Source of the DNA: Verrucomicrobiales bacterium
Lineage (GTDB): Bacteria > Verrucomicrobiota > Verrucomicrobiia > Verrucomicrobiales > DEV007
DNA: 64,000 bases
Direction of reading: 5' to 3'
NCBI GenBank assembly: GCA_029233965.1
Contig: JARGOP010000013.1
Coordinates: forward strand, 3,564 to 67,563
The notes under the pieces were generated by a model, which made no database searches, had not been told where the DNA came from, and saw only the letters and a program-made list of their open reading frames with translations. A program made the position numbers and the translations under genes. This document shows, piece by piece, positions 1 through 64,000 of the stretch; within the stretch, counting starts at the first letter, position 1; each line of letters begins with the position of its first letter.

Positions 1-16
1 GGCTGAGACAGAGTCG

Positions 17-36
17 CGAAACTCGTGAGAGTTTCG
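17..36. repeat. Short perfect inverted repeat (hairpin)
   Basis: Arms cgaaactc (17-24) and gagtttcg (29-36) flank a gtga tetraloop. There is no T-run on either side, so this is not a convincing intrinsic terminator. It could be the end of a gene lying left of the window or a small RNA structure. Nothing else is visible in the first 84 bases. Confidence 0.35.
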
Positions 37-84
37 GAGACAGGAAGCTTCGCTTTTCAATTTGGAAGTCATCCCGTAAACGCA

Positions 85-117
85 AAACAGGGTTGAGTGA
101 AACACCCAACCCTGTTT
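85..117 (-). terminator. Terminator hairpin behind rpsI
   Basis: An 11-bp perfect stem (85-95 with 107-117) with an 11-nt loop lies 35 nt past the rpsI stop on the minus strand. The T-tract after the stem is short. The stem sequence aacagggttg is almost identical to that of the hairpin behind the rpiB-glyA gene at 38923, which suggests a recurring terminator sequence in this genome. Confidence 0.65.
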
Positions 118-152
118 GGAAAATGATCTTCGCAGATCGTTGTCGAAGGTGA

Positions 153-542
153 TTAACGCTTCGAGAACTGGAAACGCTTTCGCGCTTTCGGCTGACCCGG
201 CTTCTTGCGCTCCTTCTTGCGGGAGTCACGCGTGAGAAGGTCGGACTCACGGAGTGTGTCCTTTAATTCTTCGTTCGTCTTGAGGAGAGCACGGGCAATA
301 CCGAGCTGGATGGCTCCGATCTGACCTGTGACCCCGCCGCCCTTGGCGTTAACGGAAACATCGTATTGGTTCACGGCGTTCGCGACGTGGAAGGGAAGCA
401 GAACCTGATTCTGAAGAGAGACCGTACCGAAGTAATCTTCGAAGGGGCGCTTGTTGATCGTGATGGTTCCATTACCGGGCTTCAAGGTTACGCTCGCAGT
501 GGATGTCTTGCGTCGACCGGTTGCTGAAAAGGATTCGCTCAT
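153..542 (-). CDS. rpsI: 30S ribosomal protein S9
   Basis: Small-subunit ribosomal protein whose C-terminal tail reaches the P-site tRNA. The 129-aa length is normal for bacteria. The N-terminal GRRKTS segment (about residues 9-14), the glycine-rich GGGVTGQIGA stretch (about 68-77) and the basic C-terminus ending in SKR are all present. It follows rplM by 20 nt, the conserved bacterial L13-S9 operon order, so both are transcribed from a promoter upstream of rplM. A hairpin terminator lies just downstream. Assignment is secure. Confidence 0.97.
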   Translation of the reverse strand: MSESFSATGRRKTSTASVTLKPGNGTITINKRPFEDYFGTVSLQNQVLLPFHVANAVNQYDVSVNAKGGGVTGQIGAIQLGIARALLKTNEELKDTLRESDLLTRDSRKKERKKPGQPKARKRFQFSKR

Positions 543-562
543 AGCTCAATTACAGTGGGAAA

Positions 563-991
563 TTACACGGTGAAGGATTCAACCTGCTGGGCATCGTGCG
601 GGTGTTCGCTGCCGGCGTAGACCTTCAGCTTTTTCAAAATTTGACGTCCCAGGCGGTTGTGCGGAATCATTCCGGTCACGGCGCGCTCGACGATGAGTTC
701 AGGGCGGCGGTCGCGGAGCTTCTCGACAGACTCACGCTTCTGACCACCGACGTAGCCGGAGTAGGAAGTGTAAATTTTCTGCTGCTCCTTGTTTCCAGTC
801 ACCCGCACTTTATCGGCGTTGATCACGACAACAAAGTCACCACAATCTACGTGGGAAGTGAAAAGAGGTTTGTCTTTGCCTCTGAGGAGGCGTGCAGCAG
901 CGACCGCGACGTCTCCGAGAACCTTGTTCTCGGCGTCGATGACATACCACTTGCGGTCAATTTCTTCAGCTTTTGCAGAAAACGTTTTCAT
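563..991 (-). CDS. rplM: 50S ribosomal protein L13
   Basis: Large-subunit ribosomal protein of 142 aa, the usual L13 length. Typical segments are [13 protein letters not shown] near the N-terminus, [12 protein letters not shown] in the middle and [10 protein letters not shown] near residue 110. The frame stays open upstream to 1171, but that 60-residue extension is not part of the L13 family and the family begins at the methionine at 991, so I use that start. First gene of the rplM-rpsI operon; the 263-nt region up to 1255 must carry its promoter. Confidence 0.97.
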
Positions 992-1254
992 TTCCGTCTT
1001 TAATACTCTCAGCTCCTGTATCCGGGAGGCGGCCCGTCCACGTTCGATTGTGGTCTCATTTGCCGCCGAGGGAGCTGGGGAGCGGGAATCTATGCGGTTT
1101 GGATCGCTTGTCAAGGAGTTGGATCGCCGAAAAATCAGGGAATCTGAGCGGGCTGGAAAAGAAGAGGGCAAAATTGAAAGAAAACCCCGGATTGTGAGAG
1201 GGAGATCTAAGTTCTCATGGGGCTCGAACGTTTTTACTGTGACCCCTCTCTTTG

Positions 1255-1560
1255 ATGAAAAAACTCCTCCTGCACTGCCTCATTTTGGCCGTTTCTCTTC
1301 CGGGGGCGCTTCCTGCGTCCACTTCCAGTGATACGGAAGCCGCCGATGAACCCCAAATCAGTCTCGGAGTAGCGCTTCCGATCTGGGAGGAGGGCGAAGT
1401 TCACGAGAGTTTCGATATCCGAATCTGGCCGGATGAAGTCATCCTCTGGCTCGAGCAGGAGAATCTCAGAGACTTGATTGCCGATCCTGCCACGCCGGTT
1501 GCCGAGCGCAATGAGCTGAAACGCATTCTCGCGATGCAGAGAGCGTGGCGAACAACTTGA
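1255..1560 (+). CDS. Small secreted protein of unknown function
   Basis: A 101-aa protein starting [21 protein letters not shown], a clear signal peptide with an AXA-type cleavage site near residue 21. The mature part is acidic and helical towards the C-terminus (segment [15 protein letters not shown], then an Arg-rich end). A TTG codon directly before the ATG could also serve as start. It ends 18 nt before the next secreted protein, so the two may be co-transcribed. I do not recognise a family. Confidence 0.6.
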
Positions 1561-1578
1561 TGTGAGTTACCATAGCCG

Positions 1579-2424
1579 ATGGTTCCTTTAAGACTGATCG
1601 TCGTTGTTCTCCTCTGTCTGCCCGGCATCCACTCGACTGCCGGGGATTTGAATCAAATGCTGGTCCGGAAGATCAGCGCGATGCCTCAGGGCGGTGTCTA
1701 TGCGGCCTACCGGCGGGAGTTACCGGAGTCTCAGCGTTTCGACGATCTCTATGAGACGGTGGAGGAACTGGGGCGTTCTTTGCAGGTGGGGCTGAACGGA
1801 AAGTTGAAAGTGGAACCCGGAAAGGCTGCCGGTTACAGTTTCTGCTCCAGTGCGACCTACCTGCTTTTTTGTGCCGTGCTTGAAGATCTGCAGAAGAGGG
1901 GTGCGCTGAAGTTCCCCGGGCAGCTCAATCGCGAACTCGTGGATGTCGGCGGCTCAAGGGCGGTGATTCACGGGGAGTTTGATGGTGTCGGACTCTTCGG
2001 TCACTGGAATGCCAATGGGCCCGGAACCGCGCGTCTTTTCGAGCGGCTCGATCTGGGAACCAACTTCGAATCCTTTTCCGAGGCGAGAGCCGGCGATTTC
2101 CTCAAAATTTTCTGGAATGACAAGATCGGGAAAGGGGAGCGGGGCCATCTCGTTGTGTATCTTGGAGCAAAGCCGGACGGCAGTGCCATCCATGTCTGGT
2201 CGAGTAATCAGAACAATGAAGACGGTTCCCATGGCTACGGAACGATGTGGATCGACCGTGACCGGATTCACCGGGCCGTGTTTTCCCGACTGGAAAGACC
2301 GGAGAACCTCGTGAGGTGGCTGAATTTTTCTGACGAGGAGAAGACCTGCGACTATTTGGTAGGCATTTTGAAGAATCCCTCGAGCGTGGAGGAAATGCGC
2401 CGGGTCATCGGTCTCTCTGAGTAG
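1579..2424 (+). CDS. Secreted NlpC/P60-like cysteine hydrolase (putative)
   Basis: 281 aa with a signal peptide (hydrophobic residues 5-18). The middle holds features of the NlpC/P60-CHAP papain-like fold: a cysteine at the start of a helix in GYSFCSSAT (Cys89), a GDFLKIFW strand (172-179) and a histidine opening a strand in GHLVVYLG (His190), with HVW at 205-207 or Asn210 as possible third residue. Enzymes of this fold cut peptidoglycan peptides in the periplasm. The match is by motif pattern only, without a family-specific signature, so the enzymatic role is tentative. It lies 18 nt after another small exported protein. Confidence 0.55.
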   Translation: MVPLRLIVVVLLCLPGIHSTAGDLNQMLVRKISAMPQGGVYAAYRRELPESQRFDDLYETVEELGRSLQVGLNGKLKVEPGKAAGYSFCSSATYLLFCAVLEDLQKRGALKFPGQLNRELVDVGGSRAVIHGEFDGVGLFGHWNANGPGTARLFERLDLGTNFESFSEARAGDFLKIFWNDKIGKGERGHLVVYLGAKPDGSAIHVWSSNQNNEDGSHGYGTMWIDRDRIHRAVFSRLERPENLVRWLNFSDEEKTCDYLVGILKNPSSVEEMRRVIGLSE

Positions 2425-2524
2425 AATTTTCTGAATTTTTATCAGTTCAGTTGAATTTTCCGGAAATTACAAAAAAATTATCATTAATTATTGTGAATAG
2501 TTAGGATTTGCGTAATATTTCAGA

Positions 2525-4060
2525 ATGCGAGAGGCGGAGCATTCGATCAACCAGAAATCGAGCGATCTGATTTCCCTGAAAGGGGAAGGATCGGAGCGTC
2601 ATCATCATCGGCCGGGGATGGATTGGGTTCGTCCTCTTGAGGAGGTCAACCGGGTCTCGACGCCATCCGGCGACGGCATCATTGTGGGGCCTTCTGATCA
2701 TTACGATGTCGGTGAAATGCTTCGGCCTCACGTCCTCACCCGTGTTCTGAATCTTGGAAAGTTTCGCTGCTCTTCTCTGGTCAGTGCTGACATGACTTCT
2801 TTCGGCGGGCACTCGATCCGGAACTATGGCGAGAGCGCCCTTGAAATGACGGGGCGGCGACTTCAGTTGATTCATTGCGGTGGGGATATCCTGGGCACAG
2901 ATTTAAAGACAGGTTACTCCGCAGCGGTGAAGGGCGAAGAAGCGGATCGATTCGAAAGTCTCTCGATGATCGGAGGCGATAAAGAACTCAATTCCTATGT
3001 AAAGCGACGCTCCGGTCAACCTGATGATCTTGCCTATCTGCTTTCGGCGGACGGGGAATTCTACGGGGCCGGCCTGAGCCTTCACGCTTTGGGCTTATCG
3101 GATCCCTCTTCTCTCACCGGGGATCAGAAAGCTCATTTATTCCGGACTTTGAAGCAGGCGAGCTTTATTGGAATTCGCGACGAGAACGGAGCGAACTTTC
3201 TGGAGTCTGAAGGATTTGCGGTGCGCAAAATGCCTTGTCCGCTCACGGTTCTGCCGCAGGTGGGGACCCGTCAGCTGCGGGAGCATCGCGACTGCGATGC
3301 GCTTGAGGAACTCCGTCGCCGCTTTCCCAATGGCTGGATTGCCGTCGAAGTGAGCCAGGTTTCGAACCGTCAGAAAGACAGACTCGCACCTGTCTTGCGG
3401 GAAGTCTCGGAGCGTGACGGACTCGGACTGGTCTTTTTCGAGGCCTCCACCCGACGCCCCGGGGCAAAGTCTTCTGCGGTTCGCTCATGGGTTGAGCTTT
3501 TTCCTGAATGGAACGCCGCTGGATTCGGTTCCGCCAATATCTGGGACATCGCATCAATGCTTCTTCATTCGCGGCTCTACTGCGGGAGCAATCTCGATTG
3601 CCGAATCATCTGTATGTCCGGTGGCGTTGCGCGGCTGAATATTCCGACCGGGAGCGCGGCGGCCCGCAGCTACTGCGAACTTTGGGAGCACGATGAGGTT
3701 CCGATTGAATTCGCGGAGGAAGAGGATTGGATCATCGCTCTTGATGAAGCTCTGGGAGTGGACCTTTCAGTTCTCCAACAACATTCGATTTTCCTTCATC
3801 GGGAATACATGGAAGCGTTGGTGGAATTTTGTGATGCTACCGGTGTTTATCAGCGACTCACGGCGACGCGGGAGGAAACCGTCCATGAAAGGGTTTCGAC
3901 CAATCTCCATCATCTTCACGACGAGTGGTTGAGTGACGAAGAAAGCCTTCAGCGTTTCAAGCGTCTCAATCGGCACTCTCCTGCGAAGAGGCTGCGTCGT
4001 GCCATGGAGAGAAAGTTCGGACAGAGTAAAGGCGCTGCAGGTGTCTCGAACGGGATGTAG
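2525..4060 (+). CDS. Polysaccharide pyruvyl transferase-like protein
   Basis: 511 aa, cytoplasmic, no signal peptide. Segment FIGIRDENGANFLESEGF (about 214-231) matches the conserved pattern of pyruvyl transferases, where the RDxxSxxxLxxxG region follows the N-terminal Rossmann half. The HCGGDILG segment (117-124) corresponds to the usual glycine-rich loop. In known members, phosphoenolpyruvate is used to place a ketal on exopolysaccharide sugars. The C-terminal 90 residues are charged and outside the core. No glycan-synthesis neighbours are present, which is unusual. The preceding 100 bp are strikingly AT-rich, consistent with an own promoter. Confidence 0.6.
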   Translation: MREAEHSINQKSSDLISLKGEGSERHHHRPGMDWVRPLEEVNRVSTPSGDGIIVGPSDHYDVGEMLRPHVLTRVLNLGKFRCSSLVSADMTSFGGHSIRNYGESALEMTGRRLQLIHCGGDILGTDLKTGYSAAVKGEEADRFESLSMIGGDKELNSYVKRRSGQPDDLAYLLSADGEFYGAGLSLHALGLSDPSSLTGDQKAHLFRTLKQASFIGIRDENGANFLESEGFAVRKMPCPLTVLPQVGTRQLREHRDCDALEELRRRFPNGWIAVEVSQVSNRQKDRLAPVLREVSERDGLGLVFFEASTRRPGAKSSAVRSWVELFPEWNAAGFGSANIWDIASMLLHSRLYCGSNLDCRIICMSGGVARLNIPTGSAAARSYCELWEHDEVPIEFAEEEDWIIALDEALGVDLSVLQQHSIFLHREYMEALVEFCDATGVYQRLTATREETVHERVSTNLHHLHDEWLSDEESLQRFKRLNRHSPAKRLRRAMERKFGQSKGAAGVSNGM

Positions 4061-4180
4061 CCGCGCCGGAACGATTGGATCCTTGGCTTGCCCCGTCCAC
4101 GGGGGCACTCTACACTGTGGGTCCCCGATGAACAGGATCGTAGACGCGGTCTCCTCGATCATCGGACGCCCTGAATTTTC

Positions 4181-5476
4181 ATGCGCCGCTACGTTCTGAC
4201 TTTTCTATATATCGGGGGAAGTGTTTCGCTCCTCGTTCTGGTGCTCTTTTTTCTCGGAGTGTTTGAGCCGATGACGGAATGGCTGAAGTCGAAGTGGACG
4301 AGCCAGGGGATCATCACGACCGATGATCCACTCCGGATGAAATGGCTCGAGTGTTTGATCATTATCATCCTTTCGGGAAGTGTCGCATGGTGTGTCATTG
4401 ATGTGACGAACCCGTCGCAGAAAGTTCTCGTGATTTTTTGCACGGCCCTTCTCGTGCTCGGAATCTCTCCGACCCTGGCACTCCACAATGTCATCTTTGA
4501 TCCGTTTTCGTCCCTCACCGCCGTGGCTCTTGCTGCCGTGGCGGGATTTGTGTTTTCAGGCACCGAGAAAGGGATGAGGAAGCGGGTCCTCGAAAATCTG
4601 ATTGGTCGGCGGGTTTCTCATCGGACCTTCAATCATTTGCTGGAAGCCAACGATCCTCCCAATTTCAGTGGAGTTTCTCACGAGGTAACGGTGGTGACAT
4701 GCCGTCTCTTCAATCACGCCGAGATGCAGTCAAAGCTGAAACCGGCTGACCTCGTGAAGATGAGTAATCTCTTCCTGAGAAGCGTTTCGACCTTCCTCGC
4801 CGGTCGCGGGGCTTATCTCGATGAGTCGGGACCCGAACTTGTCCGCGGCTATTTCGGCATGCTCAAGCCTTCGGAGACCCATGCGATCGAAGCCTGTCGC
4901 GCGGCCCTCGAATTACGATCAAGGCTTCGAAACCTCAGTCATGAATGCGAGACACGATGGTTTCAGGGCTTGTCCTACGGGGTGGGGATCAGTTCCGGCC
5001 CGATGACGATCGGGGTCTACGGAGCTGACGAGCATTATTTCTTCAGTGGGATTGGAGCCGAGACAGATTATTCAAGGCGGCTTGCTCATGCCAACGGTCG
5101 TTACGGCTCCGATCTTCTCATCGGCCCGCAGACCTATCATCTCGTGCGGGATGCGTTCGAAGTGCGGCCGATGGAAATGTTTTTCGATCCTGAGACGAAA
5201 CTGATGACGGAAATTTATCAGCTCCTCGCCCCGGCGGACAGTTATTCTGAGGCCGAAAGGGAGAAGCGGGATCTTTTCTGGAAGGGGGTGATTTTTCTCC
5301 GGGAAGAGAAATATGAGGAAGCGCTGGATCATCTCAGCCGGGCCCGGAGTTCGGGGATTGATGACAGGCCGCTCGACTTTTTTATCTCACAGGCGCAGGC
5401 CGGCCTCGCGGATGCGTTTGGAGAAGGGCATGAAGTCACTCCCGGCAGGCATGCGAGGTTGATCAACCTCATGTGA
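4181..5476 (+). CDS. Membrane protein with degenerate class III nucleotide cyclase domain
   Basis: 431 aa. About four hydrophobic segments (7-28, 58-76, 81-100, 110-127) precede a class III adenylate/guanylate cyclase homology domain (about 165-345), then a short TPR-like tail (EEKYEEALDHLSRA). The fold is recognisable from GVGISSGPMTIGVYG and from GIGAETDYSRRLAHA, the equivalent of the GdtVNlAaRl motif. However, where cyclases carry the first metal aspartate (FxDI) this protein has Arg175, and the GD pair of the second motif is P-E (Glu219). It probably binds a ligand or partner rather than making cAMP. It ends in a 3'-overlapping context with recR. Confidence 0.72.
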   Translation: MRRYVLTFLYIGGSVSLLVLVLFFLGVFEPMTEWLKSKWTSQGIITTDDPLRMKWLECLIIIILSGSVAWCVIDVTNPSQKVLVIFCTALLVLGISPTLALHNVIFDPFSSLTAVALAAVAGFVFSGTEKGMRKRVLENLIGRRVSHRTFNHLLEANDPPNFSGVSHEVTVVTCRLFNHAEMQSKLKPADLVKMSNLFLRSVSTFLAGRGAYLDESGPELVRGYFGMLKPSETHAIEACRAALELRSRLRNLSHECETRWFQGLSYGVGISSGPMTIGVYGADEHYFFSGIGAETDYSRRLAHANGRYGSDLLIGPQTYHLVRDAFEVRPMEMFFDPETKLMTEIYQLLAPADSYSEAEREKRDLFWKGVIFLREEKYEEALDHLSRARSSGIDDRPLDFFISQAQAGLADAFGEGHEVTPGRHARLINLM

Positions 5477-5493
5477 GGAGCGTAGTAATCATC

Positions 5494-6108
5494 ATGGCGA
5501 ACGTCGATTATCCGGATCCTGTGAGATCCCTGATTGTGCATTTGAAGCAGCTCCCCGGGATCGGGCCCAAGAGCGCCGAAAGGATTGCGGTCTGGTTGAT
5601 GCAGCAGGGGAAAGAAGTATCCAGGCCGTTCTCCGAGGTCATGGAGCGGGCGGGCCGGGAAGTGATCGAGTGCCGGGTTTGCGGATTTTTCTCCACGGTC
5701 GAAAAAGGCTGTGCGATTTGCGATGGATTGCAGCGTGACAGCGCCTTGCTTTGCGTCGTTGAGCAACCAACTGATATCCTGCCGCTGGAGCGTTCCGGCG
5801 CTTTTCGAGGGCACTATCATTCGCTTCGGGGAAGAATTTCACCGCTCGACAACATCGGTCCGGAGGAACTGCGGATCCGCGAGTTGCTGGATCGGCTTCG
5901 CGCCGGGGCTTTTGGTGAAGTGATCCTTGCTCTCAGTTCTGATGTCGAAGGCGAAGCGACGGCCAACTATCTGGGCGAACTCCTGAGAGGGATCGAAGGG
6001 ATATCGGTGACCCGCTTGGCTCAGGGGATGCCTGCGGGGGGCGGGCTTGAGTCTGCGGATGAGCTCACCTTGATGCGGGCTCTGCAGGGGCGGGTAGGCC
6101 TCAGGTAA
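5494..6108 (+). CDS. recR: Recombination mediator RecR
   Basis: 204 aa, normal RecR length. RecR works with RecF/RecO to load RecA at gaps. Visible are the helix-hairpin-helix LPGIGPKSAERIA (20-32), the four-cysteine zinc site C60-x2-C63 and C73-x2-C76, and the Toprim domain beginning LLCVVEQPTD. The frame is open from a GTG at 5473, but the ATG at 5494 matches the family start and has GAGGAG about 13 nt upstream. dnaX, the usual neighbour, is absent. Confidence 0.95.
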   Translation: MANVDYPDPVRSLIVHLKQLPGIGPKSAERIAVWLMQQGKEVSRPFSEVMERAGREVIECRVCGFFSTVEKGCAICDGLQRDSALLCVVEQPTDILPLERSGAFRGHYHSLRGRISPLDNIGPEELRIRELLDRLRAGAFGEVILALSSDVEGEATANYLGELLRGIEGISVTRLAQGMPAGGGLESADELTLMRALQGRVGLR

Positions 6109-6178
6109 TCTCCCGGTGAATCGGGGGGGGCCGCCGTAGAGAACGGTGAAACTTATCCTTTTCGCTCTGGCGAAATCT

Positions 6179-7084
6179 TCAGGGTGCCTCGGCAACCACC
6201 GGTTCAGCGAACTCCGGAGTCAACTTCAGCGTCGTTTCTTTAAGCCCGCGAAGCACGGTGACATCTACGGTGTCACCGGCGATGAGAAGATGTATCATTT
6301 GGGTGAGTTCATCGAGATCGGGAACCTCGTGCCCGCCGACACTCAAGATGACATCACCAGGCTCAATCCCTGCTGCATCGGCCGGAGATCCGGTGCGGAC
6401 TTCAATGACCTGCGGGGTCTGAGCCTTGTCTTCGAAGACCAGTCCGACCCGGACTTTTCCGGTGCGGTGATAACGCGCAAATTCCGTCAAAAGCTTGTGG
6501 AGGCAGGAAGCCGGGATCGCATGTGCTTCGCCTTCGACCGTTGACGACACCTCGGCGAGAATTCCGAAGAGCTTGCCCTGAGAACAAATCAGCGGTGTTC
6601 CCGGGAGACAGAACTCTGCTGCGTCGGCAACCCGAACCCGGAGAAGAGGGGAGGAAAACGGTTCTCCGCGAACGCTGTATTCCTTTCCCGCAACCGTGGT
6701 CGGACAGCTTGAACCCGGCTTCCAGCAGTGGAGCTTTTCGCCGGCATCGGGGAGGGGGAAGGTTGCGAATTCAGGGACGGTCAGCCCGGTGATAGGAACG
6801 AAACTTTCGATCAGGCAGACGCGGTGAGCCTGATCGAAGTGAATCAAGCGGGAGGAAATTTCATCCGCTCCGATTTTCAGCGTGATCTCTGAATTTTCGG
6901 TGGGATTGATTGCTTTCGGTGCGACGCCGATGAACCAGCGCTCATTGGGGGTCGGGAGGACCGGAGTCGAGGTCGATCGCGACCACTGAATGATGACCTC
7001 TTTCTCAGATTCATCAGCACTGAGAGGAGCTGATACTGAGAAAAGCAGAATCAGCGCAAAATAGCGAAAGGTGGAGAAGTCCAT
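6179..7084 (-). CDS. HtrA-like protein, protease-inactive, with PDZ domain
   Basis: 301 aa with signal peptide (hydrophobic 8-22, ending SADES). The first 200 residues follow a chymotrypsin-like fold, but the catalytic histidine motif is missing (HFDQAHRVCLIES region) and the GNSGGP loop reads LPGTPLICS, so no serine nucleophile is seen. The C-terminus is a clear PDZ domain: GLVFED, then SPADAAGIEPGDVILSVGG (about 232-250). Probably a periplasmic peptide-sensing or scaffold protein. It is the last gene behind an ECF sigma factor and a membrane anti-sigma-like gene, recalling algU-muc operons that end in an HtrA-family member. Confidence 0.75.
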   Translation of the reverse strand: MDFSTFRYFALILLFSVSAPLSADESEKEVIIQWSRSTSTPVLPTPNERWFIGVAPKAINPTENSEITLKIGADEISSRLIHFDQAHRVCLIESFVPITGLTVPEFATFPLPDAGEKLHCWKPGSSCPTTVAGKEYSVRGEPFSSPLLRVRVADAAEFCLPGTPLICSQGKLFGILAEVSSTVEGEAHAIPASCLHKLLTEFARYHRTGKVRVGLVFEDKAQTPQVIEVRTGSPADAAGIEPGDVILSVGGHEVPDLDELTQMIHLLIAGDTVDVTVLRGLKETTLKLTPEFAEPVVAEAP

Positions 7085-7095
7085 TTCTCCCGGGT

Positions 7096-7554
7096 TTAAA
7101 GTTCGCGAAATCCCCGGTCGGCACCGGCGGTGAGGACGTTATCGTTCTGCTGAAGCACGCCGCCGGGAACGCGGTGCGACGGCTTGGGAAGCGAAAGCTC
7201 GATCACTTCGTCGGTAGCGCCCTGAAAATCCGGGAGCGTAGCGGAAGGCGGGGCTACCTCTGCGACCGCGTTTTCGCCGGTCGCTGAATCCCCGGGCTGA
7301 AGGGTGAGGAAGGCTCCGACAGTCACTGCGGCGGCACAGGCGGTGGCGGTTGCGGGAACGGCCCAACGGTTCGGACTCATTTCATCGAGCCAGAGTGTGA
7401 CCCGCTCGAACAGCAGGGAGCGGGCGGAACCTTTGAGGAGTTCAGAGCGCTGACGATCTTTAAAATCTTCGGCGAATTTCTGGAAGTATTCCTCGCCCGG
7501 CGATTCATAGCGCTTGAGGCGGAGGAGTTTATGAACGTCTTCGGAGTCTTTCAT
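7096..7554 (-). CDS. Single-pass membrane protein, putative anti-sigma factor
   Basis: 152 aa from the ATG at 7554, chosen over the upstream alternative because the extra 17 residues are not hydrophilic or family-like. Residues 1-60 are charged and cytoplasmic (KDSEDVHKLLRLKRYESPGE opening), one membrane segment lies at about 64-85, and the rest is a proline-rich periplasmic tail. This topology and the position 83 nt after an ECF sigma gene fit an anti-sigma factor, though no zinc-binding HxxxCxxC motif is present. It could instead be an unrelated co-regulated membrane protein. Confidence 0.6.
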   Translation of the reverse strand: MKDSEDVHKLLRLKRYESPGEEYFQKFAEDFKDRQRSELLKGSARSLLFERVTLWLDEMSPNRWAVPATATACAAAVTVGAFLTLQPGDSATGENAVAEVAPPSATLPDFQGATDEVIELSLPKPSHRVPGGVLQQNDNVLTAGADRGFREL

Positions 7555-7637
7555 CGAAAATGCCAAGGCGGATGGGAAGTTACGAGGATAAGGGATCAAT
7601 ATCAACGACAGATCTCGCCTTCCTCACGCCCCGGAAA

Positions 7638-8339
7638 TTACTTTCGGAAGTCGTCCAGATAGGTTTGTAACTGCCGATGGGCGTAGAAGAGCCGCGACCG
7701 GATCGTCCCTTCAGAAACCCCCAGGATCTTTGAGATCTGTGCGTGAGGCATTCCCTGAATGTCGAACATAGTAACCACTGCTCTATGGTCTTCAGACAGC
7801 TCCTGCATGGCCATGTTCAATCTTTCCTGCAATTCAGAAATATTTGCTTCCCGAACCGGATCAGACTTGCTTGTCGCCTCGATAAAATCGGGGTCGTTCT
7901 GGATCGCCATGTCGACATCGTCAAGGCTCATGCCGCGCCGGCGATTTCTCTTTTTGAGAAAATTCAGCGTCATGTTTGTCGCAATCGAATAGATCCAGGT
8001 GTAGAAAGTCGATTTGCCCTTGAAACGCCTGATGGCGCGATAGGCCTTCGCGAAGACATCCTGGAGGACGTCGTTCGTGTCCTCGTGGTTCGAGGTCATG
8101 TGGTAAACGAGGCCGTAGAGCTTTGGCGTGTACTTCTCCACCAACTCATCGAATGCCTTCGTGTCACCCGCGCGGGAGCGATCGATAAGGTCTTGATCGG
8201 GATCGATGCGGGGTGGTTTTCTCTCTTCGCTCATGGAGTGCTGCTGGTGAGCCTCTTCGGCGGGAACATCCTTGGCACGGGCTGAATCAATCGCAACGAC
8301 GTTCCCGGCCGGCTCAGGGTAGGTAAGTTTGTCAGGCAT
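7638..8339 (-). CDS. ECF RNA polymerase sigma factor (RpoE-like)
   Basis: 233 aa if started at 8339; a shorter start at 8234 (MSEERKPP) is also possible. Region 2 is evident (FDELVEKYTPKLYGLVYHM, then DVLQDVFAKAYRAI and TFYTWIYSIATNMTLN), as is region 4 with its helix-turn-helix (GMPHAQISKILGVSEGTIRSRL). An unusual 60-residue leader precedes region 2. The 8339 start overlaps the stop of the thioredoxin-like gene (ATGCCTGA), suggesting coupling. Followed by a putative anti-sigma factor and a PDZ protein, so probably a cell-envelope stress regulator. Confidence 0.9.
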   Translation of the reverse strand: MPDKLTYPEPAGNVVAIDSARAKDVPAEEAHQQHSMSEERKPPRIDPDQDLIDRSRAGDTKAFDELVEKYTPKLYGLVYHMTSNHEDTNDVLQDVFAKAYRAIRRFKGKSTFYTWIYSIATNMTLNFLKKRNRRRGMSLDDVDMAIQNDPDFIEATSKSDPVREANISELQERLNMAMQELSEDHRAVVTMFDIQGMPHAQISKILGVSEGTIRSRLFYAHRQLQTYLDDFRK

Positions 8340-8850
8340 CGGGCGTTTCAAATTTGATCCACTGTCCAAAAGCGGTTTCGGGCTCATAGGTAATTGCGTC
8401 CACCCCGCGATCGGTGACAACGTTTCCGTGAGGATCGAGAATGATCAGGGTCGGATACCCCTGCACCTGATACGTTTCTGCGAGGTTTTTTGACGCTTTG
8501 CGTCGCGCTCCCTCGACCGACGGCCATTCCATCCCGGAGTCCCTGATATATCGTCGTTTGTCGGTATTCGATTTGTCGAAATTGACGAGAACAACTTCGA
8601 AGCCGTTATCGAGATGATCATCGCGGAATTGCTTCAAGAGAGGAGTAAAAGCGCGGCAGGGAGCACACCACGATGCCGAGAAGTAGAGGCCGATGTATTT
8701 CCCGGCAAGGCTGCTGCTGTCCATCTTCTTCCCTTTGGCATCCTCAAGCTTTTCAGGCAGGAAGGCGGGACGCAGCGGCTCCTCTGCCGTCAAAGCGGAC
8801 GCAGAAAAGGCGATGATAAGACAGAGCATGAGCGGTCTTCGAAAAGTCAT
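8332..8850 (-). CDS. Exported thioredoxin-like (TlpA/nucleoredoxin) protein
   Basis: 172 aa from the ATG at 8850, which gives a clean signal peptide (MTFRRPLMLCLIIAFSASA); a start at 8889 adds 13 residues. The thioredoxin-fold active site WCAPC follows YIGLYFSAS, the cis-proline loop GYPTL is near the C-terminus, and LVNFDKSNTDKRRYI is typical of nucleoredoxin-like TlpA members. Predicted to be a periplasmic thiol-disulfide oxidoreductase. First gene of a four-gene minus-strand unit with an ECF sigma factor, suggesting a link to envelope or oxidative stress. Confidence 0.88.
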   Translation of the reverse strand: MTFRRPLMLCLIIAFSASALTAEEPLRPAFLPEKLEDAKGKKMDSSSLAGKYIGLYFSASWCAPCRAFTPLLKQFRDDHLDNGFEVVLVNFDKSNTDKRRYIRDSGMEWPSVEGARRKASKNLAETYQVQGYPTLIILDPHGNVVTDRGVDAITYEPETAFGQWIKFETPDA

Positions 8851-9011
8851 TTGAAAGCGATTCTTATTGATAGGACGGATGAGGACCATGGTTCTTTCAA
8901 TAAATACGGAGCTTTCGCCCGTGTTCTTAGCGGAATCGGCGGTTAGAGCTACCTGAATGAAGGGAGACGAAGAGAGTTGCCTGCCGGTCGTGAAAATGGC
9001 AAAGATTTGCC

Positions 9012-9974
9012 ATGCAGCGTAATTCCTCTCTTTCTTCCCATGGCGGCCGACGTGATTTCCTTCGTTCCAGCGGTCTTCTGGCCGGTTCCGGTGTCATGCT
9101 CGGCGCCGCTTCCGCGAAGTCGCAAGACGAATCCGGTGACAAGTCATTCAAGCTCTGCCTGAATATGTCGACGATCCGCGGGCAGGAGCTTGATGCGGCG
9201 GAGGAGATCGAAATCGCGGGGAAAGCTGGATACGATTCCATCGAGCCCTGGTTCCGCCGGATCAATGCCTATGTGGAGAATGGTGGATCGCTGAAGGATT
9301 TGAAGAAGCGGATTGATGATCACGGGCTCACCGTGGAAAGCGCAATCGGGTTCGCGCCGTGGGCGGTGAATGACGAAGCGCAGCGTGCGGCGGGATTGGA
9401 AGAGGCCAAGCGGGATATGGACACTCTTGCGCAGCTTGGCGGAGTTCGCATCGCGGCTCCCCCGGCCGGGATCCAGAAAGACGAGATTGTTGCTCTCGAT
9501 GATGTTGCGGATCGGTATCGCGCTCTGCTCGAACTCGGCGATGAAATGGGAATCGTCCCGCAGGTGGAAATGTGGGGAGGCCACCCCGTGATCGGGACGG
9601 TCGAGAAAGCCGTCTACGTGGCGATTCGTGCCGGGCACCCCAAAGCCTGTTTTCTCGGGGACGTCTATCACACCTACAAAGGGGGATCGTCGTTTGATTC
9701 CATCCTTCTCATGGGCCCTCAGGCGTTGCAGGCCTATCATATGAACGATTACCCTGCGGATCCTCCCCGTGAGACAATCAAGGATGCGGACCGCGTTTTC
9801 CCGGGGGATGGAATTGCGCCGATCACGGAAATCCTGAGAAATTTCAAAGCGGTCGGAGCCTACCCGGCACTCTCACTTGAATTATTCAACAAGAGCTACT
9901 GGGAAATGCCGGCTCTGGAGTGCGCCAAGATAGGGCTCGAGAAGATGAAGGCTGCCGTGGCGGCGGCTTCCTGA
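9012..9974 (+). CDS. Tat-exported sugar isomerase/epimerase, xylose isomerase-like TIM barrel
   Basis: 320 aa. The N-terminus has a twin-arginine signal (GRRDFLRSSGLLAGSG, about 12-27) followed by an AKS cleavage region. The mature part has xylose-isomerase-like TIM barrel features: AGYDSIEPW, VPQVEMWGG with the metal-type glutamate, CFLGDVYHTYKGG with Asp and His, and a final ALSLELFN. Such exported barrels are abundant in Verrucomicrobia and Planctomycetes and often act with sugar oxidoreductases. The substrate is unknown. It converges with the following minus-strand methyltransferase, leaving two bases. Confidence 0.85.
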   Translation: MQRNSSLSSHGGRRDFLRSSGLLAGSGVMLGAASAKSQDESGDKSFKLCLNMSTIRGQELDAAEEIEIAGKAGYDSIEPWFRRINAYVENGGSLKDLKKRIDDHGLTVESAIGFAPWAVNDEAQRAAGLEEAKRDMDTLAQLGGVRIAAPPAGIQKDEIVALDDVADRYRALLELGDEMGIVPQVEMWGGHPVIGTVEKAVYVAIRAGHPKACFLGDVYHTYKGGSSFDSILLMGPQALQAYHMNDYPADPPRETIKDADRVFPGDGIAPITEILRNFKAVGAYPALSLELFNKSYWEMPALECAKIGLEKMKAAVAAAS

Positions 9975-9976
9975 GG

Positions 9977-10555
9977 TTATCGCTCGCAGCGATAGACAAA
10001 GGCGGGGGGAAGATTTTTCCACGCAGTCGGGCTCTGCTCGACGGTGGAAAAGTGCTGTCGCAGGTATTTCCGGAAACGCTGCCCTGCCGGGAGCATGAGC
10101 CCCTGCCAGTAGGCAAATGTCGCGAATTGCCCGCCTTCGGGAAGCACCTCGAACATGGCGTCGAGAAACTCATCCTGCACTTCAGAGGAAAACGAAGCCC
10201 ACGGAAGACCGCAGACGATCGCGTCAACTTTCTCAATTCCGGCCTCCCTGCAAATAGTGGCGACCCGGCTGACGCAGCTCTCGTGGAGATCGACTTCGGG
10301 ACAGCGGCTCCGCGTGATTTCAGCGAGGACGGGATCTCTTTCGATCGCGAAAAATCTACCGCCTGGTTTCAGGTAGCGTTGCACCGCCTCCGTAAAAACT
10401 CCCGTTCCGGCCCCGAATTCCACGACGCAGTCGATCGAGTCCCAGTCCATCCATTCGAGCATCAGTTTCGCCAATTCGGGGGAACTGGGAGCGACGGCTC
10501 CGACCTTTCCTGAATTCCGGAGGAAAGCGCGAAAAAAGTGACGGTGGTGGGACAT
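9977..10555 (-). CDS. SAM-dependent methyltransferase (phospholipid or rRNA-type)
   Basis: 192 aa. The start at 10555 overlaps the upstream gene's stop by one base (TGATG). SAM-binding motif I is CVVEFGAGTGVFTEAV; motif II ends FFAIERD, and the catalytic-loop region reads DAIVCGLPWASF, close to the N-P-P-[FY]-type loop in the phospholipid N-methyltransferase/KsgA-like group. The opening RHFFRAFLRNSGKVGAVAPSS resembles phosphatidylethanolamine N-methyltransferases of the Rhodobacter PmtA type. The substrate is not determined by sequence alone. Translational coupling with the kinase-like gene upstream suggests a shared function. Confidence 0.82.
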   Translation of the reverse strand: MSHHRHFFRAFLRNSGKVGAVAPSSPELAKLMLEWMDWDSIDCVVEFGAGTGVFTEAVQRYLKPGGRFFAIERDPVLAEITRSRCPEVDLHESCVSRVATICREAGIEKVDAIVCGLPWASFSSEVQDEFLDAMFEVLPEGGQFATFAYWQGLMLPAGQRFRKYLRQHFSTVEQSPTAWKNLPPAFVYRCER

Positions 10556-11583
10556 CAGGATTCGGTCTTGGAAACGGAAACGTCGAGGTTCATCTGGACC
10601 AGTTCTCCCATCGTCTCGCAAGCCGAGAAAGCAGTGGTTTCATGGTATTCATTGAGTCCATCCCGCAGGGAAAGGATGTTTTCCTCCGGAGCGATATCAT
10701 CCGGACGCATCGTCTTCCAGAAGTCCCTGAGTCGGTTGTGAGCGAGGCGAATGCGGCGATCCATGAGGGTGCGCTCTTCGTCCTGGTACTGGCGCATCGT
10801 CTTGTAGTTGATGCGATCAGTGCAGAGGCCTACCGCCTGAGCATTTTCCTCAAAGAACTGGGGAAGATACATTTTGGTAAAGCCCATGTAACTCTGCTGA
10901 TCGAAGTCGATCGCGCGAACCCGATACTGGGCGTCTTCGAAGTCCGGGGTGATGTCGACAACGTAGTTGTAACTGCGCATGTCGCCTAACAATCGCATAA
11001 AGCTCCGCTCGCTGAACTTTACGAATTCCTTGGCGACGCGAACGAGATTCGTGTCTTCGCGAGCGAAGTAATCGCGGATGAAAATGTCACCGGGCACGCC
11101 GGCGATGTGCTCTTCGATGAGGGTGTCACCGTTGACAAGATAGTTGATGCGGTTGGGGGAAAGGATGTGCTCCAGCTCGAGTCCGTAGATCCGGGAAGCG
11201 TCGGCGATCTTCACGTAGAAGTGATCGTAGTTGTCGTTGAATTGATTGACGATGCGAACCCGGAATGGCCTGGAATTTCCGAACTCACAGAAATCAACAC
11301 GCTCCATGATGAGGTGATCACTGACCTTCACATCGTTGGTCTTAATGAGAGAATAAATCCGGATCAGCTTTGCGCTGAGCTCTTCCCGAATCGATGGCTC
11401 GTAGTGAACCGTCTTCCAGAGAGTGTCGTTTCCTTCGCGATCGAAGAGCGGATACAGCGCCGAGTAGCGATGCAGATCGTCGTAGACGACCGGGATATCA
11501 AGCGAGCGCTGGTAGTTGCCGAGATACTCCCCGAGGAGATTACTCACAGGGTAGAATTTCTTTTTCTTTAGTATAACGCTCAC
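10555..11583 (-). CDS. Uncharacterised protein with kinase-like motif layout
   Basis: 342 aa, soluble. I do not recognise the family. The order of short motifs resembles protein-kinase-like/aminoglycoside-phosphotransferase folds: FYVKIADAS with Lys125, a helix carrying Glu137, a hinge-like stretch TLIEEHIAGVPGDIF (154-168), LGDMRSYNYVVD with Asp201 and Asn206 spaced like the HxDxxxxN loop, and AIDFD (Asp226, Asp228) in place of DFG. It is coupled to a methyltransferase gene. The kinase assignment is inference from motif spacing only. Confidence 0.6.
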   Translation of the reverse strand: MSVILKKKKFYPVSNLLGEYLGNYQRSLDIPVVYDDLHRYSALYPLFDREGNDTLWKTVHYEPSIREELSAKLIRIYSLIKTNDVKVSDHLIMERVDFCEFGNSRPFRVRIVNQFNDNYDHFYVKIADASRIYGLELEHILSPNRINYLVNGDTLIEEHIAGVPGDIFIRDYFAREDTNLVRVAKEFVKFSERSFMRLLGDMRSYNYVVDITPDFEDAQYRVRAIDFDQQSYMGFTKMYLPQFFEENAQAVGLCTDRINYKTMRQYQDEERTLMDRRIRLAHNRLRDFWKTMRPDDIAPEENILSLRDGLNEYHETTAFSACETMGELVQMNLDVSVSKTES

Positions 11584-11642
11584 GTCAGTCCCGGGGTCAG
11601 TGCGTTACCTTCGGTCAAAGAGGGGGACTCTCAACCGGTTCC

Positions 11643-12617
11643 CTACATTCCGAGACCGTAACGCAGGAGTGCCTCCGACTCCTTCCAGACGGTGGGGGAG
11701 GTGCTCCCGAGAATGACGGCGACGACATCGCGACCATTGGCGCTGCCGGATGAGACGAGGCAGCGACCGGCGGCATTGGTGAACCCGGTTTTTGCCCCGG
11801 TGCAGTAGGGAAAGTTTCGCAGGACCAGATTCGTATTTGAAATCGTCGTGGTCCTGCCGTCGGAAAACCGGAAGACCATTCCCTTTGTGCGAACGGCATC
11901 ACGGACCGTCGGATTGCGAAGAGCGGCCTTGCCGAGCTTGGCGAGGTCCCGGGCTGTCGAATACTGCCCCGCCGGGGTGGGGAGACCGCTCGCATTCGTA
12001 AAGTAGGAATCATACATTCCCAGCGAGCGCGCCCGCTGGTTCATGTTTGCGGCAAATTGTGAGACGCTCCCGGAGTGGTCACGGGCGAGGGCCCGGGCGA
12101 TGTCGTTACTGCTTCGCACAAGAACCGCCCGGAGAAGTTCCCCGCGGGTGTAGGTTTCTCCGGTTTTGATCCCCATTTTTGTGGGTTCCGCCCAGGTATC
12201 GGGATCCTGAATCGTGACGATTTCATTGAGCCCGCCCCGCTCTGCGATCATGATTCCGAGAAGGAGCTTCTGGGTGCTCGCGACCGGCATCCGGCTGTCG
12301 GCATTTTTTTCGAAAAGAACCCGCCCGGAGCCATCCACGAGAATGGCGGCCCGTGCCGTGATATTCGGAGGTGGGCCTTCAGGAGTGGTCGTACGCCCCC
12401 CGAAACTGACGGCAAGGGGGGTGGGGTAGTTGTTCGTCTGGCGCCCCTCGTCAGATCTCTGGCCGGAGCCATCAGGTGATGGAACTTGCGCCCCGATCGA
12501 CATGGGCTCCTCCGTTGTTGACTGACAGCCCGTCAGACTCAGGAAAAGAGCAGCTCCCAGAGCAAATACGGTCAATGCTTTGCCTCGTTTTGAGCTGTAG
12601 TTGGTTTTGCCTCTCAT
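11643..12617 (-). CDS. D-alanyl-D-alanine carboxypeptidase (S11, PBP5-like) lipoprotein
   Basis: 324 aa. A lipobox LTGC (Cys31) follows a hydrophobic segment, so this is probably a lipoprotein; residues 32-85 are a low-complexity linker. All three penicillin-binding motifs of family S11 are present: SxxK as S114-T-Q-K117, S-x-N as S169-S-N171 and KTG at 276-278. The enzyme trims the terminal D-Ala from peptidoglycan stem peptides in the periplasm. It lacks a clear C-terminal amphipathic anchor domain of E. coli PBP5, consistent with the lipid anchor serving instead. Confidence 0.93.
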   Translation of the reverse strand: MRGKTNYSSKRGKALTVFALGAALFLSLTGCQSTTEEPMSIGAQVPSPDGSGQRSDEGRQTNNYPTPLAVSFGGRTTTPEGPPPNITARAAILVDGSGRVLFEKNADSRMPVASTQKLLLGIMIAERGGLNEIVTIQDPDTWAEPTKMGIKTGETYTRGELLRAVLVRSSNDIARALARDHSGSVSQFAANMNQRARSLGMYDSYFTNASGLPTPAGQYSTARDLAKLGKAALRNPTVRDAVRTKGMVFRFSDGRTTTISNTNLVLRNFPYCTGAKTGFTNAAGRCLVSSGSANGRDVVAVILGSTSPTVWKESEALLRYGLGM

Positions 12618-12658
12618 GATCGAACCGCGAATGCTAACCGAATCTCAGAAAAAATCAT

Positions 12659-13606
12659 TCAATCGTTTTGATCCGTCGAGCGGAAAATGGCTTCGATCTC
12701 GGGGGAGGATTCCGCCCCGAGATCGATCGCCGAGTAATAGTGCCGCCTGGCCAGCTCGACTTTCGGCGGCGTAACCTCTAGGTAACTGACCGCGAGATTG
12801 TAATGGGCATCGGCAAACTTTGGATCTGTCTCCACGGCTCTCTCCAACTCCGTGATCGAAGCTTCAAGCCAACCGTAGGAGCGAACGACGGCGGCAAGGT
12901 AAAGTCGGGATCGGGCATCGGAAGGGTCTTCGTGAATCGCCCGGGTCAAAGATGAGATGGCAAGTTCGAGCTCCTCGCGCTCATAGTGAATGATGCCGAG
13001 GGTCTGCCAGTTCTGGGCAATGGACGGATTGATTTCCAGCGACTTTCGAAGATTTCCGGAAGCAGCCAGTAAATTCCCCAGCTGATGTTCGGCGACGCCG
13101 AGGTTGGCGTAGCCCAGAGCATTTCCCGGGGCTTCGCGGACCAGTTGCAGGTAGAGTTCCCGCGCGGTCTCCCAATCCTGTTTTGCCACTGCTTTGGCCC
13201 CTTCTTCGGCGACGGCGAAAAGTTCGGGGGGAAGCTTTGATTGCCCCTCAACGAGACCGACAACCATGGTGGCGTCAGATGCGGGGGGATCTTTGGATTC
13301 CGAGACCGGGGGAGAAGCCTTTTGCGGGGCGGACGCTGCTATCGGATTGCTACTCTTCTGAATCAGGCTGACGGCGTCGGCAACAGCCTGTTCGGAATCC
13401 GCATTTTCAGGTTCTGCGGTGATTGCGGGGACCTTCTCCGGCGCCTTCGCTGGCTCAACGGGTCGTGCAATCTCCCGCTTTTCCGGAGCTTCTGACAAAG
13501 CTTCGACGGCCTTTGGTGGAGTAGTCTCGCGCTGGGTCACGACGAAGAGCAGGACATGCACTGCTGCGACGACCAACACAATAACGATGAGGAATTTGGA
13601 TTTCAT
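12659..13606 (-). CDS. Membrane-anchored TPR protein
   Basis: 315 aa. One N-terminal membrane segment (5-24), a Pro/Ala/Glu-rich linker to about residue 130, then at least four tetratricopeptide repeats (for example NALGYANLGVAEHQLGNLLAA and the following NPSIAQNWQTLGIIHYEREE). Probably a periplasmic scaffold. It starts 78 nt from lexA in divergent orientation, and the LexA box lies between them, so it might be under the same control. No specific function can be named. Confidence 0.82.
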   Translation of the reverse strand: MKSKFLIVIVLVVAAVHVLLFVVTQRETTPPKAVEALSEAPEKREIARPVEPAKAPEKVPAITAEPENADSEQAVADAVSLIQKSSNPIAASAPQKASPPVSESKDPPASDATMVVGLVEGQSKLPPELFAVAEEGAKAVAKQDWETARELYLQLVREAPGNALGYANLGVAEHQLGNLLAASGNLRKSLEINPSIAQNWQTLGIIHYEREELELAISSLTRAIHEDPSDARSRLYLAAVVRSYGWLEASITELERAVETDPKFADAHYNLAVSYLEVTPPKVELARRHYYSAIDLGAESSPEIEAIFRSTDQND

Positions 13607-13661
13607 TCAGAAAGGCTAATAAAAATCCGATTTTCTCTTGCGCATCCGCTATTTTATCGAA

Positions 13662-13675
13662 TGTTCTGATTAACA
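13662..13675. promoter_or_regulatory. Probable LexA box (TGTTC-TGAT-TAACA)
   Basis: The site matches TGTTC-N4-GAACA at nine of ten fixed positions (T instead of G). It lies 9 nt before the lexA start and 56 nt from the divergent TPR gene start. I recall the TGTTC-N4-GAACA pattern as the LexA motif of Verrucomicrobia; the position fits classic lexA autoregulation. Confidence 0.7.
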
Positions 13676-13684
13676 CTGTTCAAA

Positions 13685-14302
13685 ATGAAACTTACCGCGC
13701 GCCAACAAGAGATTCTGGATTACCTTCAATCTGTTCATCGTCAGTCAGGGATTATGCCGTCGACTCGCGAAATTCAGGAGCATTTCGGGTTCGCCAGCCA
13801 AACCGCTGCCGTGAGCCACCTGCGCGCCCTGGAGAAAAAAGGGGCGATCATCAAGAAGGACAGAAAAGCCCGTTCCCTCCAACTTGCTGATGCAGCGGAT
13901 CGGGAGCCGATTGTGGACGTTCCCATCTACGGGGCGATTCCGGCCGGCTACGCCGATGACACGCTGCCTGAGGCGGATGGAACGCTCTCGGTGGACGTTC
14001 GTTCCATGGGCCTGACCGAAAGATCGAAAGCGTATGCGCTGAAGGTGCGCGGGGAGTCGATGATCAATGCTCACATCATGGACGGCGATCACGTCGTCCT
14101 GGAGTATCGCGAGCCGCGTGACCAGGATATCGTCGCTGCTTTGATCGACGGGGAAACCACTTTGAAGCGTTTCGTTTCGAACGGGCGAAAGCCTTATCTG
14201 AAAGCCGAAAACGAGATGTATCCGGATCTTATCCCGGCACAGGAGTTGTTGATTCAAGGGGTCATGGTGGGGCTCGTTCGAGGGGCAACCCGGCGTTGGT
14301 AG
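13685..14302 (+). CDS. lexA: LexA repressor
   Basis: 205 aa, normal length. It represses SOS genes and is inactivated by RecA-stimulated self-cleavage. The N-terminal winged helix (1-65) includes STREIQEHFGFASQTAAVSH, the cleavage site is Ala87-Gly88 in AIPAGYA, the nucleophile is Ser125 (RGESMINAHI) and the general base is Lys161 (TTLKRF). A LexA box sits directly upstream. All functional residues are intact. Confidence 0.96.
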   Translation: MKLTARQQEILDYLQSVHRQSGIMPSTREIQEHFGFASQTAAVSHLRALEKKGAIIKKDRKARSLQLADAADREPIVDVPIYGAIPAGYADDTLPEADGTLSVDVRSMGLTERSKAYALKVRGESMINAHIMDGDHVVLEYREPRDQDIVAALIDGETTLKRFVSNGRKPYLKAENEMYPDLIPAQELLIQGVMVGLVRGATRRW

Positions 14303-14397
14303 GGGGCGGGTATCCCTGTCTCAGTTGGCAAGTTCATTCCCGATGATCTCGCGAATTGTATTGGCGCGAAGCGAGAGAATTGTCCATGGTGTGATCT

Positions 14398-16239
14398 ATG
14401 CATCACCGGTTCCTTTTTTTGTCTTTCGCAATCTCCGCTGCGTGTTTTCTGGTCTTTTCCGCTTCAGCCGAAACCCGTATTGAAACGGTTGCGGGAACAG
14501 GGGCCCGTGGCTATTCCGGAGATTCCGCACCCGCTGTCGCGGCGGAGTTGAACAATCCCTTCGGAGTCATTGTCGCTCCCGACGGGGATATTATTTTCTG
14601 CGACACGGGGAATCACGCGATTCGCCGGATCTCCCGGAAGTCGGGGGTCATCGAAACCCTTGCGGGCACGGGCAAGGCGGGCCTGAGCGGCGATGGAGGA
14701 GATCCCCTCAAAGCGGAATTGAATGAACCTTACGAAATCAGGTTTCATCCTGATGGCGATCTCTACTGGGTCGAAATGCTGAATCACGTGGTCCGGCGAC
14801 TCAATGCAAGAACGAATCAGGTGGAACGAGTCGCCGGGACCGGGGAAAAAGGGTTCTCCGGCGATGGCGGTCCAGCGGTCGATGCGATGATGCATCGCCC
14901 TCATTCGATTCAGTTCGATGCGTCCGGAGAGACCCTGTTGATTTGCGACATCGGCAATCACCGGATTCGAGCCGTGGATTTGAAAACGGGAATCATCCGC
15001 ACCTGGTGCGGCAACGGGAAGCCGGACGCGACTCCGGACGGAGCGCCGGTTGGTCCTGATACCCCTTTGAAGGGTCCCCGCGCTCTCGACCTTGCTCCGG
15101 ATGGTGATCTCTGGCTCGCCTTGCGTGAGGGCAATCAGGTCTTCCGGATTGATTCGAAAACGATGACTCTCAACCTTGTCGCGGGAACCGGGAAGAAAGG
15201 ATTCAATGCGGATCCCGCTCCGGCTCTCGAGGCGGAACTTTCCGGGCCGAAGGGTGTCGCGATTTCTCCGGACGGAAAGCTCATTTATCTCGCGGACACA
15301 GAGTCGCATACCGTCCGCGCGATCGACTTCAGCGGGGAGAATCCTGTCGTTCGCCTGATCGCCGGAACGGGAGCGAGAGGGGACGGGCCCGATGCTCCGG
15401 ATCCTTTTCAATGTGCAATGAATCGACTTCACGGGGTCGGAGCCGATCCGGTGACGGGAGATCTCTACATCGGTGATTCGGAGACGAACAAGATCCGGAA
15501 AGTGAGTGGACTTCCCGGAGACTTGCCCTTAGCCCGATTCTCGCTCGACGAATATGAAACGGACGAGTTTGAGATCGACGGGAGAGCCTGCCGGGTCACG
15601 AAACCGAAAGTGGTGGCGGAGGGAGCCCCCTGGATCTGGCGGGCCCGTTTTTACGGAGCGTTTCCGGCAGTCGACGAAGCGCTGCTCGCGGAAGGGTGGC
15701 ATGTTGCCTGGATTGATGTGGGGCATCTCTTTGGCGGGCCGGAAGCGATGAAAGCATTCGATCAGTTTTATGTCTCCGCGGTGGATCGCTACCGCTTGAA
15801 CAAAACCCCGATTCTGGAAGGGTTCAGTCGGGGGGGATTGGGGGCGATGAACTGGGCGATTCGAAACCCCGCCAAGGTTGCCGGTCTCTACCTCGATGCT
15901 CCGGTTCTCGATATCAACAGCTGGCCGCGACAGGCTTCCGAAGAGTTGTGGGTGAAGGCACTCGATGCCTACGGACTCGATGAGGCGACCCGCGATGAAT
16001 GGAAAGGCCCGTTGAAACGGATCGATGTGCTGATTTCTGAGAAGGTTCCCCTCTTTCTCGTGGCCGGCGGAAACGACGAGGTTGTTCCCTATGCGGAGAA
16101 CGGTGGTCGTCTCGAGAGATACTATCGAGAGGGGGGAGGGGATATCACGACCGTGATTAAGGCCGGTGCGGGCCATCATCCGCATTCCCTCCATGATCCA
16201 ACCCGGATCGTTGCCTGGGCAAAGTCACTGGTGGACTGA
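14398..16239 (+). CDS. Secreted NHL beta-propeller fused to an alpha/beta hydrolase
   Basis: 613 aa with signal peptide (hydrophobic 4-22, cut near SASA). Residues 25-375 form NHL repeats; the hallmark VAGTGxxGxSGDGG and NHxIRR units recur five or six times. From about 385 onward an alpha/beta hydrolase follows: nucleophile Ser477 in GFSRGG, acid Asp560 in GGNDEVVP and base His593 or His594 in GAGHHPH. NHL propellers usually bind ligands or proteins, and the hydrolase probably acts on an ester of an extracellular substrate. The fusion is the notable part; the substrate cannot be told. It converges with the next gene. Confidence 0.88.
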   Translation: MHHRFLFLSFAISAACFLVFSASAETRIETVAGTGARGYSGDSAPAVAAELNNPFGVIVAPDGDIIFCDTGNHAIRRISRKSGVIETLAGTGKAGLSGDGGDPLKAELNEPYEIRFHPDGDLYWVEMLNHVVRRLNARTNQVERVAGTGEKGFSGDGGPAVDAMMHRPHSIQFDASGETLLICDIGNHRIRAVDLKTGIIRTWCGNGKPDATPDGAPVGPDTPLKGPRALDLAPDGDLWLALREGNQVFRIDSKTMTLNLVAGTGKKGFNADPAPALEAELSGPKGVAISPDGKLIYLADTESHTVRAIDFSGENPVVRLIAGTGARGDGPDAPDPFQCAMNRLHGVGADPVTGDLYIGDSETNKIRKVSGLPGDLPLARFSLDEYETDEFEIDGRACRVTKPKVVAEGAPWIWRARFYGAFPAVDEALLAEGWHVAWIDVGHLFGGPEAMKAFDQFYVSAVDRYRLNKTPILEGFSRGGLGAMNWAIRNPAKVAGLYLDAPVLDINSWPRQASEELWVKALDAYGLDEATRDEWKGPLKRIDVLISEKVPLFLVAGGNDEVVPYAENGGRLERYYREGGGDITTVIKAGAGHHPHSLHDPTRIVAWAKSLVD

Positions 16240-16244
16240 ACGAG

Positions 16245-17096
16245 TCAGTTCCCGGAGATCAATTTGAGCAGCGAGCTTGTCGGTGCTCCGGAGTAAATCA
16301 CCATCTGCAAATTGCGCCGCTCCCGGTTGTCCTCTTCGTAGTAAATCGCGTTCGTCGCCGAGGCAAAGCCAACAAGATTTCCCTGAAAGTCGAAAATTCC
16401 GGAGCCGCTCGAGCCTCTTGCAAAAGGAGCCGTGACCTCGAGTCGGCGCGCCCGGCTTCCGGGATCGATTGAGAAACGCGAGATCTCACCGGTCGTGAAG
16501 GTGAAAAAGTGAGCATCGGGGTGAGAGACGATTCCAATTGAGTCACCCACGGAGGAATCTGCCGTGAGGGGCGCGGCGTCTAATTCCGAATCGGTATCCA
16601 ATTGAATCACCGCGAGATCGTCCTGCTTGTCACTGGCAAGGACTTCCCGGATCGGGAAGACCCGCTGGCGATGATCCATCGCCGCAAAAATCGAGGCTCT
16701 TTCGAACTGAAGAACATGGTAGTTGGTCACCACGGTGCCGTCCTTCGAGAGGGCAACACCGGCGGCGAGATTCGTGTGCCATTCATCGCAGGAATCACAT
16801 AGATAGAGGTGTCCGATAATCAGCGTGGAACGTCTCGCCGTTTCGTAGAGGGCCCTTCCCGCCAATGTCCTGCTATGCGATGGCAAGAGCTTGAGGCCGG
16901 GAATTCCCTGCTTCTCCTTTTTCAGCTCACGCCTGAGCGCAGCGGCATTCAGGCCCTTCGTGTTTTCAGATTCCTTGACCGCGAGGACCTGTTCGAGAAA
17001 GCTCTCTCGAATGGCGGCATCGTCAATGGAGAGTTCTTCGGCCGAGAGAAAATTCGTCAGGACGAAAACGAGGAGGGAAAGGACGATCCGGCACAT
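16245..17096 (-). CDS. Secreted trypsin-like serine protease
   Basis: 283 aa with a signal peptide (hydrophobic 4-17). The catalytic triad of a chymotrypsin-fold protease is intact: His127 in VVTNYHVLQ, Asp160 in KQDDLAVIQ and Ser230 in ARGSSGSGI. A Cys-x2-Cys pair (100-103, LCDSC) lies before the fold and could form a disulfide or bind metal. No PDZ domain follows, unlike HtrA. It ends 5 nt before a gene in convergent orientation and begins 4 nt downstream of the aminotransferase gene, so the two minus-strand genes are likely co-transcribed. Confidence 0.85.
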   Translation of the reverse strand: MCRIVLSLLVFVLTNFLSAEELSIDDAAIRESFLEQVLAVKESENTKGLNAAALRRELKKEKQGIPGLKLLPSHSRTLAGRALYETARRSTLIIGHLYLCDSCDEWHTNLAAGVALSKDGTVVTNYHVLQFERASIFAAMDHRQRVFPIREVLASDKQDDLAVIQLDTDSELDAAPLTADSSVGDSIGIVSHPDAHFFTFTTGEISRFSIDPGSRARRLEVTAPFARGSSGSGIFDFQGNLVGFASATNAIYYEEDNRERRNLQMVIYSGAPTSSLLKLISGN

Positions 17097-17100
17097 AGCG

Positions 17101-17937
17101 CTACAGGGACGAGGCGACGAGTTTCGTGTAGACGGTCTTCAGTTTTTCCATATCCGCATTGCCGCTCTCAGCGAGAGGGCGACCGTCGATGCTCACAACC
17201 GGTTGAATCTCCCGGATCGATGAAGTCAGAAAGGCAGCTTCGATTCCTGAAAGGCTTCCCATGGGAATGGGCACTTCGCCGATCGCGATCCCGACCTCAG
17301 GAGCGAGAGCGAGAACTTTCTCCCGCGTCACGCCGGGGAGGCAGCCGGAAGAGAGCGGGGGAGTGATCCACCTGCCCTCAAGACGAACGAAGACATTCGA
17401 CCACGTGCCCTCGCAGAGTTCGTCCTTCGTGTTCGACCAGAGGGCTTCGTCGGCTCCCGCCGCTTTGGTGAGTCGAGTCGCGACTGCATTTTCGCCGTAG
17501 CTCACGGTTTTGAATCCGGCGAGGAGGCTGCGGTCGTTTCTTACGAAAGGACCGGTGATGACCTTCGCTCTTTCGGGATGAAACGGACACGCCGAAGCCT
17601 CGTAGAAGAGGGACGGAGACTCGACTCCCCCGGTCAGGGTGAGACGAATGCGACAAGTTGGAGAATCTTCCAATCCATTCGCCTCAAGCACCCGGCGGAT
17701 CGATGCTGCAGCCTCATCGAGAGCGGGGGCTTTGAAACCCAGTGCATCGGCGCCCCGACTCATTCGAGCGAGATGATCAGGTAAAGCGTAGGGCCTTCCC
17801 CGGTAGGCTTTCACGGTCTCAAAGAGGCCATGACCCTGTACGATGGCAGCGTCATTCAAACAGACGGCAGGTTCGCTGAGGGGAACGATTTCGGTATCCC
17901 GGAGAATAAAGGAGTTGGAGGCTGGGCCGCAGTTCAT
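17101..17937 (-). CDS. Class IV aminotransferase / aminodeoxychorismate lyase-like
   Basis: 278 aa from the ATG at 17937 (a start at 17976 adds 13 residues). This is a PLP-dependent fold type IV enzyme: LNDAAIVQGHGLFETVKAY at the N-terminus, the presumed Schiff-base lysine in GFKTVSYGEN, then ADEALWSNTKDELCEGTWSN and GCLPGVTREKVL, which bind PLP. The short form with HGLFET fits aminodeoxychorismate lyase (PabC, folate pathway), but D-amino acid or branched-chain aminotransferases share these motifs. It is divergent from an EamA-type transporter, with 74 nt between. Confidence 0.85.
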   Translation of the reverse strand: MNCGPASNSFILRDTEIVPLSEPAVCLNDAAIVQGHGLFETVKAYRGRPYALPDHLARMSRGADALGFKAPALDEAAASIRRVLEANGLEDSPTCRIRLTLTGGVESPSLFYEASACPFHPERAKVITGPFVRNDRSLLAGFKTVSYGENAVATRLTKAAGADEALWSNTKDELCEGTWSNVFVRLEGRWITPPLSSGCLPGVTREKVLALAPEVGIAIGEVPIPMGSLSGIEAAFLTSSIREIQPVVSIDGRPLAESGNADMEKLKTVYTKLVASSL

Positions 17938-18011
17938 TGGCTTTACAAACCATTCCGGATGGCGTTGCCTTTGCAACTGCTGATCTTCCTTTTGCGGGGC
18001 GGCATCTTTTC

Positions 18012-18923
18012 ATGATTGGTGCGCTTCTCACTCCTTTCTTTTTCGCGCTCTCTGCCGTGACCGGTCAGCGTGTCGCGGTTCGTCTCGGAGCGGTGCGGGG
18101 GAACCTCGTCAGGCTCGGCATTGCGACGGCCATTCTGGGGATTTTCGTCGCGATTCTCTGGCCACAGTCTCTGGAACGGGAAACCTTTGGCTGGTTTTTT
18201 GTGAGCGGGCTCATTGGGTTTGGGCTCGGGGACGTCGCGCTTTTCCTCGCCTACGAGAGATTGGGAAGCCGGCTCACGATTCTTCTCAATCTCTGCCTCG
18301 CTCCGCTCTTCGCGATGCTTCTGGAATGGGTCTGGCTTGGTAACGGCGTTTCGCTGAAAGTGATGTTCTGCGCGGCGATGATTCTCACGGGAGTGACCCT
18401 CGCGATTCGTCCCGGCGCGAAGTCGAGGCAGAAGATCGAGCGCCAGGGGAACTTTGGTTTCGGGATCTTCATGGCGATCATCGCAGGATTTGGTCAGGGC
18501 ACCGGTGCTGTCATCAGCAGGAAGGCGGAAGAAGTGGCGCTCGCAAACGGAATCATCGTCAACGGTATCAGCGCGGCTTTTCAGCGTGTCTTTGCCGGGC
18601 TCCTCTTTGCTGCCGTGGCGATGCTGGTGGTTCGCTGGATTATGAAACGACAGTATCCGCAGACATTGCGTGAAGTGATGCAGCCCAGGCTGGTCCCCTG
18701 GGTCCTCGGCGCGGCCCTCTTTGGTCCGGTGATTGGAGTGAGCTGTTTTCAGTGGGCTCTCCATTCGCTGGAGAGCGGGATCGTTCTCGCGATCACGGCG
18801 ATGACTCCCATCGTTCTGATGCCACTTGCGGCGATGACGGAGGGGGATCATCCTTCGCGTCGCGCGATCATCGGGGCCGTTCTTGCGGTTGGCGGTGTCG
18901 CTCTCCTCTATCTGTGGGCGTGA
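18012..18923 (+). CDS. EamA/DMT-family transporter
   Basis: 303 aa from the ATG at 18012, which begins directly in the first membrane segment (MIGALLTPFFFALSAVTG); the upstream open frame overlaps the divergent gene and is rejected. About ten hydrophobic segments, arranged in two halves of five, are typical of drug/metabolite transporters, with GFGLGDVALFLAYE in half one and GPVIGVSCFQWALH in half two. The substrate is unknown. It is an inner membrane protein. A Gfo/Idh/MocA gene follows after 68 nt. Confidence 0.88.
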   Translation: MIGALLTPFFFALSAVTGQRVAVRLGAVRGNLVRLGIATAILGIFVAILWPQSLERETFGWFFVSGLIGFGLGDVALFLAYERLGSRLTILLNLCLAPLFAMLLEWVWLGNGVSLKVMFCAAMILTGVTLAIRPGAKSRQKIERQGNFGFGIFMAIIAGFGQGTGAVISRKAEEVALANGIIVNGISAAFQRVFAGLLFAAVAMLVVRWIMKRQYPQTLREVMQPRLVPWVLGAALFGPVIGVSCFQWALHSLESGIVLAITAMTPIVLMPLAAMTEGDHPSRRAIIGAVLAVGGVALLYLWA

Positions 18924-18991
18924 CGCGGGTGCGGGCGAATTTGACTTGCCCGTTGCCTGTTTTGTCATCGACGATCCCCCGCAAAGAATTC

Positions 18992-20023
18992 ATGAAAGTA
19001 GCCTTATTAGGAGCCGGTTGGTTTGGGCGGGAAGCCCATTTGAGGAATTTGATCCGGATGAGCGATGTCGAGATCGCTGCGGTGAGCAGTCGCAGCGACG
19101 AAAGCCTTTCGGCATCGCGCGAGTTAGTAGGGCCCGAACTGCGTTGCTCGAAAGACTGGCGCGAGATCATCGCGATGGCGGAGATTGACGCCGTTATTAT
19201 TGCCCTGACAAACGACCAGCATCACGCTGCGGCGATAGAGGCACTCAGAGCAGGGAAGCATGTCATGTGTGAAAAGCCCCTCGGGTTGAATCTGCAGCAG
19301 TGCGATGAAATTATTGAACTCGCCGAAAGCACCGGCAAGGTTCTTCAAATCGGTCATGAAATGCGATTTCAGGCGCTTTACGAGCAGATGAAACAGCGAA
19401 TTGATCGCGGCGACATTGGTGACCTCCAGCTCATGTGGTGCCGAGAATTCCGCGGGCCGATGCGCCCCGGTTGGCGCTCCAGTGAGCAGTTCACGGGAGG
19501 AACCATTCTCGAGAAAAATGTTCACCATATTGATCTCTTCAACTGGATGATGGATCGCCCGCCGGTGAGGGTTTCGGCGCATGGGGGAACAAATGTTCTC
19601 ACTGACCGGGAAGGACTCGACAATGCACAGGTCCTCATTGAATACGAGGGCGGGCGTCGCGCTTCCCTGGAGCTTTGTCTTTTTGCTCCGAAGGGAGGCG
19701 ACTGCGAGATCGGAGTCTGCGGTGACGGAGGAAGGATCGATACGAGAAATCAGGCCCTGGAACTCACGTATCATCCCTTCGATGAGAGAGAGCGGGAGCA
19801 ACTGGTGATCGCGGATGAAGGAGACGCGGCAAATTTCACCGACAGCTCAGGCCGGGTCGATCGCGGGATCGGTCCGGAGTTGGTGCATTTCGTCGATTGC
19901 ATTCGATCGGGCAAAACGCCGCTCAACGACGGACCGTCAGCCCGTCTTGCCGTAGCCGTTTGCCTTGCCGCGCAGGAGTCGATCAAGCGCCGCGAAAGTG
20001 TCGAGATGGGTGAATTTGCGTGA
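18992..20023 (+). CDS. Gfo/Idh/MocA-family NAD(P)-dependent dehydrogenase
   Basis: 343 aa. The start ATG at 18992 opens the Rossmann fold (VALLGAGWFGREAHLRNL); the longer upstream frame is antisense-like and out of family. The conserved CEKPLGLNL segment (about 92-100) carries the catalytic-type lysine of EKP, and the C-terminal alpha/beta domain has GGTILEKNVHHIDLFNWM with the histidine cluster. Such enzymes oxidise or reduce sugars and inositols. Cytoplasmic, no signal. Substrate unknown; it converges with the small membrane protein that follows denD. Confidence 0.9.
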   Translation: MKVALLGAGWFGREAHLRNLIRMSDVEIAAVSSRSDESLSASRELVGPELRCSKDWREIIAMAEIDAVIIALTNDQHHAAAIEALRAGKHVMCEKPLGLNLQQCDEIIELAESTGKVLQIGHEMRFQALYEQMKQRIDRGDIGDLQLMWCREFRGPMRPGWRSSEQFTGGTILEKNVHHIDLFNWMMDRPPVRVSAHGGTNVLTDREGLDNAQVLIEYEGGRRASLELCLFAPKGGDCEIGVCGDGGRIDTRNQALELTYHPFDEREREQLVIADEGDAANFTDSSGRVDRGIGPELVHFVDCIRSGKTPLNDGPSARLAVAVCLAAQESIKRRESVEMGEFA

Positions 20024-20030
20024 CCGGGGG

Positions 20031-20441
20031 CTAGTGGCCACCGAACGCCATGTCCCGTCTCGCCGTCGAGATGGAAATCGTGAAGCCGCCCACGACATCG
20101 AGCAACGCGATCAACATGAGGATCACGCAGGTGGAGTTTGCCGCCGGTGGATAGACGATAAACTGGACGAGAAAGACGAGGAACACGAGGAGAGAGAAAA
20201 CGTGTTCGATGATGGTGCTGACGTCGGTGCGGGTGGCTTTGAACAGCTCGAGGTAGAGAAGGATCACCCCTGAAATGATGAGGAGATCACTGACCGTCGC
20301 CTCCCATGGAATACCGGAGGGAAGGGGCAGGGTGAAGACGGCCGCCGCGTCGGGTCTTAGCGAAAGCGGATCATTTAGAATGATCGCGTTAAACACGATG
20401 AGAATGATACCGAGAAGCGGGATTTGGAGCAGCAGTTTCAT
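20031..20441 (-). CDS. Small multi-pass membrane protein
   Basis: 136 aa with four predicted membrane segments (4-22, about 50-68, 81-100 and 108-126). Start and the denD stop overlap in an ATGA, so translation is coupled to the dehydrogenase gene. No recognised family; charged loops are short, and there is no obvious transporter or enzyme motif. It might be a small accessory membrane protein. Confidence 0.72.
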   Translation of the reverse strand: MKLLLQIPLLGIILIVFNAIILNDPLSLRPDAAAVFTLPLPSGIPWEATVSDLLIISGVILLYLELFKATRTDVSTIIEHVFSLLVFLVFLVQFIVYPPAANSTCVILMLIALLDVVGGFTISISTARRDMAFGGH

Positions 20442-21436
20442 GATGAGTGGGAAGTGAAATCGTCGATGTAGTCGCGGATGATGTCTTTCACTGATTTCGG
20501 AGTGGGGACTCCGAGTTTCAGGGCTCGCGAGCCATCCGTCGCCGTGGGCCAGGTGTCGACAATGGCCTGAATCACGGGATTGAAGTCATCAATGACAAGG
20601 CCCAGTGCGATGTTTCGCTCATTCGCGACCTGTTCGAGCATGGTGAGGCCTTCGGCGACCGAGATGCGATGACTGGGGAGCCCATAGGCACGGTCGCTGC
20701 CGATAAGGTCGGGATCAGCTTCGTGCAGGGCGATGAAGGAATCGACGACGTCACGATACCCGAGCATGGGATGGAGCTGGTCGCGGTGGACGGGGAGGTA
20801 GCAGGTCTCCCCGCTGAGGGGTTCCCGGAACATGCCGCTTGCCCAGCTTGAAGCGGCCGCGTTGGGAGCGCCCGGACGTATAATGATTGTCGGCAGGCGG
20901 GCCGAACGCCCGTCGAGAAATCCTTTCCGCGAATAATCATTGATCATGAGTTCGCCGATCACTTTGGTCATCCCGTAGGTTGTGCGCGGCGTCTGCTTGG
21001 TGAGGTCTCCGACCGTGTCAGGCATGTCTTCGCCACCGTAGGAACCGACACTGCTGGCGAACACCACCCGCGGAGTTCCCCGGCGTGCGCGGAGGGCTTC
21101 GAGGACATAGCGCGTTCCATCGAGATTCACCGAGAGGGCATCGTCGAAGCGCTCTTCGCATTCCCCGCTGACCATCGCTGCGAGATGAAAGACGGCGATG
21201 TCATCCCGGTCCACGGCCTCAAAAACGGAATCCCGATTCGTGAGGTCGCCATGCAACAGGGTTCGGTGAGGGATGGAACCCTGTTCGATCGCAGGGGAAA
21301 AGTGGGAATCAAAGAGTACCATCTCGTCGATTTCCTCCGCCTCACCGGAAGGGCCGATGAGAGTGCCCTTTTCGGCAAGGCGTTTGGCCAACTGGCTTCC
21401 AATAAATCCACCTCCACCGGTGATAAGAACTTTCAT
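20438..21436 (-). CDS. denD: NAD-dependent epimerase/dehydratase, D-erythronate dehydrogenase-like
   Basis: 332 aa extended short-chain dehydrogenase. The Rossmann motif is GGGGFIGSQLA, the active site is Tyr-x3-Lys in TYGMTKVIGE, and Ser in ASSVGSYGG completes the triad. The segment IIIRPGAPNAAASSWASGMFREPL is highly characteristic of the DenD family, which oxidises D-erythronate to 2-oxo-tetronate in the acid-sugar pathway. It diverges, with 42 nt between, from a GarR/LtnD-like dehydrogenase, the other common redox enzyme of tetronate degradation. The gene name is by family resemblance. Confidence 0.75.
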   Translation of the reverse strand: MKVLITGGGGFIGSQLAKRLAEKGTLIGPSGEAEEIDEMVLFDSHFSPAIEQGSIPHRTLLHGDLTNRDSVFEAVDRDDIAVFHLAAMVSGECEERFDDALSVNLDGTRYVLEALRARRGTPRVVFASSVGSYGGEDMPDTVGDLTKQTPRTTYGMTKVIGELMINDYSRKGFLDGRSARLPTIIIRPGAPNAAASSWASGMFREPLSGETCYLPVHRDQLHPMLGYRDVVDSFIALHEADPDLIGSDRAYGLPSHRISVAEGLTMLEQVANERNIALGLVIDDFNPVIQAIVDTWPTATDGSRALKLGVPTPKSVKDIIRDYIDDFTSHSS

Positions 21437-21478
21437 TCGCGTTTCGTGCTGTGATCTGAGATCGTAATTCGAGCGAAG

Positions 21479-22363
21479 ATGAGCGAAACCCCTTTACGAC
21501 ACAAGATTGGATTTATCGGACTTGGCCACATGGGGTGGCCCATGGCCTGTCATCTTCAGGATGCCGGTGCGGAGATGATCGTTTGGAACCGGAGTGAACC
21601 CCGATGCCGCGAGGCTGCAGAGCGGGGAATGCTGGTCGCGACGGATCCGGCAGCCCTCGCTGAAGCGGTGGGCGATGGAATCATCTGCCTGAATCTGACC
21701 CACACCCACGTCGTCGAAGGCATCATCGAAACGATTCTCCCGGTGACCGCAGCGGGTGCCTGTGTCATTGATTTTGGAACAACCGGCTACAACGAGACGC
21801 TTGGCTTTGCTTCTGCCTTCGCGGAGCGCGGTGCCTGCTGGCTCGACGCCCCCGTGTCCGGGGGGCAGGTCGGAGCCGAGGCGGGAAATGTAACGATCAT
21901 GGTGGGTGGAGAGAAGGAAGCCTTCGATCGCGTTCTCCCGCTCATGAAAGTGGTGGGTGAAAAAGTGACCCACATAGGGAAGAGCGGAGCGGGTCAGGTG
22001 ACCAAGCTCGCGAATCAACTCATCGTCGCGCAGACGATTGATGCGGTGGCTCAGGCCCTGCGCATGGCGGAGTTGGCAGGAGTGGATTCCGGCCTCGTCC
22101 GTGACGCGCTTCGGGGAGGATTTGCGGAGAGCCGCATTCTCGAACTCCACGGGGATCGCATGGTGCGACGTGATTTTGAACCCGGCGGAAAGAGTGAATT
22201 GCAGCTTAAGGATGTGAAGCTGATGGCGGAACTGGCCGAACAGGTGGGCTTACACTCTAGCACGCTGGAGAATTCAAAAGCGCTCTGGATTCGTTTCGTG
22301 GAAGAGCTGGGTCATGGCGGGCTTGATCATTCCGGCCTCTTCAAACTGTATGAGGACGCTTGA
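21479..22363 (+). CDS. Beta-hydroxyacid dehydrogenase (GarR/LtnD/3-HIBADH family)
   Basis: 294 aa. The N-terminal cofactor fold is IGFIGLGHMGWPMA (11-24), the family signature DAPVSGGQVGAEAG follows near 122-135, and the catalytic-lysine loop reads GAGQVTKLANQLIVA. Members reduce tartronate semialdehyde or oxidise L-threonate and 3-hydroxyisobutyrate. Divergence from a DenD-like gene suggests a tetronate or similar sugar-acid substrate, as in erythronate/threonate catabolism, but kinase and decarboxylase partners are not in the window. Confidence 0.88.
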   Translation: MSETPLRHKIGFIGLGHMGWPMACHLQDAGAEMIVWNRSEPRCREAAERGMLVATDPAALAEAVGDGIICLNLTHTHVVEGIIETILPVTAAGACVIDFGTTGYNETLGFASAFAERGACWLDAPVSGGQVGAEAGNVTIMVGGEKEAFDRVLPLMKVVGEKVTHIGKSGAGQVTKLANQLIVAQTIDAVAQALRMAELAGVDSGLVRDALRGGFAESRILELHGDRMVRRDFEPGGKSELQLKDVKLMAELAEQVGLHSSTLENSKALWIRFVEELGHGGLDHSGLFKLYEDA

Positions 22364-22393
22364 CGAGGCCCCGCCTGCAACGACTTTCATGCC

Positions 22394-22939
22394 ATGAGTA
22401 AGATGCACCAGATGCAGCTTTCCTACGTCTCGACGGAGGACCGCATCCTTTTTCGCCTGAACACGAAGGCGCGCCAGGAGTTCCGGTTCTGGGTGACGAG
22501 ACGCTATGCCGGCATTCTCTGGAACACCTTATCGAAACTGCTCCACACCGAACCGGCAGAGGATCCGCCGATGTCGGAGCGCGGCGCTCCTCCGTTGAAG
22601 GATGCCCTCGTGGAGTCAGCAAAGCAGGAGCTCAAGCACAAGGAAATGGTCTCCCAGGCGGATTTTAAAACGCAGTATCAGGAGAGCACGTATCTGCCGC
22701 TGGGGGAGGAGCCGGCTTTGCTCTTCAGTATCGGATTGAAGGCGGGTCCGGACGGGAGCCAGCTTCTCTGCATGCACCCCGAGAAAGGGCAGGGGATTGA
22801 GATGGCGCTGAACGAGCAAATTCTTCATTCCCTCGCCAAGCTGATCGTTGATACGACCGCGAAGGCGGGCTGGAATCTGGATTTGCGGTTTGTGCCTCCG
22901 TCGAAGGGCGGGGACGGGTCGTCGGCGGGTTTGAATTGA
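22394..22939 (+). CDS. Conserved-type hypothetical protein
   Basis: 181 aa, soluble, no signal peptide. The N-terminal third reads MQLSYVSTEDRILFRLNT, then FRFWVTRRYAGILWNTL, a strand-rich start followed by an amphipathic helix. The end (DLRFVPPSKGGDGSS) is flexible. It follows the hydroxyacid dehydrogenase by 30 nt and is probably in its transcript. I know no function for it. Confidence 0.7.
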   Translation: MSKMHQMQLSYVSTEDRILFRLNTKARQEFRFWVTRRYAGILWNTLSKLLHTEPAEDPPMSERGAPPLKDALVESAKQELKHKEMVSQADFKTQYQESTYLPLGEEPALLFSIGLKAGPDGSQLLCMHPEKGQGIEMALNEQILHSLAKLIVDTTAKAGWNLDLRFVPPSKGGDGSSAGLN

Positions 22940-23060
22940 GCTTGCGCATGAGTCTGGAGGGTGCGAGCTGCACCTTGCCCGCGAAGGCGTTGCTGCAAAC
23001 CCAGGGCGCAACAACGAGTTCCGTTTTGCTTCCCGATGCCGCCGAACGGGATGGCCCGGA

Positions 23061-24224
23061 TTACACCCGGTTCTTCCGGCGGTATTCTCCCGGGGTCAGT
23101 TGGTAGCGCTCGCGGAATGCGGTCTGGAGATAGTGGGCGTGGGAGAATCCGGCCATGTCGGAAATGGTCTCGATCGTGAAGTCGGTGTTTCGGAGGAGGC
23201 GGGTCACTTCGCGGAACCTGACGCGGAGCAGTTCCTCTTTCGCCCCCCGCTTCAGGTGCGTCTTCATGCGCCGTTCCAGGGTGCTGCGCGAGACATTGAG
23301 GCGACCGCAAATTTCCCCGACGGTGATGCCGTTCAGGGCGCTTTCCCGAATCATGCGAACTGCCTGGAGGACGAGGGCGTCTTCGATGACCCATTCATCG
23401 GAGGAACCCCGAACCTCGATCCCTTTCGGCGGAATCAGAATCTGATTTTCCGGAGTTTCGCCCTTCATGAGGAGATCGAGCGCTTGAGCGGCTCTGAATC
23501 CGACCTGTTCTCCGTCGAATTGCACGCTTGTCAGGGTAGGGGAGGTGAAGGTGCAAAGGGTTTCCTCATTCTCACACCCGACCACCGCGACTTCCTCGGG
23601 GACGGCGATCTGCGCCCGTTGGCAGGCATCAAGAAGGCGCGAGGCAAGCTGGTCGTTGGTGGCAAAGATCCCGATCGGTTTCTCGAGGGAACCGAGCCAT
23701 TCCATCAATTCAGACTGGTGGAGTTCCCAGTCGAGCGGGCTCGATTCCCCATGCGAGGGAAGGAGTTCACAGGTCGCTCCCGCCGATTCGACACGACTGA
23801 CGAAATTACTTACCCGTTCGCGAAAGAAGGCCTCAGTGTCGAGGGTGTAGGCGGCAAAACGACGGTAACCCCGGTTCAGGAAATGCTCCGCCACCATCTC
23901 GCCGATGAGGGCGTTGTCCATCCCGACAAAAGGGAAGCCCCGGTGGTAGTTCATGGATCGCAATTCAACGGCGGGCACGCCGGTTAGCGCAATTGCGTCA
24001 GCCATCTCCTGGCTGTGAGTTCGCGTGAGAATACCGTCTCCATCCCATTTTCCGAGCCAGAGGGGGAAGGAGGATTCAAGCGCTCTGAGTTCCAGGAAGG
24101 TCGACCAGCGTCCCGCGCCCTGCAGGTAGCGACTGACACCGCGAAGCATCTCCCGGGTGTAGGAACGGGTCGTTTCCACGAGGATCGCAACGCGTTTGAC
24201 GTCGGTTTTTGGAGAAGAAATCAA
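23061..24224 (-). CDS. XylR-type transcription regulator (sugar-binding domain plus AraC HTH)
   Basis: 387 aa. Residues 10-275 form a LacI/periplasmic-binding-like ligand domain (RVAILVETTRSYTREMLRGV at the start, then IGIFATNDQLASRLLDAC and PEEVAVVGCEN). Residues about 285-387 are an AraC-type double helix-turn-helix (VGEICGRLNVSRSTLERRM and ISDMAGFSHAHYLQTAFRERYQLTPGEYR). This is the XylR architecture of carbohydrate regulators. It diverges from the sulfatase/cytochrome operon, and two palindromes in the shared 73-bp gap are likely operators, so it probably controls that operon. Confidence 0.93.
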   Translation of the reverse strand: MISSPKTDVKRVAILVETTRSYTREMLRGVSRYLQGAGRWSTFLELRALESSFPLWLGKWDGDGILTRTHSQEMADAIALTGVPAVELRSMNYHRGFPFVGMDNALIGEMVAEHFLNRGYRRFAAYTLDTEAFFRERVSNFVSRVESAGATCELLPSHGESSPLDWELHQSELMEWLGSLEKPIGIFATNDQLASRLLDACQRAQIAVPEEVAVVGCENEETLCTFTSPTLTSVQFDGEQVGFRAAQALDLLMKGETPENQILIPPKGIEVRGSSDEWVIEDALVLQAVRMIRESALNGITVGEICGRLNVSRSTLERRMKTHLKRGAKEELLRVRFREVTRLLRNTDFTIETISDMAGFSHAHYLQTAFRERYQLTPGEYRRKNRV

Positions 24225-24233
24225 GATGACGAA

Positions 24234-24246
24234 AAACCTGAGGTTT
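24234..24246. promoter_or_regulatory. 13-bp palindrome, candidate XylR operator
   Basis: Arms aaacct (24234-24239) and aggttt (24241-24246) are a perfect inverted repeat around one G, 10 bp from the regulator start in the divergent gap. Position favours autoregulation; binding is inferred. Confidence 0.5.
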
Positions 24247-24278
24247 CCTGCATGATATCTGTAGGGACAGCGAGGTCA

Positions 24279-24291
24279 ACCCTGTTAGGGT
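24279..24291. promoter_or_regulatory. Second inverted repeat in the regulator-operon gap
   Basis: Arms accct (24279-24283) and agggt (24287-24291) with a 3-bp spacer sit 7 nt before the start of the PfpI-like gene. A repressor bound here would block the plus-strand operon. It differs in sequence from the first palindrome, so only one of them may be the true operator. Confidence 0.4.
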
Positions 24292-24297
24292 AGTCTC

Positions 24298-24870
24298 ATG
24301 TCAAACTCGATTGGAAAAGCACTCATTGTGGTCGGAGACGCGACCGAGACCGTGGATACTCTCTATCCTTTTTACCGCCTGCAGGAGGCGGGCATTGAAC
24401 CTGTCGTGATCGCCCCTGAAAAGCGACTCTATCAAATGGTGATGCACGAGGTGCGTCCCGGATGGACGATTACCCGCGAGTGGGAAGGATACCAGATTCA
24501 AGCCGACCTCGCCTTCTCAGAGGTGAAGCCGGAAGAGTATCTCGGCATTCTTTTCTCCGGAGGACGTGCCCCGGAATACATTCGCGAGGATCCGGACCTT
24601 ATTTCAATGACGCAGTGGTTTTTCGATCAGAACAAGCCGATCGCGAGCGTTTGTCACGGGGTGGAGATTCCGGCCCGGGCCGACCGGGTCAAAGGGCGCA
24701 GGATGGCGACGGTCGCGAAGTGTCAGTTCGATCTCGAGATCTGCGGAGGGATTTATGTGAACGAGCCCTGCGTCATCGACGGGAATCTCGTTTCCGGCCG
24801 GACCTTCCACGACAACGGCCATTACGTCGGCCCGTGGATCAAAATGCTGGAAGAAGAAGCCGCAAAGTAA
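24298..24870 (+). CDS. DJ-1/PfpI family protein
   Basis: 190 aa. The nucleophile elbow is ASVCHGVE with Cys119 followed by His120, as in the PfpI/glyoxalase III family, and the start is VVGDATETVDTLYPFYRLQEAG. FSGGRAPEYIRED precedes the elbow as usual. Members act as glyoxalases, deglycases or proteases on reactive carbonyl compounds; in sugar operons they may deal with oxo-sugars. It is the first gene of the plus-strand operon behind the XylR-type regulator. No signal peptide. Confidence 0.88.
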   Translation: MSNSIGKALIVVGDATETVDTLYPFYRLQEAGIEPVVIAPEKRLYQMVMHEVRPGWTITREWEGYQIQADLAFSEVKPEEYLGILFSGGRAPEYIREDPDLISMTQWFFDQNKPIASVCHGVEIPARADRVKGRRMATVAKCQFDLEICGGIYVNEPCVIDGNLVSGRTFHDNGHYVGPWIKMLEEEAAK

Positions 24871-24893
24871 TCCTGACAAAAACCCCCGTGATC

Positions 24894-25805
24894 ATGAATC
24901 GTCGAAAAGCCTGTCAGATCCTCGCTGCCGCAGCCGTCGCCCCGACGGTTGCCGGCGCAAAGCCACCTCATCCCCGCTACGTTCTTTCGTCGGCGATGTA
25001 TGGGGACATGCCGATGAACACCGTTCTCGGAGAAGTGAAGAAGGCCGGTTGTGAAGCGGTCGATATCTGGAGGAAGGTTCATGCGACTCATCGCGAGCAG
25101 ATCACGGAGATGGGTGACGATGCCTTTCAGGCCCTGCTGGAAAAGCATGACACGGCGATGGCGATTTCAACCTGCTATCCGCTCGGACCCTTTCGACAGG
25201 ATGAGGAGATGGCCTGGGTGAAAAAGAACGGCGGTCACATGACGGTCTGCGCTTCCGGGAAAATGGGGGACGATGACCCGGTCGGAGCCGCGGCGAAGAC
25301 TCAGGTGAAAGCCTTTTTTGAGAAGCTGAAACCCCACTACGAAAAAGCGGAGGAGCTCGGGGTCACGATGGCGATTGAGAATCACAAGAACGCGATGCTT
25401 TCCTCGCCGGATTCGATTCGCTATTTCGCGGAGCTGAATCCGTCGCCGAATGTGGGGATCGCTTTTGCTCCGCATCATCTTTACGACGCGGTCGATGACA
25501 TTCCGAAGCTGATTCGGGACTGCGGTAAAGAGAATATTCCATTTATCTATTTCCAGGAGTATCACCCCTCATCGAAAGAGAAGATGGCGAAGGAGGAGGA
25601 ACTGAAACAGCTCCCCGGTTTCGGCTCGCTCGACTACGTCCCGATTCTGAAAGCACTTCACGAGATCAAGTTCGATGGGTTGGCTGAGATCTTCATGCAT
25701 CCGGTGCCACGCGGAATTCCCATGCTGGAGACGGCGGAGGAAATCACCGCGGCAATCAACCGGTCGCGGACCTACATCGGTGAGTGTCTCGAAAAACTTG
25801 CCTGA
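24894..25805 (+). CDS. Exported sugar isomerase/epimerase, TIM barrel
   Basis: 303 aa from the ATG at 24894. The N-terminus has RRKACQILAAAAVAPTVAGA, a Tat-like or Sec signal peptide (the twin arginine is weakly matched: N-R-R-K-A). The barrel features are AGCEAVDIWRKVHA, LGVTMAIENHKNA (Glu-Asn-His metal-site motif), GIAFAPHHLYD and GLAEIFMHP. Family members isomerise or epimerise sugars. It starts 23 nt after the PfpI gene and belongs to that operon. The second such barrel in the window; the two are only distantly similar by eye. Confidence 0.85.
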   Translation: MNRRKACQILAAAAVAPTVAGAKPPHPRYVLSSAMYGDMPMNTVLGEVKKAGCEAVDIWRKVHATHREQITEMGDDAFQALLEKHDTAMAISTCYPLGPFRQDEEMAWVKKNGGHMTVCASGKMGDDDPVGAAAKTQVKAFFEKLKPHYEKAEELGVTMAIENHKNAMLSSPDSIRYFAELNPSPNVGIAFAPHHLYDAVDDIPKLIRDCGKENIPFIYFQEYHPSSKEKMAKEEELKQLPGFGSLDYVPILKALHEIKFDGLAEIFMHPVPRGIPMLETAEEITAAINRSRTYIGECLEKLA

Positions 25806-25812
25806 CCCTGAC

Positions 25813-27906
25813 ATGTTTTCATCAGCGAAAAAGAAGTTCCTGTCAGCGCTCGTGCTCTCCGCCGCCACGTGTCTGGCTGAAGCGGCTCCCCACGTGGTTG
25901 GCTATGAGCGGTTTCATTCGGAAACGCCGACCGCAGAGGGTGGTGCAATTCTCTTTTCTGAGTTGGGCTGTGCCGGTTGTCACGGTGGTTCTGCTACGGT
26001 GGTGCGTCGAAAGGGGCCGCGGCTGATTGATTTGTCGCAACGAATCGAGCGCGACTGGCTTGTCGATTTTTTGAAGAATCCGGAGTCAGGGCGCAAAGGC
26101 TCTACCATGCCGCAATTGTTTCACGGGGTGAGCGATGAAGAATTGGATGCGGTGGTCGCTTATCTCGGCAGCATCGGGAAGGGGATCAAGTATCCGGCGG
26201 ATCGCCATGCCAATGCGGAGCGCGGAAGTGCGCTGTATCACGAGAAAGGGTGTATCGCCTGCCACGCCCCGACGCCTGATTTTCGATCGCCGCAGGGACC
26301 GGGGGAAGCTCTCGTTCCGGAGTTGGCGATTGCGCATCCGGAGTTCAGGAAGAAAACGAGCCTGGAAGCGCTCAATCATTTTCTCACCAGTCCGGGTTCT
26401 TATCGTCCCGACGGACGGATGCCACACATTCAGCTGGATCGTCAGGAGGCGCTGGACATCGCGGCCCATCTCATCGACTATCAGGGATCCGATCCGCGCG
26501 AACTCTCCGGCGTCACCCCCTGGCCGAAATCTTCCCCTGAATTGATCGAAGCGGGAAAGGTAATCGTCACGAAGTTCAACTGCGCCTCGTGTCACGATCT
26601 TCCCGGGCTTACGCCGGGAGCGCTGATGCCTTTGTCAGGATCTTCCGGTGACGCCGGTGGGCATTGTCTCTCAAGTGAACCGGTTGCGGGTATTCCGCAC
26701 TATGATTTGACGGACACCCAGCGCGACTCGCTGAAGCTTTTCCTTTCCGGTGAAAGGCCTGAGAAGGACCCGGATGGAAAGCTGACACTCGCAGCGATGA
26801 ATTGCTATGCCTGTCATGATCGTGACGGAATCGGTGGCCCGACGACGGAGACCAACGCGTTTTTCATCGGAGACGAAAGTATCGGCGATTCCGGACGAAT
26901 TCCTCCTCCACTCACCGGTATCGGGCACAAGCTGCAGGCAGACTGGATGAAATCTGTTTTTGCAGGGGAAGAGGAAAGTCGCGTTCGTCCCTACATGAAA
27001 ACGCAGATGCCGGCCTACGCGGCCCATGCGGAGGTATTCACGAAATGGTTCCAGGAGATGGATGCCGTTTCCGACGCAAAGGAAATCGTAATCCGGCCGG
27101 ACGATATCGAATCCGGACGCAAGTTGCTCGGCATCCATGGCGGGACGAACTGCATCACCTGCCACAACTGGGGCGGGCAGAAGTCGCTCGGGATTCCGGC
27201 TCTTGATATCAGCAATCTGGATTCGAGACTGCAGCCGGGCTGGTTTCGGGAATACCTTCTCAATCCGGCTTCCTACCGCCCCGGAACGCTGATGCCACCA
27301 CTTTGGCCCGGAGGTCAGTCGATGGTTCCTGATGTGCTGGAGGGGGACACGGAGCGACAGATCGCGGCGATCTGGGGATTCATCAAGGACGGGCAGGGAG
27401 TGCCCGAAGGGTTTCCCGATCGCAGCGGTGGACAATTTGAGTTGGTTCCAGAGGACCGCCCCGTGATCCAGCGTACCTTTTTCGAGAAGACCGGAACCAA
27501 AGCGATCCTCGTTGGCTTCCCCGGTGAAATTCATTTGGCATACGACGGGAGTCGTGGAAGGCCGTCTCTGGTGTGGCGGGGGCGGTTTTTTGATGCCTAC
27601 GACACCTGGTTCACCCGGGCCGCTCCGTTTGAGAATCCCCTCAGCGACGAGCTCTATCTCTTCGCTGAGGGCGGCGGAGATGGGCGCTTCCTGGGCTACC
27701 GCATCGACGAAAAAGGGAATCCGACTTTCATCAAGGTGGAAGGAGATCGCGAGATTACCGAGAACTACCGGGTCGAGGAGGGAACTTTGATCCGGACGAT
27801 TCGCTGGGAGGAGGGCGCGCCTCCCGCGGTGGTCCACCCGACCGGTGCGGAAGTGAAGAGCGAAACAAGCGGGAAAACCCTGACACTGACTTATTCATGG
27901 AAATGA
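25813..27906 (+). CDS. Secreted five-haem c-type cytochrome (PSCyt-like)
   Basis: 697 aa, starting at the ATG at 25813 which begins a signal peptide (SALVLSAATCLAEA). Five CXXCH haem-attachment motifs were counted at Cys53 (CAGCH), 147 (CIACH), 257 (CASCH), 331 (CYACH) and 447 (CITCH), so it has several cytochrome c domains. A beta-rich C-terminal domain (about 530-697) has no cysteines and follows with WRGRFFDAYDTW. In Verrucomicrobia and Planctomycetes such proteins sit beside sugar dehydrogenases, probably taking electrons from them in the periplasm. It overlaps the next gene by up to ten bases, so the two are coupled. Confidence 0.88.
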   Translation: MFSSAKKKFLSALVLSAATCLAEAAPHVVGYERFHSETPTAEGGAILFSELGCAGCHGGSATVVRRKGPRLIDLSQRIERDWLVDFLKNPESGRKGSTMPQLFHGVSDEELDAVVAYLGSIGKGIKYPADRHANAERGSALYHEKGCIACHAPTPDFRSPQGPGEALVPELAIAHPEFRKKTSLEALNHFLTSPGSYRPDGRMPHIQLDRQEALDIAAHLIDYQGSDPRELSGVTPWPKSSPELIEAGKVIVTKFNCASCHDLPGLTPGALMPLSGSSGDAGGHCLSSEPVAGIPHYDLTDTQRDSLKLFLSGERPEKDPDGKLTLAAMNCYACHDRDGIGGPTTETNAFFIGDESIGDSGRIPPPLTGIGHKLQADWMKSVFAGEEESRVRPYMKTQMPAYAAHAEVFTKWFQEMDAVSDAKEIVIRPDDIESGRKLLGIHGGTNCITCHNWGGQKSLGIPALDISNLDSRLQPGWFREYLLNPASYRPGTLMPPLWPGGQSMVPDVLEGDTERQIAAIWGFIKDGQGVPEGFPDRSGGQFELVPEDRPVIQRTFFEKTGTKAILVGFPGEIHLAYDGSRGRPSLVWRGRFFDAYDTWFTRAAPFENPLSDELYLFAEGGGDGRFLGYRIDEKGNPTFIKVEGDREITENYRVEEGTLIRTIRWEEGAPPAVVHPTGAEVKSETSGKTLTLTYSWK

Positions 27907-29393
27907 AAACCTGTTTATCGATTGGAGTTGTCCTCGGCCTCGCGGGACTCTCCCCGGCTGACGACGCCAAGGCCTCCTACGAGGTCTTCGAACTCATGAC
28001 GGCGAGTTCCCCGAGTGATTCGCGGTCGACAGAGTGGAAGCCCGGTGACGGGATCACGATGGAGGTGAGTGGGATGGAGTGGATCGGGGACATGCTGGCC
28101 GTGTCGATTCGAAAAGGAGAGGTCTGGATGGTGGAGAATCCTCTCTCTGATAAGGTCGCAGAGATCTCCTACCGGCTCTTTGCCTCAGGTCTTCATGAAC
28201 CGCTCGGGCTCGACCGCGACGGGAAGGACTTGCTGGTTTCCCAGCGGGCTGAAATCACCCGGTTGCAGGACAATGACGGGGACGGTGTCGCCGATGCCTA
28301 CCTCACCGAATGTGACGGGTGGAATGTGTCAGGAAACTATCACGCCTACACTTATGGCCCTGAGCGCGACGGCGATGGCAATCTTTGGGTGACGTTGAAC
28401 CTTGGAATGGGAAAGCTCGCAGACAACAGCGTCGGATGGAGGGGCTGGGGTGGAATCATCGGAGAAGATCACCGCTTTGTTCCCAAGGCGTTCGGGATGC
28501 GTTCGCCCAGCGGTCTGGGAATGAACCGGGAAGGCGACATGTTCTACTCGGATCAGCAGGGGACCTGGGTGCCGGCCAGTCCGATCTATCATTTGAGGGA
28601 AGGGGTGTTCTTCGGAAACCAGGAATCACTCGGGACCCTGGAGAACCTGGAAGCTCCGTTCCAGCTCAGCGCTGTGCCGGAAGCGAATCTTCCCTATCCG
28701 GAGGCCCTCGCGAGCTGTGCGGAGTTTGTTCCGCCTGCCGTGTGGTTGCCTTATAACAAAATGGGAAGAAGCACGACGGACATTCAGGTCATTGATGAGG
28801 ATGGGAAATTCGGCCCTTTCGATGGACAACTCCTCATCGGGGAGTTCACGAATTCCGCGGTCAGCCGGGTCTTTCTCGAGAAAGTCGGCGGTGAGTATCA
28901 GGGGGCCTGCTTTCCATTCCTGCAGGGGTTCCCCGCCGCCGTCGTGAGGTTGTCGTTTGCTCCGGACGGGTCCCTCTTTGTCGGGATGACGAATCGGGGT
29001 TGGTCTTCACTCGGGAACCGCTCCTACGGACTTTCGCGGGTTTCCTACCGTGGGGTGAATCCCTTTGCGATCCGGGAAATGAGGGCAAGGCCGGACGGTT
29101 TCGAGTTGAAGTTTACCGCGCCGGTCGATCCGGATTCATTGGAGGGAGCGTTCGAGATGAGTAGCTATACCTACCTCTATTCGAAATCCTACGGCAGCGA
29201 CGAAATCGAGACAAAATCACATGCGATCACCGGAGTCGAAGTTCTCGATGACGGGAAGAGTGTCAGGCTGGTTGTGGAAGGGTGTCGCCCTCTTTACGTG
29301 CACGAACTGCGCACCGACGGGATTCTTTCGGCGGACGGTCGCCCCCTCGATTTTGCCAATGCCTACTACACTCTGAATAGAATCCCGGAATGA
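27897..29393 (+). CDS. Secreted six-bladed-propeller (PQQ-dehydrogenase-like) protein
   Basis: 498 aa; starts at 27897 or 27903 both overlap the cytochrome gene, and both give a signal peptide (TCLSIGVVLGLAGLSPA). The propeller region carries repeated Asp-box-like DxDGDG features (DNDGDGVADAY, ERDGDGNLWVTL) and MRSPSGLGMNREGDMFYSDQQGTW, typical of the membrane-bound-dehydrogenase/PVC family found next to cytochrome c genes. It probably oxidises a sugar or sugar alcohol and passes electrons to the cytochrome. Whether PQQ is bound is not shown; several residues of characterised PQQ enzymes could not be placed. Confidence 0.75.
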   Translation: MEMKTCLSIGVVLGLAGLSPADDAKASYEVFELMTASSPSDSRSTEWKPGDGITMEVSGMEWIGDMLAVSIRKGEVWMVENPLSDKVAEISYRLFASGLHEPLGLDRDGKDLLVSQRAEITRLQDNDGDGVADAYLTECDGWNVSGNYHAYTYGPERDGDGNLWVTLNLGMGKLADNSVGWRGWGGIIGEDHRFVPKAFGMRSPSGLGMNREGDMFYSDQQGTWVPASPIYHLREGVFFGNQESLGTLENLEAPFQLSAVPEANLPYPEALASCAEFVPPAVWLPYNKMGRSTTDIQVIDEDGKFGPFDGQLLIGEFTNSAVSRVFLEKVGGEYQGACFPFLQGFPAAVVRLSFAPDGSLFVGMTNRGWSSLGNRSYGLSRVSYRGVNPFAIREMRARPDGFELKFTAPVDPDSLEGAFEMSSYTYLYSKSYGSDEIETKSHAITGVEVLDDGKSVRLVVEGCRPLYVHELRTDGILSADGRPLDFANAYYTLNRIPE

Positions 29394-31144
29394 GACCCCT
29401 GCTGCTATTTCTCGCCTGTTTGATCAGTGTTTCCGGTCTTGCGGCGGATCGGCCGAACCTGCTATTCATCATGACTGATGATCAGGGCTACTGGGACACG
29501 GGAGCGACCGGGAATCCCCACATCGACACGCCGTACCTCGACAGTCTTGCAAGCGACGGAACGCAGTTCCGGCGATACTACGCGGCCCCGGTTTGTGCCC
29601 CGACCCGGGCGGGAGTGATGACGGGACGATACTATCTGAGAACCGGACTCTACAACACACGCTTCGGTGGCGACTCGATGGGGAAGGGTGAGATTACGGT
29701 GGCGCAGTTGCTGAAAAACGCCGGATACCGAACCGGCCTCTTCGGGAAATGGCACCTCGGAAAATATCCCGGCTATCAGCCGCAGGAGCGCGGGTTTGAT
29801 GAGTTCTTCGGACACTATCATGGCCACATCGAACGCTACGAGTTTCCCGATCAGGTCTATCACAACGGAACCCCGGTCGAGGCGCGGGGCTATGTGACCG
29901 ATCTCTTTGCTGATGCCGCGATTGATTTCATGGAGGCGACCGTGACCGCGAGTGATGACCCGTTTTTCTGTGCTCTGATGTTCAATGCCCCGCATTCCCC
30001 GTGGTTGCTCGACACCTCGCATTCCTCTCAGCCCGGGGGGGACGAGACTCTCGCAAAATACCTGGAGCGGGGACTGCCTCTTCGCGAGGCCCGGATCTAT
30101 TCTCTCATTGAGAGGGTTGATGAGAACGTCGGGAGAGTGCTCGCGAAGCTTGAAGAGCTCGATCTTGCGGAAGACACCCTCGTGATTTTTACGAGCGACA
30201 ACGGAGGTGTCAGCAAATTCTGGAAAGGGGGAATGAATGGCTACAAATCAGGAAGCTACGAAGGAGGAGTAAGGGCTCCCTTTTTCGTCCGATGGAAGGG
30301 AACGGTCCCTGCGGGGGGAATGGTCGAGGGTCAGGTTTCGCATGTCGATCTTCTGCCGACGTTTTGTGAACTGGCCGGGGTGAAACTGCCGCAGGATCTG
30401 GTGCTCGATGGGAAGAGCCTTGTGCCGCTCCTGAAGTCGGGTCAGGGCGACACGCATCATGAATATGTCTATCACACCTGGGACCGCTATTTCCCCAATC
30501 CGGACCGGCGCTGGGCGGTCAGTGATCAGCGATGGAAGCTGATGGCTCAGTTCGGCACGGACGCGACGCCAAGCCCTTCGGGCTGGCGGTTGTTTGATCT
30601 GGAGAACGATCCGGGCGAGACGAAGAACCTGATCAGGGAGAAGCCGGAGATCGCCGATCGATTGCGCAGGGAGTTCGTGCGCTGGTTTGAAGACGTTACC
30701 GATGGGATCACCTACGCGCCGATTCGAATCCCGGTGGGGCCTGGTGAGGACCCGGTCGAGATTGAGCCGAGCTGGGCGACCTGGGAAGGGGAGCATATCA
30801 ACTACACCTTTGACGGCTATGACTGGGACACGATCGACGGTTGGAAGGCGCCGGGAGAAAGTGCGACCTGGCAACTCGACGTGGTCGAGCCGGGAACCTA
30901 CACCGTGGGGTTTAGCTACGGTTGCCGTCCGCTCGATGCGGGAGGCGTCTTGCGACTGTCTTCGGGGGACTCCACGATTGAGCATTCTGTGCAGGCAACG
31001 ACGACGGCGGAGCAATTCGGATGGTTCGACGCGGGGACGATCGAGTTAAAACAAGGTGAGGTGGAGATGAAAGCTGAGGTCGTTTCCGCGCCCGGCCGTG
31101 AGCTGATGCGACTGAACCGTATCCAACTGGAGCGAGTGAAATGA
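29390..31144 (+). CDS. Secreted sulfatase with C-terminal beta-rich domain
   Basis: 584 aa, signal peptide (LLLFLACLISVSGLAA). Arylsulfatase fold: PNLLFIMTDDQGYWD with the two metal aspartates, and the modification motif C69-A-P-T-R73 (VCAPTRAGVMTGR), whose cysteine must be converted to formylglycine. Further metal or substrate residues lie in GLFGKWHLGKY and FTSDNGG. Residues about 450-584 form an extra beta-rich domain (DTIDGWKAPGESATWQL), possibly carbohydrate binding. It removes sulfate from a polysaccharide or glycan outside the cell. Start and preceding stop overlap in an ATGA. A formylglycine-generating enzyme is not in the window. Confidence 0.93.
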   Translation: MRPLLLFLACLISVSGLAADRPNLLFIMTDDQGYWDTGATGNPHIDTPYLDSLASDGTQFRRYYAAPVCAPTRAGVMTGRYYLRTGLYNTRFGGDSMGKGEITVAQLLKNAGYRTGLFGKWHLGKYPGYQPQERGFDEFFGHYHGHIERYEFPDQVYHNGTPVEARGYVTDLFADAAIDFMEATVTASDDPFFCALMFNAPHSPWLLDTSHSSQPGGDETLAKYLERGLPLREARIYSLIERVDENVGRVLAKLEELDLAEDTLVIFTSDNGGVSKFWKGGMNGYKSGSYEGGVRAPFFVRWKGTVPAGGMVEGQVSHVDLLPTFCELAGVKLPQDLVLDGKSLVPLLKSGQGDTHHEYVYHTWDRYFPNPDRRWAVSDQRWKLMAQFGTDATPSPSGWRLFDLENDPGETKNLIREKPEIADRLRREFVRWFEDVTDGITYAPIRIPVGPGEDPVEIEPSWATWEGEHINYTFDGYDWDTIDGWKAPGESATWQLDVVEPGTYTVGFSYGCRPLDAGGVLRLSSGDSTIEHSVQATTTAEQFGWFDAGTIELKQGEVEMKAEVVSAPGRELMRLNRIQLERVK

Positions 31145-32538
31145 AAAAGGCATCTCAGGGTATCCTGATCGCTCTGCTGAGTTTGCAGGGGGCTCTCACG
31201 GCGGAAGACAGGCCACCCAATATCGTCTACATTATTTCGGACGATCAGACCTGGTCGGACTTCGGCTTCATGGGGAATGAGCGGGTCTACACGCCGAATC
31301 TGGATCAGCTCGCCTCGCAGTCGGCGACCTTCGTAAACGGCTACCTCACGACCAGTGTCTGCCGCCCCTCGCTGGTCACCTTGCTGACGGGGCTGTATCC
31401 CCACCAGCATCAGATTCACTTCAATCACGGACCTCCGGGGAACAGTGCCTACAACCGGATGACGAGCGCCGCGGAATACGTGACGATTCGGGAAAAGGAA
31501 TTCGAATTGATCAAAAAAGTAGACACGCTTCCCCGACATCTTGTGAATCAGTTAGGATACCGTGCCCTCCAAACCGGAAAGTTCTGGGAGGGCCATTGGC
31601 GGAACGCCGGCTTCACGGAAGGAATGACCACGTTCACCGCGCCCCCCGCTTCGCAAACCTACGGAGGGATTCGCAAACTGGCGTCCGGCGATCTCGTGGC
31701 GCATGGTAACGGGGACAGCGGACTGCAGATCGGCCGGGAGACCATGAAGCCGATCGAGGATTTCATCGTCTCGTCTGAAGCGGAGGGAAAACCCTGGATG
31801 GTCTGGTATGCTCCCTACCTTCCCCATCAGCCGCATGACTCGCCGGAGCAGTTCTACGATATCGTCGAGAGCACTCCGGGAGTCCTCCCTCACGAGATTC
31901 CCTACTTTGCCGCGATTGCTCAATTCGATGAAACCGTGGGCCGGCTCATCGGCTTTGTAGAATCCAATGCCAATGCGGCGAACACAGTTTTTGTGTTTGT
32001 GTCAGACAATGGCTGGGCCCCGGGTCAGCTTCCGGAGAAGGGCCGCCCTCAGGAGTTTGCCCATACGAAAACCAGTAAGCGGGCGCCTTTCGATGAGGGG
32101 GTAAGAAGCCCGATTTTGATTCGTTGGGACGGAGTCGTTCCGGCGGGTCGTCATGAAGAACTCGTGAGCTGCATCGACATTGTGCCGACTTTGCTGAGAC
32201 TGGCCGACATGGAAGGCAAAGCCGTCGAGGAAATGCCCGGGGAGAGTCTTGTTGGAGAGTTGGATCCGGAGAGGGCGGTCTTCGGTGCGATTTACCCCGG
32301 AGATGCGACCCGTCTGGGGCATCCGGAGGAGGATGTGGCGTATCGCTGGGTGCGACGGGGAGAGTATAAATTGATCGTTCCTGTGGGCCCTGAAGCCTGG
32401 GGCGGTTATCTGAAGGAACCGTCGCTTTTCAACGTCGCGAAAGATCCTCATGAGAAAATTAATTTGTTCGCGAGACCGGCCTTGCATGAAATCCGGGCCG
32501 ACCTTGAGGAGAATCTGGATCGCTGGTGGAGACCTTGA
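31141..32538 (+). CDS. Secreted sulfatase with CRPSL active-site motif
   Basis: 465 aa, signal peptide to about residue 21. The metal-binding start is NIVYIISDDQTWSDFG, and the active-site segment TSVCRPSLVTLLTGL has Cys74, Pro76 and Ser77 but Leu78 where most sulfatases carry arginine (C-x-P-S-R). HQHQIHFNHG, GKFWEG, and DNGWAPG with the lysine of KRAPFDEG complete the site. Because the arginine is normally part of the formylglycine-conversion signal, it may be a divergent subfamily or be modified inefficiently. Coupled by ATGA to the preceding sulfatase, so both probably act on the same substrate. Confidence 0.88.
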   Translation: MKKASQGILIALLSLQGALTAEDRPPNIVYIISDDQTWSDFGFMGNERVYTPNLDQLASQSATFVNGYLTTSVCRPSLVTLLTGLYPHQHQIHFNHGPPGNSAYNRMTSAAEYVTIREKEFELIKKVDTLPRHLVNQLGYRALQTGKFWEGHWRNAGFTEGMTTFTAPPASQTYGGIRKLASGDLVAHGNGDSGLQIGRETMKPIEDFIVSSEAEGKPWMVWYAPYLPHQPHDSPEQFYDIVESTPGVLPHEIPYFAAIAQFDETVGRLIGFVESNANAANTVFVFVSDNGWAPGQLPEKGRPQEFAHTKTSKRAPFDEGVRSPILIRWDGVVPAGRHEELVSCIDIVPTLLRLADMEGKAVEEMPGESLVGELDPERAVFGAIYPGDATRLGHPEEDVAYRWVRRGEYKLIVPVGPEAWGGYLKEPSLFNVAKDPHEKINLFARPALHEIRADLEENLDRWWRP

Positions 32539-32622
32539 AGCTGGTGTTCGCTGCCATTTCCCTGCGGCGAAGGTTGCCGGGCCGCAAGAGCATCAGCCCT
32601 CCTCATCACTTCCGGTAGAAGA

Positions 32623-33777
32623 TCACGAATAAACGGCGTCGACGAGGTCGAGCGATTTCTGATTCGGAAGAACGCCGACTTCCATTTGATTCATGACGTA
32701 GGCGAACGAGATCCCGGATTCCGGGTCGGCGAAGGCATGGCTGCCGCCGGCACCAGGCTGGCCGAATGCTCTCGTTGATGGCCCGAAGCGATGGCGTATT
32801 TTTTCACCACGCTCATCGAGAGGATCTTTCATGAAACCGCAGGTGAAAGCAGTGGGGAGCATGAAGATCCGGTCCGGCCCGTCCGTCTGCAGGCTGCGGG
32901 CAGCCTTCACGACAGCTTCAGGCAGAACGGTAACTCCGTCCTTCGCACCACCCTGCGCGAGGATCGAATAGAATTCGGCAAGGGCGGCGGCTGTTCCGAC
33001 ACCGCCCAGCGAAGGCATCCCGGCCTGCAGGTATTCGAGTTTATTGATGTCACTGAGCGCCCGCATTCCGCCGGGAGAACTGAACGCCGCCTGGGCAATG
33101 GAGTCCTTTTCCGCGAGCGCTCGAAAGAAGGGGAGCTCCTCTTCGGCGGGAAGTTGAACGGTCGGTGGCAGCATGGTCGCAAGTCGATCGAGGTGACGCG
33201 GATTGAGATCTCCGAGAAAAAAGTCGAGTCGAAGCGGTTTTGCGAGACGCTCGTTCCAAAAGGCAGCAAGTGAAATGCCTCCGGTCAACCGGCGAACGAT
33301 TTCATCGAGGAGAAAGCCGTAGGTCCGCGGGTGATAGCCGTGGGACTTTCCCGGTTCCCAGAACGGAGTTTGCGTTTCCAGTTCCCGGATGACAGCGCGA
33401 TGACTGAGAATGTTGGCGCGTTTGTCAGGATCAAGGGCGGGAAGGCCGGACTGATGGGAGAGGATTCCGGCAAGAGTCAGCTTGCTCTCCGCTGCTGCTC
33501 TCAGTTCCGGCCAGATTTCGGACGCCCTTGAATGAACGGGAATGCCGTTTTCATGCAGAGCCATGAGGGTGGCGATCGCGGCAGGCCCTTTTGTCGCGGA
33601 CCAGACCGGAGCGAGTGTATGGCGGTCCCAGGGAACTGACTTCACTTTGTCCTGCCAACCCCGGTGCAGCGAAATGATTTCCTCTCCATCTTTCCAGACG
33701 GAGACTGAGGCGCCCAGTTCCCCGCGCTCTTCAAAATTGCGCTGAAAGCATTCTTCGACCTGTTTCTGCATCGTCAC
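32623..33777 (-). CDS. Serine beta-lactamase-like esterase/transpeptidase (class C fold)
   Basis: 384 aa, no signal peptide, so a cytoplasmic enzyme. The active-site motif is S60-A-T-K63 (VWSATKGPAAI), with the tyrosine loop GYHPRTYG (Tyr148). The C-terminal HxG-type motif is not clear (GAGGSHAFADPE). This resembles the esterase-type beta-lactamase family VIII. It probably acts on an ester, not on beta-lactams. The gene overlaps the TPR gene by an ATGA and they lie in an argS-led unit, which does not clarify its role. Confidence 0.88.
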   Translation of the reverse strand: MTMQKQVEECFQRNFEERGELGASVSVWKDGEEIISLHRGWQDKVKSVPWDRHTLAPVWSATKGPAAIATLMALHENGIPVHSRASEIWPELRAAAESKLTLAGILSHQSGLPALDPDKRANILSHRAVIRELETQTPFWEPGKSHGYHPRTYGFLLDEIVRRLTGGISLAAFWNERLAKPLRLDFFLGDLNPRHLDRLATMLPPTVQLPAEEELPFFRALAEKDSIAQAAFSSPGGMRALSDINKLEYLQAGMPSLGGVGTAAALAEFYSILAQGGAKDGVTVLPEAVVKAARSLQTDGPDRIFMLPTAFTCGFMKDPLDERGEKIRHRFGPSTRAFGQPGAGGSHAFADPESGISFAYVMNQMEVGVLPNQKSLDLVDAVYS

Positions 33778-34256
33778 TTCACTTTCCCGGGGATCTGATC
33801 ACGAAGGGCTTCCAGGTCAGGATCATTCAAAGCACGGGTTCTGTTTCGCGAGTCGAGTTGGATGGATTGAGTTAACCAGGTCAGCGCGGCTTCGGAGCGA
33901 CCGAGGGCAAGCTCATAGCAGGCCAGGTTGTAGAAGTAGCATTGATCATCCCGCAGCGAGTGGGGTCCGGTCTGGAGGAAATCGATGGCCGCCTGCGTTT
34001 TGTTCATTGCGTGGAGCGCATAGGCACCCTGGATGAAGCCGGCGTGATTCTCCGGATCCGATTCCGCCAGATCCCGGCTCAGAGTGAATGCTTCCTCAAG
34101 TTTTTGGCGATCGAGAAGAATCACGATCTGCATTTCCTTTGCTTCCGGACTTTTCTGTCGTTCTTCAGGAAGAGAGGCGATCACTTTCGATGCTTCGTCG
34201 AACATGCCGAGATCAATGTAGCCCCGCGCTTTTTCCAGCCATGACGGTTCGTCCAT
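33774..34256 (-). CDS. Small TPR-like protein
   Basis: 160 aa, soluble. Helical repeats of TPR type are visible (WLEKARGYIDLGMFDEASKV, EEAFTLSRDLAESDPENHAG and NLACYELALGRSEAALTWL), giving three or four units. It probably binds other proteins. It starts 6 nt after argS and overlaps the beta-lactamase-like gene, so all three are likely transcribed together. Confidence 0.8.
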   Translation of the reverse strand: MDEPSWLEKARGYIDLGMFDEASKVIASLPEERQKSPEAKEMQIVILLDRQKLEEAFTLSRDLAESDPENHAGFIQGAYALHAMNKTQAAIDFLQTGPHSLRDDQCYFYNLACYELALGRSEAALTWLTQSIQLDSRNRTRALNDPDLEALRDQIPGKVK

Positions 34257-34262
34257 TGTATC

Positions 34263-35993
34263 CTACATTTTTTCGGTCGTCTTGATCCCGAGAAGTCCAA
34301 GTCCACAGCGGAGGACCCGACCGGTCACTTCACAGAGGGCGAGTCGCGTTTCGCGAACGGCACCTTCCTCCTTCAGGACGGGGCAGGCCTCCCAGAAACG
34401 ATGATAGGTCGTTGCCAGTTCATAGAGGTAAGTAGCCAGAGTGTTCGGGCGGAAGTCGGATAACACCGCCGGGACGATCTCGGCGAACTGGGCGAGTTTC
34501 AGCGCGAGGTCCTTCTCAGCGTCGGCGGTGAAGGTGATCGTGCCGCCCGGCTCGAAGTCGCTCCCGAGCTTACGGAAGATGGCCCGCGTCCGGACATAGG
34601 CGTTGATGAGATAGGGCGCGGTGTTACCCTTCAACGCGAGCATCGTGTCCCAGTCGAAGATGTAGTCCGTCATGCGAAACTGACTGAGCTCGGCGTATTT
34701 GACTGATCCGATTCCGATAATCTCAGCGATTTCCTTTTTCTCCCCGGGAGAAAATTCAGGATTCTTTTCCTCCACGATTTTCAGGGCCCGCTCGACCGCC
34801 TCCTCAAGGACATCGGCGAGTTGGACTGTATCTCCGGAGCGCGTCCGCAGCATTTTCCGGTCTTTCCCGAGAATGGATCCAAAAGGAATGAACTCCAGTT
34901 CGGCATTCTGACCCCGTCGTTTCGCAATCCTGAAGATCTGGTCGAAATGCAACTGTTGGGGAGCGCCGACAACATACCAGACCGCATCAGCTTTCAATTC
35001 TTCGATGCGGTAGTCAATCGTTGCGAGATCGGTGGTGGCATAGAGGAATCCTCCGTCCGATTTCCGGATCAAAGCCGGTTTGTCGGCGAGTTGCTTCTCG
35101 TTAGGAAAGAAAACGCAGATCGCTCCTTCGGACTCTTCGGCAATGTCGGCGGCGAGGAGGGAATCGACGAGCGGAGCGAGGCGGTCGTTGTAAAAGCTCT
35201 CGCCCAGCCAGAGATCGAATTTTACATCGAGGCGGTCGTAAATCTTCTGTAGCCCGATCCTGGAGAGAGCGATGCATCGTTCCCAAATCGCAAGATTTCC
35301 GGCATCGCCGCCCTGGAGTTTGACGAGCTCGTTTTTGCACTCATCGCGGAGCGCCTCATCCTCTTTCGTCTTCGCATTTACTTCGCGGTAAATGCGGAGC
35401 AGCTCCGGGATGGGATCTGCTTCGAGGGCATCTTCATTAAGGAGGTGTTTCCAGCCCCAGAGGATCATGCCGAACTGCGTTCCCCAGTCGCCGATGTGGT
35501 TATCCGAGATAACATGGTGGCCCAGGAAGCTTGCAATCCGTGTCAGGCTGTCGCCAATGATCGTGCTCCGAATGTGACCAACGTGCATTGGTTTGGCCAC
35601 ATTGGGGGCTGAGAAATCGGCGACGATAGTCTGTGGTGTCCCACTCGGGGAAACGCCCAGCTTTTCCTCGTCGTCGAGCAACCCGCCAAGTCTTCCCTCT
35701 AAAAAACCGGTTTGGAGTCGGAAGTTGATAAACCCCGGCCCGGCGATTTCCGGCTTTTCGCTGACTTCGCCTCCTTCGAACGATTCGATAATCGCCGCAG
35801 CGACTTCGCGCGGGTTCCGCTTCACCTGCTTCGCGAGGACCATCGCGGCATTCGACTGATAGTCGCCGAATTGACGGTTCTGGGCCTGCTCGACCCGGGC
35901 GACGAAACCTTCGGGGAGCCCGGATGAAAAATCAGTGTTGGCGAGCGCCTCATTGAGGCGGATGGCGAGGAGTTCAGCGATCGTTGCGGACAT
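34263..35993 (-). CDS. argS: Arginyl-tRNA synthetase
   Basis: 576 aa, normal length for bacterial ArgRS. The class I HIGH motif is MHVGHIRS (136-143), preceded by VADFSAPNVAKP, and the KMSKS region is the degenerate KDRKMLRTRSG, common in this enzyme. The Add1 domain occupies residues 1-110, the anticodon-binding DALR helix domain starts near 450 (RMTDYIFDWDTMLALKGNTAPYL precedes) and the C-terminus ends LGIKTTEKM. It charges tRNA-Arg in the cytoplasm. The start at 35993 fits the family, MSATIAELLA. Confidence 0.97.
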   Translation of the reverse strand: MSATIAELLAIRLNEALANTDFSSGLPEGFVARVEQAQNRQFGDYQSNAAMVLAKQVKRNPREVAAAIIESFEGGEVSEKPEIAGPGFINFRLQTGFLEGRLGGLLDDEEKLGVSPSGTPQTIVADFSAPNVAKPMHVGHIRSTIIGDSLTRIASFLGHHVISDNHIGDWGTQFGMILWGWKHLLNEDALEADPIPELLRIYREVNAKTKEDEALRDECKNELVKLQGGDAGNLAIWERCIALSRIGLQKIYDRLDVKFDLWLGESFYNDRLAPLVDSLLAADIAEESEGAICVFFPNEKQLADKPALIRKSDGGFLYATTDLATIDYRIEELKADAVWYVVGAPQQLHFDQIFRIAKRRGQNAELEFIPFGSILGKDRKMLRTRSGDTVQLADVLEEAVERALKIVEEKNPEFSPGEKKEIAEIIGIGSVKYAELSQFRMTDYIFDWDTMLALKGNTAPYLINAYVRTRAIFRKLGSDFEPGGTITFTADAEKDLALKLAQFAEIVPAVLSDFRPNTLATYLYELATTYHRFWEACPVLKEEGAVRETRLALCEVTGRVLRCGLGLLGIKTTEKM

Positions 35994-36020
35994 AGTAGAA
36001 AGAAAAGAGCGCCGCTCAGG

Positions 36021-36476
36021 CTAACGCTGCGCGAGGATTTGATGAATTTCCGCCGCATCTCCGGCGCCGGCGAGCTGTTTCCTTGTGTCGGCACTGTTGA
36101 GCGTTTTCGCGATGGAGGCGAGCGTCTTGAGGTGAGCGCCATGTTGGCCCTCCGGGACCATAAAGAGCACGATGTAATGAACCGGGGCACAATCCTGGGC
36201 ACAGAAGTCGACTCCCGGCGTGGATCTTCCGAAGACCGCCACGATCTCGTCAAGATGGGGAAGTTTCGCGTGAGGGATCGCAATCCCGCCGCCGATCCCG
36301 GTGCTGCTTTGCTCTTCGCGAGCCTTGAGCGCGGCGAGTGCCGGCTCCTTCTGGGCCGTCGTGAGGGTGCTGGTCTTCACGAGATGATCAACCAGCTCTA
36401 CAATGGCAGGCCAGTGCTCTTCGGATTGCATCTCGGCAATGACCCGCTCAGGAGTGAGTAGTTCGGACAGAGTCAT
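36021..36476 (-). CDS. PTS EIIA-type (PtsN/fructose-like) domain protein
   Basis: 151 aa, the length of a stand-alone EIIA of the fructose/mannitol/nitrogen family. The phosphorylated histidine is His69 in GGGIAIPHAKLP, preceded by REEQSSTGIG. The protein is cytoplasmic and probably a regulatory phosphorelay component. No PTS membrane permease is near, which supports a PtsN-like role. It lies 27 nt upstream of argS on the same strand. Confidence 0.9.
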   Translation of the reverse strand: MTLSELLTPERVIAEMQSEEHWPAIVELVDHLVKTSTLTTAQKEPALAALKAREEQSSTGIGGGIAIPHAKLPHLDEIVAVFGRSTPGVDFCAQDCAPVHYIVLFMVPEGQHGAHLKTLASIAKTLNSADTRKQLAGAGDAAEIHQILAQR

Positions 36477-36612
36477 GTCGGGTTCGAAGTGCGGACTTCG
36501 AAAGGGAAGGCGAGCATAATCCCGAGGAGAAGAGGATCAAGGCGGTTTTTCCGGCTTGAGGCTTTACAATTCATGGTTCTCCGCTCCATTGAACCTCTGT
36601 GTCGTTCTTCCC

Positions 36613-37098
36613 ATGAACTCCCGTATTCTCTTTGTCTGCACCGGTAATGTCTGCCGCAGCCCCATGGCTGAGGGGTTGTTTCGTGATCTCGCAGAGAAGT
36701 CCGGGCATGAAATCGAAGTCGCTTCGGCCGGACTTGGAGCGATGGATGGGCATGGGCCGAGTCAAAATTCGGTCATCGCGATGAAGGAGCTGGGGATCGA
36801 CATCTCCGCGCAGCGGAGTCAGATGTTCACTCCTGAGATGGTTGACGATTTCACTCACATCTTCGGGATGGGCGACGGCCACATCGAAACGATTCGCGCC
36901 TACTTTCCTCACAGCCTGGAGAAAACCTTCGTGTTGCGTGAGTTTATCGCAAAAGACGAATACGACCTCAATGTTCCTGATCCGATCGGTGGAGATCTCG
37001 AGGAGTATCAGCTCACGAGAGACTTGATCGAAGAGTCAATGTCCTCCATTCTCAGCTTCGTTACGACGGGGGATCCCGCACCGGGCAGCCGGGACTGA
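36613..37098 (+). CDS. Low-molecular-weight protein-tyrosine phosphatase
   Basis: 161 aa from the ATG at 36613; the open frame back to 36556 adds residues outside the family. Signature CX5R: C9-T-G-N-V-C-R15 (LFVCTGNVCRSPMAEG), and the catalytic aspartate in VPDPIGG near residue 120. Such enzymes dephosphorylate protein tyrosine or arginine, or sugar phosphates, and often regulate exopolysaccharide tyrosine kinases. No kinase partner is present. Starts 137 nt from the divergent EIIA gene. Confidence 0.93.
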   Translation: MNSRILFVCTGNVCRSPMAEGLFRDLAEKSGHEIEVASAGLGAMDGHGPSQNSVIAMKELGIDISAQRSQMFTPEMVDDFTHIFGMGDGHIETIRAYFPHSLEKTFVLREFIAKDEYDLNVPDPIGGDLEEYQLTRDLIEESMSSILSFVTTGDPAPGSRD

Positions 37099-37204
37099 GA
37101 AATGCCCGGTTTCGGGCCGGTAAGTTATTTTGACTTTTTGAGTCTCCGGAACTAGCTAACGCTTCGTAAATCCTTTCTCCCGGCACGATTTTCGTAATTT
37201 ACTC

Positions 37205-38896
37205 ATGGAAAAACCCACTCTCATCATCGGAACCGACCACGGCGGATTTGAACTGAAAGAAGCTGTCGTCGACCATCTCAAAGGTCAAGGTTATGACGTT
37301 GAGGATATCGGCTGCTTCTCAACGGAGTCTGTCGACTACCCTGACTACGCAAATCTCGTCGCGAGTTCCGTGGTTTCCGGGAAGAAGGATCTCGGGATTC
37401 TCTGCTGCACGACCGGGATCGGAATGTCGGTGGCAGCGAACCGTTTCCCCGGAATTCAGGCCGCGGTGGTGACTGATGCGGCTCTCGCTGCGAAAACACG
37501 GGTCCACAACAACACGAATGTCCTTTGCCTCGCCGGTGACTTCACCAGCGCTGAAGTGGCCGGACAAATCGTCGATGCCTGGCTCGGCGCTGAGTTTGAT
37601 GCCGGTGGCCGCCACGAACGTCGGGTTGCGAAGATGAATTCATGTGGCGCTTCAGTAAGTGCTCCGCATGTCGCCGCGACCGATCCTGAGATCTATTCGG
37701 TGATTCAGCGCGAGGAAGAGCGCCAGACTGAAAATATTGAATTGATCGCTTCGGAGAACTTTGCCTCCAAAGCAATTCAGCAGGCCCAGGGAAGCTGTCT
37801 CACCAATAAGTACGCTGAGGGTTACCCCGGGAAGCGCTGGTATGGTGGATGTGAAAACGTCGATGTCGCCGAGACTCTCGCGATCAAACGGGCCAAGAAG
37901 CTCTTCGGGGCGGGCTTTGCAAACGTGCAGCCTCACTCAGGATCACAGGCGAATGCAGCTGTTTATTTCAGTGTGCTCGAGCCGGGTGATAAGATTCTCA
38001 CGATGGACCTCGCCCACGGTGGTCACCTCACGCATGGGCACTTCGCGAACTTCTCCGGTAAGTTGTACGAAGTGAAGCACTATGGTGTTTCTCAGGAAGA
38101 GGAGACGATCGACTATGATCTCCTCTCGAAGGCGGCTCAGGAATATCAGCCGAAGATGATCACGGCAGGAGCCTCGGCCTACTCCCGCATCATCGATTTC
38201 AAGCGGATGCGCGAAATTGCCGACTCGGTGGGCGCCTATCTCTTCGTCGATATGGCTCACATTGCCGGCCTCGTTGCAGCAGGAGTTCACCCGTCTCCGA
38301 TCGAGCACGCTCACTTCATCACGACGACGACGCACAAGAGTCTTCGGGGGCCTCGCGGAGGACTGATCCTCACGAACGATCCCGATCTCGCCAAGAAAGT
38401 GGACTCTCTTGTTTTTCCTGGGATCCAGGGAGGCCCGCTCATGCACGTGATCGCTGCCAAGGCGGTCTGTTTCCATGAGGCGCTTCAGCCCGGATTCAAA
38501 GCGTATCAGGAGCAGATCGTGAAGAACGCGAAAGCGCTCGCGGCAAAAATGGAGTCACTGGGCTATCGCATCATTGCCGGCGGAACGGACAATCACCTTT
38601 TCATGATCGACCTGCGTCCTTCGGGATTGAATGGAAAGATCGTTCAGGAAACGCTCGATAAGGCCGGGATCACGGTGAACAAAAACTCCATTCCCTTCGA
38701 TACCGAGAGCCCTTTCAAAGGCGGCGGGATCCGCATCGGAACACCGGCGGTCACTACCCGCGGGATGAAGGAAGCAGACATGGATACCATCGGGCAGCTC
38801 ATTCATGAAGCGATCGTTGCCCGCGAAGATTCGGCCAAGTTGGAAGAGATTCGTCTCAAGGTGAAGACCTTGAACCTAGATTTCCCACTGCCGTGA
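37205..38896 (+). CDS. glyA: Fusion: ribose-5-phosphate isomerase B + serine hydroxymethyltransferase
   Basis: 563 aa, one uninterrupted frame. Residues 1-143 are Rpi[15 protein letters not shown], then the cysteine site [16 protein letters not shown] and [12 protein letters not shown] (catalytic Cys near 67-68). Residues about 155-563 are a complete Gly[25 protein letters not shown] and the PLP lysine in [14 protein letters not shown]. The linker is about a dozen residues ([13 protein letters not shown]). A Met at residue 144 (37634) without a good Shine-Dalgarno could be an internal start, but the fusion reads straight through. A rho-independent-type hairpin follows. Functions: isomerisation of ribose/ribulose-5-phosphate and serine-glycine C1 exchange. 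Confidence 0.93.
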
Positions 38897-38922
38897 TTTG
38901 TCGAAAACAGAACGTGTTTTTC

Positions 38923-38956
38923 AACAGGGTTGGGTCTTTGGCTCAACCTTGTTTTT
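38923..38956 (+). terminator. Terminator behind the rpiB-glyA gene
   Basis: A 10-bp stem with one G-U pair (38923-38932 with 38944-38953) and an 11-nt loop is followed by Ts, 26 nt past the stop. The stem sequence aacagggttg equals that behind rpsI at 85-117. Confidence 0.8.
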
Positions 38957-39112
38957 GTGTCCAGGGGGAAGTAATTGGGCAATTATCCTCAAGATGGGCA
39001 ATTTTTCGTGAGGGTGATTGGCGAAAATTGCCATTTTATGGGAAAGTGGACGATATATCGGTTGATGTTTCCCTGAAAACTGCGATTTTTGAGACAAGTA
39101 ACCCTTCCTACT

Positions 39113-40861
39113 ATGGCAAAGCAGAAAAAAATCGAACTCGACGGCGCACAGGCGCTCATTAAGACACTCGATAGCCTCGGTGTTGAATATGTCTTCGGAT
39201 ACTCGGGCGGTGCTGCTCTTCCTATCTTCGATGCGCTTGAAACGGTTGAGACGAACATGAAGTTTGTCCTCACCCGCCATGAGCAGGGGGCTTGTCACAT
39301 GGCTGACGGCTATGCCCGTGCCACCGGCAAGCCGGCCGTGGTTCTCGTGACTTCGGGACCCGGGGCGGGAAATACGATCACCGGTATCATGACGGCGCAG
39401 ATGGACTCTGTCCCCATGATCATTGTGACAGGCCAGCAGGTGACCTGGATGCTGGGTAAAGACGCCTTTCAGGAGGCCGATATTTTCGGGATTACGATTC
39501 CGGTGGTGAAGCACAATTATCTGGTTCGTGAAACGAATGACCTTCCGCGGATCGCCAAAGAGGCCTACCACATAGCGACAACCGGCCGTCCCGGTCCTGT
39601 TCTGATCGACGTTCCCAAGAACATCAGCCAGTCTCCATTCACGGCTGACTTTGACGACGAGCTTGCTGCGGAGCTCGATCTTCCGGGATACAAGCCGGAG
39701 AAGGCCATGGATGTCGATGAAGTGTCGATCGAGGAAGCGGCCCGTTTGATCAATCTTGCGAAGAAGCCGCTCATTCTTGCCGGTCATGGAGCCATGATTT
39801 CGGGCGCAGAGTCCGAGCTCATGGAAATCGCGAACAGGATGGAGTGTCCCGTTACGATGACTTTGCTCGGCAAAGGGGTCTTTCCGGAATCTCATCCGCT
39901 TTCTCTCGGGATGCTCGGGATGCACGGAACCGCCTACGCCAACAAAGCGATTTGTGAGTGTGACCTGATTTTCAATATCGGATCGCGGTTTGATGACCGG
40001 ATCATCGGCCAGGCTGATAAGTTCGGTGCTCAGGCGAAGATTATCCACGTGGATATCGACATCGCCGAGATGGGTAAGATGATTGTCCCTGATGTTCAGG
40101 TGGTGGGCGACGCGAAGGCGGTTCTGCAAAAGCTCCTTCCCCTTGTGGAAAAGGCCGACCACGCCGACTGGCTCGAACATCTCAACGGATACAAAAAGAA
40201 GTTCCCCCTTGGTTACAAGAAGCAGGGAGGCCTTCGCATGCAGCAGGTTCTTGATGAGATCCACGATCTCACCGATGGAAATGCGATCATTTCGACGGAC
40301 GTCGGTCAGCACCAGATGTGGGCGGCGCAGTTTTACACGAACGATGCCTCATTCAAGTGGCTCAGTTCAGGCGGTGCCGGCACCATGGGATTTGGTTTCC
40401 CGGCCGCGATCGGCGCCCAGTTTGCCTGCCCTGACGAGACCGTGATCTCGGTTTCCGGTGACGGAGGTTTCCAGATGACCCTTTGCGAACTTGCAACCGC
40501 AGTGATTCACAAGCTCCCGATCAAGATTCTCGTGCTGAATAATCACTATCTTGGCATGGTGCGCCAGTGGCAGGAACTCTTCTTCGAGAACCGTGAGAGC
40601 GGCGTGGATCTCGAGGGCAATCCTGACTTTGTAAAACTGGCGGAAGCCTACGGGGCGAAGGGGATCAATATCAAGCGTCCCGCAGATGTGCGGAAGAAAC
40701 TCCAGGAAGCGCTCGACTACAATGACGGCCCTGTCGTCATTAATGCCGAGTGTATCAAGACGGACAACGTGTTCCCGATGATTCCTGCCGGTGCCGCCCT
40801 GGAAGACATGCTGATCGAACCGCCGAAATACAAGATGGAGAAGCCAATTGGTTCAACCTGA
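39113..40861 (+). CDS. ilvB: Acetolactate synthase, large (catalytic) subunit
   Basis: 582 aa from the ATG at 39113; the longer frame back to 39089 is not in the family. First step of valine/leucine and isoleucine synthesis, joining two pyruvates with thiamine diphosphate. Motifs: the PYR domain start VEYVFGYSGGAALPIFDAL, the ThDP-activating Glu in TRHEQGACHMADGYARATGK, and the ThDP-binding GDG...NN motif (SGDGGFQMTLCELATA and VLNNHYLGMVRQW). Cytoplasmic. The small subunit follows after 125 nt. Confidence 0.95.
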   Translation: MAKQKKIELDGAQALIKTLDSLGVEYVFGYSGGAALPIFDALETVETNMKFVLTRHEQGACHMADGYARATGKPAVVLVTSGPGAGNTITGIMTAQMDSVPMIIVTGQQVTWMLGKDAFQEADIFGITIPVVKHNYLVRETNDLPRIAKEAYHIATTGRPGPVLIDVPKNISQSPFTADFDDELAAELDLPGYKPEKAMDVDEVSIEEAARLINLAKKPLILAGHGAMISGAESELMEIANRMECPVTMTLLGKGVFPESHPLSLGMLGMHGTAYANKAICECDLIFNIGSRFDDRIIGQADKFGAQAKIIHVDIDIAEMGKMIVPDVQVVGDAKAVLQKLLPLVEKADHADWLEHLNGYKKKFPLGYKKQGGLRMQQVLDEIHDLTDGNAIISTDVGQHQMWAAQFYTNDASFKWLSSGGAGTMGFGFPAAIGAQFACPDETVISVSGDGGFQMTLCELATAVIHKLPIKILVLNNHYLGMVRQWQELFFENRESGVDLEGNPDFVKLAEAYGAKGINIKRPADVRKKLQEALDYNDGPVVINAECIKTDNVFPMIPAGAALEDMLIEPPKYKMEKPIGST

Positions 40862-40986
40862 TTGCCACCGGCGATCCGGTTGAGAAGCAGAGGAGTCGAG
40901 TCGCAGAGAATGCTCTCGTTCCTCCCTCCGCTCTCACCCGGGAATTCACTACTTCTTTCCTACTTTACTTCTAAACTTCTCAAAAT

Positions 40987-41532
40987 ATGAGCCGGGCTAT
41001 TACCACCACTGACAAGAAGCCGATGCCGCGTCCCGACGTGATCGGTGGTCACACCTTGAGTATGTTCGTGAACAACCAACCGGGTGTTCTCATGCGAATC
41101 TGCCAGATTTTTGCGAGACGTGCCTACAACATTGATTCGCTTGTTGTTTCGCAGGGACGCGATCCACGCTTTTCGCGACTGACTTTGGGAATTAGCGGTG
41201 ACCCTGCCGGTCTCTCACAGATTATTCTTCAGTGTGACAAGTTGATTGATGTCATTCACTGTTACGAGCATACGCCGGACGATTCCGTCACCCGCGAAAT
41301 GGCACTGGTGAAAGTGGGCGTCGATGGTGGTGAGAAGCGCACGGAAGTCCTTCAAATTGTCGAGCACTTTGGCGGTAAGACCGTCGACATGAGCGAAGGC
41401 TCCATGATTGTTCGTGTCGAAGGTGCGAGCGAAAAGGTCGATGCGGCGATTCGTCTCCTCACCAACTATGATATCATCGAGACAGTCCGCACGGGAAAGG
41501 TCGTCATGGCCCGGGGTGAGCAGGCTACCTGA
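40987..41532 (+). CDS. ilvN: Acetolactate synthase, small (regulatory) subunit
   Basis: 181 aa. The N-terminal ACT domain (about 20-95) begins HTLSMFVNNQPGVLMRICQIFARRAYNIDSL (segment 18-48 here described by position) and binds valine for feedback inhibition; the C-terminal half (ALVKVGVDGGEKRTEVLQ) is the usual IlvN domain. It forms a complex with IlvB, encoded immediately upstream. A strong terminator follows. Confidence 0.93.
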   Translation: MSRAITTTDKKPMPRPDVIGGHTLSMFVNNQPGVLMRICQIFARRAYNIDSLVVSQGRDPRFSRLTLGISGDPAGLSQIILQCDKLIDVIHCYEHTPDDSVTREMALVKVGVDGGEKRTEVLQIVEHFGGKTVDMSEGSMIVRVEGASEKVDAAIRLLTNYDIIETVRTGKVVMARGEQAT

Positions 41533-41565
41533 TTTCCCGGGCGAGAGAGATCAGTTCAGACTTCG

Positions 41566-41591
41566 GACGGAGCTTCGGCTCCGTCTTTTTT
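41566..41591 (+). terminator. Strong intrinsic terminator behind ilvBN
   Basis: Perfect 8-bp stem gacggagc/gctccgtc (41566-41573 with 41578-41585), a stable ttcg tetraloop and a run of six Ts. It ends the ilvB-ilvN transcript. Confidence 0.93.
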
Positions 41592-41653
41592 CGGCTCGGA
41601 AAGAGTTGCTCCGGGGGGGGATCCCCAAACCACGATGTCCTGCGGAATTATCC

Positions 41654-42106
41654 TCATTGATTACCGACATCCCAAAGGCCATCGCCCGGGGAGCCTGAAG
41701 GATCATAAACGGTGTCACCACTGAGGAAGACCGGCGGCATGGTCGTAATTCGAATCGTGAGCGGACTGCCATCGAGCGAATCTATCTTGGGCAGGGCGTT
41801 TCCGCTGGGCAGATAGGGTAGAATCAAACTGGTTTCCAGCATCTCCGCAGACTTGGTGGGGTGATCTGCGAGGTAGAGCCGCTGGGCCGCGTAGATGGAA
41901 CGCAGCTCGATTCCGGCCGATTTCCCTTTGCGCCATGAGCTAAGGTTTTGATAAGAAACTATCCCAACGGTCGAGAGCGCAACGAGGATGGAAATGACGA
42001 GGGTTATTTCGATCAGCGACAACCCACTGGTTACCCTTCGTTCAGCTTTGCTGGACGGTCTTCCCTGGAGGGCGGATGCGGTAGAGTGATTCTTCGGGTT
42101 GTCCAT
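41654..42106 (-). CDS. Prepilin-like protein (outlying pilin of the pilus locus)
   Basis: 150 aa. A leader of about 27 residues ends SG and is followed by LSLIEITLVISILVALSTV, the type IV prepilin signal with Glu5; the leader is long, so the true start is uncertain. The globular part has AQRLYLADHP and VYDPSGSPGDG, typical of pseudopilin C-terminal segments (possible calcium loop). Same strand as the pilus operon but separated from it by a region holding a dead transposase. Probably a minor pilin needing PilD-type peptidase, which is not in the window. Confidence 0.82.
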   Translation of the reverse strand: MDNPKNHSTASALQGRPSSKAERRVTSGLSLIEITLVISILVALSTVGIVSYQNLSSWRKGKSAGIELRSIYAAQRLYLADHPTKSAEMLETSLILPYLPSGNALPKIDSLDGSPLTIRITTMPPVFLSGDTVYDPSGSPGDGLWDVGNQ

Positions 42107-42616
42107 GCGCCCCTAAACTTATCGGCTAAGCATCACTGTAATCAATCCTGATCTCACGAAATCCAACTTGTATTTGTCGTTGGCCCGAAAGTCCAGGTAT
42201 CGGGGCATGAATGTAAAGCCGAATCCTGCAAATTGTTGATATTGAGGAGTTTGCGATAAATTAAATCCGATTTTGTTTGACGGATAGAAGGCTGGCGAAC
42301 GCGGCTTTCTCTGCCAGATACGATAGCTTTCGATGCACTCACCAACGCACCATTATCCAGGTTCCTGCTCACCCTTGCAACCCAAATCAGGTTCGTTGTC
42401 CGGAAGCCTCGCAAGATCAATCCCGGTGATCTGTTTCGATCCGTTCTTCTCGCGGTGGCCGAAAATATGCCTACTGTCGAGGTATCGCCGGAATCCTCTC
42501 CGCCCTCTCCGGGGAGTCGCTTACCCGCCGGGCCGTCTTCAAGTGACTGGCGCAGGATTCGGCGGTAGACTTTTTTGCGGCTTTCCAGGAAGTTCTCCGT
42601 GAACAGACCCGGCGCT
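42107..42616. other. Gene-poor region downstream of an IS3 remnant
   Basis: About 500 bp without a convincing gene. An open frame at 42154-42630 on the minus strand has no recognisable motif. In other minus frames, short stretches resembling protein are interrupted by stops, so a decayed gene is possible. A short stem aaaacgg/ccgtttt (42648-42664) just past its right border could be a bidirectional terminator. Confidence 0.5.
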
Positions 42617-42943
42617 TTATCGACCCTCAAGGTAAGGCAACCCTGAAAAAACGGAGACCGTTTTCGGGTGTATCATCATCGAAGACGGTAGTGTGATTCC
42701 GCTGAGGTGCCATGGGTATTCGGACCACCAGTATTTTATTTTGGCAGTTGTGATAGGGTAAGTTTGTTCGACCGCAGAGGGTGTCCGGTATCCCGGCGAG
42801 GAGCGTTCGTGTTTCGTGCTACCGCAGGTTTCTATACATTCGAAGAGTGAGCTCCGGACATCCTTGGGCGTTTCGAAAAACCTTCCGTTTGTATTATCGT
42901 CTCCTGCATTCCGTAATTCCCGGTGGAGGTTCAGTCCCCGGAA
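42617..42943 (-). pseudogene. Remnant of an IS3-family transposase (orfB C-terminus)
   Basis: Reading the minus strand from 42943 to a stop at 42617-42619 gives a 108-codon open stretch with no start codon at its head. It contains FFETPKD near 42866-42886 followed by KHERSSPGYRTPSAVEQTY (42758-42814), matching the conserved DN-x4-ESFF and RxHSxLGYxSPxxF features of the IS3 group integrase core. The catalytic glutamate of the ESFF motif is lost (Arg), and the 5' part is missing. The remainder to 43036 is not coding. It lies between two parts of a pilus gene cluster. Confidence 0.6.
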
Positions 42944-43036
42944 TCACAGTTGATTTTGTCCGTATCAGCCCGGATTCCCCTCGCGTTCAAAGGACACGCA
43001 GGGGAAGGGGGGCGCATCAGTGGAAATCCGGTCGGT

Positions 43037-45016
43037 TCAGGGATGAACTTCTTCGATCATCACCAGCCAGTGGAGAAAGTGGATCGGGGGAATCGCAGCC
43101 GGAGACGCCGCTGAAAAAAGTTCTGCCGAAGTGATATCCGCACCGATATCATCGTCGTCTGCGCCTTTAAAATCGAGGGGCGAGCGGTTCGAGTCAGTGC
43201 TTTCACTCATCGCATTAATTCGCCCTGAAAGATGCACCGGGGTCGGGACGTTAAGCTGTTCCCCGAAACGCTTTTCCGGGGAAAAAATGGCGACGGGCGG
43301 GAAAAAAGATTCCCCCTCGGGGAGGCCACTTCCGGCCGGCACCGCCGTTGGAACCTGGTTAAAACTTTCCAGTAGATAGACACGTGCGGGTGTAACAATG
43401 GCAAATCCTTGAGTGAAATCAGTGAAATCAGCGCATTGGCGCAAGGCAACGGCTAACTGATCTGGCTGTGAGGGTATCGTTGGAGTAATGACTTCCGGTG
43501 ATGTCGCGTCGTGCTCAATGAGCAGGGAGTGGTTGACATCAACCGACGCCGCATCCGTGAGGGTCAGGAGAAAAGAGGGAAACAGTTCCGGCAGTACGAC
43601 AAGGGCGTGACGCCCGTTTTCGAGAATCTCCGTTTCGAAGGGAATCGACGGGTCTTCTCCGGCGAGTGGTGGATTCCAGTTTTCACCGCGCTCAAGAAGA
43701 TGCGTGCGGCGCAGACCGGTGTTATCAAGATAGGAAAACTCAACCGCCGTGGGAAGCTGAGAAGAGGGTGCGACTGCCTTGATCCGGGCAATCATGGCGG
43801 CTTGATTCGCACCGCGGGCATAATCATCCCATCCTACGGGACTGACCCTGTTGGCAGGATCAGTGCTCTCGGAACGGTAGAGGAAGTCCGTTCCCGCCAT
43901 AACATCCACAAAAAGCGAGCGTGCCTTCTCGCTACCGGAAGTCGAGGCTGCGTAAAAGTCTACCTGCGTTTGCCGCTCGCGCGCTTCGCGAATCCCGAGA
44001 TCGTCGAAGCCTTCGAAAAGGGATTCTCCCCCCACGGAAGTAGGTGCCGCCAGTGAAATCGAGCGTCGTGCCGCAAGTGATCCCGAGGCTGCACTGAAAG
44101 GACCAATCGCTTCCAGATCAGCCCCGTAGACAGGCCCTTCAACGTTTATGCTACTCCAGTTCGTCCCATCGGCGTGGCGTCCCAAATGAAGTCTTCCTGA
44201 GGCGGCAAGAGGAATCTGTGAGGGGATTTCATAGATGGAGAGCACAAAATTACGTTCCAAAACCTCATCCCGTCCCGGGTTAATGCGAGTGCGCAGCGTG
44301 AAAACCCACCAATTTCTCTTGGCCACAAAAAGCGAGCCGGGAGCACAATATCCGAAGCGGATCTGCGGATAAGTGAGAAGATTGTAGCGGGAATGAAGCG
44401 ATGCTGAGAGCGAAAGCCCCTTCTCGTCGAGAGGGTGGTAGGTTTTTTCCGGGGAGATGAGAGGAATGCTCGCATCGGCGGCAACGAGGGCAGAAGGCAG
44501 ATTTAAGCTCGCCGGCAGTTTCTCGGAGAGACCTGTGCTACTGATCAGATTCAAATTGGCCAGGTTCCCGGGGAGGACAAGGCCGTCTCCGGCAGGTGCT
44601 CCCACCGAGAAGTTATCGTTGAATCCGCTGGAGGCGGTATTCGCGGAGATTCCGACGAGACCGAGGGAGGCGGTCATCTCGGCGTCGAGAACTTCCCTGC
44701 TGTTGGAAAGTTCGATAGCGTCCTCAAATATTGACGCCCATGTGTAGGTCTCTGAAGATGATCCGCTGCCTTGCCGCATCGCGCCCATGGCACGGTTGGG
44801 GATAAGGTGGATAAGGGCTGCCAGGAAAGCATCCTCCCTTTGAGTGTAGTCCTGACGAAGCTGAGCCATTGACTGTGTCGAGGCCGACCTCAGGGAAACC
44901 AGAAAACTTCCCCCGAGAAGGGCAAGGAGAAAAGCGGAAGTTCCGACAACCATGAGAACGGTCGAGGCACCCCGCTGCGACGAGTTCGTTTTCTTTGAAT
45001 TCAAGATGGTCATCAT
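43037..45016 (-). CDS. Large prepilin-like pilus protein (PilX/GspK-like)
   Basis: 659 aa using the ATG at 45016; a start at 45013 is equal. The N-terminus (SSQRGASTVLMVVGTSAFLLALLGGS) has a prepilin-like Gly followed by a hydrophobic helix, but no Glu at +5, a trait of GspK/PilX-like tip proteins. The rest is a long Ser/Pro/Ala-rich, low-charge domain that is not recognised. It begins 16 nt past the preceding minor pilin gene. The size is far greater than usual for PilX (about 200 aa), so it may be an adhesive tip protein. Confidence 0.68.
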   Translation of the reverse strand: MMTILNSKKTNSSQRGASTVLMVVGTSAFLLALLGGSFLVSLRSASTQSMAQLRQDYTQREDAFLAALIHLIPNRAMGAMRQGSGSSSETYTWASIFEDAIELSNSREVLDAEMTASLGLVGISANTASSGFNDNFSVGAPAGDGLVLPGNLANLNLISSTGLSEKLPASLNLPSALVAADASIPLISPEKTYHPLDEKGLSLSASLHSRYNLLTYPQIRFGYCAPGSLFVAKRNWWVFTLRTRINPGRDEVLERNFVLSIYEIPSQIPLAASGRLHLGRHADGTNWSSINVEGPVYGADLEAIGPFSAASGSLAARRSISLAAPTSVGGESLFEGFDDLGIREARERQTQVDFYAASTSGSEKARSLFVDVMAGTDFLYRSESTDPANRVSPVGWDDYARGANQAAMIARIKAVAPSSQLPTAVEFSYLDNTGLRRTHLLERGENWNPPLAGEDPSIPFETEILENGRHALVVLPELFPSFLLTLTDAASVDVNHSLLIEHDATSPEVITPTIPSQPDQLAVALRQCADFTDFTQGFAIVTPARVYLLESFNQVPTAVPAGSGLPEGESFFPPVAIFSPEKRFGEQLNVPTPVHLSGRINAMSESTDSNRSPLDFKGADDDDIGADITSAELFSAASPAAIPPIHFLHWLVMIEEVHP

Positions 45017-45032
45017 ACGGTGATTCAAAGCG

Positions 45033-45560
45033 TCAGTCCGGGTTGCCACTGTAGGTGATCTCGGAGCCTGCTTCATCCTGAAGCGTAATTGAAAGAATTC
45101 CACTCAGGTTGGAAAATCGAACGGTAGTGGGGACGTGACTTATCGTCCATGAAGGCTCGCTCGGGACGCCGCCCAGAGGGCTCTCCAGGTAGTAGTGGAT
45201 ACCTCTTTCCCCGTTGGGACCCGGGCCCAGAATAGCTCGCCGAATCGATCCATCAGGTTGGAAAAAACGAAGTTGCAGAGCCGAACCTGACGAGTCGGGT
45301 GACGGTTCCCCGGCGATCGCGGAGGTCAGATCGGTATGAATTCGGTAGGAATCGGCCCGACTTATGATCGCCGCAAAGAGGGTATTAATCTGCGGCGCCT
45401 CATCACGCAAAAACTGAAAGTCGGCGATACGGCGGGAAAATTCGATTTGTTGTCCGATCAGAGCAAGTAATCCCACTGCAAGCCCCAGGGAAATCGAAAT
45501 GGCCATGGCCATTTCGATAAGCGTGAATGCGAGTATATGGTTTTTTCTTCGAATCTTCAT
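45033..45560 (-). CDS. Minor prepilin (PilW/GspJ-like)
   Basis: 175 aa. Short basic leader MKIRRKNHILA followed by FTLIEMAMAISISLGLAVGLLAL, the prepilin helix with Glu5; the residue before Phe is Ala rather than the usual Gly. The C-terminal domain is beta-rich (GIHYYLESPLGGVPSEPSW). Start overlaps the preceding stop by ATGA. Length and position next to a PilX/GspK-like gene suggest a PilW/GspJ counterpart. Confidence 0.82.
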   Translation of the reverse strand: MKIRRKNHILAFTLIEMAMAISISLGLAVGLLALIGQQIEFSRRIADFQFLRDEAPQINTLFAAIISRADSYRIHTDLTSAIAGEPSPDSSGSALQLRFFQPDGSIRRAILGPGPNGERGIHYYLESPLGGVPSEPSWTISHVPTTVRFSNLSGILSITLQDEAGSEITYSGNPD

Positions 45561-46111
45561 CGCACTCTGAGAATGGTTCGCGCTTTGTGATAATCACGTC
45601 CTGCGACACGATAGGAGATAACGGAACGCGCTTTCCAGGCCTCGGTGCGCGCCGGATTCGTTAGGAGGGTACCGCTACCACCGGCCAGATCGAGATTATT
45701 AGGATCAGGTTCGCGAAAACGAACAAGAGATGCACGAATCTCGCGCCCGCCCGGATAACGTCCTATCGCCACCTCTGTTTCGGAAAATTCGGGATACAGC
45801 GGCCAGGGAGACTCCGTTGAAACAAGTTCTGAAAAGGGGAGGCGAGAGGCCAGGGCTGTTTCGTGGGAAAGATAGGCGTCGGTCAGCGACTGCATCGCCG
45901 CCCACGATTGCATAGAGGATATCTGAATCGAGACTTTTAAGAGTATCACAGACAGCGCAGTCAAAAGCGCCATGGCCAGCGTGATCTCGACGAGGGAGAA
46001 AGCCCGCTGTCTATCCCTATTGCGGAACGATCTGTTCAGGGTGATCGAGGCGCACTGTGCAGAGATAGTAGAACGGGGATCAGTTGACCGTGTTGAGAGT
46101 TCCGTTGACAC
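45557..46111 (-). CDS. Minor prepilin (PilV/GspI-like)
   Basis: 184 aa. A leader of about 37 residues ends QRA before FSLVEITLAMALLTALSVILL (Glu5 prepilin helix). As in the next pilin, Ala replaces the usual Gly at -1. The start overlaps the upstream gene by 32 bases; a later start is possible. The rest is polar. By order it fits a PilV/GspI role. It is followed by the PilW-like gene with an ATGA. Confidence 0.78.
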   Translation of the reverse strand: MSTELSTRSTDPRSTISAQCASITLNRSFRNRDRQRAFSLVEITLAMALLTALSVILLKVSIQISSMQSWAAMQSLTDAYLSHETALASRLPFSELVSTESPWPLYPEFSETEVAIGRYPGGREIRASLVRFREPDPNNLDLAGGSGTLLTNPARTEAWKARSVISYRVAGRDYHKARTILRVR

Positions 46112-47099
46112 GAATCGTACGATCGATTTCGATGGTTAGATGTTGTAGTCTCTCCGCGCCAAAGGGTGTCACAGTAACTACCTCAAAAGTCCATAAGCCA
46201 TCCTCCCGGATGACGGAGTCAAGATCCTTAATCTGCAGAGTCTCGTTTTGAGGAACGGATCCGTCTACGAGGACAGAAGAACCTGGAACTACGATTCCTT
46301 CAGTACCGAGGACAGGCGGCCCCTTGTAGGCTTGGAGGTAAGTCCATGAGTCGGGGTAAAGGTCCACGTATTCAATCGAGAGATCGGGGAGGGCACCTTT
46401 AATGACCTGGCCATTGACGAGCCCTTCGAGCGAGTGGGTGGTCATCGGCCAGACTTGGAGCGTCACGGAGTCGAGAAGCGACTCGGGAGCCTGATAATCC
46501 TCCAGCGAGAAGACTGAGAAACGTTCCTCGCCGCGGATTTTAGTCCGGTCGGCACCGGGGATGCCATTCACCGGGTAAGCGAAGGAGTGTATTCCATTGT
46601 CTGTGACAGTCCCCTGAGATAGGAGATTTGCCAGGTCACGGTCAATTTCCGTGCCGATGGACTGCTCCGGATAAGCCTGGGCGTGTCTCAAGAGTTTCAC
46701 GGAACGCGCCGCTGGAGGGGCCGCCGGGTCTGAGGAAAGTCCTACTATATCCACTTCGACGGAGAAGGGCCGGTCTGCCCGGGTTCTGGGGACGGTTTCA
46801 TAGGGGTCCTCGGAAATGATGCGGACGGTGGAAACGGGAATGTAGGAATTAACGTAGGTGGAATCGAGGAGATAGCTCGTGAGAGGAGCGTTCCGAATCG
46901 ACCAAAGCTCGAAGCGCGCCCCATAAGGATTAATTTCCAGGGGGGATTGAATCTGGCCGGACTGAGCAACGCTTACATCCCACTCCAGATTATCCGGCAT
47001 TTGGATCTGGCGGATAAAGAAGACGTAGTCACTTCCGGAAACCTCGCGGAGTGGAGCACAGACGCAAAAAAGCAGGAGGGTAATGATCGCGTTCTTCAT
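46080..47099 (-). CDS. Secreted protein of unknown function in the pilus locus
   Basis: 339 aa with signal peptide (ITLLLFCVCAPLREVSG). The mature protein is beta-rich with many aromatic and proline residues (SDYVFFIRQIQMPDNLEW opening, IIVVPGSSVLVDGS-like strands). No family recognised. It sits between a group of exported unknowns and the minor pilins, 9 nt after the preceding gene, and its 3' end overlaps the next prepilin gene, so it is part of the operon. Perhaps a pilus-associated or secreted partner. Confidence 0.65.
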   Translation of the reverse strand: MKNAIITLLLFCVCAPLREVSGSDYVFFIRQIQMPDNLEWDVSVAQSGQIQSPLEINPYGARFELWSIRNAPLTSYLLDSTYVNSYIPVSTVRIISEDPYETVPRTRADRPFSVEVDIVGLSSDPAAPPAARSVKLLRHAQAYPEQSIGTEIDRDLANLLSQGTVTDNGIHSFAYPVNGIPGADRTKIRGEERFSVFSLEDYQAPESLLDSVTLQVWPMTTHSLEGLVNGQVIKGALPDLSIEYVDLYPDSWTYLQAYKGPPVLGTEGIVVPGSSVLVDGSVPQNETLQIKDLDSVIREDGLWTFEVVTVTPFGAERLQHLTIEIDRTIRVNGTLNTVN

Positions 47100-47108
47100 T
47101 CTTTCACT

Positions 47109-47753
47109 TCAAGGCTGGGCAGTAACACTGGGACCGCCGGGGTCGGGCTTGGTCCGGAGAGTGGATTCACCGGAGCGCTCCCCGTCGCCGGATTCCTCAG
47201 TGAAGGCAGTTGGAAGCACGGAGATTGGACCGCCCTTGTAGGTGGCGATGATAATTTTGCCGCTGGAGCGCAGGGCGTTTCTCTCTTCAGCGGAAAACGG
47301 AGTCTTGCCCAGGGCCCGTTCGCGGGTAACCGGCTCGGCGTGAAGCCAGGACCGGTTTACCTCAAAGAATTTCGACCATGGCTGAAACTCGGCACCGTCC
47401 TTGGTTCCTACGCGGCTCTCGAGAGCTTCCGGGAGGTGCAGCACTGACCGTTTCGGGACAAGGGTCATCAAACCGCCGTGATTCAGCACGGTAGACTCGG
47501 CGATAAGATCACGACCGTGCATTCCCCGGGAAGGATCTGAACCGGGATTCCCGGGCGGCACCAGCTTGCGAATCGGATCGTGCTGCCTGGCGTGGCGAAG
47601 CCGGTTGGAGAGCTCCTCGGCGGAGACAGGCTCTGACATGACCGGCGACCCGGTCTTTTGGCCAGTTACCTCCTGCGCCATCGTAAGCGGCAAAAAAGCC
47701 ATGTCCCCCAATAAAAAGGCCAGGACCAAGGCGGCAGCGAAATGTATCTTCAT
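47109..47753 (-). CDS. Secreted hypothetical protein in the pilus locus
   Basis: 214 aa with signal peptide (FAAALVLAFLLGDMAFLPLTMA). A conserved-looking core reads VLNHGGLMTLVPKRSVLHLPEALESR, then PWSKFFEVNRSWL and GKIIIATYKGGPISVLP. I have the impression of similar proteins in other Verrucomicrobia, but no function is known to me. It ends 9 nt before the next gene. Confidence 0.68.
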   Translation of the reverse strand: MKIHFAAALVLAFLLGDMAFLPLTMAQEVTGQKTGSPVMSEPVSAEELSNRLRHARQHDPIRKLVPPGNPGSDPSRGMHGRDLIAESTVLNHGGLMTLVPKRSVLHLPEALESRVGTKDGAEFQPWSKFFEVNRSWLHAEPVTRERALGKTPFSAEERNALRSSGKIIIATYKGGPISVLPTAFTEESGDGERSGESTLRTKPDPGGPSVTAQP

Positions 47754-47821
47754 CGGGACTGATCGGTGGCTGTGCGGACGGTGGTGGAGACGGGCGCTGC
47801 TTTTCTCACAAGGAAAAATGT

Positions 47822-48766
47822 TTACCGACGCCTGCGCCCCCTCCTCAACCTGGAGTAAATTTCATCGTCGACCGTTGGGTCAGTGTCATTCTCGAGCAGA
47901 GGACTTCCACCGGGATTGCTGGAGTCGACGCCATCAACATTGTTCCCGTGCCCGTTGTTGTTGTTTATTTTGTCATAAACACTGACCAGAAGAGCCATGT
48001 CCTGAAGGTCATAGCCACCGTGACTCATGTCGGTATGTGTCAACTCCATGAGGTAGACTACGTCCCGTGGGCCGATCTTTATACGTCCCTGATTGTCTAG
48101 GATGGGAGAAAGAAAACTCTCGAGGGAAGGCTGCTGGTAGAGCGGTGTTGTCGTCGGCGGCGTGTCACCGTTGCGAAGCGCCCTGATGTTGGTGGAACCG
48201 GTGGTCGAGCTGTAGCGCGTGCTCCAGGATCTGCTTGATGGTGAATAACGACCGGCCACGTCAAGCGTTTCCCCCTGAAGTAGCCTCGTCGTGTGGACTA
48301 TCGCATTCGGAACAACCTGGCTGTTCGTTCCGTAAAAGATGCGGCTAAGGCTACCTCCGCCTTTGCTCACGCTCGCTTCGGTAGGAATCCATTCCCAACG
48401 GGTTATCTCTCCGCGGTAATTAAGCCAGACGCGCTTCACTGAAGTTCCGAGAACCCGGATGTCAGCATACACATCCCGCTGAGCTCTGATCGTACCGCCA
48501 TTTTCGATCGTGATGATGTCAGAGACGACTTCCGGAACCGTGACGGACCAGGTGAGAGTTGGATGAGTCCCGGCCTGGGCGACAGTCGGGTAGGCGCTGA
48601 GAGTGCCGACGGGAATAACCGGCGAACGGTTTTGACTCCAGACCGTCGAGGGAACAGAAAAAACGAGTGCACAAGCTAGCAGTCCCAGAATCTCAGTTCG
48701 TTGTTTTCTTAGCGTCAGAGGAGATGAGGGAAGGGATTTCATGCTCATTTGTGTTGGAATCGACAT
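47822..48766 (-). CDS. Secreted hypothetical protein in the pilus locus
   Basis: 314 aa from the ATG at 48766 (alternatives 48748 and 48742). A membrane/signal helix lies around GLLACALVFSVPSTVWS. The mature part opens PVGTLSAYPTVAQAGTHPTLTWSVTVP, an Ig-like or beta-sandwich type sequence, and ends in an unusual tail: an Asn/Gly/Asp stretch (NNNNGHGNNVDGVDSSNPGG) and an Arg-rich end RLRRGRRRR. No known family. Near it are three other exported proteins of the same operon. Confidence 0.65.
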   Translation of the reverse strand: MSIPTQMSMKSLPSSPLTLRKQRTEILGLLACALVFSVPSTVWSQNRSPVIPVGTLSAYPTVAQAGTHPTLTWSVTVPEVVSDIITIENGGTIRAQRDVYADIRVLGTSVKRVWLNYRGEITRWEWIPTEASVSKGGGSLSRIFYGTNSQVVPNAIVHTTRLLQGETLDVAGRYSPSSRSWSTRYSSTTGSTNIRALRNGDTPPTTTPLYQQPSLESFLSPILDNQGRIKIGPRDVVYLMELTHTDMSHGGYDLQDMALLVSVYDKINNNNGHGNNVDGVDSSNPGGSPLLENDTDPTVDDEIYSRLRRGRRRR

Positions 48767-48910
48767 GCTCCTGAGACGGACAACTTGAGATGTTATGCAG
48801 CCAATGCGGAAAAAAATACGCTTTTTCCCGTGAAATGTCATTAAAAATTTTTCCCGTTTTTTTAAAAACTTTAGTATGAGAGTGAATTGTTCTTCGTAGA
48901 AAAGGCTGCC

Positions 48911-49720
48911 TCATTTTGGAGCGCCTCCCTTTTCTTCCTGCTTTTGCCATGCAGCAACCAGCCGCCCGAGAAATTCACGACGCTCCTCGATCTCGTTTCT
49001 TCGCTCATCAGAGAGGAGATCCAACCTTCCTTGCGCTCCGCTTTCCACCCAGAGGGCGTCAAAGCGATTCAGGCAAGCAGCAGCATTTAAAATCTGCGTT
49101 TCTTCATGAGCCGGACTGGCTGGGGCGCGATGCGGGATACTGCCGGACTGAGAGGTTGAAAGGTGAAGGTTAATTGACGCGGCGGATGCGGTAAGCCAGG
49201 GCTCGGGATCTTCGTTTTCACTGGAGATCCAATGAAGCGCGAACTTGGAGAGCTCGTCGGCGCGTTGCTGGCCTTTCTCCTGATCGATCCCGTCCATTGA
49301 GGTAAGGAAAAGATACAATGCCTCATAGATGGTGTAACTTCCCGGATCAAGGAGAAAAGCGTTGACCAGCATCTTACGCAAATCCCGACGGATCGCGATC
49401 AGGTGGGCACCGCCCGGGGGAGTCGGATTGTTCCGACGTGACTTTTCCTCCCGGGCACGTGCCAGCCATCCAACGCCGATTGAATGGATTTCGCCCTCCA
49501 GTCCGACGTGCCAGACCCTGTCGATATCATCTTCGGCGAGGCGCGAGAAAAGGGATCCAAAGGCCGAACCGCGGAGAGAAAAGGGATTTGGATTCAGTAA
49601 AGCGTGGCGGGAGTGCTGCTGCGGCACCGGTGAAGAAGAGGGACTGATTCCGGATAAAAAAACCGCTGTCACGCCGACCACAAGCGCCACGGTGGCAAGG
49701 ATAGGGTTCATGTATTTCAT
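48911..49720 (-). CDS. Membrane-anchored protein of unknown function (PilG-like position)
   Basis: 269 aa. A single N-terminal hydrophobic segment (6-26, ATVALVVGVTAVFLSGI) anchors a helical, charged domain. Four bases separate it from the ABC permease, so it is co-transcribed. In Myxococcus, pilG encodes a membrane-anchored partner of the PilHI transporter; the same order suggests a similar role, but no sequence similarity to PilG was established. Otherwise unrecognised. Confidence 0.62.
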   Translation of the reverse strand: MKYMNPILATVALVVGVTAVFLSGISPSSSPVPQQHSRHALLNPNPFSLRGSAFGSLFSRLAEDDIDRVWHVGLEGEIHSIGVGWLARAREEKSRRNNPTPPGGAHLIAIRRDLRKMLVNAFLLDPGSYTIYEALYLFLTSMDGIDQEKGQQRADELSKFALHWISSENEDPEPWLTASAASINLHLSTSQSGSIPHRAPASPAHEETQILNAAACLNRFDALWVESGAQGRLDLLSDERRNEIEERREFLGRLVAAWQKQEEKGGAPK

Positions 49721-49724
49721 CCGG

Positions 49725-50492
49725 TTACCTTCCGGGGCGAAAAAGAGTCAACGCGACAACCCCGAGGATGATCCCCCAACCGCCGAAATAAAGAATAAAT
49801 TGACCGAAGACGCCGGGAGGGAGAGGCCCGAGCTTGAAGACGAGCCGGTCCGTCAAATCGGCCAGATGGTAGTGGGGAAGACAGAGGCTCCCGAGGCTCG
49901 AAGCAATCCCGCCCCCGGACAAAAACGGGGCGAATTTTTCCTGAATCACCAATCCGTAAATGAGAAAAGCCGCGACGATGATCCAGGAGACAACCGGGTT
50001 CAGCCGGGTGCCGAGAGAAAAGGCGAGAAGGCAAAGAGGTGCCGTCACGATCAAATAAAGGGTTCCGTATTGCAAGTTCGTGACCGACCAGAGACGGGCT
50101 TCTGCGGAGTCCGAAGGGGTGCAAAGATAGAGAGAGATCAGGATTGTCTCGATCAGCAACACAATTGAGGGAAAGACAAGACCGGCATTAATCTGAAGCG
50201 CAAGCATGGCTTTCGGGAAGCGGTTACGGGAAGCGGGAAGCAACAGTTCGAAAATACCGCCGCGCTGCCATCGGGAACCGGTTGAGGAAGCTTCCACGAG
50301 AATCCATATCACGGTTGTCAGCCAGAGCAGGACCCATGCCGCCTGAGCCCGGGCAGGTTCGATCAGGGAGGGTTTGAGCGAGACCGGGGTCAGTTCTGGA
50401 AGAAAGATCGCCAGAAGGGGAAGGAGGAAGACAAAAACGAGGATGACCTTCCGCGAAAAGAGAGAGGATAAATAAAGCCTAAGACCACTCAT
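49725..50492 (-). CDS. ABC transporter permease (PilI-like position)
   Basis: 255 aa with about six hydrophobic segments (RKVILVFVFLLPLLAIF first, then AAWVLLWLTTVIWILVEA, FPSIVLLIETILISLYL and others to the C-terminus), the ABC-2 export permease topology. Start overlaps the ATPase stop by four bases (ATGA). With the ATPase it forms a small exporter. Its place inside the pilus operon recalls the Myxococcus PilHI ABC transporter. Confidence 0.82.
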   Translation of the reverse strand: MSGLRLYLSSLFSRKVILVFVFLLPLLAIFLPELTPVSLKPSLIEPARAQAAWVLLWLTTVIWILVEASSTGSRWQRGGIFELLLPASRNRFPKAMLALQINAGLVFPSIVLLIETILISLYLCTPSDSAEARLWSVTNLQYGTLYLIVTAPLCLLAFSLGTRLNPVVSWIIVAAFLIYGLVIQEKFAPFLSGGGIASSLGSLCLPHYHLADLTDRLVFKLGPLPPGVFGQFILYFGGWGIILGVVALTLFRPGR

Positions 50493-51214
50493 GGTTCGGA
50501 TCGGGTGGTGAAGAGCGAGCGCCTCAGGCCCGACCAGTCGAGGAATCCGTCCTTCGAATCAACCAACCCGACGGAGTTTTCCCGGATCACCAGCGCGGCG
50601 TCAGCCTCTAGTGCGGCGTCGTCAGGGTGGTGTGAAACGATACGACAGACCCCCTCCTTACGTTCGCGCCACCAGGACCTGACTAGGTCCCGCGCCACAA
50701 AGTCCAGGCCGGAGAGAGGTTCGTCGAAAAGCAGAACACAACCACCTTCCTGATTTGCCGCCGCCGCTTCCCCGAGAACAGCGACGAGCTTCTGGCGATT
50801 TCCTCGCGATAAGGTGGCGTAATCACGACCGAGCGGTAATTCCAATTCGTCGGCAAAAGAAAGGGAGGTCTTGAAAGAGTCATGATCGAGAAGCGCCCGC
50901 AGGATCTCACGGGGCTTGTGGCCGGCATCGAAGGTGAGATCGTCGCAGAAATGGAGAAGCCTGCCATCGATTCGAAAAGCGCCGTTAAGGGGGGGAGTGA
51001 GGCTGCCAAGCGTGCGTAGGAGAGTGGTTTTGCCGGAACCGTTCCGGGCGAGAAGAAGATAATGCCCGGGTCCGAGACATATCTCTGACTCGAAGGAGGC
51101 GACACGGGTCGGCGGCCGCCGTAGGGAGCGATAACCGATTTCGAGCCCCTTGGGGAAAAAGACTCCACCCTTGGAGGGGACGGTTGAACGCGGGCTGGTC
51201 TCCGTTGAGTGCAT
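50489..51214 (-). CDS. ABC transporter ATP-binding protein (PilH-like position)
   Basis: 241 aa from the ATG at 51214; the open frame reaches 51328 but the extra part is not family-like. Walker A ARNGSGKTT, the ABC signature variant LSRGNRQK (Arg for Gly-Gly), Walker B VLLFDEP and the switch His in RIVSHHP. Together with the permease gene it powers an exporter or pilus-assembly transporter. The N-terminal 25 residues are a basic linker. Confidence 0.9.
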   Translation of the reverse strand: MHSTETSPRSTVPSKGGVFFPKGLEIGYRSLRRPPTRVASFESEICLGPGHYLLLARNGSGKTTLLRTLGSLTPPLNGAFRIDGRLLHFCDDLTFDAGHKPREILRALLDHDSFKTSLSFADELELPLGRDYATLSRGNRQKLVAVLGEAAAANQEGGCVLLFDEPLSGLDFVARDLVRSWWRERKEGVCRIVSHHPDDAALEADAALVIRENSVGLVDSKDGFLDWSGLRRSLFTTRSEP

Positions 51215-51392
51215 GGAGGGGGAGACTATCGCATGCCTCTCGTTCACGCAAGATACTCTTCCGTCCTGAGCGGCGCAAAAGGCTCGAACGGGGCAACAAT
51301 TATACGGGCCGCTCGCTACGAAAACCATCGGCTCCGGAAGGCCTGTAGGAGCTTGGATGAAAGTGCCGTAGGATCAGGGCCGGAAAATTCGA

Positions 51393-51785
51393 TCATAGGG
51401 ATGGTTGGTTACTCGTAAGCCATTGCCAGGCTTCTCCGGGTAAACCGGAGAAAACCAGAACGAGGAGGAGAATCCCGAAAAAGATCCAAACGACACTCAT
51501 TGTGAAGGAACGGTTTGGATTCGAGAAGAGACTTGCCGCAATCCCCGCGCGGTCTGCGACCCTTGAGGTGTAAGTGATATTTTCAGCTTCGAGGGACCTG
51601 GTAATTTGCTGTATTACTGCCTCGTCACGGGCGGTAATTCGATAAAGATATCGTCCCCCCTTCTCCGCGTCATTCTCCTCAAGAAGAACACTGCCCGGAA
51701 GCGCACGGGGAAGCGTATTGCAGTAAAACCGGGTTTGGTGAACGAATTTTCGCTGGAGCCACCGGTCAAATGAAGTCTGTTGCAT
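51393..51785 (-). CDS. Small membrane protein in the pilus operon
   Basis: 130 aa. The first 85 residues are soluble (segments QTRFYCNTLPRALPG and ITARDEAVIQQITRSLEAEN) and one hydrophobic segment at about 97-114 (VVWIFFGILLLVLVFSGL) ends the protein, a tail-anchored topology. No family known. It lies 36 nt after PilC, in the same transcription direction. Confidence 0.65.
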   Translation of the reverse strand: MQQTSFDRWLQRKFVHQTRFYCNTLPRALPGSVLLEENDAEKGGRYLYRITARDEAVIQQITRSLEAENITYTSRVADRAGIAASLFSNPNRSFTMSVVWIFFGILLLVLVFSGLPGEAWQWLTSNQPSL

Positions 51786-51821
51786 AGGTTTAAAGATGAG
51801 GAAATTATCCCGCTTTCCGAC

Positions 51822-52991
51822 TCAGATGCCCTGCCCGCTCATCATTTTGGGGCCCATTAGGAAAATCGGGAGGAAGGAGCCACCGAAAACGAGTGTGATG
51901 AGAAGGCCGGCCATGAGCAGAACGATGAAGTTCACTATCTGTGTGAAATCACCGATCACCTGATCGACTTCTTCCTCATACATGGTGGTAAGGAGCCGTA
52001 ACTGTTCGTCAAGAGATGAAGACCGCTCTCCGATCGAGACGAGATGTGCCACCTGTGGATCGCACGAGGTGAATTTCCGTAAAGCTTCGGAGAAAGGCAG
52101 GCCCGTCTCGATATAGCGCCTTCCGGCACTGCGAAGCTCTTCATGCATCGGTGTCCCCTTGAGGGAATCTGAAGCGATCTCGACGGATTTAGCCAGATTA
52201 ATCCCGTTTGAATAGAGCATTTCAAGGGAGCCGATAAAGAGAAGCTGCCGCATTCCCATAACGAGTTTGCGGAGAAGGCGCCATCGTGCCATCAGGAAAA
52301 AAACCACCGCGCTGCGTACCTTTTCGACGAAAATAAAAGAAAAAACCGAGCCGCAGAGGAGAAGAATCACCGGTATCCATACCTTTCGGGTGGCCCGGCT
52401 GATTTCAAAAAGTATCGCGGAGATCGGATCGGGCTCCTGACCTACATCGAGAATGATATCTTCGATCTGGGGGATCACGCGGATTTGTGAAAACACGAAA
52501 AGGAGCAGGAGAGCGAAGATTATGATACCCGGAAGCAAGGTCGCCTTTCGCATTCGCGAACGGAATTCCGCTTCTTTCTTTAATCGGTCGGCGATAGATT
52601 GAAAGGCCCGCGCGAGCTGTCCCGAGTCAGCCCCGGCCCGGACAAGGGAGATGATCTTCTCATCAAAACGCCCGGTTTTTTTAAAGGCCGCGTCGACAGG
52701 CATTCCATTGCCGAGGGATTCTCTTATTTCTGCCGTGAGCTTCGTGATCAAAAGAGACGGATGATTCGCACCGTAATAGGATAGGGCGTCCGAAGTATTG
52801 ATGTTTGCCCTGAGCATCGAGGCAAGGCTTCGGCACAGTTTAATAACTTCCTTACCCGGAAGATTCTTTGAAAGGCTGATTCCGAGAAAGGGCCTCGGCT
52901 CTTTTGCGATAACTTCAGTATCAACCGGTTTTTCTCTTGCTGCTTCGAGGAGCTCGCGTGCAGAGGATCGTCTGGGTGGAGGTGGAGTCAT
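51822..52991 (-). CDS. Type IV pilus/type II secretion inner membrane platform protein (PilC/GspF)
   Basis: 389 aa with the two-fold GspF repeat and three membrane regions (about 150-170, 203-223 and 355-380). Motifs include LCRSLASMLRANINTSDALSYY in the first and GSLEMLYSNGINLAKSVEIAS in the second domain. It forms the inner-membrane platform turned by the PilB ATPase. Overlaps the ATPase gene (ATGA). Confidence 0.93.
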   Translation of the reverse strand: MTPPPPRRSSARELLEAAREKPVDTEVIAKEPRPFLGISLSKNLPGKEVIKLCRSLASMLRANINTSDALSYYGANHPSLLITKLTAEIRESLGNGMPVDAAFKKTGRFDEKIISLVRAGADSGQLARAFQSIADRLKKEAEFRSRMRKATLLPGIIIFALLLLFVFSQIRVIPQIEDIILDVGQEPDPISAILFEISRATRKVWIPVILLLCGSVFSFIFVEKVRSAVVFFLMARWRLLRKLVMGMRQLLFIGSLEMLYSNGINLAKSVEIASDSLKGTPMHEELRSAGRRYIETGLPFSEALRKFTSCDPQVAHLVSIGERSSSLDEQLRLLTTMYEEEVDQVIGDFTQIVNFIVLLMAGLLITLVFGGSFLPIFLMGPKMMSGQGI

Positions 52992-54676
52992 TCCGCGTTG
53001 GTGAGATCAATGGATTTACTCAGGGCTTCCAGATCGGTGCGCCCCTCGCGGAGCAGCTCAAGACCACTGTCTCTCAGTGAAGGAAGCCGACCATCCCGCC
53101 GGACCTCGCGCTCCATCTCGTAGGGGCTCAGAGTTCCCTTGGAAAGTTCGTCCGACCAGCGAGCCGTGATTGGAATGATTTCGAGGATGGCGGCGCGCCC
53201 GTGATACCCCCGCCCCTGACAGCTGTGACATCCCCCGGTATTCCGCACGTAAACGGGCAGATCCCTCATCGAATCCTCCAGGTTGAACTTGCGGATATCC
53301 CGCTCCAGAAGACGTGGCTTGGGCACCTTACAGACAGGGCAGAGCAGTTTGAGGAGGCGCTGGGCGCAGGCTGCTTTGAGCGTTTGCGCAATCTTCCAGC
53401 GTTCAATGCCTATCTGTTCGAAACGCTCAATGATTTGTGAGGCTCTCGGAGTATGGATCGTTGTTAAAACCTTGTGACCGGTAATTGCGGCCTCGATCGC
53501 AAGTTCTGCTGAATCAAGATCCCTCACCTCACCCATGAGAATGATGTCGGGATCGCTACGCATGAAGCTGGCAATCATTGCCTTGAATTCGTTTGGTCGG
53601 ATATCGCAGTGGATCACTCCCTGAATTTCATCCTCGACCGGATTTTCGAGGGTGAGAATATTATCCTCGGGACGGTTCAATTCACGCAGCATCGCGTTCA
53701 GAGTGGTCGATTTGCCGGAGCCGGTCGGTCCCGACATGACGATAATCCCGGAGGGAATCGCCATTACCCGCTCAAGTTCAAAAAGGGTTGCGGGATCGAA
53801 GGCGAGCGAACCGACCCCCAGTTTTGCCTCGAAATGGGCCTTGTCTAGAAGTCGCATCGTCACATGATAGCCGCGGTAAGTGCGATGCCTTTCAAAGCGG
53901 ATATCGATGGAGCGATTCAGGTAATTAACTCCGAAACGTCCTGAAATCCCCGGGCTCTTCACCCGCTCTTCAGGTGCCAAACCCATGAGATTAAGAAGGA
54001 AGGCATCAATCCGATTTTTCAGCTTAATTGGAATCGGATACTTCGTTCCCATATCTCCATCGATACGGTAGCTGTAGGTGACATCGCCAATCCCACATTT
54101 GACGTGGATGTCTGAAGCTCTTAATCGTATGGCATCGGAAAGGATCTTGGCGACGAGCCTTGCGAGTGGCTCCTCATGTTCCGCATTGATGTCAAAATAA
54201 TGCTTTTCTTCGGAGCTTTCGTCGACCTCTATCGACTCGAGTTCGTTTCGTGAAGGCCCCTGAGTTCCGGAAACGGATTCAATAACGGGAATAATTTCGG
54301 CATAGGGAACGAGGATCCGAACGGGTTCCAGGTCCTCGAAGCGGGACGAGATGGCGTCCTCCGCCGTCGTATCCCATGGATTGACAACGGCGAAATAAAA
54401 TCGGGTCTGGTCCCTCGCGATCGGAACAAAAAGCCCGCGATTGAGCAGTGCCGGATCGAAAATTTCGAGGAGGACTGGATCAATGAAGTCTCTGATCCGT
54501 CCTAAAAACGGAATGCCGCATTGGGAGGCGATGATTGAGAGGATCCTCGCCGAGGTAGAAGCCCGGATCGCGGCGTCATCTCCGGCAAAGTGCCCCTCCG
54601 GCGCGAGGGTAATGATTTCGTCAATAACCTGCCGGGTAAATGTTTCATTGACGGGAAATCCAAGATCAAGATTCAT
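52988..54676 (-). CDS. Pilus extension/secretion ATPase (PilB/GspE)
   Basis: 562 aa. An MshEN-like N-terminal region (about 50-135, IPFLGRIRDFIDP) is followed by the GspE core: HVKCGIGDVTYSYRIDG, Walker A GPTGSGKST (316-324), Asp box LENPVED, Walker B LMGEVRD and the zinc-type tetracysteine C-x2-C...C-x2-C (CPVCKVP and CHSCQG). It hydrolyses ATP to drive pilin assembly. Overlaps the preceding small gene and the PilC gene. Confidence 0.95.
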   Translation of the reverse strand: MNLDLGFPVNETFTRQVIDEIITLAPEGHFAGDDAAIRASTSARILSIIASQCGIPFLGRIRDFIDPVLLEIFDPALLNRGLFVPIARDQTRFYFAVVNPWDTTAEDAISSRFEDLEPVRILVPYAEIIPVIESVSGTQGPSRNELESIEVDESSEEKHYFDINAEHEEPLARLVAKILSDAIRLRASDIHVKCGIGDVTYSYRIDGDMGTKYPIPIKLKNRIDAFLLNLMGLAPEERVKSPGISGRFGVNYLNRSIDIRFERHRTYRGYHVTMRLLDKAHFEAKLGVGSLAFDPATLFELERVMAIPSGIIVMSGPTGSGKSTTLNAMLRELNRPEDNILTLENPVEDEIQGVIHCDIRPNEFKAMIASFMRSDPDIILMGEVRDLDSAELAIEAAITGHKVLTTIHTPRASQIIERFEQIGIERWKIAQTLKAACAQRLLKLLCPVCKVPKPRLLERDIRKFNLEDSMRDLPVYVRNTGGCHSCQGRGYHGRAAILEIIPITARWSDELSKGTLSPYEMEREVRRDGRLPSLRDSGLELLREGRTDLEALSKSIDLTNAE

Positions 54677-55275
54677 GAAGCGAAATGACGTCGACAGAGG
54701 CTCTGCCAGCTCTCAAAACCCGTCCGAACCGGGAAAATAACCGGAGTGACGACACTGCGGCTTCGGAAAATCCGGACAATTTCGGCGGCAAGGGCTTCCG
54801 CGGTGAGGGGGTTGATTGACGCAAGGGTTAGGAAACAGCCCGACTCCTCCTGCAGGACCGGAGTCTGAAGAATCCGGCAAAGCTCGGCGATGTCGCCTTC
54901 CTGGGTGTAAAAATCAATAGGAACAGCCATCCGGTCAGCGAAACCGAGGAAAGGAAAGCGCAGCCCGGCAGCAAAGGCAAACTGTTCGAGGAGGTCTTCG
55001 CGGAGATGATGGGGAAGACCGCTTCGCGAGAAAGCGTGGGAAAGAAAATCCTCAGGCACTTCACCAACCGTTCCGGCAACGTTTTCTTTGAGGTAGTCTG
55101 TTACGAGAGACTCTTCGATTGCAAGGTCGGGGCAATGTGTATTAACGATTTCAAAAGTTTTCAGCGCCACGGTTTTTCGTATTGAGTGCCCTACGGCTTT
55201 CGGAGAGAAATCGTCTCGATTTTTTCCAGAATCATCCTGAGATGGTGCGACGGATTTTTTGTCCATAATAGTCAT
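54673..55275 (-). CDS. Free-standing MshEN-like domain protein
   Basis: 200 aa (start at 55275 or 55266). The C-terminal two thirds, GLRFPFLGFADRMAVPIDF to IFPVRTGFESW, shows the same pattern as the N-terminal MshEN/T2SSE_N domain of the next gene's product (FPFLG compare IPFLG, VP after it, then a TLASINPLTAEAL compare a FAVVNPWDTTAED motif). No ATPase follows. MshEN domains in some ATPases bind c-di-GMP. It may thus be a regulatory subunit of PilB, encoded just upstream with an overlapping start. Confidence 0.6.
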   Translation of the reverse strand: MTIMDKKSVAPSQDDSGKNRDDFSPKAVGHSIRKTVALKTFEIVNTHCPDLAIEESLVTDYLKENVAGTVGEVPEDFLSHAFSRSGLPHHLREDLLEQFAFAAGLRFPFLGFADRMAVPIDFYTQEGDIAELCRILQTPVLQEESGCFLTLASINPLTAEALAAEIVRIFRSRSVVTPVIFPVRTGFESWQSLCRRHFAS

Positions 55276-55369
55276 TCACCTCTCGGCTTGCAGGAGTCTG
55301 CTTGAGAGTCAGAAAACCGATCTCTTATGCACAGATATCAGTATGGTAAATCTTGGCGAGAGGATTTTC

Positions 55370-57586
55370 TCAAGGGGGGGAGTAAAGTTGCCTCAAAAAA
55401 TTGCCGAAGGGAGGCGTGACGTGCGACGGGGCTGAACGTTCCGGGGTAGGACCCTGGTTCGGGTTGAGAAGATGTGGATTGAGAACCGGTTGCGCCCGTG
55501 GTAGATTGGCGCGCAGGTTGGGAGCGGTATTGCGATCCGGGTGGACCGGATCAGGGGAGGCAAACTCGTCGGGAAGGATGTGGCTTTGATGGATTTTCCG
55601 GCTGATAAAGTCGGACGCGCCGGAATCGTCCGGGAGATAGAGCAACGGAGTCACGATGAAAACGAGACTGGTGTGATCCTTTTGTTGATCGGAATTCTTG
55701 AATAAGTGCCTCAGCGCCGGGACATCGCCGAAAACCGGCACCTTAGCACTGTCCTCCGAGCGGACCTCCTCGTAAAATCCGCCAATCAAGAGCGAGTGTC
55801 CGTTTGGAACCCTCGCCACCGTTGTAACAGAGGACTCGTTGACCCGCGGGTAGCTGTTTCCGGAAGAACTGGTGATATATTCGACGACCTGAGCGGAGCG
55901 GGGGCGCAGTTTCATGCGAATAGTGCCGTCGGGAAGGATCGTCGGAGTGACCGCGAGAGTCACTCCGACCTCCCGTGTCGTCGATGGATCTCCGACACTG
56001 TCTTCATCGTCGATTTTATAGCGGACCTCCTCGCTCGAATTTTGCCCGCCTGTCGTTGCGGTAACAGTGGTGGTGATGATTGGAATCCTGTCTACGACAG
56101 AAATCAGTCCTTCCTCATTATCTTCCGTGATGAGAGTCGGGCTCGACTCTTGTTCCGCAAGGCCTCCGGTATTCAGAGCTTTAAAGACCGCCTCGATCTG
56201 AATAGGAGAGAGCACGAGGTGGCCTTCCTCACCGTCTCCGGAGGAGGAAGAGTTGAAATTACGCGTCGTTTCCACGAGACTGAGACCCGTGCCTGTAGTG
56301 TTTCGGGCAACAACGGAGGTGGCGCTGTCGAGCCCGGGAAGTCCGAAAATGGAATTAAGGCTTCCGGATGCATTGAGGCTGATTCCACCCTCGTTCCCCA
56401 GGATGGAAGACCAGTCGACTCCGACTAGGTTGCGTGAGGAGGTGGATATCCTCAGGATACGGGTCTCGATAGCGATTTGTTGCTTGGGCTGATCTATTTC
56501 CTCCAGAAAGGCAAGGAGTCTTTTGACTTGCTTTTCGTTGTCAGAAATCACAAGGGTATTTGTCTTGGTCTCGAACTCAAGGATTCCTGTGCCCGGAGTC
56601 AGGAAGGGCTGGAGAATGATTTTTGTCTGCTCCATATCATCGGGCCGGAGATACTTCAGCTGGTAGCGGACCGCCTCCTGTGGCAGGTGCGCCAGCTGTT
56701 GTGAGTTAAAGACGTAAACGGTATTGTCCGTGGAGTGGATTGTGAGACCGAACATGAGGCCCACTTCCTGCATCTGAGTGACTGGGTCACCATCGCGAAG
56801 TTCGCCGGTTACGACAAACTCCGGTGTGTCCAGCGAGGAGTTGTGAAAGTACTGAAGATCGGCCAATCGGGCGAGGTGTTGGAACACATCGTTGAGGGGA
56901 GCTTTTTCAAGCCAGAATCCAGATTCGGTCGTTTCAATGAAGGTTTCCGTGGTGTTACTGCTGCTTTCCGTTGACAAAGGAACGGTATCCCGGGCGGAAG
57001 TGGAAACCTGGGCGAGAAGCAGAGGGTGATCTCCAGGTGAGTTTCCCGAATCAGAATTCGTCGGGGAGTCTGTGAAAGTGCCGACCTCGTCTCGCGAAGA
57101 CCCCTCGTTCCGAAGGGGATGGACCGCTGGGACCGATTCCAATGGCAAGCCTGGTGGAAGAGAATTGGAGACGGTACCTTCCACCCCTTCAGACAGAAAC
57201 GGCAACGAAGTTCGGGCGATACCGGCGGGAGCTCCTGAAGCCGGTGTAGCCCAGTAGCCGGAAGAAGTATCTGGTTCAGCTCTATTGGAAACCGCGTCAG
57301 CGGCGTGAGCTGGCCCCGGACGAGGCGAAGATTGCCCGATCCAGTCTCCCTCGAAGCGGAGTGCCTCCTCGGTCATTCCGGAAGAAGCCAAAAAGTAGGT
57401 AGCCCCCAGTAGAATCGTGATAATAAAGGAGACCGAGATAATCCGGGGGAGCGAGTGCAAACGGTCTGACGGGGCTGCTCTTCGCATAGTTACCGAGCGA
57501 GATTCATCAGAGTTCATGGAATCCTCAGTAAGAAGGAAACCAAGGTCTCCGGAAAGATCTTCAGACTTGACGGGACGCTCGGGCAT
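55370..57586 (-). CDS. Outer membrane secretin (PilQ/GspD)
   Basis: 738 aa; the ATG at 57517 with a GAGG at optimal distance is an alternative start. An N-terminal hydrophobic segment (about 48-68) comes after a 47-residue polar start, odd for a secretin, which normally has a cleavable signal. Then a Ser/Pro-rich linker to about 210, an STN/N0 domain (LEKAPLNDVFQHLARLADL), an N1 domain (YQLKYLRPDDMEQTKIIL) and the secretin domain with VPVFGDVPALRHLF and FIVTPLLY. It forms the outer membrane pore for the pilus. Confidence 0.93.
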   Translation of the reverse strand: MPERPVKSEDLSGDLGFLLTEDSMNSDESRSVTMRRAAPSDRLHSLPRIISVSFIITILLGATYFLASSGMTEEALRFEGDWIGQSSPRPGPAHAADAVSNRAEPDTSSGYWATPASGAPAGIARTSLPFLSEGVEGTVSNSLPPGLPLESVPAVHPLRNEGSSRDEVGTFTDSPTNSDSGNSPGDHPLLLAQVSTSARDTVPLSTESSSNTTETFIETTESGFWLEKAPLNDVFQHLARLADLQYFHNSSLDTPEFVVTGELRDGDPVTQMQEVGLMFGLTIHSTDNTVYVFNSQQLAHLPQEAVRYQLKYLRPDDMEQTKIILQPFLTPGTGILEFETKTNTLVISDNEKQVKRLLAFLEEIDQPKQQIAIETRILRISTSSRNLVGVDWSSILGNEGGISLNASGSLNSIFGLPGLDSATSVVARNTTGTGLSLVETTRNFNSSSSGDGEEGHLVLSPIQIEAVFKALNTGGLAEQESSPTLITEDNEEGLISVVDRIPIITTTVTATTGGQNSSEEVRYKIDDEDSVGDPSTTREVGVTLAVTPTILPDGTIRMKLRPRSAQVVEYITSSSGNSYPRVNESSVTTVARVPNGHSLLIGGFYEEVRSEDSAKVPVFGDVPALRHLFKNSDQQKDHTSLVFIVTPLLYLPDDSGASDFISRKIHQSHILPDEFASPDPVHPDRNTAPNLRANLPRAQPVLNPHLLNPNQGPTPERSAPSHVTPPFGNFLRQLYSPP

Positions 57587-57701
57587 AAGTTTCCACTAGG
57601 GATCAGATCGGGGCGCATACAAGAGAGTTAAAAGGCAAACTGAGTCGCTTTCAAGAGAATTTAAAAACTATGCATCCCAAGACGACTCGCCTCCGGGCTC
57701 T

Positions 57702-58364
57702 CTACCGAATGGGAATAACCCCGGATCGCGGGAAAATTCCCTTTTCTTCAGGCGGGTCCGAAGAGGGGGCCTTTCTGCGTAGAATGAAGGCACCGGTGCG
57801 AAAAGGCCTGACCACTTCTTCCCCAGTGTCAGAATCGCGAAAGTGAACGCCTTCAGCCGTAATGGTTACGAAAACAAGGTTTACTAGAATTCCTTCGATC
57901 TGTATTGGAAGCGAAGCGCCTTCCTGATAGAGTCTGCCGCGGACTACAATTTGATTTTTCGACGGATAGATTCCGGTAAGGGGCAGAGCCCCGACCGCTC
58001 GGGAAGTTAACCCGGAAGGCGGTCTTTCCTGCTCCTCCTCGATCTGAGCCTCTTCGGGCTCTAGAACAAACTCGGGCGCTTTTTTCTCTGAGGTCATCGG
58101 AAACCCGAATGGGTCAAGAACCCTCGAATTCATTCGGATTTTTTCCTGAATCCCACTCATCCGCAACGCTTCGCGTGATGCCGGAGGCATCCCGGCTTCC
58201 GAATCGTCAACCGCATCTACGCCGAGAGCACTCTCCTGGGCCGGCAGATTCAGGAAAAGAGGAGGGGAGAAGAAAAAGGCAATCAACAGGAAGATGAACC
58301 GGTAATGTGCCGGGATCGCCAATTCCTGCAGAGAATGGGCTTTGGAGTCGGGAAAGAAATTCAT
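57702..58364 (-). CDS. PilP-like pilus assembly protein (by position)
   Basis: 220 aa. A hydrophobic signal/anchor segment (YRFIFLLIAFFFSPPLFLNL) lies at 22-41, an acidic linker follows, and a compact beta domain (GIYPSKNQIVVRGRLYQEG to RTGAFILRRK) is at the C-terminus, similar in size to the PilP/GspC HR domain. It follows the PilO gene with a 4-nt overlap and precedes the secretin, exactly the pilO-pilP-pilQ order. Family assignment rests on order and shape, not motif. Confidence 0.62.
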   Translation of the reverse strand: MNFFPDSKAHSLQELAIPAHYRFIFLLIAFFFSPPLFLNLPAQESALGVDAVDDSEAGMPPASREALRMSGIQEKIRMNSRVLDPFGFPMTSEKKAPEFVLEPEEAQIEEEQERPPSGLTSRAVGALPLTGIYPSKNQIVVRGRLYQEGASLPIQIEGILVNLVFVTITAEGVHFRDSDTGEEVVRPFRTGAFILRRKAPSSDPPEEKGIFPRSGVIPIR

Positions 58365-58933
58365 GTTCGAATCGCGGGAGCATCCCAGTGAAGATAAACA
58401 ATTCGAAAAATGAGATACGGGCCGCCGCCAGTCGACGCCTCAACTCCGCCCCTCGTCACCTCAAGGCTCTCGAGCATCAGGGCCGGCATTTCGGATTCGA
58501 AAGTTGCCAGCAGGGTCTGCATTTCTTGAAAATACCCTTCGAAAGTCAGGGCGATTCGCGAATGAGGCAGGTTGGTGGGGCCGGTTACCGCCCCGCCCAC
58601 GGGAGCCTGCCCCATCGCGGTGCGCCTCAGGGAACCGGGCGGAAATTCGGAGAGGGTGCGATCAATCAGCTGGGTGAATTTATGAAAAAAATCCTCACGA
58701 CCCAGTTCTTCCCATGTCGTAAGATCTCCCCGCCTCTCTCCGGACCCCATGAACTCTTCAAGCAGACTGACCTGCGCTTTCACCATTCGCAGCTCTTCAC
58801 GTGCAAGCTCACGTTTCTCCATTTCCTCACTGACTTGTGAGCGGACATAGAAAATCACACCCAGCAACAACACGGCCAGGGCGGCTGGAACGGCATATCC
58901 GTGAACCAGAATTGCTTGGCGGTGACGATTCAT
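58361..58933 (-). CDS. PilO-like pilus alignment protein
   Basis: 190 aa from the ATG at 58933. A short cytoplasmic tail, one membrane segment (about 12-32), a coiled coil (about 33-60, SEEMEKRELAREELRMVKAQ) and a ferredoxin-like domain (IALTFEGYFQEMQTLLATFE) match PilO/GspM. PilO forms the periplasmic bridge from PilN to PilP. It overlaps the PilP gene by four bases. The upstream open extension to 59050 overlaps the preceding gene and is not used. Confidence 0.8.
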   Translation of the reverse strand: MNRHRQAILVHGYAVPAALAVLLLGVIFYVRSQVSEEMEKRELAREELRMVKAQVSLLEEFMGSGERRGDLTTWEELGREDFFHKFTQLIDRTLSEFPPGSLRRTAMGQAPVGGAVTGPTNLPHSRIALTFEGYFQEMQTLLATFESEMPALMLESLEVTRGGVEASTGGGPYLIFRIVYLHWDAPAIRT

Positions 58934-58967
58934 GATGATTTTCGGGGATACCCTGGCGGGGAGGAAA

Positions 58968-60887
58968 TTAATTGGTAATGCGGGGCAGGGTCGGGAGTGA
59001 GTCCATCCTCTCAGGTGCGACTCGATTTCCAAGGGAAAGGTCAAACGCATTGCGGAAGCGTCGCGTGAACTGGAGGGGGAAGTAGGGTGACTCCGGCATG
59101 CTTGCCTGTCGTTGTTGAAAGGTAAGTTCCAGCGATGATTCTAAGTCGTCACTTAGATAAGGGGCTTCATTCTCAAGAGCAATCTGCTTTACGATGCCAC
59201 TCACTTCGCGCTCCGAACCGAGAGAGGCGATATTGGCCGCCAATTCCGGGTCAATGTAGCCCGAAAAGCGCCAACGCCTCGTGTAGCCGACTCGATTGTT
59301 CGCAATCACCGGAGCCTCGAGCCTGTAGGAAAAATCCTGCAGAAGAAGACCGCTGTTTTCAGGGAAAAGGCGAAGGGGAAGCTCCAAAGCGAGCCAGCCC
59401 TCCGAGCGGTTCGAAAGGATGTCATCCCAAGCCTGCCAGCGTTTCTTTTCCTCCATAAGAACGGCAAGCTGCTCATTTGCCTCAGTTACGGCCTCGGGCG
59501 AGCTGCTCCACTCGGGGGAGTTTACTTTGCGAAAGACATCCGTCCCGAAATAGAGCCCGGATAGAATGAAGAGAAAACAGAGTGCTGAGCGAAAGAAGCG
59601 ACTTGTTCGGGCGAGAAGGAGATCGGCCCGGCCCGGCAGCCGCGCCGCTTCCTCGGTAGTAGTAGAATAAAAATCGAGAAGGGCGGCTTCCGCCAGCGCC
59701 CCGTCATCTGGGTCGGCGTGAGGCAATTCCGCCTCGGGAATTCCTTCAGCAAACCCGGCGGATTCCGGAAGGAGCCCCAGAGCCATCGATGTAATGGTGA
59801 TTCCGGGAAAAGAATTTGCGACCGGACCAAAGTCGGGAACGCCGTTCTCCGGGGGGGACCGATCCAGGAAAAGAAGCCGTGAAACGGGAACATTTCCCGT
59901 CGCGAAAACGCTTTGAACAAGATCGGAGAGATCCGCGGCTTCCTGCCCTTGCGGAGTCGGCCTCGGCAAAACCCGGATGATTTCGGGATGCCCGCTATTA
60001 TCCAAAACGGCATAAACGGTCTGCTTCGGGTAGCGCACCACCGCCAAAAGACTGCCCTTTTCAGATTCAACAGAGTCGTTACCGGCAAGAGTAAGAGCCT
60101 GTCGCAGCATTTCGAGTGCGGCACTCCGCGCTTCCGCAGCAATGGGGTAGCCGAGAGAATTGCCGAACCCGCGCAATTCGTCGACGAAACAGCGAAACCG
60201 GTTGGAAAGACTCGCTCCAAACCGGTCCCTTGATTCCGGATCCCCCGCTGCGAGGGGGAGAAGCCTCCAGGCGCTCGCTTCGGCGGAAACGGAACGGTCA
60301 CCGAGGGCCTTCTCGGGCGCGAGGATGAGCAGTTCATCCAGGTCGGACAGGTCGGTCTCGGCATCAAATTCCAATGCCAGCTTCCTGATGTGAAAGGATT
60401 CGGAAAGGTGCAAAATCACCCCCAGTCCTGAATCACGAGCTTCGCGGTAAGGCTGAATCAAGTCCCTCACGAGTCCCTGTAATGACTCCCGCGAAGCGGG
60501 CGAAAGGCGTGGGCTGGTCTCGCCTTCGTCTGTGACAAGGGACAGGTCGGGGAGCCGGGGACCGTCCAGCCACCGGTCCGAAGCCAACTCGCGAATTTTC
60601 GAGAGGACGAGCTCCCCTGAAACAAAAAGATGCCACTGAACAGCCTGCTGGTCGGCCCGCCGATACCAACCCAAGTTTCTCAAGTGACCTTCTGAAGGTC
60701 TTGACAGCTGTTTTGACTGCCGGTAAAGGGAGCGCAGGGAACTGTTGACCGGGAGATGTTCCATGAGAACCTGAACCCCGTCCGACGCGATGGGGAGAGC
60801 TAAGGGAAGGTGTGGAATGCGGCTGACCACAAGAGCGGGAAGAATCCTGCGGTCAGCTAGCTTTCCGGGGGGGGATTCACGCAACAC
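58968..60887 (-). CDS. Fused PilM-PilN-type (GspL-like) assembly protein
   Basis: 639 aa. Residues 1 to about 430 are cytoplasmic and in the PilM/GspL place (LLAVVRYPKQTVYAVLDN suggests the actin-like fold); a single membrane segment lies near 435-455 (SALCFLFILSGLYFGTDVF); residues about 460-639 include a coiled coil (EANEQLAVLMEEKKRWQAW) and a periplasmic PilN-like domain. In most type IV pili PilM and PilN are separate; here one gene supplies both, as in GspL. The actin ATP-binding motifs are not obvious, so PilM-type ATP binding is unproven. Confidence 0.72.
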   Translation of the reverse strand: MLRESPPGKLADRRILPALVVSRIPHLPLALPIASDGVQVLMEHLPVNSSLRSLYRQSKQLSRPSEGHLRNLGWYRRADQQAVQWHLFVSGELVLSKIRELASDRWLDGPRLPDLSLVTDEGETSPRLSPASRESLQGLVRDLIQPYREARDSGLGVILHLSESFHIRKLALEFDAETDLSDLDELLILAPEKALGDRSVSAEASAWRLLPLAAGDPESRDRFGASLSNRFRCFVDELRGFGNSLGYPIAAEARSAALEMLRQALTLAGNDSVESEKGSLLAVVRYPKQTVYAVLDNSGHPEIIRVLPRPTPQGQEAADLSDLVQSVFATGNVPVSRLLFLDRSPPENGVPDFGPVANSFPGITITSMALGLLPESAGFAEGIPEAELPHADPDDGALAEAALLDFYSTTTEEAARLPGRADLLLARTSRFFRSALCFLFILSGLYFGTDVFRKVNSPEWSSSPEAVTEANEQLAVLMEEKKRWQAWDDILSNRSEGWLALELPLRLFPENSGLLLQDFSYRLEAPVIANNRVGYTRRWRFSGYIDPELAANIASLGSEREVSGIVKQIALENEAPYLSDDLESSLELTFQQRQASMPESPYFPLQFTRRFRNAFDLSLGNRVAPERMDSLPTLPRITN

Positions 60888-60929
60888 GGCATGTTTATGC
60901 TGAACCGCTCAGCACTGAAGGCAGGGAGA

Positions 60930-61313
60930 CTACCAACCTGCCGTATCTGCCGGTGCGTGACCTGCGGCGCTGCAAGTCAGGTAAGCAGTCCCGACCGCGG
61001 GAACTGTTCCGAGCCAGGTGTAGGTTCCTCCCGAAGGACAGACCGGAGCCGACGCGATTAACTTACCTGTTCCCACAAGATCGGTTTGCGTGAGAGTACC
61101 ACCTGTGGCGAGGTCATTGAGATTTTGATGGGATCGAACTGCCTTCTGCACTGCGGAGATCTGCATGATGCACCGGGACTTGTTGGTCGCCTCGCGATAA
61201 TTCTGAACTCCGATAAACAGCACTGCCACCAGTCCCAAGAGGACTGCAATGACAACAGTGATTTCGATGAGGGTTAGGCCGGCTTCGTTCTTGCGGGTGG
61301 GAGTAAATTTCAT
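60930..61313 (-). CDS. Major type IV pilin
   Basis: 127 aa from the ATG at 61313, preceded by GGAG at good distance. A leader (MKFTPTRKNEAG) and the mature start LTLIEITVVIAVLLGLVAVLF have the conserved Gly-1 and Glu5. The short globular part has three cysteines (RCIMQ, APVCPSGG and YLTCSAAGH); the last two could form the C-terminal disulfide loop typical of major pilins. As the first gene of the pil cluster after PilT, it is probably the main fibre subunit. A small hairpin gctga/tcagc follows the stop region but lacks a T-run. Confidence 0.9.
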   Translation of the reverse strand: MKFTPTRKNEAGLTLIEITVVIAVLLGLVAVLFIGVQNYREATNKSRCIMQISAVQKAVRSHQNLNDLATGGTLTQTDLVGTGKLIASAPVCPSGGTYTWLGTVPAVGTAYLTCSAAGHAPADTAGW

Positions 61314-61654
61314 AGCTCCGTAATATTCAGGAGGAATGCGTTTTTTAAAAGCAAAAAAAGCAGTTATTTGGAATCGGTTTCCACTGAAAAAGATTGACAC
61401 CAGGGAGATAGCTAAAGACCGTCAGGGGCGAAGGGGGGAGGAAATTCCGCGACAAAGCGCGAACTTCCTGCAAACTTCGGCCTGCAAAGGCACCACGGGC
61501 TTCCTGAAGCAACTCAGAGAGTGCCCCGGCACGTGAACCGCTTTACGCACATCGAGCTCTCACGAGTGCTTTGTGCCCGTCGCTTATGCGGGCCGTTCAT
61601 CGTGGTTTCCATTCCTGTTGAGGAAACAGGATATCTTCCCCCATGGAGTGATAA
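61314..61654 (-). promoter_or_regulatory. 341-bp pilin upstream region
   Basis: No gene of its own. It must hold the pilin promoter (leftwards) and the end of the pilT transcript. A small stem cctgtt/aacagg (61614-61619 with 61625-61630) lies 24 nt behind the pilT stop but has no T-run. I searched for a sigma-54 -24/-12 pair and found none with correct spacing. A strong-looking aggagga before ATG at 61336 on the plus strand has bad spacing and opens no plausible gene. Confidence 0.5.
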
Positions 61655-62866
61655 TTAGGAGGTGAAAAGCATGTTCTCGCTCTCATCCTCATTCATTCGG
61701 TTCATGGTGTAGGACTGATGGGAAATACGCCCCGCCTCAAGGAGATGACCGAGATTGCGGTCCCATTCAATGTTTCCGCTATGCTTGAGGACGTCTTCGA
61801 GGGCTTTCGAAGAACTGCCGTATCCGGCAATGCCGGAGCGGACAGCGCTACTGGTATTTTGTAGAAATTCGTAGTTGAGAACTCTGTTTTCCCCTGTGGG
61901 GATGAGGCCCTGAGAAAGGACGAACATCAGAATTTCCGAAAGCCGTCCAAGAAGAGAGCGGTGTTGGTCCTGCGGGAAAAATTCGAGAATCCGATTAAGA
62001 GTTTTGACGGCGCCATTGGTGTGCAAAGTAGAAATCACGACGTGCCCCGTCTGGGCAGCCTCGATGGCAATCTCCATCGTTTCGCGGTCGCGAATTTCAC
62101 CAAGCAGGATGACATGGGGGGCCTTTCGAAGCGCATCTTTGAGTCCCTGATGGTAGGTGGCAACGTGCTTGCCGACCTCCTGCTGGGTAACGAAGCCGGG
62201 CGAGGCAATCTCCCGGCCCGAGCCATCATCGGGGAGATACCGCGAATACCGATACTCAATTGGATCCTCCACTGTCACGATGTGACGGGGATGATTTTGT
62301 CTCAACCAGTCCAGAATCGCGGCGAGAGTCGTCGACTTCCCTGATCCGGTTTGACCGGTGACAAGACCAAAGCCCTGGCGACGAACCATAAACCCTCGCA
62401 GTGACTGTACCGTATCCGGCGCAATTCCAAGTTGGCCAAGGTCGGCAATCTGGTCGCTTAGAATTCGGCAGGTAATACCCGGCCCCCGGGTGCTGAGGTG
62501 GGCCTGCACGCGCATACGACCGGAGAACGTTCCGTCCGGCAAAGGAAAACCTTCGCTGCTGAAATCCACAACCTTATCACGTCGAAGACGCTCCTCGAAG
62601 TCCTCCATCTCCTGCAGATGCCCGGTTTCTGCGGACTCGTCTTCCTCTTGGCGCGAATAAAGAAAACTGATCAGACTCATCACCTCGCAGAAGGAGATGA
62701 CTCCCAGGGCATCAAGAATTTCGAGACCCTTTTTGGTGTGGCAATAAACCGGTGTCCCTGATCGCACCTGAATATCAGAAATTGCCTGGCCTTCAAAAGA
62801 GCTGAAGGTGGCAGCCATAATTTCCGCGGGGTCTCTGGGCAATTTCTCGTCAGTTTTCAATTTCAT
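61655..62866 (-). CDS. pilT: Pilus retraction ATPase PilT
   Basis: 403 aa from the ATG at 62866; upstream extension to 62935 is not family-like. Walker A GQTGSGKSTT (171-180), EDPIEYRY, Walker B with GEIRDRETMEIAIEAAQTGH, and the STLHT switch are conserved. The N-terminus (SDIQVRSGTPVYCHTKKG) is the PilT/PilU-type regulatory domain. It disassembles pili for retraction and twitching motility. Its presence argues that the locus is a true type IV pilus. It is about 400 nt upstream of the pilin. Confidence 0.95.
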   Translation of the reverse strand: MKLKTDEKLPRDPAEIMAATFSSFEGQAISDIQVRSGTPVYCHTKKGLEILDALGVISFCEVMSLISFLYSRQEEDESAETGHLQEMEDFEERLRRDKVVDFSSEGFPLPDGTFSGRMRVQAHLSTRGPGITCRILSDQIADLGQLGIAPDTVQSLRGFMVRRQGFGLVTGQTGSGKSTTLAAILDWLRQNHPRHIVTVEDPIEYRYSRYLPDDGSGREIASPGFVTQQEVGKHVATYHQGLKDALRKAPHVILLGEIRDRETMEIAIEAAQTGHVVISTLHTNGAVKTLNRILEFFPQDQHRSLLGRLSEILMFVLSQGLIPTGENRVLNYEFLQNTSSAVRSGIAGYGSSSKALEDVLKHSGNIEWDRNLGHLLEAGRISHQSYTMNRMNEDESENMLFTS

Positions 62867-63250
62867 CGAATTACTTAAGCAGGATCCCCGTTCGAAAGTC
62901 CAAAAGTGTCCCCTTCGAAAGGCCGGGGAAATCATCGGAGTCCCGCCAACACTGAAGGAATTCCTCTCATTTCAAACGAAAAGTCAAGTAAGCTTTGCCG
63001 TTCCGACGGGCTTCTTCACCGAAGATCATGACTGTTTTCCTCTCGGTAGGCAGTGTTTTCCACCAATCATTTCATTTTCTCCGATAGAACTATGCTCCAC
63101 TGTCCCCGCCTCTTCCTTCTCAGCGGCGCTCCGGCGGGGGTGTGATAGGCTGCGTGCGCAGGGTGTGGAAGTTGACTCACGACTCTCGTGCGGCCTGGCT
63201 GATGGAGAGACCTATGCTATGATGCAGTTTGAAATAACTCCGCGTAGTAA
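62867..63250. other. Upstream region of pilT, no clear gene
   Basis: The plus strand is open across this stretch (62808-63455), but the product overlaps pilT antisense and has no family motif. It probably holds the pilT promoter and the 5' part of the decayed gene that follows. Confidence 0.45.
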
Positions 63251-63532
63251 TTCCCGCTGGAAGTGCCTGCTCACTCGGGAAAGGGAATGGAGATGTATGC
63301 CCACGAGGTTCGTTCGAGCGCTCCCGATGAAGACCGGGCGGAGTTCCCCGGAGAAAAGGGGGAACGGATTTGGCCCCCTCTGGTTGCATTACTTCCCGCC
63401 GCCCGGGAAACGGGTCATTCTTTCGCCTGACAAAACCCCGACCTTTTCTATTTGAAGGCCTTTCGTGAAAGCCGGGGGATTACTGCAGCGGTCAAACTGG
63501 CAGGTCCGTTCATTCTCAGCTATCACCCCTGA
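63251..63532 (+). pseudogene. Possible decayed gene, frame interrupted by TGA
   Basis: In one plus-strand frame, protein-like sequence (segment MEMYAHEVRSSAPDEDRAEF from 63287, then ERIWPPLVALLPAARETGHSF) runs to a TGA at 63428-63430 and continues in the same frame (DLFYLKAFRESRGITAAV, then KLAGPFILSYHP) to a stop at 63530-63532, which abuts the stop of the convergent glycoside hydrolase. Codon use resembles that of neighbours. The 5' end lacks a start after a stop at 63248. No family recognised; a chance open frame cannot be excluded. Confidence 0.3.
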
Positions 63533-64000
63533 TCAGCGGGAACGAAGAACAATCATCTCCTGTGCGAGCAGCATCGCCATCGCCCCGGCCCGCTTGTCCG
63601 GTCCGGTGATCGGCACTCGCTGATAGTAGTCCCCCAGAGTCGGCTGTTTCCCGGTGCCTGGACAAACGTTGACGAAGGATGTGCCGTCGAGACTGATGAG
63701 TGCCTTAATCGTTTTCCATGCTGATGAAAGCCGGGGCATCCAGATTGATTCATCGAGCCAGCCCTGATTGATGCCCCGGGCGATGCAGTAGGCGATCATG
63801 GCCGAGGCTGTGAATTCGGGGTAGGTGTCGTAGAGGTCGATGAGCTGGTGCCATAATCCATCCGTATTCTGATGCGTTGCCAATGCCTCGAGATGGTCTT
63901 GAAGGCAGCACATGAGGAACTCATGGTCGGGATGGTCTTCCGGGAAATGGTCGAAAACCATGGTGAGACCGATCACGGGAAAAGCGTTGCCCCGTCCCCA
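63533..64000 (-). CDS. Glycoside hydrolase family 88/105-like, partial (C-terminal part)
   Basis: Runs off the right edge; the open frame continues to base 64000 without a start, so the N-terminus is missing. The visible 155 codons include WGRGNAFPV, a hallmark near the centre of GH88/GH105 (unsaturated glucuronyl or rhamnogalacturonyl hydrolases), then DGLWHQLIDLYDTYPEFTASAM and KRAGAMAMLLAQE at the C-terminus. This family releases unsaturated uronic acids from lyase-degraded polysaccharides. It fits the polysaccharide-degrading lifestyle implied by the sulfatases. Confidence 0.82.
   Translation of the reverse strand, partial: WGRGNAFPVIGLTMVFDHFPEDHPDHEFLMCCLQDHLEALATHQNTDGLWHQLIDLYDTYPEFTASAMIAYCIARGINQGWLDESIWMPRLSSAWKTIKALISLDGTSFVNVCPGTGKQPTLGDYYQRVPITGPDKRAGAMAMLLAQEMIVLRSR

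Follow-up and report, generated by a model that had tools for sequence, protein, structure and literature searches.

Kinases of the PI3K type are usually thought of as eukaryotic. Their signature is a lysine that ends a strand, followed by an acidic residue and then by R-Q-[DE]. In class III PI3K structures these letters read K-H-G-D-D-L-R-Q-D, followed by G-V-G-D-R-H-L-D-N and I-D-F-G, and a proline stands 18 positions ahead of the lysine (P-x17-K). The P-loop proline of mTOR likewise stands 18 positions before K-G-H-E-D-L-R-Q-D. APH-like kinases and HipA also have a kinase-like fold, in which a D-x4-N loop is followed by an acidic metal motif.

Bacterial exceptions of the PI3K type include the LanM domain (PMC4550811) and the Legionella effectors (PMC9758233). 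The LanM enzyme CylM has a PI3K-like domain that carries out dehydration by phosphorylation and subsequent elimination, and this domain adopts the architecture of PI3K although its sequence shows no detectable likeness (PMC4550811). Its catalysis involves an invariant lysine and the Asp and His of a DxH motif, with a conserved Asn and Asp nearby (PMC4550811). The phosphatidylinositol-kinase-like families of Legionella are divergent bacterial families that cluster near PI3K and come up among the effector kinases of a pathogen (PMC9758233).

We analysed a stretch of 64,000 nucleotides (the window) from a Verrucomicrobiales genome, a 4.83-Mb assembly of 151 contigs that is 96% complete. The minus strand at 10555..11583 encodes a putative PI3K-like kinase of 342 amino acids, with a GTG start and a TGA stop; position and frame are as given in the initial annotation. 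From its predicted structure and conserved residues we think it reasonably likely (probability about 0.7) that this ORF encodes a catalytically competent PI3K-like kinase, and its relatives probably form a new bacterial family of active PI3K-like kinases. No Pfam or NCBIfam kinase model matches this family. It resembles the LanM dehydration domain in being bacterial and of PI3K-like architecture. LanM enzymes are larger and contain a cyclase domain and a DxH motif, whereas the family protein has neither, and no Pfam link between the two was found. The Legionella families are set apart by their descriptions: those come up as effectors of a pathogen, whereas the family described here is found in Verrucomicrobiota and Bacteroidota, mostly as a single copy.

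Distribution and constraint of the family

The protein had been called an orphan, a description that did not survive comparison with other genomes. The gene is present in 143 of the 189 genomes of the order, its own included (115/152 among those of good quality), and a scan of public genomes, queried with peptides near the window protein and thus reaching close relatives only, returned 54 loci. A sparser draw across the phylum gave 59 carriers among 288 genomes. The family is widespread, occurring in many Verrucomicrobia and in some Bacteroidetes. Genus g16, whose genomes measure 2.2-3.5 Mb, has no copy among the matches listed in either the order or the phylum draw. Each of 139 of the 143 carriers within the order has one match, and the gene is single-copy in the window's own genome. 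It is split in two pieces over two contigs in G063, G151 and G156, and G087 holds an additional weak fragment containing stops.

The public loci are labelled as Verrucomicrobia (37), Bacteroidota (15), Lentisphaerales (one) and Acidobacteria (one), and the closest relatives that carry a name are MAGs of Verrucomicrobiales. The Bacteroidota loci belong to Chitinophagaceae, Saprospiraceae and unplaced lineages, and their proteins are 46-53% identical to the window protein. In a midpoint-rooted tree of 39 rows the 15 Bacteroidota sequences separate from the remaining 24 with support of 99/95, and the Acidobacteria-labelled locus groups among Verrucomicrobia.

The ORF is a genuine gene under constraint. 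Values of dN and dS were 0.028 and 1.32 against L031, 0.044 and 1.75 against L032, and 0.164 and 2.01 against L033, with dS near saturation in these comparisons and not computable for L035 and L046. These values indicate strong purifying selection.

An origin from phages or plasmids was rejected: the viral contigs and plasmids searched held no relative of the protein, and in PHROGs the window protein reached E 0.11 at best and a Bacteroidota protein E 0.007. The latter match, to phrog_36767, is weak and covers residues 102-140 of the protein of Paraflavitalea pollutisoli H1-2-19X (L074, 5986-7047), from P-loop to helix; phrog_36767 is a phage family without an assigned function, and the match may be due to chance or to a short phage relative. 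A role in defence was likewise set aside, the best PADLOC E-value being only 0.041. In the literature, with preprints and most subscription papers outside the scope of the search, no paper was recognised as being about this family.

A wider reading, which we regard as possible but speculative, is that the family is a branch of the PI3K/PIKK kinase superfamily native to bacteria and passed on vertically, frequent in parts of Verrucomicrobiota and also found in Bacteroidota and in one genome labelled Lentisphaerota. Its members would then be minimal, free-standing kinases whose substrate is a protein or a non-inositol lipid, and they would inform the origin of the eukaryotic lipid and PIKK kinases. 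A conserved family with the predicted fold would in any case give a bacterial counterpart for comparison with Vps34 and the PIKKs, and would point to an uncharacterised phosphorylation step kept under strong constraint in many Verrucomicrobia and some Bacteroidetes.

Motif residues and sequence searches

The initial annotation drew attention to a kinase-like order of motifs. K125, D201, N206, D226, F227 and D228 sit where it placed them; the residue that it read as Glu137 is Leu137, flanked by the invariant acids E136 and E138. Lys125, E136, E138, D201-x4-N206 and D226-F-D228 are unchanged in all 88 distinct open frames of the family, a set that includes close relatives. With gaps ignored, 60 positions are invariant over these frames, the motif residues among them. 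In the alignment of 39 rows K125, D128, R131, E136, E138, E157, G200, D201, M202, R203, N206, D226, F227 and D228 are invariant, and every one of them, E157, M202 and R203 included, is also invariant over the 88 ORFs.

Four stretches of the minus strand carry the motifs. A P-loop-like stretch, N103-S-R-P106-F-R108-V-R110 (11254..11277), has N103, P106, R108 and R110 invariant. In K125-x2-D128-x2-R131 (11191..11211) the predicted ATP-binding lysine ends a strand and the next helix begins. The putative catalytic loop is G200-D201-M-R203-S-Y-N206 (10966..10986), which has low pLDDT in the model, and the DFG-like motif is D226-F227-D228 (10900..10908). Beyond it Q229-Q230-x-Y232 and Y239-L-P-Q are conserved.

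The spacing noted at the outset can be written as K-x60-130-D-x4-N-x10-40-DF[DG]. All 88 family ORFs contain it, as do 7 of the 1,525 ORFs outside the family and, after reversal, again 7 of these, the family having been set apart by a BLAST split and the background including shadow ORFs. As the pattern also occurs in these others, it is weak by itself, and the conservation of its residues is what counts. A combined PI3K-like pattern matched 78 of the 88 family ORFs, none of the 1,525 others and none of the reversed sequences; it was composed after the family had been seen and therefore shows rarity, not homology. The ten family ORFs that miss it keep the tabulated motif residues, apart from changes at positions 104, 117, 121 and 230 in some rows of the set.

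Compared with PI3K, the family reads K125-x2-D128-x2-R131, then L-G-D201-M-R203-x2-N206, then D226-F-D228. Common to the family and to PI3K, PI4K and PIKK are K-x2-[DE]-x2-R, G-D-x-[HR]-x2-N and DF[GD], and the catalytic D and N of PI3K are kept. R-Q-[DE] is replaced by R131-I-Y, with K125, D128 and R131 retained. DRH becomes DMR, which places R203 at the histidine, and DFG becomes DFD, which places D228 at the glycine, in 88/88 sequences. P106 lies 19 positions ahead of the lysine (P-x18-K) instead of 18, and the lysine is 76 residues from the catalytic D, as against 107 in class III PI3K. Unlike the PI3K/PI4K/PIKK catalytic domains (PF00454), the family protein is free-standing at 342 amino acids.

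Homology to PI3K at the level of sequence received no support from phmmer, hmmsearch, hmmscan or hhalign. At E <= 10 the window protein matches nothing in Pfam or NCBIfam. The 39 aligned members have no match to a kinase model in either collection, their scattered weak matches falling in no kinase family, and neither they nor the window protein reach the PF00454 cut-off. PF00454 found no match in the window's genome at E <= 0.1, and a family profile searched against PDB sequences returned no PI3K at E <= 10. A phmmer search of the PDB with the window protein returned DdmE alone, at E 0.54 or worse. Profile comparison with hhalign gave no signal for Vps34, HipA or APH; the profiles were shallow (two Vps34 rows, ten HipA rows and four single APH-type rows), and among the controls, one reversed and three column-shuffled Vps34 alignments, the reversed one and two of the three shuffled ones outscored the real Vps34.

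The family shares D-x4-N and the acidic metal motif with APH-like kinases and HipA. There is no profile match to APH (PF01636), and L199-G-D stands where HGD-x4-N is expected; HGD is present in three of the four APH-type loci of the same genome and absent from the family. HipA (PF07804) gave no profile match either. In the window's genus (for example L131-L140) HipA_C itself is matched in 16 of 24 genomes at E <= 0.001 and above its cut-off in 11 of the 24, with up to five genes in one genome.

Predicted structure and fold comparison

The AlphaFold2 model of the window protein has a pLDDT of 83.3 and a pTM of 0.85, and pLDDT falls below 50 at residues 1-4, 204-206 and 229-235. Ahead of the P-loop-like stretch lie two strands and a long helix. 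The model has strands at 91-99, 107-113 and 118-126, the last of which contains K125, then a helix at 129-141, strands at 148-151 and 154-158 and helices at 165-172 and 180-201. After the catalytic loop, strands at 209-214 and 219-225 run into the DFD motif. The model thus follows the order of a kinase-like fold: the strand that ends at K125 leads to a helix bearing E136 and E138, a pair of strands, the hinge region and two more helices, and then come the loop of D201 and N206 and the strand into D226-F-D228. A second model was made for a Bacteroidota protein (Paraflavitalea), placed first in the alignment; it has a pLDDT of 77.9 and a pTM of 0.80, with residues 204-238 below 50. The catalytic region is of low confidence in both models, and the two are not independent because nearly the same alignment underlies them.

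In a Foldseek search of the PDB with the window protein, Drosophila Vps34 occupied rows 1-7 with a best E-value of 1.3e-5, followed by PI3K-gamma and FGFR kinases, and 17 matches reached E <= 0.001. For the Vps34 rows the TM-score over the query is low at 0.35-0.39, with an rmsd of about 10. On re-alignment with VIA-align, PI3K, PI4K or PIKK proteins fill the best 50 of 993 chains. The best is Vps34 (7rsv_A), with Z 11.6 and rmsd 4.3 over 263 residues aligned between 15 and 342, and Z is 10.5 for PI4K-III-beta, 10.4 for p110-gamma, 9.8 for SMG1 and 9.5 for ATM. Best Z-scores without a clear match are typically 7-8, and 14 for mostly helical models, so that 11.6 stands only moderately above this range. 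With the second model Foldseek gave nothing at E <= 0.001 and ranked a p38/MK2 entry first. VIA-align again listed PI3K/PI4K/PIKK alone among its 50 matches, the best at Z 8.9, close to the range without a clear match.

The suggestion of a kinase-like fold is supported by the predicted two-lobe order and by the Foldseek and VIA-align matches listed for the window protein, all of which are kinase-fold proteins. APH and HipA, proposed at the outset for comparison, do not lead the ranking: neither appears among the Foldseek and VIA-align matches listed for either model, and the PI3K/PI4K/PIKK catalytic domains head the VIA-align matches listed. Among the structures compared, these domains are the nearest to the predicted fold. 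Since the TM-scores are low, sequence profiles show no link and three signature residues differ, we label the family PI3K-like and do not assign it to PF00454.

The protein may instead belong to another kinase-like branch (APH-like small-molecule, HipA-like or Fam20/CotH-like), with the PI3K ranking due to shared C-lobe helices or to the make-up of the Foldseek list; we consider this unlikely. Sequence comparison cannot tell the branches apart, and the Foldseek matches of the second model, which start at E 1.6e-3, are a mixture that includes MK2, FGFR4, PAN3 and p110alpha. Against it, re-alignment of both models leaves PI3K/PI4K/PIKK alone among the 50 matches listed, the letters K-x2-D-x2-R and G-D-x-R-x2-N fit PI3K, and the HGD of the APH-type loci is missing from the family.

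Reaction, candidate acceptors and genomic context

On the preferred reading, the gene product is an intact ATP-dependent phosphotransferase that consists of a single domain and folds as a PI3K-type variant of the protein-kinase-like fold. If PI3K and CylM are taken as guides, ATP would sit between the lobes and K125 would bind its phosphates, partnered by E136, E138 or D128. N206 and D226 (or D228) would hold the metal, D201 would orient the acceptor hydroxyl, and R203, replacing the catalytic-loop histidine of PI3K, would stabilise the transferred phosphate. Q229-Q230-x-Y232 and Y239-L-P-Q would build a substrate-facing loop; by eye it has no obvious basic cluster, and specificity is not readable from it.

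The scaffold may serve a different reaction, such as AMP transfer, phosphorylation and elimination as in LanM, or ATP sensing. The PI3K-like domain of CylM phosphorylates and then eliminates (PMC4550811, in part), and the family has DFD for DFG and DxR for DxH. The predicted ATP and metal residues are nevertheless kept in 88/88 sequences, and the protein is a single 342-residue domain with no fused LanC cyclase and no Pfam match, to a cyclase domain or otherwise. We hold a changed reaction to be rather improbable.

For the acceptor of the phosphotransferase we tentatively put first a polar lipid or lipid-linked head group of a non-inositol kind. Serine or threonine of a protein is a possible second, and a soluble metabolite a more doubtful third. 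The predicted fold is closest to Vps34, which is compatible with a phosphatidylinositol kinase like its eukaryotic look-alikes. Inositol-1-phosphate synthase (PF01658) is matched in 0/189 genomes of the order at E <= 0.001, with the control positive in 6 of 14, which makes phosphatidylinositol an unlikely substrate, with inositol uptake still possible. On this ground the inositol-lipid route was rejected and a phosphatidylinositol kinase seems very improbable.

The kinase-like gene had been described as translationally coupled to a SAM methyltransferase, as part of a possible small-molecule kinase and methyltransferase pair. The overlap is real: the kinase stop occupies 10557-10555 and the ATG of the methyltransferase (9977..10555, minus strand, 192 amino acids) starts at 10555, giving TGATG with one shared base. 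The methyltransferase assignment is also confirmed. It is closest to the models for ornithine-lipid and phospholipid N-methyltransferases and falls below their cut-offs, with OlsG best (E 8e-31, 107 bits against a cut-off of 350), then PmtA (E 6e-15, 55 bits against 250), both scored on the longer ORF 9977-10621.

A dedicated partnership of the two enzymes, for example in a two-step modification of a head group, would agree with the overlap in the window, with the likeness to OlsG and PmtA and with the position of the methyltransferase directly downstream of the kinase in 23 of the 25 genus members that carry the kinase (coordinates compared by eye). The genus members G023 and G158 have no match to the methyltransferase. 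Outside the genus adjacency is found in 0 of 118 kinase-bearing genomes, of which 67 match the methyltransferase at some other place and 51 have no match at E <= 0.001. Because adjacency was seen in one genus only, the pairing does not describe the family; we read the methyltransferase as a neighbour peculiar to this lineage, one that the kinase does not require, and a dedicated partnership is improbable.

The gap between the two genes varies in close relatives from an overlap to tens of bases, and in G082, one of the 118 genomes outside the genus, the methyltransferase lies about 2.5 kb off on the opposite strand. In G081 (C5:63731-64308), one of the 23 with adjacency, the methyltransferase is in two pieces, broken by internal stops or frame changes, which may reflect decay or an assembly error, and the kinase frame is open.

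A conserved operon partner was sought and rejected, as the neighbours differ between clades (54 loci by clustering; 83 by nearest neighbour, from mechanical ORF picks). The D-Ala-D-Ala carboxypeptidase (Peptidase_S11) upstream in the window (11643..12617, minus strand) is not a conserved partner. Of the 28 ORFs that lie upstream on the same strand at a distance of up to 150 bases, 20 were scanned with Pfam at E <= 1e-8. The families found were S11 peptidase, three sulfatases, MetRS, PurH, CdsA-type cytidylyltransferase, response regulator, GDSL lipase, amidase, binding protein, methyltransferase, acyltransferase, YecM, DUF2130, transglutaminase-like, Lgt and OGG_N; two scanned ORFs had no match. 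Downstream there are 41 same-strand ORFs, some of which were read by eye. With no conserved partner, genomic context therefore says little about the substrate of the kinase.

A few of the upstream neighbours are envelope or lipid genes, which is anecdotal. Those upstream on the same strand include a CdsA-type cytidylyltransferase, Lgt and an acyltransferase, in different clades (L043:4891-5874, L090:2588-3532 and L076:4200-5927). Elsewhere in the window, the minus strand at 7096-8420 carries an ORF resembling an ECF-type sigma factor (7638-8420) and then an ORF at 7096-7605 with one possible membrane segment, by eye a sigma/anti-sigma-like arrangement. On the plus strand, convergent with the methyltransferase, the ORF at 9012-9974 encodes a sugar-isomerase-like TIM barrel (AP_endonuc_2, E 1.1e-25), the N-terminus of which resembles a twin-arginine signal by eye.

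Follow-up and report, generated by a model that had tools for sequence, protein, structure and literature searches.

The window analysed here, a stretch of 64,000 nucleotides, comes from the draft genome (4.83 Mb) of a Verrucomicrobiales bacterium. Among the named relatives found, the nearest is a MAG that bears the name Akkermansiaceae bacterium UBA6138 (U339 identity, 91%). A sequence-only reading had listed a run of pilus- and secretion-like genes in it; all of these open reading frames were found on the minus strand with unchanged coordinates and are real, while two genes of the locus, encoding a PilT-family ATPase (61655-62935) and an additional prepilin, P150 (41654-42106), had been overlooked. 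The genes form an engine block (PilT, major pilin, PilMN-like, PilO, PilP, secretin, MshEN-like, PilB, PilC, S130 and P150), an ABC block (ABCa, ABCm and U269) and a cassette (U339b, U214, U339, C184, B175 and A688). Families of the order are denoted f1, f2, f4 and f5, f1 being the window's own.

61655..62935, minus strand: PilT-family retraction ATPase (NCBIfam pilT_fam, 6.8e-70, under the curated cut-off)
60930..61400, minus strand: major pilin with a GLTLIEI leader (N_methyl, 0.0016; GspG, 0.0018)
58968..60887, minus strand: PilM-PilN-like fusion of 639 aa, named from position and topology, with one transmembrane segment near residue 434
58361..59050, minus strand: PilO/GspM-like protein (T2SSM_b, 0.0011; GspM_XpsM, 1.5e-6)
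57702..58364, minus strand: PilP-like periplasmic protein, labelled by position, with a conserved DPFG motif
55370..57586, minus strand: secretin (Pfam Secretin, 4.5e-37)
54673..55275, minus strand: conserved soluble protein before PilB (MshEN in the sequence-only reading), syntenic in relatives
52988..54676, minus strand: PilB extension ATPase with an MshEN domain (T2SSE, 3.7e-76; MshEN, 3.5e-8)
51822..52991, minus strand: PilC inner-membrane platform (T2SSF, 1.7e-34)
51393..51785, minus strand: S130, small protein with an MQQT N-terminus and one C-terminal transmembrane segment, 3' of PilC, syntenic in f1 and f2
50489..51328, minus strand: ABC ATPase (ABCa), PilH-like by context (ABC_tran, 2.5e-7)
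49725..50492, minus strand: ABC permease (ABCm), PilI-like by context, with six hydrophobic segments
48911..49720, minus strand: U269, membrane-anchored by one N-terminal transmembrane segment, in a PilG-like position
47822..48841, minus strand: U339b, exported, LecB-like beta-sandwich in a predicted model, with a D-x-Q-D motif
47109..47753, minus strand: U214, small exported protein
46080..47099, minus strand: U339, exported, with predicted tandem Ig/MG-like beta domains (model mean pLDDT 85.7; fold matches)
45557..46111, minus strand: C184, minor prepilin, GspI/PilV-like (N_methyl, 2.2e-4; weak XpsI and ComGE matches)
45033..45560, minus strand: B175, minor prepilin, GspJ/PilW-like by order, with a GFTLxEM leader in which Glu is invariant
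43037..45103, minus strand: A688, large minor-pilin-like protein, GspK/PilX-like, with a leader without Glu5, a transmembrane segment and a very large domain
41654..42106, minus strand: P150, additional prepilin with a GLSLIEI leader
41565..41586, no strand assigned: terminator-like stem-loop just downstream of P150, of a kind not above shuffled sequences in number in this region

The identities of PilB, PilC and the secretin are backed by both Pfam and NCBIfam. PilB reaches 304 bits with type_IV_pilB and 274 bits with GspE, and the GspD and PilQ models of NCBIfam score near-equally on the secretin, GspD being marginally best. The earlier labels PilM-N and PilP fit by position and topology and find no match in Pfam or NCBIfam, nor does the PilMN-like protein find one in the PDB by profile search. 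The label "lone MshEN" could not be confirmed for the soluble protein before PilB: neither Pfam nor NCBIfam matched it, and a profile comparison with the N-terminal part of the PilB of the locus gave no match. The PilT gene adjoins the pilus locus in other genera and families and lies within the locus in f1, f2, f4 and f5, and the major pilin is present in two to four tandem copies in relatives (G005, G016, G033, G028 and G060). A prepilin peptidase is encoded outside the locus, at G000:C23 of the same genome. Of the components by which a type IV pilus (T4P) is recognized, a PilB-type ATPase with PilC and a secretin, PilT, and class III prepilins with a prepilin peptidase are found; for the alignment complex there are a PilO-like protein with weak GspM matches and PilMN and PilP candidates named from position and topology. 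Judged from its genes, the locus most likely encodes a complete T4P machine of Verrucomicrobiales, probably a retractable one. In the loci L074, L060, L059 and L050, the two to four tandem major pilin genes are often near-identical and lie between PilT and PilMN.

The exported proteins without a known family belong to a conserved cassette, U339b-U214-U339-minor pilins (C184, B175)-A688, whose order is kept in tens of named Verrucomicrobiales loci. C184, B175 and A688 resemble the GspI-J-K and PilV-W-X sets: gene order and leader features agree with those of the type II secretion system (T2SS) triad, from which the window set differs in the weak sequence matches of C184 and in the presence of PilT in the locus. 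The leader Glu at position 5 is nearly invariant in C184. PilX and GspK are without Glu5; PilX tops the minor pilins below PilY1, and GspK is the proposed tip of the pseudopilus (PMC7541494). A profile search of A688 against solved structures gave no match, and PDB profile searches with U339, U214, U339b, A688 and PilMN together yielded nothing useful; U214, S130 and U269 matched no known family. The U339 model consists of tandem beta-sandwich domains whose best Z scores come from complement/TEP chains, mostly at large rmsd, and is accordingly read as tandem Ig/MG-like domains and no more.

The very large GspK-like member calls to mind the Verru_Chthon cassette A-B-C-D (TIGR02600, 02598, 02599 and 02596), which likewise encodes prepilin-like proteins and is present several times per genome. 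However, A688 matched TIGR02600 in no scan, and profile comparison aligned the N-terminal transmembrane region alone. Membership of A688, B175 and C184 in Verru_Chthon was rejected on this weak profile comparison and because the proteins of the window and of its Haloferula relatives matched none of these four NCBIfam models. A true Verru_Chthon cassette in the order A-B-C-D is located elsewhere in the genome (G000:C51:4998-11870, L163); its members also weakly match the GspK, GspI, GspJ and GspH models.

U339b is predicted to have a LecB-like lectin fold, and sugar binding by it is putative. In its model, a domain spanning about residues 110-290 is predicted with confidence. Foldseek alone gave no significant match, the LecB-type entries being absent from its top 50, whereas a second look with VIA-align ranked 15 LecB-type entries first (Z 8.4-10.9, the next entry at 5.8; rmsd 2.5-3.3 over 106-116 residues). 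All of 75 U339b homologues keep D278 and D281, and Q280 is present in 74/75 and E266 in 72/74. The alignment ends place residue 291 of U339b on residue 114 of PA-IIL, so that, assuming a gap-free last stretch, the counterparts of D278, Q280 and D281 are D101, N103 and D104 of LecB. These three residues are calcium ligands in LecB, where the full site for two calcium ions and a sugar comprises E95, D96, D99, D101, N103, D104 and the C-terminus (PMC8752737). In addition, 26 homologues end exactly ten residues past the last Asp of the motif, as LecB does from D104 to its C-terminal G114. Unlike the LecB/PA-IIL lectins, U339b carries Gly at the D99 position and a longer loop, and Pfam found no match in 17 homologues, all of which count against a full lectin site. 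Few parts of U339b are as conserved as its N-terminal segment (about residues 74-106), yet this segment is modelled with low confidence, as would be expected of a segment that folds on a partner.

Many U339b proteins end in a tag of the form NNGHGNNxDGVDSSNPG with an acidic stretch after it (window 47822-47960; 44 ORFs in the fetched loci). This is possibly a metal-binding or sorting tag, and proteins without the lectin-like part carry it too (L055, L193). At L055 3017-4504 the tag segment is fused to a U339 domain in a single protein, and at L047 5506-8521 U339b is present in three tandem copies within one cassette.

Co-occurrence was assessed in 192 genomes, drawn once from the order and each at least 90% complete. 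U339 and U214 were found in an identical set of 83 genomes, the PilMN-like gene in 84, A688 in 85, the ABC permease and U269 in 82 each and U339b in 57. Presence and absence of U339 and PilMN agree in 187/192 genomes (both in 81, neither in 106, five mismatched), and any pair among U339, A688, PilMN and the ABC permease occurs together in 80-83 of the 192 (Fisher p about 1e-47 or smaller per pair, a statistic that ignores shared ancestry). The pattern spans four families and 16-17 genera, and several genera of f1 have neither U339 nor PilMN among the genes found. The PilMN-like gene and the permease are nearly always single-copy, the latter in all but two genomes; few genomes have more than one PilMN match, and some of these extra matches are pieces of split genes. 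Among the 37 U339-bearing genomes of f2, 27 have at least two U339 matches, with an average of 3 and a maximum of ten, numbers that are upper bounds because some matches are fragments. All 19 matched genomes of f4 carry U339 and PilMN and none carries U339b, which is thus not essential.

These gene blocks are found again in dozens of genomes, far more often than chance would give, with protein identities of roughly 25-60% outside the closest relatives and higher values for PilB and PilT. Most often in f1, the cassette is followed by the ABC block and then by the engine. The window and its two closest relatives differ in having the ABC block and the cassette between S130 and P150, an arrangement best explained by block translocation; in other genomes P150 directly follows S130, which confirms that it belongs to the system. 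Synteny of cassette and core is kept in f1 and f4, and the cassettes of f2 are scattered, multiplied and often far from the core. When related genomes were searched for cassette genes missing from, or dispersed away from, the pil core, co-occurrence was kept in f1, f2 and f4, and linkage held in f1 and f4 but failed in f2. The near-perfect tie in presence and absence, together with the synteny in f1 and f4, makes it well supported at the level of gene distribution that these exported proteins and the pil core are a functional unit. Four-base start/stop overlaps (PilO/PilP, MshEN-like/PilB, PilB/PilC, ABCa/ABCm and C184/B175) fit co-transcription in the window, as had been proposed for the locus as one unit; a single operon is, however, no conserved trait, since other genera and families have the blocks in a different order or split between the two strands. 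Counts of promoter- and terminator-like sites in the region do not exceed those in shuffled sequences. Beside the pilus locus, a short ORF (63533-63976) matches the C-terminal part of glycosyl hydrolase family 88.

Two known systems are the closest points of comparison. The T4aP of Myxococcus xanthus (PMC7541494, PMC3724824, PMC13190605) shares with the window the T4P core, an ABC transporter with an extra protein in the pil locus, and minor pilins with a Glu5-less member, and it has several tip clusters per genome with proposed exchangeable tips, a precedent for several tip clusters on one machine. The ABC ATPase adjoins the permease and U269 in most genomes, and by gene arrangement the ABC pair with U269 resembles PilHI and PilG of Myxococcus. 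In contrast to Myxococcus, PilM and PilN of the window appear fused, A688 is large, and exported Ig-like, U214 and LecB-like proteins stand in the place of PilY1; PilY1 (PF05567) was matched in 0 of the 192 genomes, a count to be read beside control genomes that were silent too. The other system, the pilus-like Amuc_1098-1102 system of Akkermansia (PMC4960237), similarly has a verrucomicrobial secretin, a PilM-like protein and a protein in the PilO position, but occupies a separate locus in the same genome (G000:C125:1632-8763, L165), where Amuc_1098, 1100 and 1102 score above cut-off and Amuc_1101 reaches 607 against 650 bits. The window secretin scores 49.8 with the Amuc_1098-type model against a cut-off of 750, and the other core proteins of the window have no Amuc match; with its proteins below the cut-offs of Amuc_1098, 1100, 1101 and 1102, identity of the window locus with this system was rejected. 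Two more secretins are encoded in the same genome, one of the Amuc_1098 family at G000:C85 and a GspD-like one at G000:C27.

From gene content, synteny, co-occurrence, predicted folds and leader features as observed, we infer a working model that assigns a location to the tip, an order to its components, and roles in adhesion, retraction and transport. One pilus engine with exchangeable priming and tip complexes is the best explanation of the whole, to which we give a probability of about two in three. The secretin, the alignment complex of PilMN, PilO and the PilP-like protein, PilC, PilB and PilT would assemble and pull a major-pilin fibre, with PilB extending and PilT retracting it. C184, B175 and A688 would prime the fibre and end at its tip, A688 capping the other two, and U339, U214 and, where present, U339b would be carried on A688 as the outermost part, contacting surfaces or glycans and so filling the role that PilY1 has elsewhere. 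The ABC pair and U269 may help pilus biogenesis. One machine could then show different tips, the U339 copies reaching ten in one family and the core being single. That the exported proteins between the ABC transporter and the minor pilins form a distinct tip complex had been suggested from the sequence; the functional association stands, U269 goes with the ABC pair and S130 with PilC, and a place at the tip is the best reading of what is left, strengthened by the GspI/J/K-like triad and the fold predictions. The exported proteins without a known family are probably the parts of an exchangeable pilus tip of a kind not described before.

Other readings of the same genes were weighed. The sequence-only reading had described a T4P/T2SS hybrid, and the locus could be a T2SS variant in which a pseudopilus with a GspI/J/K-type tip pushes out U339, U214 and U339b as substrates. 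The PilO-like protein does match GspM, the secretin fits GspD marginally best, the pilin matches GspG, and the minor pilin triad is I-J-K-like. A T2SS, on the other hand, works without a PilT-type retraction ATPase, and here a PilT-family gene lies in the locus, as it does in four families; PilB scores above GspE, and relatives have tandem major pilin genes. We consider this variant unlikely, and with PilT conserved in the locus T4P is the better name, even though the PilO-like protein, secretin and pilin fit T2SS models equally well or better.

It is likewise rather improbable that U339, U214 and U339b work in the periplasm, as assembly factors or chaperones of the minor pilins, and play no part at the surface. 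Such a function would agree with the strict co-occurrence of U339 and U214, with the N-terminal signal-like segments that are the only ones in the three proteins, and with Ig-like folds, which pilus chaperones have as well (the Foldseek matches include a Csu chaperone-subunit complex); yet U339 reaches up to ten matches per genome and the lectin-like domain is lost in some lineages, and this multiplication and loss are more in keeping with a surface part that diversifies than with an assembly factor that stays constant. Since the f2 cassettes are often far from the core, another machine could use them, and the genome does have further secretins (Amuc_1098-type or GspD-like, for example) that the cassettes might serve, co-occurrence with the locus then being due to ancestry alone. 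This we regard as very improbable, given that presence and absence track the PilMN-like gene in all but 5 of the 192 genomes, that U339 and PilMN are jointly absent from several f1 genera, and that cassette and core are syntenic in f1 and f4. Within the preferred reading of one engine with exchangeable tips, a more specific proposal is put forward tentatively and may well prove wrong: a T4P tip lacking PilY1, composed of A688 with Ig-like proteins, U214 and LecB-like metal-dependent glycan binders, which is multiplied and swapped to give several glycan specificities per cell.

No description of the cassette was found in a limited full-text search that covered few papers from subscription journals, and the literature searched held little on the pili of Verrucomicrobiota beyond the work on the Akkermansia secretin. 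The locus defines a second verrucomicrobial machine, distinct from Amuc_1098-1102, which about 44% of the high-quality genomes sampled from the order carry, and the analysis names specific candidates for tip proteins. Should the tip reading be true, these bacteria would have a second solution to the part played by PilY1, and their recognition of surfaces and glycans would become directly testable.
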